A DNA stretch of 64,000 bases. Origin: Branchiostoma floridae (lineage: Eukaryota; Chordata; Leptocardii; Amphioxiformes; Branchiostomatidae). The position numbers were made by a program, and so were the translations under genes. Where the stretch lies: assembly GCF_000003815.2 (NCBI RefSeq), contig NC_049980.1, forward strand, positions 18,280,089 through 18,344,088, written 5' to 3'. The notes under the pieces were generated by a model. It searched no databases and was not told the origin of the DNA. It was given only the letters and a program-made list of their open reading frames with translations. This document shows, one piece after another, positions 1 to 64,000 of this stretch; within the stretch, counting starts at the first letter, position 1; every line of letters starts with the position of its first letter.

Positions 1-208
1 CATTTCTACGTTGATCAAGCTTTCAACATTTATACATGATATGCTAATTACGGGACTTAAAATGGCCTTTGATATTCTGTGAATTCAAGAGGTAATTTTC
101 AAATATGGGAATCTTCATAATTTCTCAAGTAAAATAAGGCTAGTAGTCAAATGTTAAGCACTTGACACATCACTGTTCATAGATAATGAACAAGAATGTA
201 GCACACAC

Positions 209-867
209 CTGTATTTCCACCTCCTACAATGGTGTAAGTCTTCCCAGACCCAGTCTGACCATACGCAAACACAGTGGCATTGTATCCCTCAAAACAGCTG
301 TGGACGAGCGGCTCCACAATCTTGCTGTATGCTTCATCTTGAGACGTTTTGGATGTCAACACGTGGTCGAACGTGAAGGCACGGTCCTTTCCAAGAACCA
401 GCTGGTTTGCACCTGGTATCACACGCACGCACACCTATTGATGCAGCAAACAACGGAAGTAGTCAGTTGAAAATTTTTCAGATGCATACAGTATAGGGCT
501 GCCATAAGGATTACAAGATTTAGGGCTTTGTTGACTCAAACAAAAATTTTGCTGCCTAATCATTTTTGATGTGATATCTCAAGTTACTAGTAGATCATAA
601 GCAAAGTTGTGAACTGGCCAGGTCATATCCAGCAGTTTAAGGTATAGGGTACAGGATGTTCCGATCATTGCAAGGACACCACGATGCCTACATTATCTAT
701 CCTGGGTGACATCCCAGTTACCTTTCTGTTCAAAACTAACTAGTTCTAAGATATAAACCCATCAGCTATGGATGAATGTTTCAGACCTGGTGATTATGTA
801 GACGCTCCCTGGGAAGAAGTGGTCTGACTCTGACTGCAACCCGTACTGGCACTTCTGGACCCTGCAT
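209..867 (-). CDS. KIF27/KIF7-like kinesin motor, exons 1-2 (copy A, partial)
   Basis: N-terminal motor-domain exons of a kinesin-4 family member of the KIF27/KIF7 (Costal-2) type. In vertebrates and flies these proteins act in Hedgehog signalling and ciliary function. Coding exon 1 (787..867) encodes 27 residues starting MQGPEVPVRVAVRVRPLLPR and ends in phase 0. Exon 2 (209..434, 226 nt) encodes about residues 28-102 and carries the ATP-binding P-loop GQTGSGKT at about 86-93. Splice sites are canonical: a CAG-type acceptor near 892 for the ATG exon, an AATAG acceptor before 434 and GTGTGT donor after 209. The LHNHQ/VCVRVIP junction sits where KIF27 has the same wording, which is why I prefer KIF27/KIF7 over KIF4. 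Later exons lie left of the window, so the gene is incomplete here. It is head-to-head with MRPL39. Confidence 0.85.
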
Positions 868-2218
868 GTCTGATTCTTCTGAATATCCCAACCTGCAGTT
901 TTTATGTCACAGTCTAGCAAAACAAGAGACAAAAAAGCAATCATTGTTAGGATAATGATAGTGAAAATCCACAAATACCAAAAAAATTATGATCCATGTC
1001 ATCTTATATAGGATCTTATTCTTAATGATATGATTATTCTTTCACCAATTTATATACTAGTATATGAATTGCAATCATGCATTAATTTGTCAAGTAATCA
1101 ATAAAATGGCCAACCAGCTATACCCTGACCGGTAGTACCTCTTGAAACTCAAGTTTTTTGCTAGTCCATCATATTTTGCAATACTTGCCAAACAACTTTA
1201 ACATTTGCTAAATATGATTATTATAAATGCTAATCAATATTAGATATATTAAGGTATGTTTACATGCAAAAGTAACCTGGGGGGGGGGGGGGGTGGCTGG
1301 AAATTTGAGCGACTTACAATACTTTTGTATACTGACAAAAAATCAATGACAGAAGCTAGTGATACCTATTCAAATTAGAGGTGTGTGTCAAACGTCAAAA
1401 GGAAAAAGGCCATTACATTCTGCCATTGTCTTATTTTAGACATCATAAAAGGGATTTGAGGACAAATAACCAGTGATTTCCATATGTTGAGCTCATCATG
1501 CACAGTACATACATCATGTCTCTACAGAATAATGGCCCAATGTGGGTCCTCTTTTGTAGTCTGACAAAAGCTCAAACAAAGGGTATCATGGGACATAAGT
1601 CTGACTCATCATGATGACACCACATATTTTGGGCTTTTATCCGAAAATTGGTCCGAAGTACATAATAAAGAGGTTCAAAATGACCCGCATTTTACTTGTT
1701 TTCATGGGCACATTTCAAATTGCAATACTGTATTCACAATTTAAATATTTTTTATTAGACTAATGTTCAAAGTATTTGAAATTGGGTCATGTTCAGAACT
1801 AAAGGACAAGAACGTTATCCCGTCAGTCCACAGAAATACATATGAGGTGTGACTAGCTTAACAACACAAACTACTGCACGGCTTTGTACATTTTCTACCC
1901 TTGGGGGACGGGGCCGCGGGCGACTTTTTTTTAATTTCAGCTGATTGGAAAATGTTCCAACAAGACGATCCATCCAACGATGGTCAATTATTCTTAAATC
2001 TTTGCAAATTCTGTTCTTTCCGTGTTACTCTCTCACGCTTCTTATCATACTAAGAAAGTAGATGTCCCACAGAGGGGCAATAATATCGTGTAGTCAGGTC
2101 CAAGCGGTATCAACAAAGTTCTGATGCATAACAGGTGTTTCGGGCCCGCTCGAAACAGTCCCGCTCGGAAAATGGGCTTCATAATACAGGATTTACAGGA
2201 TTAAACCTCTCTACTTAC

Positions 2219-2350
2219 CTCAGTTTTCACTGATGAAGTACTCGGATGGTCTCTGAAGCGTATATTTTACCAATTCCGCCTGCCGTTAGGGGACAGACGA
2301 CAACAAAAACAGTGGCACAAACAACCAACAGTCGTCCGAGTCCGCCATGT
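2219..2350 (-). other. Probable 5' untranslated first exon of the kinesin gene (copy A)
   Basis: On the minus strand a strong donor (CTGAG|GTAAGTAGAG) ends at 2219. A short reading frame opens at an ATG at 2346-2348 (MADSDDCW...) but stops after 20 codons, so this is best read as a 5'UTR exon carrying an upstream ORF, spliced to the ATG exon near 892. The same structure is kept in copy B at 21590-21722. The transcription start is not defined by the sequence. Confidence 0.45.
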
Positions 2351-2674
2351 TGAAACTATGTCAACTACCCAAGCTGCCCTAGGCAATAGTCTAGTTTTGC
2401 AGACTTCGTATAAGATACCTAATGTTAAAATGATAGTTGAGACAAAACTTTAGCTTCCCATTCAAAACTAAAGATTATGAAACACGTTATATTAGTACAA
2501 TAATATTCAATAAGCGCAGTCATAGTAGTTAGTGAGCATCGAAGCTTTCAGCAACTGCTGATATTTGATGGCTGCGTATTTAGGCTAGTTTTACCCCACC
2601 TCGCATGCGCCGTGAACCCTGATCACCCGAGGTGGGAGGGCAGCTGGATTACAGATTAGTGGAAGTGGGTCAAA
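2351..2674. promoter_or_regulatory. Candidate bidirectional promoter, kinesin/MRPL39 (copy A)
   Basis: About 325 bp separate the minus-strand kinesin first exon from the MRPL39 ATG at 2675. A CGCATGCGC element at 2602-2610 resembles the NRF-1 core found in many nuclear genes for mitochondrial proteins, and it is conserved in copy B at 21971-21979. No clear TATA box is seen. Sharing by both genes is inferred from the head-to-head spacing. Confidence 0.4.
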
Positions 2675-4163
2675 ATGTCTCGTTTAAAATCGTTAATTGT
2701 GCCCTCTGTGAGGTGTATTGTGCATAGACGATACTGCAGCACTGAGAGGGTAACCAACGCCTTGGTCACCGAGTACAGGAACGACATTTTCGAGGAGGAA
2801 AAGCGGCGTCAGCAGGGCATGGTGCGCAGACTGGAGAAGATCGAGGTCGTTCACGTGGGGCCCAACGACCCCGGCACCTTCATCATGAACAAGAACCTGT
2901 CCACACCCTACCACTGTGCCATGCGTGAGTGCTAATCATGATATGACTGTTGTTGTAGGTCTGTTTATTACCGTCGGTAACTTGTCAACATCTCTCCCCT
3001 GAACCTACCCCCCCCCCCCAGGGTTGGTGGGGAGGGGGGTGGTGGTGGCATTCTCAAGACTTTGGTTTGTTACACAGTAGTTCCAGCTTCAGTTTGGATA
3101 AAGCATCCAATCAAGATTACTTACGCTACCTCCATGAAAAATGGAGGTTTAGTTTTTGATCTGACTCTGGACGGGCACAATCAGATACCAATAATACAAA
3201 TTAGGGGGTAGTTTGCATAGTTAATAAGAACGATGTATATTTCTGTTGTTTCCATCACATCTTTGATACATGTGGCAGGTGAGACATATCTACAGATACC
3301 AATTATATCCTTGCAAACACAAATCCTTACAGTAAATGTATTCTTTACATTAAGGATAGTGTTGTGATGATGTTATTGATTGATGATAAATTGTATGAGT
3401 TCTCTAATTTGTCACATTAACCACCTTTACAGACATCAGTGAAACCTACACCAAATACTCTGTGCTTGCCATGGTGAATGGTGAACCCTGGGACATGTGG
3501 CGACCCTTGACAGAAGACTGCGAGCTGAGCTTCGTGCGCTTCCGTGACAAGCACCCAGAGGAGGCCAACAAGTCATACTGGCGCTCATGTGCCCTGATTC
3601 TCGGAGCAGTGATGGAGACAGCATTTAAGGACACGATTTACGTACAGCTTGCTCGGGCTCTTGAACTCCCCATTATTAAGGGCATGTTTGTATACGATGT
3701 AGACTTGGGCCTGAAGGACTGGACACCAGCTAAAGATAACCTTCGTTCCCTGAGCCTGTCTGCAATCACCATGAAATCCAAGGACTTGCCATTTGAGAGA
3801 CTTGAAGTGGACCCTAGCCTGGCAATCAGGCTGTTTCAGCACAGCCAGTACAAGCAGCGTGAGGTAGAGGAAAGGGTACGGGGAGGTAGAGTTACTCTGT
3901 ACAGAATGGGCAAATTTATCGATATCCATGATGGACCAATGATGTCAAAGTCAAGTTTAGTGTCAATGTTTACAGTAGCAGGGATACATGAGCTCCCAGG
4001 TGGGCTGTACCGTGTGCAGGCTATATCCCTTCCCCATGACTTCTATCTCCACAGCAGTGTGTGGAACAAACTGGTAAAGAGGGCTAGTGTCCCCCTAGTG
4101 GGAGACCTGAGTACTGCAGGGGTAGATGAGTCATGGAGGGAGACTAAAAGTTCAGCAGCATAA
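2675..4163 (+). CDS. MRPL39: Mitochondrial ribosomal protein L39 (copy A)
   Basis: Component of the large subunit of the mitochondrial ribosome. Two exons, 2675-2924 and 3433-4163, join in phase 1 (ATG C|AC, giving CAM-H-ISE) and encode 326 aa; the human protein is about 338 aa. The N-terminus is basic and hydrophobic (MSRLKSLIVPSVRCIVHRRY), as expected of a mitochondrial import signal. Family hallmarks follow: RRLEKIEVVHVG, PGTFIMNKNLSTPYHCAM, NGEPWDMWRPL, SYWRSCALILG and KDLPFERLEVDPSLA. The family resembles the N-terminal region of threonyl-tRNA synthetase, including a TGS-like part. The donor is ATGC|GTGAGT and the acceptor CTTTACAG|ACATC. The intron starts with a C-run facing a G-rich tract. 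An AATAAA at 4325-4330 could be the poly(A) signal. The protein differs from copy B at six positions, all within about 45 residues in exon 2. Confidence 0.95.
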
Positions 4164-4678
4164 TGTTGACATCTTTTTCAAGAAACCTTGTTATGAAAGG
4201 ATTATTGTATTTGTAAGGAAGAATTATGTTTAGTAACAGTTTGCAGATACATGTGACACTTTTGTTGATAACAAGACTCCCTCTCAAGAAGGACACTTAT
4301 GATCATGTATCTCATCAAAAATAAAATAAAAAGGCTTGCTAAATAGATACAAAAACATGTACATTGTACCAGCACATAGTTTTTTTAAAAATAGAAATCA
4401 GAAAGTGTAAGTGTAAAATAGGTGCCACAATTTCACAAAGCAGCATTTCTTTATTTTGCATTGTGATGTATCAACATACCATACATGCAAGTCAGAGCTA
4501 AAACCAGGTCACTCAAATTTATTAATAAGATAAGACACAGAATTCATTTTGTATCTGGCAACTGGCAGTTTTACATGATACATGTATTCAGAAAAACACA
4601 CAAGTCACCATCTACATTTCATGATTTTGACTGTAAAAGCTGTACAACTCTTGCAATCATGATGACAGCCAGTGATAG

Positions 4679-7600
4679 CTAGTCACATATGTCTATCTTC
4701 TTGAAGCACCAGGCATTCCAGGTGTTGGGCGCCCAGGAACAGGTATTGATCTTTCGACCATCCCCACATCCATGCCTGTATGTTAAAAGATAGATAAATC
4801 AATGCATCATGATGTCAAATGATGAAAATACAGAACACAGTGCATTGCCATCACGTCCAATGTTTTCTTGGGTTTCCTTTTGTGAGTTAACAATGTTATA
4901 TAGTCTGGATGTCCAATACATGTACTTTAGCTCTTTACCAACTCAGCCTTAACTTATCAGTTACCATCTTGGACTAACACTTAAATCCTAACCTTCTAAC
5001 CCCACCCAAACCATGGCAAGTAGACCAGGGTCTTGGGCCAAGTTTGTAGGGCATCGAATTGGCTGAGCCAAGTTGGTAAAGGGCTGAATCATCCTGATCC
5101 TAAAATTCTTTCCAGAGGTTATTACAGAAAGGACTATAAAGAACAGACCAAATGTGACATGGCAACATCAAGGTCAGTTTCATGCCACAACTGACACAAA
5201 AGTGCATTTATATCTTTATCTTTTTAAAACCATAAAACTAGATGTAAGCTTGACCAACATCAACATCTCCACAGAACATAGTAGACCTATCCTTACCTGC
5301 CAGCCTGCATGGGATATCTGGATGTCCTGTCTGACAGCCAGCCACAAGAACATAGCTCCAGCCCATCCTGCCATGCCTCATACAGCTGGTGGTAGGAGGC
5401 TACACTGGCGTTCTGTTCAGCGCAGGCCTGCACTGCCTCCTCATAGTCGTACTTGTAGGAGCCAGCCGGCGAAGTTATGTGGAAGATGTGACCTGTTACA
5501 GATGATATGCTACTAAATATTTAACCATAACCATTTTATCAACCTGATCACAAATTTCAGTTATTACGGACCCATTTTCAGACATGTCGACGTCCTAACA
5601 ATTAGGCTGTTTTGAATTAGAAATAAAGCATACCAAGACTTGGCGACGTGCCACAAAGGTCGTCCTTGATTTTGGAAGCCAGGTCATCGCTCTGCGTCAG
5701 CTGACCCTGCAGTTCGGCACAGCACAGTTTGCCACTTAACGTTTGATTGACAGCTTCGTCAGTCTGTTGTTTGAGCTCACTCAGTTCAGCTTCCATAGAC
5801 GTTGTTTTCTTTGTGAGGGTCCGGATGAGCTCTGAACAGTTGAATGATAAAAACATTTCAAGCTTTACTTTTAAACCATAATGTAGTCATTGTAGTGTAC
5901 AACACTTGAACTGTTGCCATTCAGAGTCACATCGACTTAATATGAAAACTAGAGTTCCTCGAACACATATCTTCGCCAAATAAACAATTTCTTTGGAAGA
6001 TTGTTCTTTTTGAATGATTAATGTGTATAAGTCCATATGTTATCTAGTCACATGTAGTGGTTGGTTGGATTATGAACATTGTGAGTAGATTAGTCTATTC
6101 TGTTGGTGTACATAATGCAGCAAATTTTTTGGCGATGTGAATGAATGTCTTTGCATAATCAGAACAATTTGTACAGGTATGAGGTTACTGTTCTATTTTT
6201 TGTTGTCATAATTACTTTCGGAGAGCTGGTTATGTTTTGGGCAGCGTTTGTATGTATGTATGTATGTATGTTTGTATGTATGTAGAAACCAGCAAATTGA
6301 AAACCGGCTGAATAGATTGTAGTGATATTTGGTATGTGGGGTAGGTCTTGGAAACCTGGAAACCACAGGAACACGCCGATAATTGCATTCGTCACTCACC
6401 AAACCCGGCCACTGTTGGTCCTTCCAATTTACGGACCTTTTTAACTCACCAAGGGTCATCTAAGGGCCATATGTAAGGATTGCTACGACCCCCGCCTTGG
6501 TGAACGTTAGTTTCAATCTCATGAAAATAGAAAGTAAAGTTTTGCAGTCGCGAGTTAAGTCAGAGGTATTTTACAGAGTCCAAGGTTATGATTTCTGCGA
6601 CTGTCCGATGACAGCCGCCTGTCACCTTTGGCGATTTGTATTTCTCGCAATGATGTCAGTTCTTTCTAGCCGACCTTTCCCTTACAATATGACATCTCTG
6701 TTAAGAGTTGAGGAACGCGTGGATAATTGACGGTGACCCTTTTGACCTAAGTGCTGTTCTGCAACATGTTGGGTTTGTCTTGTCCCAGCACTTGGTCACT
6801 TGTTGTTTTAACCTAGTTCATAGATGTAGCTACTATGTGTTACAAGCCGTCATTGTTCAATTATGTTATATTACTAACTTTACATAGTGCTTATTCGTTT
6901 GTTTAGACCCTTGTAGTGTTACTGGCACATGGAACACCAAGTTTCCTTGCAGTCCATCATAAGAAAATACACCTGAAGTGTCTCGTAGATATTAGCTCTA
7001 CATCTTTATATCAAGTGATATTCGTCAAGTTCCCTCTACTACATTTTTACCGTTCCCATTATATAGTGTTGCTTTTATTGTTGATCTGTATATAGATATA
7101 AGCAACACTTGTATATAGATATGTTATATTTCAACTGCTATGAATCCTTTGCTGTGTGCCGTCGTATTGACATCAATTCAGCAAGCTGTTTAATTGCTTA
7201 ATCTTATAGATACGTGTTGGACACGGTCAGGCTTTGTATTTTGCTAACATGAACCATGACCATTTATAGGCATTTTTTTCAGCCAGTAATCTCTACCAGA
7301 TTCCAGCCTGGCCGAATAGTACACGGATGACCTGGTAACATCCCTGGTCAATCAGAATTTCATGCTTCCAAGACAACGTCTGTTTATCAGGGAGCCTCTG
7401 CTTCCACTGGCTCCCTTGACCTACTTCTTCTCTATTTTTAGACATCTACGGGTCGATTCAAGTCCTTTCAGGTGACTCCGTCACAAGTATTTTTCAACCG
7501 TTATAGAAGTTTCCCTAAGTAATTATATTAAATACAGAGTGATTTATATAATTTGCATCTCATTATGTTGATAATCATCCAAAGTACCTACCTACCAAAA

Positions 7601-8785
7601 ACAAAAAATATCCATCAATCCCCTCAGGAGTTATTCATTTAAAAAGTTACGAAATATAAGACCCACTGCAATTCCAAACAAGCTGCTAGGGGGCCCAAAA
7701 TTAGACCATTGACTCCTAGTACCAACAGCTATCCACCAGTAAAAAATCATGAACCTGGCACTTCTGGAAAATTTAGGCGCAAACTTTGATGCTCACTTGC
7801 AGTACCAAAACAATTTGCCAGGAGGCCCATTATCGAACTTGACCTTCCTTTCTGTGTCCCCTACCTATCAACCAAATATCATTAGCATCCATCAAGAACA
7901 TCTCGAGTTATCTTGCATACAGACAAACGCACTTACATACAAAGCCAGCTACAGCACCATATGTAAAAGGTAGCTAAACCATTCTCGCACATGACAATCC
8001 TTTCCACAACCGCTACACACCTGCCAAATATCGTGGAAATCGCCCAGCTACATTTTGACTTATGCTTCCCGAAAAAACACCAAAAAAAATACCAAGCTCG
8101 CTAATGTACCATAGGAAAACGCCAGGTAACCCATTTTCGAACTAGGCATGCCTTTTAACAACCGCTACACACCTGCAAAAAATAAAAAAGTTCCATCCAC
8201 AATTTCTCGAGTTATATCCTGTTGACCTACATACAGACCCAAGTCGGCAAAAACATAATCTTCTTGGCGAAGCTAAAAAAGCATGTCTGACCGTGGGTGA
8301 ATGAGCTGTTGTTGTTGCAAACCAAGCTGTTGTTGTTGCAAACCAAGTTATAGGGACATCCGATCACAGTCTATTGGATGTTTAAATCGTTCAATGCAGC
8401 AGCTTATGGCACATAACTTTCACTGGAAGATAGTACGCTTGACTTCTGCTCGATGAATCAGTTTGAGGTAACCGACCCTATTTCGCTGCCTGTCAGGAAA
8501 TTTCCGATGTTACCTGCGTTTGTTCTTACCCTCTTGTGCCCGCACCACTTGCTCGGTCCTACCCAGGCGTTCCAGGATGTCAGCCAAGACCCTCTGCACC
8601 AGTGCCCCGTCTGTACAGACAGTGGCTGTTCTAGGGCAATACTTCACCGTAAGGCAGTCCTCTGTCTGGCCCTCTACTTCATCTATTGCCTTTTCTTGTA
8701 CTGAGCCAGAAACGATAGCGCAGCACAGAAGGAAGGCAAGCGTTTTCAAGAAAACCCCTGTTGAAGCCATATCCATGGCTATCAC
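4679..8785 (-). CDS. Secreted coiled-coil protein with C-terminal Link (hyaluronan-binding) module, copy A
   Basis: Four exons on the minus strand (8530-8785, 5634-5831, 5297-5492, 4679-4775) total 747 nt and encode 248 aa, all joining in phase. Exon 1 holds a signal peptide (MASTGVFLKTLAFLLCCAIV) and a small cysteine-containing segment (EDCLTVKYCPRTATVC). Two ATGs lie upstream of MASTG; the inner one gives the best signal peptide. Exon 2 is a heptad-like coiled coil (ELIRTLTKK...AELSELKQQTDEA). Exons 3-4 form a Link module, about residues 152-243: HIFHITSPAGSYKYDYEEAV, ACAEQNASVAS, LYEAWQDGLELCSCGWLSD, RYPM, then GCGDG and NAWCFKK. The cysteines match the Link C1-C4/C2-C3 pattern, with some extra ones. 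Link modules of this family bind hyaluronan; whether this one does is inference. The coiled coil suggests oligomers. Confidence 0.8.
5950..8280. other. Copy-A-specific ~2.3 kb inside intron 1 of the Link gene
   Basis: Intron 1 is about 2.7 kb in copy A but only 340 bp in copy B, and both ends of the short intron still align. The extra part holds a TATG-type microsatellite at about 6248-6283 and degenerate repeats of a 'ggcccaaaat...' type at about 7670-8260, related in wording to the block at 12497-13074. It also contains a 22-bp direct duplication near 8300-8345 close to its right edge. No coding gene is recognised in it. Confidence 0.6.
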
Positions 8786-9062
8786 TGACTACGTGCTCGC
8801 TCAGTGATATATTATACGGATTGCTACGGACTGATGTTGTCATTGATCTCTGAACTTCCCAGTTACATGTAGCAATCCCGTCGTCAGTTCCTATGAGCTT
8901 CTTAGAAATGCTGTATCCATCTGTACTTTGTCTAGCCTGTGTTTACACAATCTGTCGCTGGCTGGGGTTAATGACCCCCTCCTCGCACCTGTAGGGCCGC
9001 CGCTAGGAGCGCGTCAGGCTATGCATGTTCTTTGTCAGATAAAAAGTCACACCGGGCTGAAG

Positions 9063-11652
9063 TTAGCAGCCCATTTAGCAGCCGATTTTAGCAGCCGATT
9101 TTAGCAGCCGATTTTGACCTAGAGGAAAGGTAGCATCCGATTCGACTACAAGTATTTTTATTTTTTTTTACGATTTAGCCCAATTGAACACATTTTTCAA
9201 CGTTAGCGTTGACAAAAGTTATAAAATAGTATTTTTCCAACAATTTGAGTTTGTTATCGTTAAGTTCCAATTCTTAGTTTAGCAAATAACAGCAAAATTT
9301 AAAAAAACTCCAGCAGCGACACCTACCGGAGTGAGTGTACTTACGTAAAATCGGCTGCTATACGGCTTGTAGAGCGATATGCTACTTATCTAAACGTGGC
9401 CCGTGAACTTGTGAGGCCAATTTAGATAAATTATACCCTAACGTATTCAATACAAGTATCAAATCTTACGGGCCGGGTTTAATTAATGAACTAGAGTGGA
9501 ACTAACTGATAGGAAATACGTAAGCAGGGGGGGGGGGGGATAAAATCGGCTGCTACACTGCTTGTAGAGCAATCTGCGGCTTATCTAAACGTTGCCCGTG
9601 AACTTGTAAGTGCAATTTAGATAGCTTATACCCTAACGTATTCAATACAAGTGTCAGATCTCACGGGCCGGATTTAATTAATGAACAAGGGGGGAGCTAA
9701 CTGATAGGAAATACGTAACCAAGGGGGTGGGCGTAAAATCGGCTGCTAAACTGCTTGTATTGCAATCTGCTGCTTATCTAAACGTGGCCCGTGAACTTGT
9801 AAGTGTAATTTAGATAGCTTATACCCTTACGTATTCAATACAAGTATCGAAATTTACGGGCCAGATTTAATTAATGAACTAATTGAGTTGAAGCAGTAAT
9901 TCTACACTGAGCCAAGAGAGCGCAAAATCGGCTGCTAAACTGCTTGTAGAGCAATCTGCTACTTATCTAAACGTTGCCCGTGAACTTGTACGTGTAATTT
10001 AAATAGCTTATACCCTAACGTATTCAATACAAGTATTAAATCTTACGGGCCGGATTTAATTAATAAACTAGAGGAGAACTAACTAACATGACATACGCAA
10101 GCATGGGGGGGGGGCATAAAATCGGCTGCTAAACTGCTTGTAGAGCAATCTACTGCTTATCTAAACGTTGCCCGTGAAGTTGTAAGTGCAATTTAGATAG
10201 CTTATACCCTAACGTATTCAATACAAGAATCGAAACTTGCGGGCCGGATTTGATTAATGAACTAATTGAGTTCAAGCAGTTTCTACACTGAGCCAAGAGA
10301 GCGCAAAAATCGGCTGCTAAACTGCTTGTAGAGCAATCTGCTACTTATCTAAACGTTGCCCGTGAACTTGTAAGTGCAATTTAGATAGCTTATACCCTAA
10401 CGTATTCAATACAAGAATCGAAACTTGCGGGCCGGATTTGATTAATGAACTAATTGAGTTGAAGCAGTTTCTACACTGAGCCAAGAGAGCGCAAAAATCG
10501 GCTGCTAAACTGCTTGTACTTGTTGTAGAGCAATCTGCTACTTATCTAAACGTGGCCCGTGAACTTATAAGTGCTATTTGGATAGCTTATACCCTAACGT
10601 ATTCAATACAAGTATCAAATCTTACGGGCCGGATTTTATTAATGAGCTAGAGGGGAACTAACTGATAGGATATACGCAAGCATGGGGAGAGGGGGGGCAT
10701 AAAATCGGCTGCTAAACTGCTTGTAGAGCAATCTACTGCTTATCTAAACGTTGCCCGTGAACTTGTAAGTGCAATTTAGATAGCTTATACCCTAACGTAT
10801 TCAATACAAGTGTCAGATCTCACGGGCCGGATTTAATTAATGAACAAGAGGGGAACTAACTGATAGGAAATACGTAACCAGGGGGGGGGGGGGCGTAAAA
10901 TCGGCTGCTAAACTGCTTGTAGAGCAATCTGCTACTTATCTAAACGTTGCCCGTGAACTTGTAAGTGTAATTTTAATAGCTTATACCCTAACGTATTCAA
11001 TACATGTATCAAATCTTACGGGCCGGATTTAATTAATGAACTAGAGCGATCTAATTGATAAGAAATCGGCAAGCATAGGGGGCGCTAAAATCGGCTGCTA
11101 TACGGCTTGTATTGCAATCTGCTGCTTATCTAAACGTTGCCCGTGAACTTGTAAGTGCAATTTAGATAGCTTATGCCCTAACGTATTCAATACAAGTATC
11201 AAATCTTACGGGCCGGATTTAATCAATGAACTAGAGGGGAACTAACTGATAGGACATACGCAAGCAGGGGGGGGGGCATAAAATCGGCTGCTACACTGCT
11301 TGTAGAGCAATCTGCGGCTTATCTAAACGTTGCCCGTGAACTTGTAAGTGCAATTTAGATAGCTTATACCCTAACGTATTCAATACAAGTGTCAGATCTC
11401 ACGGGCCGGATTTAATTAATGAACAAGGGGGGAGCTAACTGATAGGAAATACGTAACCAAGGGGGTGGGCGTAAAATCGGCTGCTAAACTGCTTGTATTG
11501 CAATCTGCTGCTTATCTAAACGTGGCCCGTGAACTTGTAAGTGTAATTTAGATAGCTTATACCCTTACGTATTCAATACAAGTATCGAAATTTACGGGCC
11601 AGATTTTATTAATGAATTAATTGAGTTGAAACCATAATTCTACACTGAGCCA
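9063..11652 (+). repeat. Satellite array, ~190-bp monomers (left block)
   Basis: Twelve monomers begin with AAAATCGGCTGCTA at 9347, 9542, 9735, 9924, 10118, 10306, 10494, 10701, 10897, 11087, 11280 and 11473, giving spacings of 188-207 bp. Each carries a conserved body (TTATCTAAACG, GCCCGTGAACTTGTA, CCCTAACGTATTCAATACAA, ACGGGCCGGATTT) and a variable linker ending in a G-run of up to about 14 G or a GAGAGCGC variant. At least three linker types alternate. The left edge at 9063-9115 holds inverted copies of the monomer start. The array runs into an assembly gap. Confidence 0.97.
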
Positions 11653-11752
11653 NNNNNNNNNNNNNNNNNNNNNNNNNNNNNNNNNNNNNNNNNNNNNNNN
11701 NNNNNNNNNNNNNNNNNNNNNNNNNNNNNNNNNNNNNNNNNNNNNNNNNNNN
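11653..11752. other. Assembly gap (100 N)
   Basis: Exactly 100 unknown bases, which is a placeholder length and not a measured one. The left side is satellite monomer; the right side is unrelated sequence. Confidence 1.
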
Positions 11753-13074
11753 GCTGCTGGCAATGGAAGCTTTGAAAAGTTCAGAAGCTGTTGTAGTCAA
11801 AGCAAACACCCAGCAAACATCCCCACAAACCAATGAGCAGTTGCTTAGAAGGGGAATTTCTTCATATATTTGCCGCGACAAAATGCAACAAACGATACTG
11901 AATTTAAAACAGAACAAAGCTAAGCCTCCACCACTTAACCCTGCCTGTACCATAGATTAAGCAGGCCCAAAAACCAAGCGAATATGACTAGCCCAAAACA
12001 ACAAATTACCTGTATACAGTATGGAAATGGCATTACCAAAGAAACAAAAAGAAACACAGGACAAATCATACACATACCTTTCTCTTATGCCCACACTCTA
12101 TACAGTTCTCCTCCACATTAGAAAATTGCATCTTCTTCTGTTTAAGTTCAAGTTCAACCATGATTGCCAACAGGGTAAAGGAACTTGTACCGGAACTTAA
12201 AACTCAGTACTATACAGCTCTAGAAACACCACAAAGAGTAATAGTCAGTTCAGTTCAGTTCATCCTTATCTGGTGACGCTATGAAGTTCTTCCATACGAC
12301 CCTGTCGCGCATGACAGACAGGAGGTCTCCGTCTTGGAGGCCAACATCTTCCTGTCAGTGCCACTAAGTAACCTGATACATTGAAGGTGGCCCAGGCCAG
12401 ATGATGGTTCTACACCCAACCATAATCTGTTTTTAAAACCAAGCAGATATTGGGAGGATGCCCCAACCACACTAAAACAGGGTCAACCTATACAGTATCA
12501 AGTTCAAGCACTAGGAGGCCCAAAATCAAACCTGACCACCAGGACACCACAAACAACTCACGTACCAAATGGCAACACAATGGCACCTTGCGTTCCGGAG
12601 ATACAGCGCACGCCCCGTGCCCGCACAAAAGGTAACCTAAAATGTCAAGTTCAAGCACCAAGGGCGCCAAAATCAAAATTGAGCATTATTCAGCCACCGC
12701 CGACACATGTGCCAAATATCATCGCGCCAGCACCAGCCGTTCAGAAGATACAATGTATAACTCCGGAAACACCCCTCCCGGACACAAAATTCGACCTGCC
12801 GGGTCAAGTTCAAACGCGACAAGGCCCAAAGTCAATCCTAGGCAACAGGCAACAACTTCCCACCCATGCATCAAAAATCGTCGCAATGGTGCGTATCATT
12901 CCGGACACACAGCGCCAAAAGTGCCCCAAAAACACCAAAAATGCCACCTTCAATGTCAAGGTCAAGCGCCAGGAGGCCCAAAATCACACCTGAGTGTCAG
13001 GCTACCACCCCCAACCCACGTACCAAAAATCGTCGTGCTCGCACCATCCGTTCACGAGATACAGCGCCCTACAT
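11753..13074. repeat. Small contig homologous to kinesin intron 2 region (16290-17406)
   Basis: From about 11875 this contig parallels 16290-17406 at roughly 90-95% by eye, with indels; for example, 12250-12365 has no counterpart. From 12497 it consists of four tandem units of about 150 bp (starts 12497, 12646, 12804, 12956), each opening with a CAAGTTCAAGC-type motif and containing GGCCCAAAATCAA and a CGTTCCGGAGATACAGCGC-like end. Long reading frames are open in all three plus-strand frames here. They follow from a stop-poor repeat and are not called as genes. Confidence 0.8.
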
Positions 13075-13174
13075 NNNNNNNNNNNNNNNNNNNNNNNNNN
13101 NNNNNNNNNNNNNNNNNNNNNNNNNNNNNNNNNNNNNNNNNNNNNNNNNNNNNNNNNNNNNNNNNNNNNNNNNN
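13075..13174. other. Assembly gap (100 N)
   Basis: Exactly 100 unknown bases between the 150-bp repeat contig and the second satellite block. Confidence 1.
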
Positions 13175-14413
13175 TATGACATACCCAAGCATAGGGGGGG
13201 CTAAAATCGGTTGCTATACGGCTTGTAGGGCAATCTGCTATTTATTTAAACGTTGCCCGTAAACTTGTAAGTGCAATTTAGATAGCGTATACCCTAACGT
13301 TTTCTAAACAAGAATCGAAACTTAGGGGCCGGATTTGTTTAATGAACTAATTGAGTTGAAGCAGTTTTTACACTGAGCCAAGGGGGGGCAAAAATCGGCT
13401 GCTAAACTGCTTGTAGAGCAATCTGCTTCTTATCTAAACGTGGCCCGTGAACTTATAAGTGCTATTTGGATAGCTTATACCCTAACGTATTCAATACAAG
13501 CATCAAATTTTAGGGGCGGGATTTATTTATTGATCTAGAGGGGAACTAAGTGATAGGATATACGCAAAAATGGGGGGGGGGGGGGGGGCATAAAATCGGC
13601 TGCTAAACTGCTTGTAGAGCAATCTACTGCTTATCTTAACGTTGCCCGTGAAGTTGTAAGTGCAATTTAGATAGCTTATACCCTAACATATTCCATACAA
13701 GTATCAAATCTTACGGGCCGGATTTTATTAATGAACTAGAGGGGAACTAACTGATGGGTCATACGCAAGCAAAGGGGGGGGGGGTTGAAATCGGCTGCTA
13801 CACTACTTGTAGAGCAATCTACTGCTTATCTAAACGTTGCCCGTGAACTTGTAAGTGCAATTTAGATTGCTTATACCCTAACATATTCAATACAAGTATC
13901 GAAACTTACGGGCCGGATTTTATCAATGAACTAGAGCGATCTAATTGATAAGAAATCGGCAAGCATAGGGGGCGCTAAAATCGTCTGCTATACGGCTTGT
14001 AGAGCAATCTGCTACTTATCTAAACGTTGCCCGTGAACTTGTAAGTGCAATTTAGATAGCTTATACCCTAACGTATTCAATACAAGTGTCAGATCTCACG
14101 GGCCGGATTTAATTAATGAACAAGAGGGGAACTAACTGATAGAAAATACGTAACCAAGGGGGGGGGCGTAAAATCGGCTGCTACACTGCTTGTATTGCAA
14201 TCTGCTGCTTATCTAAACGTGGCCCGTGAACTTGCAAGCGCAATTTAGATAGCTTATACCCTAACATATTCAATACAAGTATCAAATCTTACGGGCCGGA
14301 TTTTAGTAAAGAACTAGAGGGGAAGTAACTGATAGGACATATGCAAGCAAGGGGGGGGGGTCGGCTGCTACACTGCTTGTAGAGCAATCTGCCGCTTATC
14401 TAAACGTGCCCGG
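13175..14413 (+). repeat. Satellite array, ~190-bp monomers (right block)
   Basis: Same monomer family and same orientation as the left block, with monomer starts near 13203, 13391, 13592, 13787, 13977, 14170 and 14357. Some monomers are more diverged than in the left block. One linker holds an 18-G run near 13571-13588. Gaps lie on both sides, so true copy number and continuity with the left block are unknown. Confidence 0.97.
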
Positions 14414-14513
14414 NNNNNNNNNNNNNNNNNNNNNNNNNNNNNNNNNNNNNNNNNNNNNNNNNNNNNNNNNNNNNNNNNNNNNNNNNNNNNNNNNNNNNNN
14501 NNNNNNNNNNNNN
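14414..14513. other. Assembly gap (100 N)
   Basis: Exactly 100 unknown bases. The right side (14514 onward) is non-satellite intron of kinesin copy B. Confidence 1.
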
Positions 14514-15167
14514 GCAAAATGGCAAAGCCCTGTGTTACTTGGGCCATATCGTCTTACAGTCACTTCAAAACATGTTTTCTCTTGTGATGAAACTTGATAC
14601 ATCCTGACTAAACATTTCAGCAGTATTTAATATGCATATACACAGCAATATAATATGCTCATGCATACTTGCTTGGGAAATAGTGTCTAAAAATATACAA
14701 TTTTGGTCAGACTTTCAGTTACATGTATCTGTGACGTGAGAAATGTTTGAATGTTGAAAACAATGGAATGTCAGACTGTTTTACTCACAAAAACATGCAT
14801 TTTGACTCTTAAGAGCTACTTCATGATCTGCAATGTCAACAAAAGCCCTAGACCACTTAAATGTTGAGTAGCACTTTGTAGCACTCTCCTCTCAGCTGCA
14901 AATCTCTCTATTCAACTTCAGGGTAAATCAATGTAATTCTACCATGACCAGCTTTTCAAAACAATATCTACCTGTATCCTTTCAAAATCTGAGTCAGCAA
15001 TAAATTTATAATGTGTCTAAAATGTATCAATATCTGAATTCTGTACTTGTTTTCTACAATACCCCCTTTAGAGACATTGATAATGTGAAAAATATTTTCA
15101 AGTGAAATAAAAAACACAGAAAATACAATATGGTTATGTGCTGCTACCTTAAGTTTGAGTCCCATAC

Positions 15168-18100
15168 CTGTGTTTCCATTTTCGTCTTCCCTAATGTGCA
15201 AATCCTTGCTGGATGTTTCCAGCTCAATCAGGTCTCTCAACTCTTCCATGTACACCTCAATGTAGGAGACCAGCACTGTATAGTCAACATTATGGTTCTC
15301 CGCAATGGTGGAGAAGATCTGTTTGATGGCACGAGGGATGATACCATACTCCTCCTCTGTAATGGTGTCTGAAACACAAAAAGGGCCAAGAAAGAAATTA
15401 CAACAGGGACAGGATTTACTATCTGTACATTGTCTTGGACATTGATAACAAAGTAGAACTACTTCAAGCTAATGTTTTGATTTTTAACTGCTAGTACGTT
15501 GGATACAATGCATGAATATGTATATACAAATGTATTTAGTATACAAAAACATGGTCATAGTTGTGCGGTAAACCAATATTACCGGTAGTAACTATTACTG
15601 CTTTCTTTTAGAACTGGTATCTGACATTTTACAGCAAAATTAGAAATGCTAGGTACTACAACAAAAATTTCAATTTTTTTTTGACACTTAAGTTTCAAGA
15701 ATATGCTGCATAGACGCAATTAAGTTATTAAACAAGAGTTCGTAGACCTCAGGCCTGCATGAAATGTATTGGGTGTCTGTAGACCTATTGTGTATTTTTT
15801 TCCCTTTTTGTCCGTGTTTGCGTGGTTGGAAAATGTGCACCATGCAAAAGTCTGAAATTCCATTTTCGGAATGTGTAAGTTTGGGCATGGATGAACATTA
15901 CTTATTTTGGATTTCTTGACCATGTAACCAACCACAGTACCTTGAATTTGTTGAGACGACTTTTCCTACCTTTTTTTGTCTCAGATGGCCCTTGAAGTTA
16001 TTCTGTCACATATGATATATTCAGTACTGATATCTTCCTATTTCAATGTACTGACCTAATGCAGCTGCTAAATCTCCTTAGTGTGGCAATGATATTCATT
16101 AAAGATTTATTCCTGGAGTGCTATAACACTTGACACTGGAAGGTTATTTGCATAATTTGACCAATTAAGTTTTTACTGTACACAGTAGTTCCATAGACAA
16201 CATAGAATAGTGGTAGCCCCCATCCAGCAGCAACAGTTAGTCCCCAGGGTGGTATGATATTTTTATTCAACCATCCAACTAAAACCTAAACCTAAGTGAC
16301 AAAATGCAACAAACGATACCAAATTTAAAATAGAACAAAGCTTCTACCACTTAACCCTGTATGTACTATAGATTAAGCAGGCCCAAAAATCAAGCGACCA
16401 TGACTAGCCCCAAACTACAAATTACCTGCATACAATACGGAAATGGCATCCCCAAAGAAACAACAAGAAACACAGGAAGATAATATACATACCTTTCTCT
16501 TACACTCAAGCTCTATACATTTCTCCTCCACTTTAGAAAGTTGTATCTTCTTCTGATTGCCAAACAGGGTAAAGGAACTTGTACCAGAACTTTAAAATCA
16601 GTACTACACAGCTCTCAAAACACCACAAAGACTAAGAAGCAAACTCAAATTGTACCTAACAGCAACAGATACTAGTACAAACTGAACTGAAGTAGTACAT
16701 TATCTGGCTGGAAACACTGTTGATACAAAGTAACCTGATACATTGAAGGTGGCAGAAGCCAGTGCAAAAACAGATGACGATTCTACACCTAAGCTTAAAG
16801 ACCTATCAATCAACCCAAACCCAACCAAACCAAGCAGATATTGGGGGGATGCCCCAACCACACAAAAACAGGGTCAACCTACAGTATCAAGTTCAAGCAC
16901 TAGGAGGCCCAAAATCAAACCTGACCACCAGGACACCAGCAACAACCCACGTAACAAATAGCAACACAATGGCACCTTGCGTTCCGGAGATACAGCGCAC
17001 GCCCCGTGCCCGCACAAAAGGTAACCTGGAATGTCAAGTTCAAGCACCAAGGGCGTCAAAATCAAAATTGAGAATTATTCAGCCACCGCCAACACATGTG
17101 CCAAATATCATTGCGCCCGCACCAACCGTTCAGAAGATATAACTCCGGAAATACCCCTCCCGGACACAAAATTCGACCTGCCGCGTCAAGTTCAAACGCG
17201 ACAAGGCCCAAAGTCAATCCTAGGCAACAGGCAACAACTTCCCACCCATGCATCAAAAATCGTCGCAATGGTGCGTATCATTCCGGACACACAGCGCCAA
17301 AAGTGCCCCCAAAACACCAAAAATGCCACCTGCAATGCCAAGTTCAAGCGCCAGGAGGCCCAAAATCAAACCTGAGTGTCAGGCCACCACCCGTTCTCGA
17401 GATATAGCGCCCTAAATCCCCAGCTTCCAAATTTTCCCACGCCCATGAAAACCATACCTGCATACATGCAGGTAATCATCTAGGTACACATCTGTGAATG
17501 TAATCAAAAGTTAGGTGCATGGCTCCAATTCTGGGTGGAGAACTGTGCATAAATCATGCCTCCAATATTTCAAGCCCTACTACCCAGTATGTCATCACTT
17601 TTAGAATATCACTAAATGTAATTTATGGTTTTCAATTTCAAATATGAGTCATAGAATGGAACAACCCCTATATCAACTACCGGTAGAACATACTATTAGG
17701 CAGACAGCCGCAACTTATCACAGGCTCTGAAAGGCATAAAAAATTGATCAGAAAATTTGTTGCCCCATCTGCGTTATCCAATCTTCCTTGATACCATGTA
17801 CCTCACATCCAGTTGCTTGAGTAGCTATTTTTTGGCATATCTTATTACCTACCTGGATGTCTAACCTTCATCCACAAGTCTGTCATAATTGGTTCACTTC
17901 TAGCTATACTTTAAAGACAGTGGGTAGGGATACATGTATCATCTGGGACTGCTTTCCCATAGGAGTTATCAAATAAAGGTACCTCATGCAAAATGATGTA
18001 TACACAAGTACAAAATGTAGTACTAGCAGTACACGTATACACGTTCAAATTGTACCAAAGATTTGTCTGAGTTCCATATCATTATCATATTTCATAAAAA

Positions 18101-20195
18101 GGACAACAAGTTCTCACTTGAACAACAGAAACATTTGAAAAATACAAGAAAAGTAAATTGCATGGGCAAAATACAATCTGTAGTTTCAGACAAGACTTGC
18201 ATTATCTGTCATGTAACATAATCTATTAGTAAGTGTTTGTCACAAATAAAGGTAGTATGTTTATGAAATCATGGTTCTTAAGATTTACTGGAGCTATTAC
18301 TCAAAATGTCATGTAGACAATAAGGTATTCTCTATGGAAATGAATGATAACTATTAATGGATTATTCAGTTTAATAATACATGTCTGGTGGATAATTGGT
18401 CTCCAATGGAAAATATGAGACACTGGGCATGGATATTAATACCTTGGAATCAAACTGACTAAAATATTGGAAAAAATATGATTTCAGATCAAATATGGAA
18501 AATGTAACTTGCGATGTCACACACTCATCATTGTAGTTCTTACAATACCATGAATGATTTAGTGAAATCATCTCTTTGTTCACTAGAATTCCTTCTGTAA
18601 AAAAGGAAAACACCTGTACCTGTATTTGACAAAAATCATACATTATCCATGCATTTAACATTTCCTTTTCATGCAGACAAACAGTATGTACTAAGATGGA
18701 TAACTTGCAGAGCCCTGAGATTTACCATAAAGGTCACCAAATGGGGAAAATGGCAGAACCAATCAATAAGCAGCTTGCTCAAGTACAAGAGAGACAAAAC
18801 AAATCAATGCAATGCCTCATTTAGTCAATGAAATGGAACGTTAACACAACTGAGAGGTACATGACATATTGGAAAATGCTGTCTAAAGGTAAACTGCTAT
18901 TGCTAAAAAATACAACTTTAGTCTTAAAAACGGATCTTCTGTATTTTGAAACTCTATGAGTTCTACTAACTGAAATTTAGTCTAAATGTCAGCAATCCAC
19001 TATTTTAACAATCTGGTTTCACAACAGACTTCTGAAGTTCACATCTGCAGGCAGACTAATTTGATTACAATGTTGGATAGGCATTCTCCCATCTCATATT
19101 ACCCTTGTAAGTATTGGCACAGATTCTGTTGAAGACCTTTGAACTTTGCCAGATCCTTAAATATAAACACTGAGCCATGGAGGCTTTCAATTGAAGTAAA
19201 CATCTATGAAACACTGGGTCATTGTGCAGGTGGGTACAAACTGAAAGGCTCTCCAGTCAGTCTTTGTGCAAACAGTGTTGTTGATTATAGTAAGGCAGTG
19301 GCACCATAAATACTGGCTGGACAAGTACATTTCTATGTTGATCGAGCTTTCAACATTTATATATGAATAATGACGGGACTTAAGATGGTAACAATGGCAA
19401 TCGATATTCTGAGAATTAGGTAATTTTTAAATATGGGAATGTTTCATAATTACTCCAGCACAACAAGGGTAGTCAAATGTTAAGCACTTGACACATTAAT
19501 CATATAGATAATGAACAAGAATGTAGCACACACCTGTATTTCCACCTCCTACAATGGTGTAAGTCTTCCCAGACCCAGTCTGACCATACGCAAACACAGT
19601 GGCATTGTATCCCTCAAAACAGCTGTGGACGAGCGGCTCTACAATCTTGCTGTATGCTTCATCTTGAGACGTCTTGGATGTCAACACGTGGTCGAACGTG
19701 AAGGCACGGTCCTTTCCAAGAACCAGCTGGTTTGCACCTGGTATCACACGCACGCACACCTATTGATGCAGCAAACAACGGAAGTAGTCAGTTGAAAATT
19801 TTCCAGATGTATACAGTATAGGGCTGCCATAAGGATTACAAGATTTAGGGCTTTCTTGACTCAAACAAAAATTTTGCTGCCTAATCATTTTTGATGTGAT
19901 ATCTCAAGTTACTAGTAGATCATAAGCAAAGTTGTGAACTGGCCAGGTCATATCCAGCAGTTTAAGGTATAGGGTACAGGATGTTCCGATCATTGCTATG
20001 ACACCACGATCATGCCTACATTATCTAGCCTGGGTGACATCCCAGTTACCTTTCTGTTCAAAACTAACTAGTTCTAAGATATAAACCCATCAGTTATGGA
20101 TGACTGTTTCAGACCTGGTGATTATGTAGACGCTCCCTGGGAAGAAGTGGTCTGACTCTGACTGCGACCCGTACTGGCACTTCTGGACCCTGCAT
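15168..20195 (-). CDS. KIF27/KIF7-like kinesin motor, exons 1-3 (copy B, truncated)
   Basis: Coding exons 20115..20195 (27 codons), 19534..19759 (226 nt, P-loop GQTGSGKT) and 15168..15368 (201 nt) join in phase. The third exon reads TITEEEYGIIPRAIKQIF, then VDYTVLVSYIEVYMEELRDL and DLHIREDENGNTG. This is the part of the KIF27/KIF7 motor domain following the P-loop exon, and it confirms the family. The acceptor is TTTTTGTGTTTCAG and the donor ACACAG|GTATGGG. No later motor exon (switch I, switch II) is seen between 15168 and the gap at 14513, and satellite lies beyond, so this copy is cut off as assembled. Intron 2 (15369-19533) holds the 150-bp repeat block. Exons 1-2 differ from copy A mostly at silent sites. 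Confidence 0.88.
16290..17406. repeat. Repeat block with four ~150-bp tandem units, inside kinesin intron 2
   Basis: Homologous to the small contig at 11753-13074. Tandem units start near 16888, 17035, 17187 and 17339 (spacing 147-152 bp). The part before the tandem units also has its counterpart. Plus-strand frames stay open through the units but have no recognisable protein, and the block lies inside an intron on the other strand. Confidence 0.75.
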
Positions 20196-21589
20196 GTCTG
20201 ATTCTTCTGAATATCCCAACCTGCAGTTTTTATGTCACAGTCTAACAAAAAAGAGACAAAACGCAATCATTGTTAGGATAATGATTGTGCAAATCCACAA
20301 ATACCAAAAAAAATTATGATCTTTGTCATCTTATATAGGATCTTATTCTAAATGATATGATTATTCTTTCACCAATCTATATACTAGTATATCAATTGCA
20401 ATCATGCATCAATTTGTCAAGTAATCAATAAAATGGTCAGCCAGCTATACCCTGACCGGTAGTACCTCTTGAAACTCAATTTTTTTGCTAGTCTTTGAAT
20501 GGCTATTCAGTCTATGATGTTTTGCAATACTTGCCAAACAACTTTAACTTTTGCTGAATATGATTATTATAAATGCTAATCAAAATTAGATGTATTAAGG
20601 TAAGTTTACATGCAAAAGTAACCCTGGGGTTGCTGGAAATTTGAGCGACTACAATACTTTTGTATAATGACAAAAAATCAATAGAATAATATAATGTCAA
20701 TGACAAAAGCTAGTGATACCTATTCAAATTAGAGGTGTGTGTCAAACTTGCAAACTGGAAAAGGCCATTACATTCTGCCATCGTCTTATTTTCGAGATTT
20801 TATGACAAATAACCAGTGATTTCCATATGTTGAGCTCATCATGCACAGTACATACATCATGTCTCTACAGAATAATGGCCCAATGTGGGTCCTCTTTTGT
20901 AGTCTGACAAAAGCTCAAACAAAGGGTATCATGGGACATAAGTCTGACTCATCATGATGACACCACATATTTTGGGCTTTTATCCGAAAATTGGTCCGAA
21001 GTACATAACAAAGAGGTTCAAAAATGACCCTCATTTTACTTGTTTTCATGGGCACATTTCAAATTGCAATACTGTATTCACAATTTAAATATTTTTTATT
21101 AGACTAAATTCAAAGTATTTGAAATTGGGTCATGTTCAGAACTAAAGGACAAGAACGTTATCCCGTCAGTCCACAGAAATACATATGAGGTGTGACTAAC
21201 ATAACAACACAAACTACTGCACGGCTTTGTTCAGGTGTGTCCACATTTGCGTTACATTTTCTAACCTTGGGGGACGGGGCCGCGGGGCGACTTTTTTTTT
21301 ATTTCAGCTGATTGGAAAATGTTCCAACAAGACGATCTATCCAACGATGGTCAATTATTCTTAAATCTTTGCAAATTCCGTTCTTTCCGTGTTACTCTCT
21401 CACGCTTCTTATCATACTAAGAAAGTAGATGTCCCACAGTGGGGCATGCAATAATATCGTGTAGTCAGGTCCAAGCGGTATCAACAAAGTTCTGATGCAT
21501 AACAGGTGTTTTGGGCCCGCTCACAACAGTCCCGCTCGGAAAATGGGCTTCATAATACCAGATCTACAGGATTAAACCTCTCTACTTAC

Positions 21590-21722
21590 CTCAGTTTTCA
21601 CTGATGAAGTACTCGGATGGTCTATGATGCGTATATTTTACCAATTCCGTCTGCCGTTAGGGGACAGACGACAACAAAAACAGCGGCACAAACAACCAAC
21701 AGTCGTCCGAGTCCGCCATGTT
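21590..21722 (-). other. Probable 5' untranslated first exon of the kinesin gene (copy B)
   Basis: Same structure as 2219-2350: an ATG at 21718-21720 opens a 20-codon upstream ORF, followed by a GTAAGT donor whose exon ends at 21590. Conservation of the uORF and donor in both copies is the only support. Confidence 0.45.
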
Positions 21723-21723
21723 G

Positions 21724-22051
21724 AAACTATGTCAACTACCCAAGCTGCCCTAGGCCATAGTCTAGTTTTGCAGACTTCGTATAAGATACGTAACGTTTAA
21801 AATGTTAGCTGAGACAAAACTTAAGCTTCCCATTGAAAACTACAGGTTAGTAAACACATTGTATAAGTTCAATAATATTCAATAAGCGCAGTCATAGTGG
21901 TTAGTGAGCATCGAAGCCTTCATAAATTCCCATTTTATACCTGCGTATCTAGACTAATTTATCCCCACATCGCATGCGCCGTGACCCGGGTACCCCTGAT
22001 CACCCAAAGTGGGAGGGCGGCTGGATTACAGATTAGTGGAAGTGGGTCAAA
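21724..22051. promoter_or_regulatory. Candidate bidirectional promoter, kinesin/MRPL39 (copy B)
   Basis: Counterpart of 2351-2674. The NRF-1-like CGCATGCGC is kept at 21971-21979, but the surrounding 21880-22020 region is more diverged from copy A than the coding exons are. Confidence 0.4.
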
Positions 22052-23543
22052 ATGTCTCGTTTAAAATCGTTAATTGTGCCCTCTGTGAGGTGTATTGTGC
22101 ATAGACGATACTGCAGCACTGAGAGGGTAACCAACGCCTTGGTCACCGAGTACAGGAACGACATTTTCGAGGAGGAAAAGCGGCGTCAGCAGGGCATGGT
22201 GCGCAGACTGGAGAAGATCGAGGTCGTTCACGTGGGGCCCAACGACCCCGGCACCTTCATCATGAACAAGAACCTGTCCACACCCTACCACTGTGCCATG
22301 CGTGAGTACCTCTGCTAATCATGATATGACTGTTGTTGTAGGTCTGTTTATTACCGTCGGTAACTTGTCAACATCTCTCCCCTGAACCTACCCCCCCCCC
22401 CCCAGGGTTGGTGGGGAGGGGGGTGGTGGTGGCATTCTCAAGACTTTGGTTTGTTACACAGTAGTTCCAGCTTCAGTTTGGATAAAGCATCCAATCAAGA
22501 TTACTTACGCTACCTCCATGAAAAATGGAGGTTTAGTTTTTGATCTGACTCTGGACGGGCACAATCAGATACCAATAATACAACTTAGGGGGTAGTTTGC
22601 ATAGTTAATAAGATTTATATTTCTGTTGTTTCCATCACATCTTTGATACATGTGGCAGGTGAGACATATCTACAGATACCAATTATATCCTTGCAAACAC
22701 AAATCCTTACAGTAAATGTATTCTTTACATTAAGGATAGTGTTGTGATGATGTTATTGATTGATGATAAATTGTATGAGTTCTCTAATTTGTCACATTAA
22801 CCACCTTTTCAGACATCAGTGAAACCTACACCAAGTACTCTGTGCTTGCCATGGTGAATGGTGAACCCTGGGACATGTGGCGACCCTTGACAGAAGACTG
22901 CGAGCTGAGCTTCGTGCGCTTCCGTGACAAGCACCCAGAGGAGGCCAACAAGTCATACTGGCGCTCATGTGCCCTGATTCTCGGAGCAGTGATGGAGACA
23001 GCATTCAAGGACACGATTTATGTACAGCTTGCTCGGGCTCTTGAACTCCCCATTATTAAGGGCATGTTTGTATACGATGTAGACTTGGGCCTGAAGGACT
23101 GGACACCAACTAACGAAAACCTTCGTTCCCTGAGCCTGTCTGCAATCACCATGAAATCCAAGGACTTGCCATTTGAGAGACTTGAAGTGGACCCTAGCCT
23201 GGCCCTCAGGCTGTTTCAGCATAACGAGTACAAGCAGCGTGAGGTAGAGGAAAGGGTGCGGGGAGGTAGAGTTACTCTGTACAGAATGGGCAAATTTATC
23301 GATATCCATGATGGACCAATGATGTCAAAGTCAAGTTTAGTGTCAATGTTTACAGTAGCAGGGATACATGAGCTCCCAGGTGGGCTGTACCGTGTGCAGG
23401 CTATATCCCTTCCCCATGACTTCTATCTCCACAGCAGTGTGTGGAACAAACTGGTAAAGAGGGCTAGTGTCCCCCTAGTAGGGGACCTGAGTACTGCAGG
23501 GGTAGATGAGTCATGGAGGGAGACTAAAAGTTCAGCAGCATAA
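22052..23543 (+). CDS. MRPL39: Mitochondrial ribosomal protein L39 (copy B)
   Basis: Two exons, 22052-22301 (250 nt) and 22813-23543 (731 nt), encode 326 aa, with the same phase-1 junction as copy A. Exon 1 looks identical to copy A at the nucleotide level. Exon 2 differs by six amino acids (A/T, K/N, D/E, I/L, S/N, Q/E), with the first three around WTPTNENLRS and the rest around LALRLFQHNEYK. The AATAAA present after copy A is absent here because the stretch shortens to 'aaaaatcaaaagg', so a different poly(A) site would be needed. This copy sits in the contig that carries the downstream FATP genes. Confidence 0.95.
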
Positions 23544-23942
23544 TGTTGACATCTTTTTCAAGAAACCTTGTTATGTTAGGATTATTTTGAGGAAGAATTA
23601 TGTTTAGTAACAGTTTGCAGATACATATACATGTGACACTTGTGATCATGTATTTCATCAAAAATCAAAAGGCTTGCTAAAGAGATCCAAAAACATGTAC
23701 AATGATGTGTAAAACGGGTGCCACAATTTCACAACGCAGCATTTCTTTATTTTGCATTGTGATGTATCAACATACCATATGTGCATGTCAGAGTTAAGAC
23801 CAAGATACAGAATTCATTTTGTATGTTGCAACTGGCAATTTTACATGATATTCAGAAAAACACACAAGTCACTATCTACATTTCATGATTTTGACTGTAG
23901 AAGCTGCACAACACGCAGAATCATGACGATAGCCGATGATAG

Positions 23943-25535
23943 CTAGTCACATATGTCGATCTTCTTAAAGCACCAGGCATTCCAGGTGTTGGGCGCCCAG
24001 GAACAGGTATTGATCTTTCGACCATCCCCACATCCATGCCTGTATGTTAAAAGGATGGATAAATCAATGCATGAAGATGTCCAATGATGAAAATATCAAA
24101 TACAGAACACAGTGCATCGCCATCACATGTCCAATGTTTTCTTGGGTGTTCTTTTGTGAGATAACAATATTATATAGTATGGGTGTCAGATACGTATACT
24201 TCAGCTCTTTACCAACTCAGTCCTTAACTAATCAGTTACCATCTCGGACGAACACCCTAACCTAAACCCTGCTAAGTTGACCAGGTTCTTGGTCCGAGTT
24301 TGGTATTGAGTTTGGTATTGACTGAGCCAAGTTGGTAAAGGACTGAATCATCCTGATCCCTTGTAAAAGTCTTTCCAGAGGAACATATCAGACCTATCCT
24401 TACCTGCCAGCCTGCATAGGATATCTGGATGTCCTGTCTGACAGCCAGCCACAAGAACATAGCTCCAGCCCATCCTGCCATGCCTCATACAGCTGGTGGT
24501 AGGAGGCTACACTGGCGTTCTGTTCAGCGCAGGCCTGCACTGCCTCCTCATAGTCGTACTTATAGGAGCCAGCCGGCGAAGTTATGTGGAAGATGTGACC
24601 TGTTTAGATGATAGCATGCTTTAAACATAACCATGGGGGCACTACATCAACCTGATCACAACCACAAATTTCCATTATTACAGAACAATTTTCGGACATG
24701 TCCTAACGCTTAGGCTGTTTTGAATTAGAAGTAAAGCATACCCAGACTTGGCGACGTGCCACAGAGGTCGTCCTTGATTTTGGAAGCCAGGTCATCGCTC
24801 TGCGTCAGCTGACTCTGCAGTCGGGCACAGCACAGTTTGCCAGTTAACGTTTGATTGCCAGCCTCGTCAGTCTGTTGTTTGAGCTTACTCAGTTCAGCTT
24901 CCATAAACGTTGTTTTCTTTGTGAGGGTCCGGATGAGCTCTGAACAATTGAATGATAAAGCATTTTCGAGATTTAGTTTTAAATCATATGATATAGTGTA
25001 CAAAACTTGCATTGTTATACCATACAGCCAAATTGACTTACATGGAAAAAAATCGTATCTGACCGTGAATGTAAACATTGTTGCAAACCTAGTTATAAGG
25101 ACAGCAATCTATTGGGTTGTGTGAGTCGTTCTGTGCAGCAGCCTATCGCACATACATGTAACTTGCACTGGAACATAGTGCGCGTACTGACTTCTGCTCG
25201 ATGAATCAGGTCGGGGTAGTCGACCCCATTTCTTCGCCTTTCAGTAAATTTCCAATACTTGCCCCGCGTTTGTTCTTACCCTCTTGTGCCCGCACCACTT
25301 GCTCGGTCCTACCCAGGCGTTCCAGGATGTCAGCCAAGACCCTCTGCACCAGTGCCCCGTCCGTACAGACAGTGGCTGTTCTAGGGCAATACTTCACTGT
25401 TAGGCAGTCCTCTGTCTGGCCCTCTACTTCATCTAGCACCTTTTCTTGTACAGAGCCAGAAACGATAGCATAGCACAGAAGGAAGGCAAACGTTTTCGAG
25501 AAAACCCCTGTTGAAGCCATAGCCGTGGCTATCAC
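23943..25535 (-). CDS. Secreted coiled-coil protein with C-terminal Link module, copy B
   Basis: Exons 25280-25535, 24742-24939, 24404-24599 and 23943-24039 have exactly the lengths of copy A (256, 198, 196, 97 nt) and encode 248 aa. The signal peptide (MASTGVFSKTFAFLLCYAIV), coiled coil and Link module are all intact. Changes relative to copy A concentrate in the signal peptide and coiled coil (for example L/S, L/F, C/Y, AI/VL, E/K, V/G, E/R). The Link exons are almost unchanged, which suggests constraint on the binding module. Intron 1 is only 340 bp. The Link module predicts a glycosaminoglycan-binding, extracellular role; that is inference. Confidence 0.8.
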
Positions 25536-25785
25536 TGACTACGTGCTCGCTCAGTGATATATTATAAGGATTGCTACGGACTGATTTTGTCATCGATCTC
25601 TGAACTTCCCAGTTACATGTAGCAATCCCGTCGTCAGTTCCTATGAGCTTCTTAGAAATGTATCCATCTGTACTTTGTCTAGCCTGTGTTTACACAATCT
25701 GTCGCTGGCTAGGGTTAATGACCCCCTCCTCGCACCTGTAGGGCCGCCGCTAGGAGCGTGTCAGGCTATACATATTCTTTGTCAG

Positions 25786-26553
25786 GCTGGGATGGTTCAT
25801 CTAAAAGTGAACCAATCGAATCACGGGCAACCTGTAGTTTGCATTTAATACCTTTGCTCGGATCGGGTCAATCTACGGTTAACGATGTGCTGGCTGGTGA
25901 GACGTTGTTGTAACTAGAGACTGTTTTAAGTTAAAATTTATTACACTAAATCATTTTTATTCTTCAAATGACCATGGCTGTTATAAGTCAGGACGTACTC
26001 GTGGGTAAAAGCAGTACAAATATACCTCTGCTCAAAACAGCTGTGCATGTGAGTCAATAGCATGAAGAGGGAACCAATAAACAACACTTTAATAAGAAAG
26101 CAACCTTAGTGTCAACTTTAAAGTTAAGGCCCGATCAGCATAGGGAAACTTCTCTAAAGCGATATACATGTATGTACCGTTTACCATAGAGGTTTTATGT
26201 ACCGTTTACCATAGAGGTTTAAAAACCCTTCTATTTTACGATCACTTTGATTTCCCTTGCTTAATCTTGCTAGACTCCACTGAGAGTTGTAGTCACTGCT
26301 ATAGCTGAACCAAAACCATCCATTCTTTCTTCTATCTTTTTTTGTTGTTGTTGTTCTGGTGATTTCCATTCATTCTTCCCACTCATACAGGAACCTTGTT
26401 TCATGAAACACAGGTAGGAGGCTCGGAGGTCAAGAAGGCTCATCAAACAAGACCTGGTGAATGAATAACCGGCACAAAGTGGGTCAAAAGGCACGTATGA
26501 TACTCCAGCACCGACCCTGTATCCTGGCCTTAGTATAGAAACCTGAGGTGAAC
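25786..26553. other. Intergenic, Link gene to FATP1
   Basis: This is the divergent spacer between the minus-strand Link gene and plus-strand FATP1, and likely holds the FATP1 promoter. A 26-bp direct duplication (TACCGTTTACCATAGAGG core) lies at about 26170-26223. No gene is recognised. Confidence 0.5.
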
Positions 26554-29500
26554 ATGAAGCCAACTAGTGGCGGTGCGCTATATGCAACAGTCGGAGGTGT
26601 GTCCACTGCCCTTGTGGCCACCAGGGTACTGTATCCGTCCCTGTGGCAAGACCTGCGCTACCTCTGGATCTCCAATCGTGCGTCCAAACAGGTAACCAGG
26701 TATCTTTCAGTCGAACCCCCGATCACCATAGTGGACCGCTTTCTACACCAGGTTCAGCTCCAGCCAGACAAGCCCTTCCTCCTGTTCGAGGATGAAGTCT
26801 ACACCTACAGGGACGTGGACGTCATGTCCAACAAGGTGGCCAACTTCTTCCGGGGGGAGGGGTACAGGTGCGGAGACACCGTCGCCATGCTGATCTACAA
26901 CGAGCCGGCCTTCATCTGGACCTTCCTAGGACTGGCCAAGTTGGGGGTGAAGATGGCGTTCCTGAACACCAACCTGAGGACAAAGTCACTGCTGCACTGC
27001 TTCAACGTCTCGGAGGCAAAGGCTCTCATTGTGGGACAAGGTCAGTGGATATCATACATGTTGTTACTTCCTATAAGGGTCGAAGGTCATACATGCCTCA
27101 ATCCTGTAGATATAAGTATTTTTCGGCTTGCAGATAGCCCCAATCACTGCTTATATCATGTCAATATAGTAATGATTATGTATGAATGGCCATTTGAACA
27201 GAGTATTTGGTACTCTAAAAGGGGGCGAGCCGAAAAAGTCAAAGTTGGAAGGACAACGTTTCTTGTGTCTGTTCAGTCTCTTCATTGTACATATGTACAA
27301 TACATTGCCAGTTCGTTAACGTAGACTTAACAAGTTAGTGATGCCAATACAGTACAACGATGAACGAGTTTTAGCTCCCCCTTTCGATAACCCACAAACT
27401 TAAGGCCGAGAACACGGTATTTTATTTATCGCCCAGTGCCAACGACACATGCAGCGATAAAACGTAGTGCGACCGAAATCTTGAATCTTATGTCAACACT
27501 GTAACGTGGAAGCCAACGGGTATGAAACTGGCTAAACTGGACGTATAACAAATATTAATGAGTTTCAGGTCGTATGAATAAGATTGCCCAATCGGTGTAT
27601 AGATATCGATGCATCTTACTGTCAGCCTAGTGTGCGTCGGCTGCAGTTCCGCATGGCTTCGTGAGGCCGCATTAAAGCGAGAGTCAAAATAAAAGTAGTT
27701 TTTCAGTTATTTTGTTGATTGTACCCTCGACTTCAATATATGAGTTTAATGTGTTTGTCGTGCCTTTCTAGTGCACCCTACTATAATTCCATCCGCGTTG
27801 TCAGTCATATTGTGGTCCTTAACTACAGAAATCCCCATAGGCGAAAAACTATGTCTCTCGAAACCTGGTGACTAGTCTCTAAACAGACCCTATGGTGCCT
27901 GGCCAAAGGGAGTCAAACGAGCACTCCCTCTGCCGGCTATACTCCTTGGCCAGCTTTATCTTATGCGCCACCGTAGGATCTGCTTGGAGATTACTTGATG
28001 ACAGATTCCACGTTCGTATAATGTCTGGTTATACATATATTACATTTCTATGGCAATTGAACAAAACTGCAGATGTTACCAATTTGTTTTCTTTTATATT
28101 CCAGGAGTTGACTTATTTGAGGCAACTCTAGAAATTTTGCCGGAACTACAAGGACAGGGTGTAAGCATCTGGGTGCAGGGAGATGCAAATCCCACAGAAG
28201 GCATCCTATTATTGGACGAAAAGATTGCAACTTCGTCAGCTCAGCCAATCCCGTTCAAGTTTAGATCTTCCGTCGCGGGGAATGATGCTCTTGCCTACAT
28301 CAACACTTCTGGCACAACCGGTATTTTAGAATACTACAACTATTAAATAACTCAAGAACAATTTCCCAATGGAGTAACGTATAACTGAGCGCTAATGCGG
28401 ATATATTTGATATGCTTCTATGATATTCTAATCCATATCAACAAGAGCAGTGCAAGTTGTTGCCTTGGGACAACTTGCAACATAACACAGCGTTTTGAAC
28501 GAAATATAGACAGTGCAAGATAACACTGGTGACAAATGGAACAAGTGACTACTAGAATTCTAATATAGAGAGTGCTACGAGCTACAATCTACATGCAGCC
28601 CGATGACGTTCAACATTTATCATTTCCTGCAAATACTAGAACTTTTACTTTTACATATATCCCGTTCCACTCACAGGCCTGCCGAAAGCCGCGATCTACA
28701 GCTACGAGAAGGCGACAAAGTCGTCCTTCATGTTCACCTTTGCAGGGATCCGTTCTAGTGACGTGGTGTATGTCGTCACGCCCCTGTATCACTCCAGTGC
28801 CTTCGGCGTGGGCTTCACAACTGTCGTAGAGCACGGTAAGGCATAAATTTGCGCTTCCAGGTATGCCTTGACCGCCGAAAAGTTTAGTTACGATACAGTT
28901 GTATTTGATACCTATAGATCACTGATTTCCTCCTGTCGGCATTCAGGTGCAACCATGGCGCTGGCCAGGAAGTTCTCTGCGAGTCGCTATTGGGACGACT
29001 GTCGGAAACACAATGTAACCCTGCTCCTGTACATCGGAGAAATGCTGCGGTATCTATGCGTGCAGCCAAAGGTGTGTAGAAATAATACATCAATCAATTA
29101 TTCGCGGGTGCTGCTGATGCATGATGGCTGAAAAATCTCTCTGTGGGATGTGGTTATTGCGTTTATGGTCTAAATGTATTTTTGGTTCGTTACGTCTTTC
29201 CTATTTTAAGCGTTCGAACGACAGAGACCACAAGGTCCGGGCCGCGCTGGGAAACGGTCTGGCGCCGGCCGTGTGGAAGGAGTTTCAGGACAGGTTCGGC
29301 ATCAGGCAGATTGTGGAGTTCTACGGCGCCACGGAGAGTAACATCAGGCTGATGAACATCACGGGGAAGAGAGGGTCTGTGGGCATGATCTCTCCTCTGA
29401 TTCAGGTAAAGTTTGTATATCAGTAGCCTGGGTACCATACGGATAGTAGTTCGCCCCAACGTTTGTTATACACTACGTACAGTCGCCTCTCTGCAAGCGA

Positions 29501-32267
29501 ACATAGGAGCGAACTACTACCCGAATGATACCGAGGTTCAGTATATCAGAGGCTTTAATAATTATAGTCAGTTAGGGGTGGGTACCGGTACGGTGTACCG
29601 GTACAAAACCGGTTTTTCTTATTGGACCGGTCCAGAAAAACCGGACCTGAAAAAATTCGGTGCACCGGATGTTGGACCTATTGGAAAAGAAAACAAATAT
29701 TTACTGCTTATATTGTACCAGTCGCTGAATTTTCCAAGGTAACATGTAACAGTCCATATGCTCGTGGGTCACAGTCAGGCACCTTGGAGTGTGTATAGTG
29801 GAGTCTTCCTTCATAGTTTATATTTCGACCAAGTTTTACAGTAAATCATACTGATAAATTTTAAAACGCCAGTGGGAGTCAAATACTCCACAATACAGAT
29901 TTCGTCCTTTTTGCTACATGTAGCAAAAAGTACCGTTGTTTTGAGTATCGCCCATTCACAACTTCTCACATACTGAATCAGGTCCAGGTTCAGGTCCGGA
30001 CCTGGACCTGACCCTCTGGACCTGAACCTGAACCTGGACCTGAATTTTCTGTACCGGTACCCACCCCTACCTGCAACTAGGGCTGGGTATCGGTACAGCG
30101 TACTGGTACAAAACCGGTTTTTCTTATTGGACCGGTTCAGAAAAACCGGACCTGAAAAAATTAGGTGAACCGGATGTTGGACCGATTGGAAAATTAACAG
30201 ATTATTTTATCAGGCATCACACGTTTTGGCCCTTGCAGGTGGAAGAAAATATCAAGAGTGAAGTGGAGTAGTCAGTTTATAGTGATTTCTACCAAGTTTA
30301 ACAGCCACTCGCACAGGTGCAGTTAGCGTTGTAGGATTTTAAAACGCCAGTGTAAGTCTAATACTCCACCAAACAGATTTCTTTGTAGTGAAATGGACCA
30401 TTGATATGAGTCATAATGAATCAGGTCCGGACCTGGACCTGATCCTTTGGACCTGAACCGGACCTGGACCTGAATTTTCTGTACCGGTACCCAGCCCTAT
30501 AGTCAGTATGATTGCAGCCCTATCTGTGGTCAGCATTTTAACGTCACGTCTGAATGGTGGTATGGGAACTAGAATCGTAGCGGAGGCATATCCTTACTTA
30601 TTATCTATGGTACTACTACTAGCCATTTCCAGTGGTTAGTAATGGTTTGTGCTCGACTTTCTCTTACCTGTTTAGAACACCACCCCGTGTCCGCTCTACA
30701 TCTTAAAAGTGGATTTGGAGACGGGGCAGCCAATCAGGGATGACAACGGCTTGTGCATCAAAACACAAACAGGTCAGTTTGTGTTTGTATCTTCTTGAAA
30801 TCAATATCGTTAGCCAAAATTGTATTTTAATCTGAAATATGTAAGATTTTCCTTTCCACTGGGAAATTGATTATGACATCTATTAAAGATCCTGGATCAA
30901 AGTTAAGTCACTCGATAAGACCCTGGGAAACATTCTTGTTTTATTGGTCAACTGTGTCTGCACACCCCACGTACGTCCCATGGACAGATACATAAACAGA
31001 AGACCATTCCATTGACTACAACTCACAATCAGTCACCTATTTGCGCACAGGAGAGCCAGGGTTGCTGATCTGCCCCATCAGCAAAGCAGTCCCATTCCAG
31101 GGATACAAGGGAAACAAAGAGCTCACGGAGAAAAAGGTTCTGCGAGACGTCTTCAAGAAAGGCGACGCATACTTTGACTCCGGTGACCTGATGAAAGTTG
31201 ACAAGGACTATCATGTATACTTCGTAGACAGACTTGGTGACACATTTAGGTAGGAACTCCCGGCAAATGGGACGCATTTGGTTGTTTGTTGTTAAAATCC
31301 AACTAGATATACAACACTATTTTACATTCTGTCTAGACAGTACTTTGGCCGCCTTGTCTTCATAATCCTTGCAAGAGAATGTATCGAAATTTTCAGCCTC
31401 AAAGTTCTTTGCGAGTTTTGGTCGTGTTGATAACTTTGGAAAATTTAATTTTGTTTCTGAAACTGAAAATACTAACATCTATTCTTCATTAGGTGGAAAA
31501 GTGAAAACGTTGCCACTACAGAGGTTGCACAGGTGTTACATGACATGCAGGGCGTCGACGAGGTCAACGTGTACGGTGTGAAAGTGCCAGGTGCGTGTTC
31601 AATCAAGATATGTGAAAATACTTGTGCGAGTTGACTATCCGATTGAAGATTAACAGTATCAATTCGATTTAAATTGTTTCAAATTCGATCTAACACATCA
31701 TGATATGACTATGGTTATGAACTCCTGGTTCCAATAACACTGTAAGTTTGTAACTGAATGATCCGGTTTAATTCTGTGTTGGAGACATCTCGGTTGGGGC
31801 TGCACCCGTCTTTCGGAAGGGACCTAAAATAGGGATCCCGTGTTTGAGGAAGTACCTCAAGCACGTTAGAAATAATGGGCTATTGTTAATAGAGTCCGAT
31901 GAAAGAATGTCCCTATTTCTCAGCTAGAACGTTCCCTGTTTGTACAACCATCTCTCCAGGTTCTGAGGGAAGAGCAGGGATGGCCGCCGCCGTGGTTTCC
32001 AAAGACACACGTCCGGACCTTTCCCAGTGGTACGCTCACATCGAGTCCCGCCTGCCCAGCTACGCCAGACCGCTGTTTCTCCGGCTGACCAGAGAGATCA
32101 GCGTCACCGGAACTCTTAAACAGCAAAAGACACAGTTAGTCAGGGAGGGATTCGATCCGACTCAGATCAGCGACCCGCTTTATTTCAGGAATGATGATCA
32201 AAAGACTTATGTACCCCTGGACCTGGATCTGTATAGGAGGATTGCGCTCGGGAAGGCCAAGTTGTGA
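26554..32267 (+). CDS. Very long-chain acyl-CoA synthetase / fatty acid transport protein, SLC27 family (FATP-1 of cluster)
   Basis: Converts long and very long fatty acids to acyl-CoA using ATP, and so drives fatty acid uptake. Nine exons: 26554-27040, 28105-28320, 28677-28835, 28947-29071, 29211-29405, 30676-30772, 31051-31249, 31493-31590, 31960-32267. They total 1884 nt and encode 627 aa (human SLC27A2 is 620). An N-terminal hydrophobic helix spans about residues 8-28. The AMP-binding motif TSGTTGLPK is split over exons 2/3 (about 230-238). Further family motifs: [36 protein letters not shown] (about 467-473), DRLGDTFRW (about 486-494), ENVATTEV. The tail GKAKL fits a peroxisomal PTS1 (AKL). 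The usual WKGENV reads WKSENV here. Start chosen at the first ATG after an in-frame GTG; the start is supported by the identical exon-1 length in FATP-2. Closest to the SLC27A2/A6-type group, but subtype is not settled. Confidence 0.93.
29573..30069. mobile_element. hAT-like MITE 1 in FATP-1 intron 5
   Basis: The element begins TAGGGGTGGGTACCGGTAC and ends with the inverted form GTACCGGTACCCACCCCTA. The interior has short GGACCTG/CAGGTCC inverted repeats near its right end and no transposase. TIR style resembles hAT MITEs. The left flank carries TATAGTCAGT (29563-29572), which recurs right of MITE 2. Confidence 0.75.
30078..30499. mobile_element. hAT-like MITE 2 in FATP-1 intron 5
   Basis: Second, related copy: starts TAGGGCTGGGTATCGGTAC and ends GTACCGGTACCCAGCCCTA, with the same interior words (ACCGGTTTTTCTTATTGGAC). 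It follows MITE 1 after 8 bp. The right flank is TATAGTCAGT (30498-30507), overlapping the element end by two bases. Confidence 0.75.
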
Positions 32268-32307
32268 CGGTGTTTTCCGATACTGAGTGATCCTTGTCCA
32301 GATATAA

Positions 32308-32484
32308 ATTGAAGCTACAAGCAGACTGAATAAGTAATTGAAGCTACAAGCAGACTGAATAAGTCATTGAAGCTACAAGCAGACTGAATAAGTCATTGAA
32401 GCTACAAGCAGACTGAATAAGTCATTGAAGCTACAAGCAGACTGAATAAGTCATTGAAGCTACAAGCAGACTGAATGAGTCATT
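32308..32484 (+). repeat. 29-bp tandem repeat just after FATP-1 stop
   Basis: Six copies of a GAAGCTACAAGCAGACTGAA-containing unit start at 32311, 32340, 32369, 32398, 32427 and 32456. They are nearly perfect; the first spacer reads GTAATT instead of GTCATT and the last unit ends TGAGTCATTT. The array starts about 40 bp after the stop codon, so it probably lies in the 3'UTR. Confidence 0.97.
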
Positions 32485-32660
32485 TGGCAGTGATACCAAA
32501 ATGTGCAATCGTTATAGTAATTTGCCAATATCATTTCATCGTACGCAGGTTACGTTGACGAATTGGATTTTTTGTCGTACTTGGTAATGGCACACCTCGG
32601 TTGATTATAAAACGTGCAACGTTATGTTGACTCTTCCTTGTCTGTTTATTTTGTTTCTAA

Positions 32661-33884
32661 AGGTCCCCTCTCACTTGACGTGGGGCACGCTTGCGGCATT
32701 GCTGCGTTCGTTCACTGCGGCACTGTTGTGTTAATTTCGCCGATTTTGTCTTGCACTCACACGGACGTGCGGCACTGTTGCGTTTCTAAATGAACATGCT
32801 ATTGACAATTGCAGCGTTGTCAATTTATGAAAAATCACCGTAAAATGATGAGAATGCCCCCAAATGAGATTTATAATGAAAAGATTTCCCTTATGATAAT
32901 GAATTATATGGTACATATGCTATAAATAACCTTGAAAGACTTTTACAGTAAAGGAAATGACCCGAATGAACAGACACGAACCATATACCAGATTTGACTC
33001 CATGTGTACGTTTTGCACCATGTAACGCTATGTGTTCTGATGTATGTTTATATGTTTATAAAGCTCCTTGATGTTTATTCACCAATTTTGCAAATTTTTA
33101 AAATGAAAATGTTTGATATTTCATACTTTTTTGTATGACGCGGAGTATTTTCATTGTCGGCGGATGGCTTGCCAGCCTATTGATGATGTCTAAGTCTATC
33201 ATATTTGTAAAAAGTGAGAAAAATATGGCCCATGGGTCCGAATAACTGCAATTTTGTATTTTATCGGCGGCAGCCTACCAGCAATGATTACACTGCTTGT
33301 AACGTTATAACGCAAACTCAAAAGCAAACGTCATCATATCACATAAATAATTTGTTTTTGAACGTTGTTTTTCCTTACATCCGTAGGTTAATCGATGAAC
33401 CAGTTACTTATTTTTTTGTTTTCAAGTATAAAATACTGACCTACTTTCCATTAAATAAATCAAAAGATGTATTTTTAAGTTAACTCTGAATACGCATACA
33501 AGGTAAGTTTTGTGGATTTCGCAATGCTGTAACTGGATCGAAAACCGCTGTAAAATTATTAGAAATGCATCTAAAATAGCTTTTCGGTGATAAAAGGATG
33601 TTTACTTTTGATTCTTGGTGTAAAATAGGCAAAATATATCCTTGATACTGTTTGGGGCATGGTGGCGGCACTGTGGGGGCATTGTTGGGGCACCGTTGGG
33701 GCATCTTGCCACTTGCGTTATTTTTAAACTTTTTAAAAAACGTCGCGCTTGCTTGCGGCACCTCTAGGTTTGCTTGCGGCACCTCTAGGTTTCGTGGGGG
33801 CACCTCTAGGTTCCGTGGGGGTACATCTGCGTTTTCGAACGCAGCAATGCCGCAAGCGTGCCCCACGTCTAGTGAGAGGGGACT
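32661..33884. mobile_element. Non-autonomous TIR element, Harbinger-like (1224 bp)
   Basis: Terminal inverted repeats of about 50 bp: the left end starts AGGTCCCCTCTCACTTGACG; the right end, read inversely, AGTCCCCTCTCACTAGACG, both followed by TGGGGCACGCTTGCGGCATT. TAA sits on both outer sides (32658-32660 and 33885-33887), fitting the TWA target site of PIF/Harbinger elements. Near the right end are four 21-bp repeats (GGCACCTCTAGGTT core, about 33751-33834). Open frames across these repeats are not genes. No transposase is present. Confidence 0.85.
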
Positions 33885-34236
33885 TAAATTGGCGGGTTAC
33901 GCCGATTGGTGGAGATACAGGATAGACAACAAATACAAATATATTCAAGTTGTGGGTTCATCGCTCTTGCGTAATTTCTTAACTCTTCAAACGACAAGAT
34001 CAATGGACAGATGTGTCTTTCTGAAAGGGTAATAGCTTACGAGCACTCGAGGACAATAGTCATTTTTAAATCCACTTTTCTGACCTATAAGCTGAGGTGG
34101 GCCAAACGAACTCTGATAGGTCCCTTACGTGTTGATAAGATGTTTTCTGCATAAGAAACCCAGGTGAAAGGTGGTCAAAGGTCACTGTGGGTAAAGTTCA
34201 TGACATCAAACTAAGTCAATATTGACAGCCCCAAGA

Positions 34237-37200
34237 ATGGTGAAGCCACTGGAGGGAGCCCTGTATGCCGCTGTTGGAGGCGTCTCGTCTGCGTTAGTTG
34301 CTGCCACTATCGTATACCCAAACTTATGGCGTGATATAAAAATCATACGAAGAGCCAGGGAGCCTACGAGCCGACTAAAGGAGTACCTATCGGCAGAGCC
34401 GCCAGTCACCACGGTGGACCGCTTCCTGCACCAGGTTCAGCTCCAGCCCGACAAGCCCTTCCTCCTGTTCGAGGATGAAGTCTACACCTACAGGGACATG
34501 GACATCATGTCTAACAAGGTGGCCAACTTCTTCCGGGGGGAGGGGTACAGGTGCGGGGACACCGTCGCCATGCTGATCTACAACGAGCCGGCCTTCATCT
34601 GGACCTTCCTAGGACTGGCCAAGTTGGGGGTGAAGATGGCGTTCCTGAACACCAACCTGAGGACCAAGTCACTACTGCACTGCTTCCAGGTGGCGGAGAC
34701 GAAAACACTTATCGTGGGGAAAGGTGATCGTAAGAATAAGAGCTATATGCTAGTTACTGATGCAGTGACACTGACAGAGCGGTTGTATTTTGTATGACTT
34801 CTGCACCAGAGCTTAGAGCCATGCAATCACTGCTGAAGATACATAATCAATAACAAATAAATATAAAAAAAAAACACTATAAACTTTTCCGATTCCGAGT
34901 CGGACGGCGACTCTCGCAAGTCGCAACCCGGTTACAATTTGCTATTTTCCAAGCAGAGGTTTGGTCGCGGGGATATGTTGTAGTGGCCGGGATGTTAACC
35001 GTAAAAATCTCGGTCACTGCTATATTTACCTCGACCCAACCTCTGCTTGGAGAATAACAATTTGCTGCAAATCGAGAAATCATTGTGAGCTAAGTGTCAG
35101 ATGACGAATGATATTTGTCACAGCGGTTGGGAATATTATACAAAACGACTGAAGTGATGATAAGATACAAGGATGATAAAAGGATACTTTCTTTAGACTA
35201 ACATTTAAACTATTCATCGTCCAGGCTGATATTTGCTCACGAGAAATTAATCATATTCGTTATACGTTATCAGGCGAGAATCTCCTTGACGCCACCTTGG
35301 AGATCTTGGCAGAACTGCAGGAGGAAGGTGCAACGATCTGGCTTCTGGGAGACAAAGTGCCTCCCAAAGGCTTTCTCTCATTGGACGACAGAGTCAAAGG
35401 AGCCTCCGACGAACCAATTCCCTTTAAACTACGGGAAACAATCACAGCCAACGACCCAATATGTTACATCTACACATCTGGAACCACAGGTACTCAATTC
35501 ACAAATATAGATTCTTTTTTTCTACTTTCTCTCTTTTTCATTACGTTCCTAACACAGGATTACGTGCATTGATCTTATAAAGTCTCAGCATTCCATTTTC
35601 TATAGCTGAGGTACAAGCAAATGTTGCTTTTTATCTTAATCTTGAAATTGTTCCAAAGGTTTGCCCAAGGCCGTCCTGTTTAGCCACAGGAAGATGCTGA
35701 GCTTCTCAATGGGACCTGTATGTGCAGGGCTGAGACGAGACGAGATTATGTACGTCGTTCTACCGCTCTACCATTCCAACGCTTTCGGAATGATGGGGGG
35801 TGTCATTGAGCAAGGTAGGTGCAATCTACTAGGTGCAATCCGACACGGTAGTTTGATTTCATTCTTCATTGCAAATTTTGTTGAAGTACAGTGTAGGGGG
35901 TGCGCTATATGGTTGATTTCAGCATATCAGATTCTCCTAACGTTACTTCACCTTTGCTTTTTAACTGTTAATCAATATGAAAAAGGCACATGACATTATG
36001 GTGAAAGACTATGGCAGCTGCTGATATTAGCGTCACCACTGAAAATAAAGAAACTATACATGTAAAAGTAAGATAAATGCATCATATGCTTTTTACATCT
36101 ATGCATATTGCGACTTGACTAGGGCAACGGTTAGTCAAATCGTCGGTGAGCCAAATTGCAAACTCTTGTTTAACAAATAACAATGCTGTGTTTTTTAAAA
36201 TCACATTCAGGTGCCACCTTAGCACTATCTCGGAAGTTTTCAGCCAGCCAGTTTTGGGACGACTGTCGGAAATACAACGCATCCATGATTCCATACATCG
36301 GAGAACTTCTGCGATATCTCTGTCTGCAACCTAAGGTAATTTTCTTAACTCGCACTGTAGTATACAATACATACTGTAGATTTTTAAGTATCCTGTAAGT
36401 CTCTTGTAAATATAGATCCTATGTCACATGACTCCAAGCCAATCAGATCTACGTCTGTGTTCGCAGCGTCCGAATGATCGGCAAAACAACGTTCGCCTTG
36501 CGATCGGTAACGGTCTCCGACCAGACGTGTGGGGAGAGTTCCAGGACAGGTTCGGGGTCCCGGAAATCGTGGAGACGTACGGCGCGTCCGAAGGAAATGT
36601 CTTCTTCATAAATCTAACCAACAAGAAGGGTTCCATCGGCGTGGCATCACCGCTTTTAAAGGTAGGTATTGACTTACTGGTAGTTTGAAAATCCAAAACG
36701 TTTGATATGAAAAAAAAGACATAAATTTTGCATATGCCTACACTGTACAGAAGTGTATCAGGTGTTCTGACTCCATGCCTGTACCGGTGCAACCAGTGCA
36801 TCACCGTCAAGTAGAGTGTATGTGCATTAAAGACCTCGAGCAATGTACGTAAAACTACAGCCGAAACAAAGAATAGACTAATTCTATTGTTATTGACATT
36901 TCTTGACTATAGTCTACAAATTATATTCAAAGAAACTAGGTGACGGACCGGTTTTCCTGTTACAAGTGGACCCTGACACATACAAGCCGATTAGGGACAA
37001 GAACGGGCGATGCACCGAGGTCAACCCAGGTAAGCTCTAGATCTTCACATGGAACATTCCATTACGTGCGTAGAACGATGCTTTCAACGTCAGATTATGG
37101 ATACACTAGTATGTACGGTTACGTCATATTGATGTAGGCAATAATCATGTGATTTTCTTAACCGAAATGAATGTGTATGTCAATGTTTATTTTTGACTCC

Positions 37201-38661
37201 GTTTACAGTCTATATATTTATATCTATTTGGCACATGGTCTGTCTCAATGAATTGCCAAGTACACACGAAAAAAACATGATATCGCCTTTAAGTTAAACA
37301 CGTATTCCTCTTTCCTGTCGTGAAGCATTTCGTCTGAAAAGTACATTTTTAGGAAGTCTACAGGTAGCTGAAGAAACTTCTCAGTTCTCCATGCATTTTC
37401 CAACTTCTTTAGATGATAGATAGTTGCCTGCCAAACCTGAGTGCTGCAGTAATGCGACAATGTAGTATTCATAGTACTCGTACGTATTTAAAATCCGCTG
37501 GTAAATATGTCATGAATTTGAGAATTTTTAAAAGTTAATGGCATAGAAAATAAGATATGAAATGGAATACAGCTAAATGATAATACGTCTTCACGTAGAA
37601 TACACATGCAACGTTGGGATACAGAAAACCATAACTTAACATAGATTATGCTAAGTAGAATTTTTATTACTACAATCACACTTACTTGCATAATTTGCCA
37701 AACAAACAAGATGAAGCAATGGATTTACAAAACTCTTCTTGTTGTTCCATCATCCCAGGCGAACCAGGCTTGCTTGTAGCACCCATAGCGGACACCTCTC
37801 CTTTTGATGGGTACAAGGCCAACAAACAGCAGACAGACAAGAAGATCCTGCGAGACGTCTTCGAAGACGGAGACATGTTCTTTGATTCCGGGGACCTGCT
37901 TAAACGTGACAAGGACTACAACCTGTATTTTGTCGACAGGCTTGGAGACACCTTCAGGTGAAGTTACTCGACGTTTGCTTGTATGTTTGTATATTTAGTG
38001 GGAAGAAAGTTGAAATATGTCAGCCATGGTCAGCAGTTTTCATGCTCTTAAAATAAGTTCTGATTTTTCTAATCCAGATGGAAAGGCGAGAATGTAGCCA
38101 CTACAGAAGTAGCAGAGGTCTTACATGAGATGGAAGGAGTTCAAGAGGTTAACGTTTACGGCGTCAAAGTTCCAGGTAAAACCTGTGAATCATCGTTTTA
38201 ACGTCAAAAGCTATAACGTATTCAGTTATCATGCCTTTGCCGTTGAACAATAATCCCTGACGTTTAGGTCTCCTCCATTGGTACTGTGAATGACCATAAG
38301 TAAGGACCATATTTAGGTCAAACACATGAAATCTTTGATTCGCATGTTAACAGGTCAGGACGGCCGAGCTGGAATGGCCGCCATCGTGTATCATCCGGGA
38401 CATCAGGTTAACCTGCCCGCCTTGTTCGCGCACCTGTCGTCCCGTCTCCCGCCCTACGCCAGACCAATCTTCCTCCGGCTCTCAACTAACGCCGACATCA
38501 CCTCAACCTTCAAATACAAAAAGGTCGATCTAGTCAAGGAAGGTTTTGATCCCACTATTGTGTCCGATCCTCTGTACGTAAGGGAAAATCAGAGAAAGAC
38601 ATTTGTTACCTTAGACATAAAGGCATATAAAAGGATCGTTGAAGGGAAGGCAAAACTTTGA
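34237..38661 (+). CDS. Very long-chain acyl-CoA synthetase / fatty acid transport protein, SLC27 family (FATP-2 of cluster)
   Basis: Second complete FATP. Exons: 34237-34723, 35274-35489, 35659-35814, 36211-36335, 36467-36661, 36933-37029, 37759-37957, 38078-38175, 38354-38661. They encode 626 aa; exon lengths equal FATP-1 except exon 3 (one codon shorter). Motifs: TSGTTGLPK across exons 2/3, [69 protein letters not shown] (canonical glycine kept), [13 protein letters not shown]-terminus GKAKL, a probable PTS1. N-terminal helix similar to FATP-1 ([20 protein letters not shown]). Exon 6 start chosen at CAAAG|AAACTAGG because it keeps phase and gives the same 97-nt exon as FATP-1; a second donor/acceptor pair nearby also keeps frame. 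Exon 1 shares a 273-bp nearly identical tract with FATP-1. Confidence 0.93.
34935..35064. mobile_element. Small TIR element (130 bp MITE) in FATP-2 intron 1
   Basis: Inverted arms of about 33 bp, 34935-34967 and 35032-35064, share the core TCCAAGCAGAGGTT and a GGTCG inner edge. The ~64-bp centre is unique. Too short to code; the target-site duplication is unclear. Confidence 0.7.
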
Positions 38662-39826
38662 AAATGTTTGGACAAATTAGTAGTTGGACACAGCACTCAA
38701 GTAGAATATGATCACATGTAATTTACGCTGATGTGGTTCATCTAATATTTTGTCACGCTTGTATGATAAATGTACACCTGAGGGCAATATCATATAATTG
38801 AAACATTTGTATCCTTACATGTATAACACTAAAATGAAACGTATGTATCTATACGCAAACTTTCTGATCTTCTTTGCTGTTAGAGATGGGAGGGATGATT
38901 CTGATTATGATACATGTATAAGAATAGTTATGCGAGTAACATCGCGCATTAAGTTAGCTTTTTATTGTGGTTTTCCAAATTTGATGATAGGTAAGTCATT
39001 TCTAAACAGATATAACAACAGAATACTGGCCCGTTTTAATTGTTTTCATGTATCAGAAGCCACAGATGATATGCACACGTTAATTGATAAATGTGGAATG
39101 TGCAAAGGCTTGAATGCATGGCATGGGGCTGCCTCTGATTATACTGTTAATAAGTTGTTGTTATCAGGTTGTTTATATGCAATGTAATGTAACATAGCAA
39201 GACTGTATGTTGTGCAAATAAACATTAAGATCATGGAGGCTGCATGGTTTGTATGGATACGTCATTGGGCATGTGTGCAAATCCCAGAAATGCATGCGTA
39301 TGCGGCATGGTAGAGAATGCAAATCTTTGTCTTTCGTGACAAGACAGTCGTTAGCCTGCCATCTAATCTATCGGTTTCGCCGGTGTCATGCCAAATAATT
39401 GGCTTGTTGAATAATTGTTAGAAGATGTGCTGCGCCTGCGTGGGGTTAACGTTAAAGTTAGGTCAAGGGTTATGGTTAACGTTATGCTTAGGGTTAGGGT
39501 TAGTTTTAGGCTTAGGGTTAAGTATAGGGTTAGGGTGGGGTTAGGGTACCGTAAATGTCCACAACGCGAGCCTTCTTCCAAAATCCCTTCAGACTTCTGC
39601 TTGAAAACCATCACTCCCCAAGAGTCGGCGTCGTACTTCTCTGAAACCCCAAGTAGTGTACCGGAAATCATTTGGCAAGCGGCAATCATTATAGAAGCGA
39701 AGAGAAGTCGAATTCACTTAAAAGTAGAATGTAATTCTTGTCTTAGCTTGACATTGTATACATGTGTATTTGTAACGTATTCGTCTGTTGTGACCTGTAT
39801 CTGCTCAATAAAGGTCTTCACTCAGG
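38662..39826. other. Intergenic between FATP-2 and the decayed FATP copy
   Basis: A 129-codon plus-strand ORF at 38798-39187 is AT-rich and matches no family I recognise. A degenerate (TTAGGG)n-like stretch lies at 39442-39548. No traces of FATP exons 1-4 were found here, although the third FATP copy would need them. Confidence 0.5.
39442..39548 (+). repeat. Interstitial telomere-like repeat
   Basis: Degenerate run of TTAGGG words (for example CTTAGGGTTAGGGTTAG), mixed with GTTAACGTTA and TTAGGTCAAGGG variants. It sits just before the first recognisable exon of the decayed FATP copy. Confidence 0.75.
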
Positions 39827-40752
39827 AGGTGTTTGACTTGATACTGTGGCAGACTCTCTTAGCCACGTTCTCGGTTTGGGGTGAAGAGATCGTGGAATTC
39901 TACGGCATGACGGAAGGAGTCGCCTCCTTCATCAACCTCACCAACACACCCGGTGCTATTGGACGGGCATCGCCGCTGTTTAGGTTATTGTTAACGTTCT
40001 TTTTTATCATTTTACTGTCACTAGATAGGCATCATAATGATGGTTAATGTGCACAATGTCAGACCTGTAGCAAACTCGCTACAGTTAACCATCGTACGCA
40101 GTTGTGATCTCAGTTGTACGCACCAGGAGTGATCAAAGGGCAATCATCAGCAATCTTCCTGGCAACAGAAGGCGACGAAAATGGAAATAAGGTCATCTGA
40201 GTGTGAACTAATGAGTCTCCTGTCCCTATCTTTAGGCCAGGTTGCCCAGCCATTTACTCAAAGTTAGTCGACCCAGAAACGAATGAGGTTATTCGAGACG
40301 GCAACGGTCGATGCATAAAGGTGAAGCGTTGCGTTTTTACGTCAAACGCCTGTACACATTATTTCATGAACACTCGATCGTGCGTTCTGGCTTTCTAATA
40401 ACCCTTTCCTGGATCTCATACCCGACGTTTATCACGCTTTCCTCACAGCATACCCACCAATGTGATCTCTCTGTCGTCCTTATAACAACATTTTACTAAT
40501 GTTCTGTTCCATCCCAGGCGAGCCAGGTTTATTTGTTGTACCCATAGCATCAGGCACGCCATCCTATGGCTACAAGGGGAGAAGGAAGCGTCTGAGAAAA
40601 AAATCCTCCGACATGTCTTTAAGAAGGTGACGCTTACTTCAACACAGGTGACTTGCTGAAAGTGACAAGGACCACTACCTGTATTTCGCCGATAGGCTGG
40701 GAGATACTGTCAGGTGGCAAGCAGACAAATACCTAACTTGTATAGTAATTAA

Positions 40753-40908
40753 GGGTTAATGACCCGCCCCGAGGTGTATATGGTGCCATAACGCCTGGTC
40801 CTTTGCTATAACCACCGAATAAAACCTTTGAAATTTATGAGGTGGTTATAGCAAAGGACCAGGCGTCATAACACCATATATACCGAGGAACAGGCGGGTC
40901 ATTAAGCC
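40753..40908. repeat. Long palindromic element (foldback MITE)
   Basis: Arms 40753-40816 and 40841-40908 are about 90% complementary with a 24-bp loop. The inner arm words are GCCTGGTCCTTTGCTATAAC on one side and their inverse on the other. It lies in the intron between exons 7 and 8 of the decayed FATP copy. TSD not clear. Confidence 0.85.
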
Positions 40909-42069
40909 TATTATCATATAGCCTACCCACACTAACCCATTTAAGAGTAGAGTAGAGTTTCCGGTTGGGTAGGAGCGACAAATTCCTTTATAAAACATAC
41001 ATCTTTTATTCAGTACATAAATTTGAACAGTGAATTTGAACAACATAAAACTTGTACGTGAAATGTCTTTCAGTTCCAAGGCTTGAAATAAGGACAAAGT
41101 CGATTCATTATGTTACAAACTGTTGCACGCTCCGTATTTCTCCATTCGCCCATTCTCAAGTTTATCGAGTTCGTTCGTATCAGGCGGTAAATCTCTGCCG
41201 GCTTTCCTGAGGCATTCCGGGACTGTGCTTCACAGCTCTTGAGAATCTCGTTCACTACGAACTCAGACACGTCTTCCCCGAAGAAAGGTAGCATTTTGGT
41301 CCTTCAGCGCCATGACCGCTACTCAATGGCGGACCGTGGTGTTATTGTCGTCTGAACTTGAATGGGCGGGGGTGCAAATAATTTTATTTTCAATTTGCAG
41401 TTTAAATTGGGCATGACTTGAAATAGATTGTCTGAAATATTATAGGTAATTTAATGTTGTTTTAAGACGGCAAATGTTTTCTTTGAACAAAGAAACACGC
41501 ACTGCCGATGCTAATAGAGGGAGCCATCCCCCTGCCATGCCTGTACTTATTCCCCTATCTTGGCAGATGGACGATTCCTGGATATCTCATTCTGATTGGC
41601 CAGCGTCCTGTTTGTCTGTCCTTCTGATTGGTTCAAACTTTCAAAAGTTATTAATGCACACGTGCAATAATGAAACGATTAATGCACGGCTGTTGATGAT
41701 TTTCCATCTGTTACGGCGTCATAACCAGCATGAAATGGGGCCTTCTGATTGGCCCACGTCCCCTGGCTATATGATAATTTATCACAATGAGCTTTGTGTT
41801 ACATCCATAGGATTGTCTTAAGCCCATTTGTTAGATTGTACCAAAGGTTTGAAGGTTTGTTTGAAAGCTTACATCATGATGTAGCTGCAACTGAACACAT
41901 CCATAATGTTATGCACATTAGAATTACTATCTCTATCACGTCTTTTAGTGAAGTTTGCTTCAGAAGGCACAAACATCTTCAAGTTGCTTATATGATTTAC
42001 AAACCCGAATTGGATTATTGCTTTGTTATGTTCAATCCTGTGTTAGTAGTTATCTTTTGTACTTTGAGT

Positions 42070-42156
42070 TATTATTATTGTTATAGGGCTCCCTTGGAAA
42101 TCAGTTACTACGTTAACTGAAGGGACTACCCTAAAGATCAATAAATAAATAAATAA
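42070..42156 (+). mobile_element. Probable 3' end of a LINE (plus strand)
   Basis: The wording GGGCTCCCTTGGAAATCAG, GGGACTACCCT followed by an (AATA)n tail resembles 3' ends of animal non-LTR retrotransposons. No reverse transcriptase coding part is recognisable upstream, so this would be a 5'-truncated copy. Confidence 0.45.
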
Positions 42157-42434
42157 GTCATAGTCACTGACTGAAAATAAAACTCTGGCAAAGAAGTTTA
42201 AGAGTAGAGACTCACAGAGTTATATTTGATCGACATTAGATGGTATAACGTTGCACAAATTGTTTTGTATCAGCTGTTTGCTTCAGGCGGAAAGGAGAAC
42301 ACGTCGCCACGACTGAGGTTAGCAAAGCTAGTATCTCCGAGATTGAAGGGGTCGAGGAGGCCAACGTGTTCGCGGTTAAAGTTCCCGGTAGGCCCACATT
42401 AGATACCGTTTCAATCCCATCTTTGCTTATTACA

Positions 42435-42850
42435 GAAGAAGAAGAAGAAGAAGAAGAAGAACTTTATTGCACGACAACTGTAGAGGATACAGTGTTTGGC
42501 AACTTGAACATACAATACATACAGAACAGAACACTACATGAGTTACTAGTATCTAAAAATCTAAGAGACTAATCTATTTTACACATGGTATATAATATTT
42601 ACAATCAGGCTATCATTATGTGCTGGTTCATGATAGTATAATATTGTCACGTTTTTTAAATGAGTTATATATAAATTGACCGACATAGGCAGATATATCA
42701 GCAGGACATGATAGTAACATATTAAACATTTTTGTCTTGGTAGGTGGTAACATAGTATCAGATTTGCATTTAATAGACTGTAACATTTTTTGTCTCTCTC
42801 TATCATAAGTTGGACAATCCATTATAAAGTTTTACATGTGTACATGTATG
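42435..42850 (-). mobile_element. 5'-truncated non-LTR retrotransposon (minus strand)
   Basis: On the minus strand, an open frame ending about 42630 reads FIMDCPTYDRERQKML, then KMFNMLLS and VGQFIYNSFKKR before a stop. This is the style of the C-terminal end of LINE reverse transcriptase ORFs (a cysteine motif followed by an F-LL...FIY-K-R tail). A 3' untranslated part follows and ends in (TTC)n, seen as (GAA)n on the plus strand at 42435-42461. The copy lies between exons 8 and 9 of the decayed FATP copy. Confidence 0.7.
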
Positions 42851-43222
42851 CTCCTTTTATCGGATCATCAGTCGTAGTGATTTTCTGAGTATTACAATAT
42901 ACACATTTGTACAGAAAGACACCCGGAAAACAATTTAAAACCTGAATCGTAGTTTTATTTGAATTGACGGCTCTGGTGAAAGCAAAGCTATGCTGCCAGT
43001 ATGCAGCTGGGCGTACATGCTGTGGGTACCTGCTGTGGGTACCTACTGTGGGTACCTGACCTGCTGTTGTTCTTAATCTGTAGGTCATGAAGGTCAAGCC
43101 GGAATGGCCGCCATTGTTCTACATCCGGGACGACCGCCTACAGAGACGACTCGAAGAAGTCATTCGTTCCACTGGACACGGACGTTTTCAAGAAAATTGC
43201 GCTGGAAAGTGCTAAGCTTTAA

Positions 43223-46200
43223 ACCTAATTTCTTCAGACCCATCTTCTACATTTGACCAATTATCGATGTGCAATAACCTCCGTTGTAGGTATTTGGATG
43301 GGGCAAGTCGTTTAATGTTCGCGGATCGATTAGTTGCAGTAGGATAGCAAAAACATCACAATGTTAGCACTGAAAGAAACGATGCCAGGTAATACTAGGC
43401 TAGCCCAATGTATTCGACCTTAGAATCTACAATCTATTAGGATTATGTGCATTAACTGTAGTTCAGGAATACCATTTAGGAAAGTAAAAACAAGTATAGA
43501 GTAGGGATCGACCCGATGTGCTTCGGTATATAACAGGTTTGTCCGTCATCCCTGGGTAATATTCACCAATATGATATCAGCAGAAATGTTTGAGTTAACG
43601 ACATTCTTTTTTTATCTCACTGCACGATTTCGTGTAATGCTTTGGTTTCTTATCACACGTGCCTTGATCAATTGGAATGACGTCAATTCAGTAAATCTTC
43701 TTAGATGGACTTCCTATGATGTGAGAGTATGTGTCTTATCAACTGATAGCTACACCTGATTACTTAGGCAGAATGGAGAAGCCAAGGAAATCAAAAGTCA
43801 CAAGGAGGATTTTAAAGTAGTCACGGATTACAAGGAACAGTGAAGACTGCAGAGTAGAATACCTCTGCAACCGAATCATGTGTAAGTTCAATGATATATT
43901 GAATATGTAAGTATATGACAAGTCCTTCTGGGTTTTTCAAGTTACTATTTCTGGACGTTTGATAGTAGATAGACATTCTGAACTGCATTGTACTACTTAT
44001 ATTATTTATATTAGTTTTATCTGATTTGCGCCCTTATATACATTCCTATGTTAATGAATATTGTGACGTATCGACGGAGAAACGATTTGGGTAGAAACGA
44101 GTATTGTGCTTAAAGACAGACAGCAAATTAAACGAATTCAATCATTACAGTTTTCCATAAACAAAGTCGCATAATTTCCATCCATACGCTGAGTCGATAA
44201 TGGTGAACTGTATGCACTGGAAGAGGAAAGGGTCGGGGTGAATCAGTGACACCATGTCGGAATGAACATACAGATCCTCTTCGGCTCTGGCTGAGTAGAG
44301 ATTGATCACAATATTCATCATTCGTAATATGTAACACTTCAATCTGACCGTGAAGGCCTCTCTCACCATTGACTAGAAGATGTGCAGCCATCCAGTGATC
44401 ACAGATATCATTATAGATGAAGCTATCAAACATAAGTATGGTCGTACGTTTGATGTTCATCTGCGTGCAATATATTCACCAGCTTTGATGATTGTTGAAG
44501 ATTACTTGCCACGATTGCAACTCTGTACGCCGAGGTGCTTTGATAAATTCACTTGTGCTTCTGCTTCTTTTAAATCTCCAAACTTGGGAAATGTATCGCT
44601 CACAAAGAAAGGTAACATTAGAGATGCAGTGATTAATAACATGTACTACTTCTTAAGCATCGCAACTTTTTAGCAGATAATGATTTTCTTCTGATGATGC
44701 GATAATCGTCTCGCCTTTATGTCTAGACAATCAGTTTTCTCTTGATGAATAACTATATATCTGACTTATGATAACTTGTAGTTCATCGATTGATGGCTGC
44801 TGGAAGTCTGTGTAATGTGGTTTATGCTGTACGTAATTGCTGCAGTATGCAGGACGGTAATGTTTGGATGCATACTGATGACTACTTTGCCACTTCCATT
44901 CCGATGTTCAAATGTGGCTGTGGTGGCGATGATCTCTAGATCTCGACATGTTAAGATCAGTCACCGGATTTCCCCCTTTACTGAATGCTATTTATAGTGC
45001 AAGTAAAGCTCGCTTGCTAGAAGTTTTATGTGCCGTCAGACTACGGGAAGCATGGCCTGCAAATACGAACATACCAGTCTTGGGCGCCAAATATTCTTTA
45101 AACAATTCAAAACTTTAAAATGGCTGTTATGATAACAGTTGCGTTGAATGGAATCCACAGATAAAGGTTGTGCTCATGAAATTAAAACATCCACTGTTAT
45201 CAGCATATATAACGTTAGTTATACTGGAGGCAGTTTTTCGAACATCAAAGATAGGCGTCTCTCACGTTTAAAGACAGGAATGTGTATTCACAGCTCTTCC
45301 GCCTGAGTGCTTTAGTGGTCATCAACAAGCAGCAGCAGCAATCTCCGGTACGAGGTATTGACTTGTTCCGTCTCCTAAATTGCGTCCTGATCCAACATAC
45401 AAATCTTCCTCACCACTTACGCGGAGCGCCATTTTGTTCGTGATGGACTGGTCCTTTGTGGGGGCTATTCCGTGTCCTTCGGTGACATTGCATCTCCAGC
45501 TTTGCTCTCAGCACAACTTGTGGGCAATACTGTTCAAACAGATAAACGTTAAGACTTTGGCGCGCACACGTGTACGTATATTAAGTAGGTTACGTGGTAG
45601 GAACACGTTTTTACTTCCATGGAAAATGTGCTGTATGTGTCGTCAGTTTGATAAGTGCATAGCGTACATAATACACACAGTCACAACAAATATATGTTAC
45701 TTTCCACAAATATACTCATGTACTCTGGAGCAAACTCCGGAGCAGTATGTTACTCGGGAGCAACACATATAGCTACTCCAAGTAGACGATTAACTCCATG
45801 TACATATAGATTGAATATGATCTCTGACCTGCACCACATTGCACCGCCTGAATAATGACAGTCAGTGTGTCAACATTGTGACCTGTGTAAGTGAGTTAAA
45901 ATGTGTGCATAAATTATGCAGATGTGCAAGTCATTTGCAGAATATTTCATGGAGATATGAGGTCTCCGAACTCTTGTCTTGTAAAGCAACAGAATGTAGA
46001 AAATAGATGGAACTGCGCAAACTACTTTGTTGGGGCCTCTTCAAATACAATATATTGCATTATCGTTACAGTCTTTGTACAGTCTCACCTGGGAAGTAAT
46101 TTCTGTAATAAATACCATTTTCAGTCCCTAATGTGTGTGTGGGGGATTCGTAGCTTATGTATGACTAACGGTACACAGGTGAAGATGAGCTTTTCTGTAT

Positions 46201-46544
46201 TCAGCCTTTACCTCCAATTCTTAACTTGTCACCATCGACAGATTCTTCATGACAAATACGCTTGTCTGTCAGATCTACCTGATGCATTCTCATTTAGGAG
46301 TACGAATGATATATTCCCTGCTATAAATTTGCAGCTCTGTGCCGATGCGCTAGGCTTGCCTCGCTCATCCCCTCCTCTAATACTCGGATCAGTCATGTCA
46401 TTCTATGCCATGGCTGCTTTTGGTCTGCCATGATTTCATGAGGGACACTTTGGTGCCTGAAGTGTCTCCTTAAGCTTCTTCCGCTCTCTTTGTACGTGAA
46501 TGTGCATAACACGGGAATGTTTCGTATGCTGGGAATAGGATATG
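43223..46544. other. Intergenic, no gene recognised
   Basis: No exon chain could be supported. Two overlapping minus-strand ORFs near 44128-44460 look somewhat protein-like but are in different frames. A 176-codon plus-strand ORF at 45903-46433 is cysteine-rich and unlike any family I know. A TGACGTCA word occurs at 43678-43685, with no gene nearby. Confidence 0.4.
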
Positions 46545-46644
46545 NNNNNNNNNNNNNNNNNNNNNNNNNNNNNNNNNNNNNNNNNNNNNNNNNNNNNNNN
46601 NNNNNNNNNNNNNNNNNNNNNNNNNNNNNNNNNNNNNNNNNNNN
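46545..46644. other. Assembly gap (100 N)
   Basis: Exactly 100 unknown bases, followed immediately by a C-run, suggesting that assembly failed at the homopolymer-rich inverted repeat. Confidence 1.
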
Positions 46645-47702
46645 CCCCCCCCCCCCCGGGGCGAAATCACTAGCGATCTCGCCCTCCCCGGCTAGTGATC
46701 TCGCCCCCCTACCTCGCCCCCCTTTAGCGATTTCGCCCCCCCCCCAAAAAAACGGGTTTACATGACATTTTAGAAGTTGATTGGTATAAATCACAAAATG
46801 TAGTTTCAGAATGATATAAGTACGCGAGTTTGATACATAACTCCATCCATAGTATCACTATTAACGTAATTACATGGTAATAAGATAGTTGAACTTGTTT
46901 CAGACAAGGAGGGTTTGGTCCCTTGTATTCCCATTATTGCATATACCTGAGTCTTGACATAAGATGTATTTCATTGTATTCACCTGTCCTCAAGCAACCT
47001 ATATATCTCCAATATGAAGTCTCTACAATGAAGTGACCACAAAAGAACTATGTAATGTCTTTATTAATTATGCAAATATTAGGTATTAATTAGAATAACG
47101 CACATTTTGGTATATGCACCTGGCCAAGGGATATCTTCACCTCCAACATGACTGTCTTTTCTAGTATTTAGGAACTGATGCATTTACCCGTGTTTCTTAA
47201 GACTGGTACTTTACCAGTGTTTGTGTAGCATTTAGCAACAGCTATATCAACTTGCGCGTAGATAGTGTTTATAATGAGAAACTATTATTCACGTGTGTTT
47301 TTGTTAGTGCTTTGGAAATGTTTCCAGCACAAGAAAGAAAACACTGTAACAAATTGAAAACATATAGCTGACGTATTCCGTACCATAGACGGTGTTGATT
47401 TATACGTTCGCAATAGCACTGTTTTATGCCACCTCAGCTGCAAAAATTGTCTTTTTTCATTTCAATGTCATGTTTGCACCGAACAATATAATATCGACTT
47501 TCGAGGTATGACATCTTACGGTACGGTAATAAGGTGCCATATAGGTACCAGGTAACACACCATACACGTTACTCCCCAGGTGCAGTATAGTACCAGGTAG
47601 CGCACCTGTAATATGTAGTAGCCAGCTGCTCTGGGGGGGGGGGCGAAAACGCTAAAGGGGGGCGAAAACGCTAGTGATCTCGCCCCCCGGGGGCGAGATC
47701 GC
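46645..47702. mobile_element. Inverted-repeat element with C-rich ends (about 1.06 kb, left end cut by gap)
   Basis: The left arm (46645-46751) and right arm (47628-47702) are inverted to each other. Both are built from words such as AGCGATCTCGCCCCC, CTAGTGATCTCGCC and CCCCCCTTTAGCG next to runs of ten or more C (left) or G (right). About 880 bp of ordinary AT-rich sequence lie between, with no recognisable transposase. TSD cannot be judged because the left edge meets the gap. Confidence 0.6.
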
Positions 47703-50504
47703 TGTCACACCGGTGCTGACTTTGTATATATACAGTGCCATATATCACTTTGTATCCCGTAGGATTTAAAGTTTTCTAGACGCGTAGTGAACACAATAAG
47801 ATACAGCAAGTTATTAACTAAAGAGGCTGTTGAAAAAATAAAGCTTTCGTCTTGGTGGTAAAACGCAGAAGGTAAACCGCTCGTCTTAATGACAAGGTTT
47901 CTGTCCTTGGTGCTGAACCCGTCATCATATTGATACAAATAGAAACATTGAAAATGGCTCTAAAATTTTCAGATACACTCATCTCATGTTGTAGCAAGCT
48001 ATATGGTGTTGCTCGAAAAAAGTGAAAAGACATAATATTGTCAAGAATGCCCGAGCCGTTTGCCTATATATTTTAACAGAATTGCTACAATTGGGAATGT
48101 GCACCAAATGACAGCTGACACCAAGGTAGTCGTTGAAGCGTAGGGCAAGTATCGACAAAGTGCGTTCATCCGAGGAGATGTTTGACAACCGAAGCTAAAA
48201 GGGCCATCTGTCAAGACAAAGGACATTTAATTGTGCTGACCGCAAAGCTGGCGTTACCCTTACTAATGTCCTCTTCTACGTTTCCTGTCAAAGATGACGA
48301 GAGCTATCTTATCTTTGGACACATTCCCAAGAGAATTATCAGCGCGCAAACCGTATCCGAGGAAATCAAGACTCTGCAAAACCTGTGAAGCGTCCCTGGC
48401 CAACTACTTCCATGGCAACTTAATAAGCCGTGAATCCATGTAGACAACGTTGAGTGTGATATGGCATGTAACTCTGTCTTCACTGGTTACCTGTGGTTAC
48501 ATACATACATACATACATAGTGGAAGTTAATAGATGGTGGGGATGGTTTGAGTAGGAAGGATGAACAAGAATATTCATTAGCGAACACTCATTTAGAGAA
48601 GGGGAATAGTTTTAAAAAGACTGCCTGCTGCCTACCTGCCTAAAGGCTGCATTGAAATAGAATCTCTTGTGATGGGGAGACTGGTGGAGATAAGAGTCGA
48701 GTTGTTGTATCCTGTTTGATCTATTCCGGAAATATGTTATCGCAAGCTACAGGGCAGTACAGAATATGATTGAATGTAGCTGCCGATGTCATGTTTATTT
48801 GATTTTGCATATGACAAGATGCAGTACAGTGCAGTATGTTAGGTCAATTTATATTCCTGTAATCTATATTCCTGTTGCTGGATCCTCTCAGAACATTTCT
48901 GTAAAACCGAATAAATAAATAAATGATTTCACAAAGGAAAAGCTTGTAGTTGAGTATTCTGTCATTTTCTTCAATTCTCACTCTGCAATCACCTAAACAC
49001 TGCAGCAGGCGCCACACCAGGGGTTACATTAATTAGACTGAGCACTTTCATCTGAGGACAGGATGATTGCCTCTCCTGGTTCTTTAAAAGTGACTCACCA
49101 TTACCGTTCTCACTGATGTGCCACACGGCGTTTCCCTTCTTCGCTACAATTAAGCTTTAATTCAAGAACTGGGACTGCTTAAGTCACGATTTCCGTCTTA
49201 AAACGTACATTTAGGACAGGTAAGAAATTGCGGTTTAGTTTGTAATGACACAGAAATGATCACGTATAATTTTCTAATCAGGGCAAGTGCTGAGCAGCCG
49301 TGATGTTTGAGGAACACGGGTAATTGCCTCTCCGCGGCTCATGGAAGGCTACGGTGCGCATCGGTGTCTCCCCGGGGATGGCAGACAATGGTAAAACTTG
49401 GCATCTCTACTCAGGTGCCAGGAAGAAGTGTTGCAAATATGATACCGAGGGGCACGAATTTTCATATGACTGTTCATTGTATAGCGTTAATTGGTGTCGA
49501 GTCAATCGAATATATCAAGTCAAATTAACTTGGCGACTGATGACTTTTCTTGCATTCATTATTATTCTACAAGGACGAAGATCAGTTGCACTGGCTTTGG
49601 TCTTTATATCGTTACAACCACCTATCTGTACACATTCAACATTACAGTAATCAACTGATCTAACATATGGCATGCATGGCTTTATGGATCTTCGTAAGTC
49701 TTTGGTTTTTTATTTGCTTTCTGACAGAGACACGGACCTAGTTTTACTTTACTCAAGTTAATATTTGGAGTGCCACATACAAGCAACAACAAACTGTTTG
49801 TACCGTTCGTCACTACAAAGCCAAATATTACGTGTATCTGTTGGAAAACAGAGAGACAGTTACACTACCTTAATTCAGTATGTGATTATGACGAAACAGC
49901 AAAAATGCAGCAAATGATTGATTTTACTACGCCAAATGAGAGACCTAATGAAGGATAACCGATGTGAAAAACATGAGCTATTACCGAAAGGACTATGCTG
50001 TCGAATCCTTTTCCCACTCTATGCAATGAGGAGAATGTAATCCTCACTGCGCTATCTGCTACATTCATCACACCCTGGCTTGATCGATGTACAATACATG
50101 CACCTCTGCGTACTGATGACCCCTGATTAATCACAAGACTGGTGTGGTGCAGCCTGAATTCTCTCATGACTGGAGTTAATATGACCTTTCCCGCTGATTC
50201 CGCTATCCCTGTGACGTCAGCACGGCTCCTGTGCTTATATTCATACCGCGTTTGTGCGCAATTCTCCGCCTACCCACGAATCTATTAACTTTGCATTGAG
50301 AAGAGCTCTGTTAGCCAACCATGGCTCAAACTGGGAAATCCTATTCTGCTCCATGGGTTTCAAAGATCTATTTCATCTGCGAGCATCGGTAGGCAAACCT
50401 AACCTGCGCCAGCGAGCTCGTGTGGGTGGTTTAGCACTCACTTCCTAGTGGCTGAATGGCTGGATATCTGGTTTTTGTTGAAGCCGGGACTCTTCTAACA
50501 AAAC
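47703..50504. other. Intergenic upstream of the receptor gene
   Basis: No gene is supported. There is an (ACAT)n run near 48500-48520. The text at 48840-48930 ends in (AATA)n and may be a truncated LINE tail. ORFs on both strands at 47700-48390 overlap in conflicting frames. The last 300 bp hold the putative promoter of the receptor gene. Confidence 0.4.
50212..50245 (+). promoter_or_regulatory. CRE palindrome and TATA-like element upstream of the receptor gene
   Basis: A perfect cAMP-response palindrome TGACGTCA lies at 50212-50219, about 286 bp before the ATG at 50505. A TTATATTC stretch follows about 15-20 bp downstream, a plausible weak TATA position. Use as promoter is inferred from position only. 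Confidence 0.35.
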
Positions 50505-53500
50505 ATGGGGAATGGAATATGGCCAGTAACTTTCTACGTATCTGTTTTCTGTGCTGCGTCACTGTCGTTTGCAGAAGACTTCAAACTTGCAGTGATACTC
50601 CCTGAAGATCCGCAGTACCTGTGGTCACTGCCGATGGTGATTCCAGGTATACAAATCGCCATAGAAAAGGTAGAGAACTCCACGCTGTATCCCCATAAGT
50701 TACAACTAGTGTATGATGATTCCCAGTGTTCCGGTAAGACGGGTCTCGTGGCTGCCGTGGATTTCTACATATATGAGCGGCCACACGTCTTTTTGGGGCC
50801 AGCCTGTAACTTTGCCTGTGCACCGGTCGCGCGGCTGGCGTCCCATTGGAACGTCCCGCAGCTATCAGCGGGGGCACCTGCGCTGGGCTTTGAAGATAAA
50901 GTCACCGAGTATAACCTGTTAACACGGACATTTGTCTCCTATGGTAAGCTGGGAGAGTTTCTAGTAACCCTGTTCCGTCGTTATGGGTGGAACGATTCAG
51001 CAGTTATCTACAATGACGACGCTGAGGCCAAAAAAACACATTACTTCATGACAGACGGCATCGCTACCAAGTTAGCCAATGCCGGCATCAAGGTCTACCC
51101 AAAGGCTATTCTAGAAGATCAAGGACCAAACTACGAGGCCATTCTGACGGACGTGAGCAAGCACGCAAGAAGTAAGTGCGCTGTTTTATATAAACATTCT
51201 TAAGTTCCATGTCGTGTTTGTAGTAACGTTACCTGGACGCACACTGTAAGTTCTTCCCATGTGGTAACTATGGAAATACCAAAAGTGTAACATTGATACT
51301 ACACATTATCTTGAAGTAGGCCGACCCCCACCAAAGGCAAATCCACTAAAGCAAATTATGCACCTTTTTTGTTGACGCGGTTATGCAAATGTTGTGTCTT
51401 GGCTTATGTCCAGTGGGAAGTGATTATGGGCATGGGCAGTCTTAACTAGTGGACTTCATGACCCAGCCACGAATGGTAGGGAGTAAGACAGAAGGTTTTG
51501 CGAACACAGCGGAAATAATTACTTAGAAAATACCATGTGTTTCGTCCTCGGTATTTATGTAAAGTACGGCTTATTTGGACTTACCGGTTCATCCATTAGC
51601 ACAAAGTTATCACATTTTGAGTCGGCACCGTTCTGCTACACCGTGCACATTGAATAACACCACGAATCCTAGGAAAATTGGGAAAGGCAGAGGAGTTAAA
51701 CGGCAATAGCGTAGTGAATCCGGAAGTCTCATTGTGAAAAAGGCCAGTGGGCATGGTATAATGTAGTATATATAGATTCTGTGTGTACCCCATGCATGTT
51801 GAACATCCGCAGTAAAGAATGTGTTAAAAGGCCTGGTATTCAATCAAAACACTCACAGAAATAGGTTGAAAGTTGCATCACACAAAAAGCTGCCTAAGCG
51901 CGATGTATGGTACCGCAAAGGAATGACACCTGCCCTATTTGTGGGTAAATGTAATGGAAGAGGATTTGAATTTGAAAGATAATTGTTGGGGACCTTGTAC
52001 CACCGGTGCCATTTTACGTGACGTTGCAGTAATACGTCAGAGTACCGATGTTCACACGAGATTACGCCTTTCACATTGTTTGACCTCTGACAAATCATCA
52101 ATGGGCCTCGGTAGACATTAGTAATCAGTGGACCGTTCAGAGAGGTAACTCGGTCTCTTTTGCATTCATCCCAGTGCACGTAGTCAATCTTCAACAAGTC
52201 TATAGATGTCCACGTAAAGCTAAGGGCAGAACCCACCGTACGTGGAATTTGTCCGTATGTTTTTTGGGAGGCCACGTCCGCCACGTATTTCTGAAAACGT
52301 TCAGGCTGTACAGGGCAGGTGCGTCGCCCATACTGGCACGTACGGGGGGCGAATCCGCAGCCCGATGGCACACAAAGTCAAAGTTTGCCTGCACGTAAAG
52401 TTCCACGGCGTGTCTGCGTGCTCCAAGATTCCCTACGAGTTCGTAAGTTCGTACTTACCACTTAAGGATCCCAAAAGATTGCCCACGTTTGGCACGTAGA
52501 TAGCGCGTATTTGCAAACGTACGGTGGGTTGTGACTTAGCTTAAGGCTCTCGGAACGGCCATTAGGCTGGGAGATTTTTTTGGAGATTTTGTTTGACCTG
52601 AGACCCAGAAAATGCTTCGGAAATTACAAGAAACTGTTTCTTACTTCAGCCCTATTCTTCTGTATAGACATATTCAGAACAATTGCGGGATGCATTGTTA
52701 GACATGACCTTGAAACATGCATATGGTTTGCAGCGCCAAAAATACAACCACAACTGTTGTACATACGGCCAAACTAACGTGTGTCTCATCGGGAATGACA
52801 TAGGTGGGTGGGTCACAGTTTGATATTAATGTAGTGACGTTTATGTAGCGATTGCAAACACGATATCCAATAAAGTTACAGGCTATTTTCGTAGCGTACT
52901 GATTCGTATAACGCTGGTACTATCCTATCATTATGGAAAACATACGCAACCTGCTGTAGTTCTGGTCATATTACGTGCGCAGAAATCAAAACTCGAAATT
53001 ACGCCTTAACTCGCGTAGCCGAGTGCTTTTAAACGATGATTACAGGATAAATCACACTTTTATTAGAGACGATGACAAAAGTCCCTCTTGAACATGATAC
53101 CGTGAAAACTTTTCGCTCTGAGGTTCGTTCATTAAGTTATTAGCGTTAAAAGTTTCGTAAAATGTGCTCTGGGAGTCTGCCCTTCTTGCGTGATATTCAC
53201 GTACGTATGCCACGTACATATCGTGCACATGAGTACGTTTTATTAGAACCCTAAAGAGATCGGAACTGTGTTGCACTTTCAGTGCGGCATAGCAGTGATG
53301 ATCGTACATGTGTAGCTTTTGCTACCCTGATCTCATTAGTCGTTTTGTTTTTCTCTGTCGCAATTTCATAGCTAGACAATTTTTCCTTAAAGTTTTCCCA
53401 TTTCTGTGCAGCATGCACCTCCTGCAATGCGAATGGACAGATTAATAAAGTGAAACTATGTAATCAACAACGATCTGAATAAGTGTGGAAAAAAAACTAT

Positions 53501-56500
53501 TGCCATGGCGACTGTTTTTATTGTTTATAAGTATTAATGATTGTTGTTGTATCCTTTCGTGTGGCTGTACATGTATGTATGAAGATTGTTTTACGCGATG
53601 GATGTTTGTCGGGAATTGCTGTTAACAAGAAAGGCGATCTCTTGTGACGAGTGACCTATCATAAATGTTTCTAATTGATTATACAAATGAGGTCCTCATT
53701 TGCAATGTGATCAAAGTATGAAAGTCTTAGCAAAGAAAGCTATTGTAGCATTTTCTCATAAATTGCACGACTTACGTCCGCATGTTCAACTTAAATGTTG
53801 CTATCAAATGTCGCAAGAATTGAATTTTTCTCATTTAACACTATAACAACAATTATTTCTCATTAGTTGTGTAAATTAGGTAACAATTTGCATTATTGAT
53901 GTCTAACAATATTTCTCTTTTTTTAGTTACATTTGTCATGTTTAAGTGCCCTAGTAGTAATGAAATACTGCGGCTTATCAGTGAGCTGTAGTCATTAATT
54001 ATGCAAATTAGCCTCTGGTTTGCATTGATAGCTCCCTTTTATAAAAGGCATATATCCGAATCTACATATAAAAAATCGCGATGATCCGTCAACCTCTTCC
54101 CGAGTCATTCCCTTTCAAAGGGAGGGTGCAATTGCGTACGCGCGGACGAATGGCTGTGGAATTTAGGGAATTTTTTGCCAATCGGATATACCCTTAACAG
54201 TAAGACTAATATTTTTCTCTTTTTGAGTTAGATATGGTATATTTTTGAGCATTCTAACATGAAATGCAGTGTATTTATAAACTGTCCTTATTAATTATGC
54301 AAATCAGCCCCTGATTTGCATGATTAGTATTTAGTTATGTAAGGCATCTCTAAAGCTATCTACATTGGAAATATCATAAAGATCCGTAAATCCATTCACG
54401 AGCTATTCCCCTTTAAAGGGATGATGCAACCACACATGCCCGTGGACAAATTCACGAGATTTTGGGAATTCTTGTCAAACGGTCGCAAACTATACTATTA
54501 GGCCCGCCCCCAAGGCGTCGCCAAAATATTGTGGACGAAGGATACACTGAATGTACACACGTTAACTACATTGCATATGGCATATCTTTAGGGAAATATT
54601 TGCATGACGAATCAAAGTGACTTTTTAAGGTAAAACCTGAAATCAATTTACAAGGCAAACCCACTTTCCTTGTCTGTATGCAAAGGTTACATTTACTGAC
54701 GTTTGTTCAACTGATCAAATCAGATTGTCCACTCCGACGATATTTAGAGCTGGTAGCTGAAAACCGTCTGTTTAGCGGTGACTTTCCTGGTAACCTCGTA
54801 TGCCATGTAGATATTGATAATGTAATTATGAATGCCCCTATGGACATCAACAAAACCTGTATAAATTTGTATTAATCGTGTTTCCTCTCAATGGTCTCGT
54901 GTATAATAAGAACATATTTGCCCAGGGACGTAAGCTTTATCAGAAGACATTGAGGAATCAAATAAGCCCACCGTACCAAAGACCCGTCGGTTGCAGTTTT
55001 GCTAAAGCCCCGGTCACAAAGCGCGTACGATTCCTTGCGATTCCTTCCGATGCGCAGGATAATCGCAGTGCGACGTAAGTCGGAAGAAAATCGGAAGCAA
55101 TGGTTTAAGTATATAAAGCCGTGGTCACAAAGCGCGTAGTGGATCGTACGATGAGGTCATAAGAGCGTGCCTGTGTCAATCGCATTGAATCATAGTAAAT
55201 CGGGGAGCGTCGTATGGCGAAAAATAGAGCTGAAATGGATTTTGAACATGTTCAAAATTTCGCTATCGTCGTAAGGTTTTATTTGCCCCCATAGCAGAGT
55301 TCATTACGGCAATTTTTGTCTACTGATGAGGTTATAGATTTATGATTTTTTAGTATGTTGTGATGGTTTCAGTTTTACCTGATATTGTCGATATTGACGA
55401 AAAGGGGAAATATATCAGTCGCAACTGCCACAGTCGCAACCAGAGAACAGCGCGTCACGCACAGGTGATGCAGACAATAGTTTGATCGCTTCATGCATGT
55501 GAGTTTATAATTAGATCAAATCTCAGCTCTCGTCGGTCTTGGCACTCTTGGATCAGTTTACCATAATCGTAATAACCATGGGGACAACTCGAACATAAAG
55601 GCAGGCTCTATGAGTCGGAAATATATATGATATAATGCTTATCATTTGATTTTTGTATGATGGCATCTTTTTGTTGATAGCATATCATGATACGATCTTC
55701 GAAAGAGCCTGACACGTAGAGCCGGCAAGCAGGCCGAGATAACCATACCAGTACTCACGCTTGATTTGAACTTTTGCTTGTAATATTGTTGTCATGGTCT
55801 TTTTTAATTTATTTTTACAGTTAAAGATATTATAGGAAGGTATTTAACAGCTACGTTCACATGTTTGTTGGTTAAAGAAGCACAAAAGCGGTCAGACGGC
55901 TATACAGAAGAGACACAAGTGAAAAATCGTGCGACGCTGGAAAAATTTTGAACACCATCCGATGCGTTGCGATGACTTGCGATGCTTACGATTTTGTTGC
56001 GATGTACTGCGCTCATCGTACGATATGCGGAATAGTCCATCGCAAGGAATCGTACGCGCTTTGTGACCGGGGCTTAAATAAACCTTGGCCAATGCATTTA
56101 CCACAGCTTGATAGATACGTTAGCCGTCCTTTTTGACCCAGGCATTACTGAGGGTCAATAGCACTTTTCATCATCCATACAGAACTCCTCCCCAAAAGTA
56201 AAATGGACTATGACTGAAATGTTAACACGTTCATTAGTTGACCGTGATGAGCAGCAGAAATGCACATAGAGGTGTCGGACGGGAGGGTAAGAAGAATTGC
56301 TTGTTCGCATATCGTTTAAGAGCTAATAATGTTTTCAGCCTGTCATCCAGGGAAAACGTGCCTATGGTGGACGAGATTTAGTTGCTAGATAAAGAGATTA
56401 CCAGGCTTTCTTTAATGCCTGATCTAATATAGATCGGTCCGGTAGACAATCTAGTTTCCCTGGCCGTGGGCAGGGTATTTGTTGTAATGATACAGGGGAG

Positions 56501-59500
56501 TAGGTATTTCTGTATTCTTGCAGGTGGGTGTAATCTCACAGGTACTGTAATCTTGCTAGTCGTGAGAACACCAAGAGGTACCCCGCGGTATTCAGCAGTT
56601 CAATTCAGTTTGTCTTGTGGCGGCCTGTAGTTGGTGCTGTAATCTTGCAGGTAGGTTAGTTGGTTCTGTTGTTGTAAAGTTCCTGGTGAATTAGCTGATA
56701 TTGAAATCTCACAGGTGGATTAGCTGGTGTTTAAATCTCACAGATGGATTAGTCAGTGTTTAAATCTCACAGGTGGACTTTGTTGGTTTTACAGGTGGAT
56801 TAGTTGGTGCAACCGTTATTTGTAGCCACTGCAAGCAGAAGGATATCCTCTCTAGAGAACGGTTATGTTTGTTCCATCTCAGTGTGTGGAAGACACAATT
56901 TGCGTACTTCAGTTAGGCAGTGTGGTGACGGGTAAATTGAACAGACCTGTTCGCTCCGCCGGTCTGCTGTGTTGACATGGAATCTCCTAACAACTTTTGA
57001 CGGAAAGATAGATGAGCCTTCAGAGTTCAGACACTATGACGAAGGGGGAAGATCGATCACTACTCTCCAGGCAGTGGTGACAAGTCCTTAACTTTGACAG
57101 TTGAACTATTGAAGATAACAAGGCGTCTTATTCAATCTGTAACTGAGTAAGAGGGATGAAACATGACTCTAGCCGCAAAATACAATCACCATATCTGCAA
57201 TACTGCAAGATCGATATTTGATGTTACAAATGACAGCGAGTGATTAAGTTATTTGTTCAATTTAGTGACGTAAGCTGCATACTTGTTGCACTCAACGGAA
57301 TACTAGAAATGAGCCCTTTGTTGTCACCACCACCTTCATTTGTTGACATACATATGTAATTTTGTCCTTCAATGGACGATGGATAAATATGAAAGATTGC
57401 TACTAAAATTTATCCCATATAATAATGGGCCACTCATTTCTGCCTCTCGACTAGTCCATGCACAACAAAAAGTGTGGCTTGATAAGTTACTTTGTTATAT
57501 CTTTTCCCACGTCTATGACGTTAACAAATTTGACCTTGAAAGCAGAACGTGTCTTGTCCTCATATTACGCTACTTTTTATGTAAACGGAGAATTACTACC
57601 CATGGAGCCGAGGTCGATCATGTATCATGTACGGCATCCATGTAATTTGTATGTAAACGTGAACCTAGTACGTCTAGAAGATACGCCTTAGTTGATGAAA
57701 TGTGCTGGAGTGGTATCAAACAATACAAGCGGCCCAGAGAGCCAGCTATGCTTCTTAAGAGAGATTAATTGCGTAATTGCGCTATCCAAATCACCACACA
57801 AACGCTCTCCCAATTGTTATCATGGAAGTAAAGGCTGTTCTGTGGGCCATTACTTGGAAGTGTTGTTTGCATAAAACACGTTCGCAGATAACTTGTCCCA
57901 GGAGTTATCATCGAAGCAATATTAATTTGCTTTAACCCGTGCCCAAAGTTTGCCTTCCTTCCGCCTTGTATAATATCTATCCATGTTTAAACTGTAGATC
58001 GTCTGTACATTGGCGTAGGTGGCGTCAGTATACTGTACAGTTGTTGTCGCTAGCATACCAGTAGCTATCATATGTTACATTGTGGCGCAGTTCTGGGCAT
58101 AGAGTTTACGACATCTCGTGCTCAATCAGGCTTGTTATTCATGATGTATGGATACACAGTGTCGTGTGGAGACATTTGTAACACTTTAACAAACCTATTA
58201 GTCCAAGCTTATCGACATTTCTAAGTTATTCCTTATTATTTCTGGTATTCCAAACCATTCGTCACACCCACGATGATCTAAGCATGTTAGTCTTGTCACA
58301 TACCGTGTGCCTACAGATTTATCTACGATTCAGCACACGTCAATATCTGATAGGCTCAAACACCATTGTACATATGAGGGTTTAAACCACTACACGTAAG
58401 CTGTAGTGTCTTCGCATTTACATGAAAATCTCATCTAATGGTCGTCTACTTAATACCTTTGTTTTAACTTTTAAAGCAGAGGGTCTATTTCAAGGGAGAG
58501 ACCAACGAGGAAAGTGGCGAGACCTTGCAATGGGAATGTCAATTGTTGCCCTTGTTGCAAAATGATGTCTAAGATGAAGGCAGTGGAGTTCCTTTATTCC
58601 TTTATTAAGATACCCTTTAGCCTATAGGGCTAGTCTTCCAGGGTTCGAACAGATACACCACAAACATACATGTATACATATACATAACAGATAAAAACAA
58701 GGGTTCCCTACATAAGAGGGTTTTCATCCACTTTATGACCAGACACTCCGCACAAAGCTCATTAAAACTGCACTCTTTGATATCCAGATTCTAACTCTCT
58801 TCAGCAATGTCAATGGAGTCATGCTAAGAGGTTTGGCGGCAGCAAGATGATGTGATATGTTTATTGAGATTTCATTTCCGTGCACAATCTTGGACTGATT
58901 ACAAGACTTGGCTCTTATGTTTTTGCTCGCAAAGTTACAAGGGCATCTTGGCATGGGTAAAGCCGATCTTGACGTACTTCAACTTTGGATCAAACGTGGT
59001 TTGCGAATTGAAGTAATTGTGTGAGCCAAGTTGTCGAGATTAGTCAAGGACCTGGCAAAGGACAAGTCAAGAAGAAAGAAGCTTTGAAGAAAAGTTTACA
59101 GCTGATGTTAACAAGGCATCGATTTTTCTGTAGAGAGTATAAAGTTTTGAGCGCTATCCAAGTCTGTACAGTCACTTGCGTGATGACTGGTGCTTCAATA
59201 GACTTTGAAGTGAGATGCATGCTGAAACTACAGGAATAGGCTGATTGAGAAAGATTGCTCCAGCTGAAGAATATGATTTGTTGCGCAGAATCCCTGCCTC
59301 ATCCTTGGTCCCTAAAGTAATTCAAACGTCACATTGGGTTATGTGTTGGTTAATGTTTGGGAACCTTGCTAGAACTTTCCTTATCTACTTTATTTTGCCT
59401 GTCATCAATCTATCTATCAGTACTGACGGGTAGAGCTGTGGGGTTACCATACGGAAACTTACAAAAGCGCAGAGGATAAACCTGAACGAGCACTCAGTGG

Positions 59501-62500
59501 TGCAGTATGCAGTTTCAAGCTTTCATCAACGGGAAAGGTTCCAGCTGTTTGGTAAGATATAGTATATCTGTCAGAAGAATGCCTCACTTGCGTGTCGTTC
59601 CACGCTTATGCCAGAATTATATCATGACATGTGAGTGGAGACACCAAACTCAATCATCAACCAATCATTTCCTGTTAAAATTACCAGTCCTTGTGGCACG
59701 ACATATAATAATCTACTACCACATACGTATACATGAACATTGTATCTGTAGCCTAGTAGTTAGGCCATGTTGTGCCCTTGGGTAAGGCACTTTCACTCGC
59801 TTCCCTCATGCAAATTGTTTCGGAAAGAGAAGGATGGGCTTCGCGTTCCATCATGTCAGACCTGGACACTGTGAAGTGAAATTTCCTGTCCTTGCGACCC
59901 ATACCTTTAAACTGTATACATATACATGGTGCTAACTCATATCAGGTATATGAGTGTCTTTTCTGTATATATGAATACAGTATACGCTAGTGAGGCATAA
60001 TTTCCAACAAGGAGGTTCTTATGCTGAAAATAGTTCGTGGGTACCGTTTTTACACAGGGCCAGGAGTGTAGATCATAGCTCAAGAAGATACCCGTATCCT
60101 GTAGTACATTTTGGTTAAAATATTGTGAATCCTTGCCACGGTGTCTTACTGTCAGAAAATGTCTTATCCCTAGCACGTTTCCTGGCACATTCATCCACTT
60201 TCGGGCAAATCGTTCAATTACAACGCAGGTGTACGTCGCTGCCAGGAAGGGAAGGCTATGAATACTGTTTGTCAAATTACAGCTTTCGTCGTCGATGCCA
60301 ATGAGAAAATTAGGGTCTTAAATCGAACAGTGTTAAAAAATCACTGTCGACTCTCCGAGGATCCCGTCCATTTTAAGAGAAACACTGGGTAGTATTCGTC
60401 CTACTGACTCTTCAAGGTCAATATATACTGTATTTCAATGATAGCCGTGCACAGGTTCCAGCTTTCTACCACCACCACTGGTTCAACACAAAGAGAGACA
60501 CTCGTCGATAACACGACAGCAAGTTGTACTGACAATGCATCACTTCTTGCAACGCTATCAAAGGGCCGATCTAATCCAGGCGATCGATAGATACAACTGT
60601 AGAGGGACGAAAAAGCGGATTACATTTGCCTCAATCATAGCGCCAATATCACGCTTGAATAGATGGAGTTGCTTCTAATCCTGAAGCTGGAATAGCGTCA
60701 GACAAGCGCAGTAAACGCACTGTTGTCTTCGAGGGGTGCTTGCCTAAGTGATGCAAATTTCATAGACCACCTGTGCACAAGTTTTGAAAAATAACAAAAC
60801 TCTATTAAGAAATCTTTTTCAAATACATGCAAAAGATTTGTACTTTTTGCGTTTGTTACATGTATATGATGAATAGAACCATTTGTATGTCCTTATATGG
60901 TCGGATCAGTTGAATCCAGTTGAATTCTGACTATCTACGAGAAGTGTCGAGAGGGGGTAATCTGTATCGGTGTTTAGATCATTTTGATAACGCTAAATGA
61001 TGGTCTTGTGGAATATTTGTGCAACGGTACAGCTTCACCTCAATAGCTTTTATTGGTCTCAGTTGATCATGATATTATTAATCATGACAGAATGCAATGG
61101 GAGAAAATACCCTCAGTGTGCCAAAGGCGCATTTTCTCTAAATCTTGAAGATTGTTCTTTTGGGCACTTCTCCCTTAAGTTCATTTTATGATGACGAAGT
61201 ATATCAAAACTCATGTCTAAACTAACGTCAAACATGTGAAAACCTTGAAGTATTCTAATTCACTTGCAGAACTCGTCACAAGGTCAAAAACGCCAGGAAA
61301 CCTAGCGTTTGGGTGAAGTTGCCCACCACACAACTTGGCTTTAAAATATTTCTAACCCTTGCCTCTCTCTAATACCATTGCAGCCCCCAAACAGTGCCCC
61401 CTGATAGAAGACTAGAACACAGAGGTAGCACTTAATGGTCATAACACAGCATCCGTTTCAGCCTTGTAGGATTAAATGTGGACTACAGCTCAAAATGCTT
61501 GTAACGTTTATCAGCAGCTGAATTAGATTTTACATACATTGATCTGCGACTTAAGTATGACATCGCCGCCGTTTCAGTTGTGGTTCTGTGCGTGTCTGCC
61601 GACGCCGTTCGCAGCATACTTCTCCAGGCGTACGACATGGGCTTCACATCGGGAGAGTACGCTTTCTTCGACGTCAACTTGTTCCCAAGCGACGAGATAG
61701 GGTACGGCAACTGGACACGAGGGGACGGAAAGGATGGCGACGCTAAGAAGGCTTACCAGGTAACATTAACGACACCATCAGTAGTTAAAATATGAATTAC
61801 TGATACGATATTCACGAGCATTGTTACACTATAGAAAACTGAAATAGCCTTCCCCTTTTCCTAATAGGCCCTGATGATCATCACCATCCAAACGCTCAAC
61901 AGTTCAGATTATATCGCCTTTTCGGATAGGGTGAAGATGATGGCTGAGAAGAACCATAACTACACGTACGGGCCACAGTTGGTAAGCCGCTTCATATGCA
62001 GCTCCAACGAATATGAACTTTGCTCCTCTAGATTAATTCACATTAATCTGAAAGCCAGGCATCTCATGATTTCATACATCGCCCTACTCAACAACAAACA
62101 GTACACTGTACAGTGCACCGTTAGCAAATAGTTTCAAGGCAAGGCTTGATAAGTTTATGGAGAACCATCTTGCCCTGTACAACCACTACAAAGCCCTGGA
62201 CAACCTCACAAACCAACCATCACAGTCAGTTAATCAAAGAGTTTAAGGAGCGGTTGATAAGGAGCGGTTCCATAGAGTAACAACTCCTACCAAACCGAAG
62301 ATGTCTATTCTACTCAAAAGTATGACAGTGATCATGATGTAAAACGAATATGAATCAAACTGCCTCATATCCATTCTGAAATTTGAAACTCTATTGTCAA
62401 CATTTCCTGTAGATATAGGATAGCACAAATTTACGGACTCCATCATATTTCAGATTATACACGCACACGAGGCTTTTCCAATACAAGTATGTCTTTTGAT

Positions 62501-63403
62501 ATGGAAACATCTTGATATGTCCTGAGGAACATTGTCTGGTACGATCCAAGAATCTTGTTATCTTTTTCACATCCAACGCTACCACAGGTCAACCCTTTCG
62601 TGGGTGCCTTTCATGACGCAGTGATCCTGTACTCTCTCGCTCTGAACGAGACTCTCGCAAACGGCGAGGATCCGCGGGACGGCACAGCAATCACAGAGAG
62701 GATGCGGAACCAATCATTTGAAGGCAATAACACGAACTGTTCCTATCTTATTCCGAATGAAAGAGATGGGCAAAATATAAAATAGATTAGGCAATTGGAT
62801 ACAAAGTCTATAGAGTCACGAGACTGACATATTTTTCCTTTCAAAACGGTCCCCAGCTTCATTGCCTATTTTGTTAATTCAGGAAACATTGATTACATGA
62901 CATGACATTTGATACGGAAATACAATAAAAGTGTCATCTATACGATTCTATATTGATTTGGCAACACTTTGATATTATGTCCGAATTTCAGGGATATCTG
63001 GGAAAGTGATTATTGACGGCAATGGTGACCGTGAAAACGACTTCTCACTGCTAGACATGGTGGACCCAGAGACAGGCCGTTTTGAGGTATGCTTGCAGGT
63101 GTACGTACATGTAAGATATCGGCTTCTCAATGCTGCAGTAATTCTATCAGAGGAGCAATTGGTCAGCTTTGTGGTCATGCGCAGGAGTGGTATAACAGTT
63201 GTGACATGATTATCACGTATCACCCTTCCTTGTGCCTGTATCCATTACCTAGATCGTAGCCAACTACCACCATGATGTCCTCGGTAATCAGCAGGAGTTT
63301 GAAGACGTACCCGGAGTTGCCATCCACTGGCCGGGAGGGACTGTGCCTCTAGGGGAACCATTCTGTGGCTTCTTGAACGACAACCCGGCCTGCCAGCCCG
63401 ACG
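50505..63403 (+). CDS. Natriuretic peptide receptor-type receptor, ectodomain exons 1-6 (3' partial)
   Basis: Six in-phase exons encode 448 residues: 50505-51171, 61578-61759, 61868-61981, 62588-62723, 62992-63086, 63253-63403. The signal peptide lies within residues 1-23 (MGNGIWPVTFYVSVFCAASL). The periplasmic-binding-like ligand domain follows: LVYDDSQCSG, FLGPACNFACAPVARLASHW, NVPQLSAGAPALGFEDK, FRRYGWNDSAVIYND, WTRGDGKDGDAKKAYQ, ERMRNQSFEG, DGNGDRENDFSLLDMVDPET and a membrane-near cysteine pair, FCGFLNDNPACQPD. These follow the NPR1/NPR2/NPR3 ectodomain in order and length. The last exon ends in phase 1 at a GT donor; the membrane helix and any kinase-homology/guanylate cyclase part are beyond the window, so cyclase (NPR1/2) and clearance (NPR3) types cannot be told apart. 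Intron 1 is 10.4 kb. Intron 4 uses a GC donor. Confidence 0.88.
53860..54447 (+). repeat. ~300-bp tandem repeat with octamer words
   Basis: The unit start ATTAATTATGCAAAT..GCC occurs at 53994 and 54291 (297 bp apart), with more diverged beginnings near 53862 and 53679. Shared downstream words: GATCCGT, CCCTTTCAAAGGGA / CCCCTTTAAAGGGATGATGC and TTTTTCTCTTTTTGAGTTA. The unit start includes ATGCAAAT and its inverse ATTTGCAT. Confidence 0.7.
55006..56074. mobile_element. Non-autonomous TIR element, Harbinger-like (1069 bp)
   Basis: Almost perfect TIRs of about 36 bp start AGCCCCGGTCACAAAGCGCG and continue TACGATTCCTTGCGAT; the right end is the exact inverse. TAA flanks both sides (55003-55005, 56075-56077), as for PIF/Harbinger. 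A second, direct TIR-like copy (AGCCGTGGTCACAAAGCGCG) lies inside at about 55121. No transposase is seen. Confidence 0.88.
56704..56811 (+). repeat. 29-bp minisatellite
   Basis: Three units starting AAATCTCACAGGTGGATTAG at 56704, 56733 and 56762, then a partial unit near 56791. Related CTCACAGGT/CTTGCAGGT words extend upstream to about 56520. Confidence 0.8.
58590..58960 (-). mobile_element. Possible truncated LINE (minus strand)
   Basis: Read on the minus strand, the segment ends with GACTAGCCCTATAGGCTAAA and AATAAAGGAATAAAGG, the style of a non-LTR retrotransposon 3' end. A 73-codon ORF upstream is not clearly reverse transcriptase. Confidence 0.3.
59745..59910 (+). mobile_element. Possible tRNA-derived SINE fragment
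   Basis: TAGCCTAGTAGTTAGGCCATG resembles a tRNA A-box region, and the following GCCCTTGGGTAAGGCACTTT wording is typical of dispersed tRNA-derived repeats. A good B-box was not found, so it is not called as a tRNA gene. Confidence 0.25.
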
Positions 63404-63675
63404 GTATTACGGTTCAATTTACTTTTTTCTTTCACCATAAATCTCATTTAACCATACATGTCCGAAGGGTCTGGGCAATCGGGTTTCCCAATTATGTATA
63501 CACCCCTCGTTGGTGGATAGAGCAGCAGTAAAGCCTGTACTATATTGCGGGAACTTTTCCTTACAAGCAGGAACTCTCCTCTCTTTATTTTACTGGTCGT
63601 TGTCATTACTTCTCTATCCTCAAGTGTAATGTATTCTACTGCTGATACACCTCCCTCTTTCCTGCTGTTCTTATT

Positions 63676-63792
63676 ATATTTCAGCCATACCATAGGTATG
63701 GTGAAATATATTGTTATATTTCAGCCATACATAGTATGGTGAAATATATTGTATTCGTAATGTTTCTTTCTTTCTTTCTTTCTTCTTTCTCC
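63676..63792. repeat. Two tandem hairpins followed by (CTTT)n
   Basis: Two near-perfect palindromes, 63676-63709 and 63716-63747, both start ATATTTCAGCCATAC and close with GTATGGTGAAATAT. A (CTTT)n microsatellite follows at about 63763-63792. All lie in the intron after receptor exon 6. Confidence 0.8.
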
Positions 63793-64000
63793 TGTCAAAT
63801 CTTCAAAGTGATTCATCTCCGCCGTTCCTGGACCGAATGACCTGAAATTTGGCACAGGGGTAGAATGGGCCAATACCTTGATGCTTTTTTCTCAGTTTTT
63901 TCATATCTGCCTCTAAAATGATTTTATTGAGATTTTTTTGGTCAATTTTAGACCAAAACGGTATATTTTGGCCCCTGTACCCTAATATTACAACCAAATC
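63793..64000. other. Dispersed-repeat-like sequence at window end
   Basis: Words such as GACCTGAAATTTGGCACAGG resemble dispersed intronic repeats I associate with lancelet-type genomes. No gene is seen. The next receptor exon (membrane helix) should lie to the right. Confidence 0.3.

Follow-up and report, generated by a model that had tools for sequence, protein, structure and literature searches.

The window analysed here, a stretch of 64,000 nucleotides of the Branchiostoma floridae genome (C2:18280089-18344088, in an assembly of 513,431,437 bases and 431 contigs), carries in its left part a block of three genes found in two copies, A and B. The first of these is a kinesin gene on the minus strand, whose coding exons 1 (787..867) and 2 (207..434) were recognized in copy A from open frames and splice signals and whose coding exon 3 (-2417..-2211) lies outside the window, negative coordinates being counted leftward from the window start. 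The motor piece of this gene matches PF00225, and its best PDB matches are KIF4 and KIF7. MRPL39, on the plus strand, is complete within the block, with two exons at 2675..2924 and 3433..4163 in copy A and at 22052..22301 and 22813..23543 in copy B; its best PDB matches are mitoribosomal mL39. The third gene, again on the minus strand, has a Link domain (PF00193) encoded at 5296..5496 in A and 24403..24603 in B, and a first exon (8522..8770 in A) with a signal-peptide-like start; its product is predicted to be extracellular. Exon limits were judged by eye, with open frames and splice signals as guides; those given for copy B were placed from matching frames, and for MRPL39 a comparison with human MRPL39 was used in addition. 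To the right of copy B stand AMP-binding genes of the FATP type and, further on, an open frame at 50499-51200 that matches PF01094, the receptor-family ligand-binding region (E 9.9e-28).

Self-alignment of the window, extended by 100 kb to the left and right (264 kb in total), upheld the claim of an earlier, sequence-only reading that the three-gene block is present twice in the assembly, and gave it a greater extent than first noted. Copy A, whose first 3,063 bases precede the window and fall in locus L012, ends at 9038; copy B occupies 14514 to 25785, and its first base is also that of its contig. Within the window, A 1-5118 matches B 19328-24381 at 90.4% identity, gaps counted, A 5274-5939 pairs with B 24381-25040 and A 8333-9038 with B 25078-25785. 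Inclusion of the left flank extends the match to A -3063..-1869 with B 14514..15732 and A -1870..5118 with B 17474..24381. Apart from two A-only stretches (2,384 and 156 bases), copy A aligns to B almost in full (9,554 of 9,562 bases). As that reading had it, the copies sit in separate contigs, the gap at 11653 bounding contig A and contig B starting at 14514, and they lead to different neighbours: the rest of the kinesin gene is reached only through copy A, since frames past the third delimited exon occur to the left of A only (the nearest ends at -3376, approximately 0.3 kb past the point where B starts), and the FATP-type genes are reached only through copy B.

The differences between the copies had been described as small ones plus a single 2.3-kb indel. 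Small differences do abound, with 67 indels totalling 428 bases inside the four alignable blocks, and the 2.3-kb indel is present; it proved to be a dispersed repeat inserted in A only (5946..8279). Of 3,352 candidate matches to it, 40 were scored, and these gave 39 other places at 96-98% identity, including two that are clearly partial. It is not the only large indel, however, for a second one of 1.74 kb (15732..17473) is a dispersed repeat that B has and A lacks. A genome search with 14514-19327 returned, among the 40 scored of 2,045 candidates, 14 near-full-length relatives of this insertion at 90-95% identity and many partial ones. Together with an A-only tandem array that starts at 9051, these insertions make up three large differences between A and B, all of them repeats; for an additional A-only stretch of 156 bases (5118..5273) no origin was found. 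In B. belcheri, recent transposable element insertions have been credited with 65-77% of large polymorphic indels (PMC4284660). Such insertions being, on that account, usual between lancelet haplotypes, the nature of the large differences favours the view that A and B are haplotypes of one locus.

Between the copies, the interval 9038-14514 comprises 12 bases of no assigned origin, the tandem array, a fragment mostly related to a dispersed repeat and three gaps of exactly 100 N (11653..11752, 13075..13174 and 14414..14513). A fourth such gap in the window opens at 46545, and the cluster of three belongs to a total of eight in the 264 kb. Two small contigs lie between the gaps. The one at 13175..14413 (plus strand) carries the same array as 9051-11652 in identical orientation. 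In the other (11753..13074), positions 11877-12241 (82%) and 12363-13010 (89%) are akin to the B-only dispersed repeat and the remainder, some 300 bases, is unmatched; its use as a locus-specific bridge is thus not supported. Around these eight gaps, the sole further match across a gap of at least 250 columns spans 691 columns with an identity of 66.7%, between places 96 kb apart. No other high-identity duplication across a gap was seen in the 264 kb, which gives the haplotype reading no local base rate to lean on and counts against it.

Unbroken sequence across the seam, as expected of a true tandem pair, is not found in the window, where the three gaps interrupt it, and no duplication breakpoint is visible at either copy limit, the right limit of A lying 12 bases before a transposon and the left limit of B coinciding with a contig edge. 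These observations bear on the possibility that a recent tandem duplication is real and has become fixed in the species, a block of approximately 12 kb having been duplicated in place and the transposon forming the spacer between the copies. Such an event would agree with the order in the assembly as it stands, and its seam might sit within the gaps; a true duplication so placed would likewise leave no visible breakpoint, a point to be held against the haplotype reading. We nonetheless regard a fixed duplication as very improbable: it shows no breakpoint, and only by coincidence would its age give the same divergence as that between two alleles.

The array at the end of copy A had been taken for a satellite between the copies. 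This description, and with it the notion of a spacer or centromere-like block, had to be given up, as the array occurs in inverted pairs with common termini at several places; the segment 9051..11652 (plus strand) is instead the left arm of a foldback-type transposon, built of tandem units of ~193 bp, inside which contig A ends. A search with 569 bases of the array produced 107 candidates, and the 39 that were scored contained 224 matches; the matches listed form inverted pairs on several chromosomes. Seven left ends, six elsewhere and that of the window, all start A|CCGGGCTGAAG, and four right ends all bear its complement. The family thus combines inverted tandem-repeat arms with common termini, as foldback elements do, the window itself holding the left end (9051) only. 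Paired copies were located at C4:11286033-11295828, C9:17763020-17772404, C2:3047176-3050964 and C1:29404630-29408539, with spans of ~9.8, 9.4, 3.8 and 3.9 kb, respectively; the ends of these copies were read, and both ends at each locus presumably belong to one element. Partial copies contain six open frames of at least 90 amino acids without N runs, three of them in L061 and a single one in each of L054, L055 and L062.

In architecture the family resembles Tetris, a foldback element of Drosophila virilis reported to have tandem units of ~220 bp in inverted arms and target duplications of 8-9 bp in its complete copies (PMC4079207). Both have inverted arms of roughly 200-bp tandem units (~193 bp here), and the target duplication flanking one paired lancelet copy, that on C4, is an exact one of 8 bp (8/8). 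Unlike complete Tetris copies, a second paired copy (C9) has 7 of 8 bases duplicated and those at C2:3047177 and C1:29404631 have none. A literature search with limited terms brought up, among the papers listed, no Branchiostoma title on a foldback or satellite-armed transposon. The family could be the origin of a dispersed satellite. N runs were present at six of the nine other array loci fetched (L054, L056, L057, L058, L060 and L061, as opposed to L052, L055 and L062), a count that leaves out the window's own loci L051, L053 and L059; the family thus tends to break the assembly.

The match between A and B stops 12 bases short of the element (9038 vs 9051). Among at most 2,000 random segments, 384 do as well as these 12 bases in alignment to B, which is no better than chance; B as an exact empty site of the transposon was accordingly not supported, a point against the haplotype reading. 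We note also a 64-column match at 84% identity between positions 8950-9011, in the flank of the window element, and L055:2642-2705, in sequence beyond the end of an element copy on C1. Foldback elements such as Galileo are described as causing rearrangements by ectopic recombination, which is a point in favour of a fixed duplication. It may also be imagined that a real tandem duplication, only about as old as two alleles of one locus and seeded by the adjacent foldback transposon, doubled the Link-domain gene and the complete MRPL39, and that the assembly broke exactly at the seam; this we consider very improbable. An exchange between two elements would leave a second transposon arm outside the block, yet none lies on either outer side within the 264 kb, and unequal exchange between transposon copies is thus not supported.

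Substitutions in the successive alignable blocks amount to 44/1,180, 243/6,781, 70/658 and 55/699, giving 412/9,318 (4.4%) overall. The two main blocks stand at 3.6-3.7%, and values near the Link-domain gene reach 7.9-10.6%; among noncoding sites, 373 of 7,191 (5.2%) are substituted. The copies are near-identical, with a divergence near the level of alleles, as in false heterotype duplications. For comparison, B. floridae parents were estimated by k-mers to be ~3% heterozygous (PMC12862219), and a heterozygosity of 3.2-4.2% has been given for sequenced lancelets (PMC12500494). The main blocks agree with these values, and the noncoding mean lies somewhat above the published mean, raised by the right end of the block. 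Both this excess and the high values around the Link-domain gene speak against the haplotype reading. Divergence is also patchy, ranging from 0 to 46 differences per bin of 200 noncoding sites, with a variance-to-mean ratio of 11.3 that none of 5,000 shuffles reached, although the high-divergence bins are possibly inflated by misalignment near indels. The longest identical stretch covers 461 noncoding sites and ends at A -410 (in L012, beginning ~871 and stopping 410 bases ahead of the window); shared recent ancestry, conversion and constraint are candidate causes. The patchiness as a whole could reflect alleles of unequal age along a recombining chromosome or, alternatively, conversion between true tandem copies.

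Coding differences were counted gene by gene. MRPL39 shows 8 synonymous and 6 nonsynonymous differences in 325 sense codons, one junction codon being skipped (dS 0.038, dN 0.008). In the Link-domain gene, the first exon has 5 nonsynonymous and 6 synonymous differences, a coiled-coil-like middle exon (5656-5835 and its B partner) 7 and 2, and the Link exon 0 and 2. The three delimited kinesin exons differ by 3 synonymous and no nonsynonymous changes in 172 codons, an outcome with a chance of ~0.05 if one lineage had been free to change and of 0.01 if both had. A fixed duplication would have left B with only these first three delimited exons, and the want of nonsynonymous change in such a fragment weighs weakly against it.

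Taken together, it is very likely, from the sequence as assembled, that the block represents a false heterotype duplication, in which two alleles of one locus from a highly heterozygous diploid, most probably the Florida lancelet reference animal, were kept as two contigs and placed in succession. Two retained haplotypes had already been put forward in preference to a true duplication, and this choice is now strongly supported: the divergence is allele-like, the match begins at the first base of contig B and ends in A only at the transposon that holds the contig end, and the copies are separated by mostly repeats and 100-N gaps. The published assembly method points in the same direction. The B. 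floridae assembly was made from one diploid animal, with haplotypes assembled apart, merged with HaploMerger2 and scaffolded with HiRise (PMC7269912), and its 19 chromosomal scaffolds hold 94.5% of the assembled sequence (PMC7269912). Haplotype A would have carried the foldback-type element just to the right of the Link-domain gene, and contig A would have ended there because the tandem-repeat arm could not be assembled. Contig B would stem from the haplotype lacking the element and continue to the FATP-type genes. HaploMerger2 may then have left the contig end overlap of ~12 kb in place, and HiRise may have ordered A, the two small repeat fragments and B one after the other, such that each chromosome would carry at this locus a single kinesin-4-like gene, a single MRPL39 and a single Link-domain gene. 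Most likely, the duplication appears in the assembly because a transposon full of repeats interrupts one of the two parental versions.

A duplication real on some chromosomes only would be a copy-number polymorphism, and more than 1,000 lancelet genes have been reported to show presence-absence variation (PMC12373286). The present evidence gives no separation between this and a fixed duplication, and the same objections apply to both; in addition, the other haplotype of the locus would have to have been merged away, and a genome-wide search with positions 1000-2000 of the window found two places in total and no more. That count, which also favours the haplotype reading, is together with the search using 14514-19327 the basis for the copy number given here. 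We consider such a polymorphism exceedingly improbable.

Two haplotypes placed end to end would conform to the false heterotype duplications of Ko et al. (2022), in which alleles of a heterozygous region come to stand as paralogues in a haploid assembly, on one scaffold and separated by gaps (PMC9516828). Gaps between copies are named there as a known mark, and three 100-N gaps part the copies within one scaffold here. In the same account, Sanger-based assemblies had the most false duplications, and 7 to 24% of the total lay on the same scaffold (PMC9516828). Proof in that study came from read depth at half the usual level, from read pairs that were discordant and from one-copy k-mers (PMC9516828), unlike the present case, which was judged from the assembly sequence; also unlike those cases, the trigger here seems to have been a transposon arm in one haplotype.

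The duplicated block is probably an assembly error rather than a new gene duplication; it is ordinary as biology and a useful warning to anyone counting genes in this assembly. Gene catalogues drawn from this assembly may count MRPL39 and the Link-domain gene twice and carry a truncated kinesin model. More generally, young tandem pairs in highly heterozygous genomes are suspect when a gap of unknown size separates their members. The FATP-type genes of contig 14514-46544, a true tandem pair with no gap between its members, served as a control: 816 of 7,362 bases align, in five short pieces, across gene spans that were set by eye. This suggests as a rule of thumb that suspected alleles align across introns and differ by repeat insertions, whereas a true tandem pair of the same contig aligns in short pieces only. 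Among the FATP-type tandem genes, those compared at 26539-27321 and 34204-34794 have a first exon 90.4% identical over 343 bases and other common pieces at 73-78% identity, a pattern that resembles gene conversion of the first exon.
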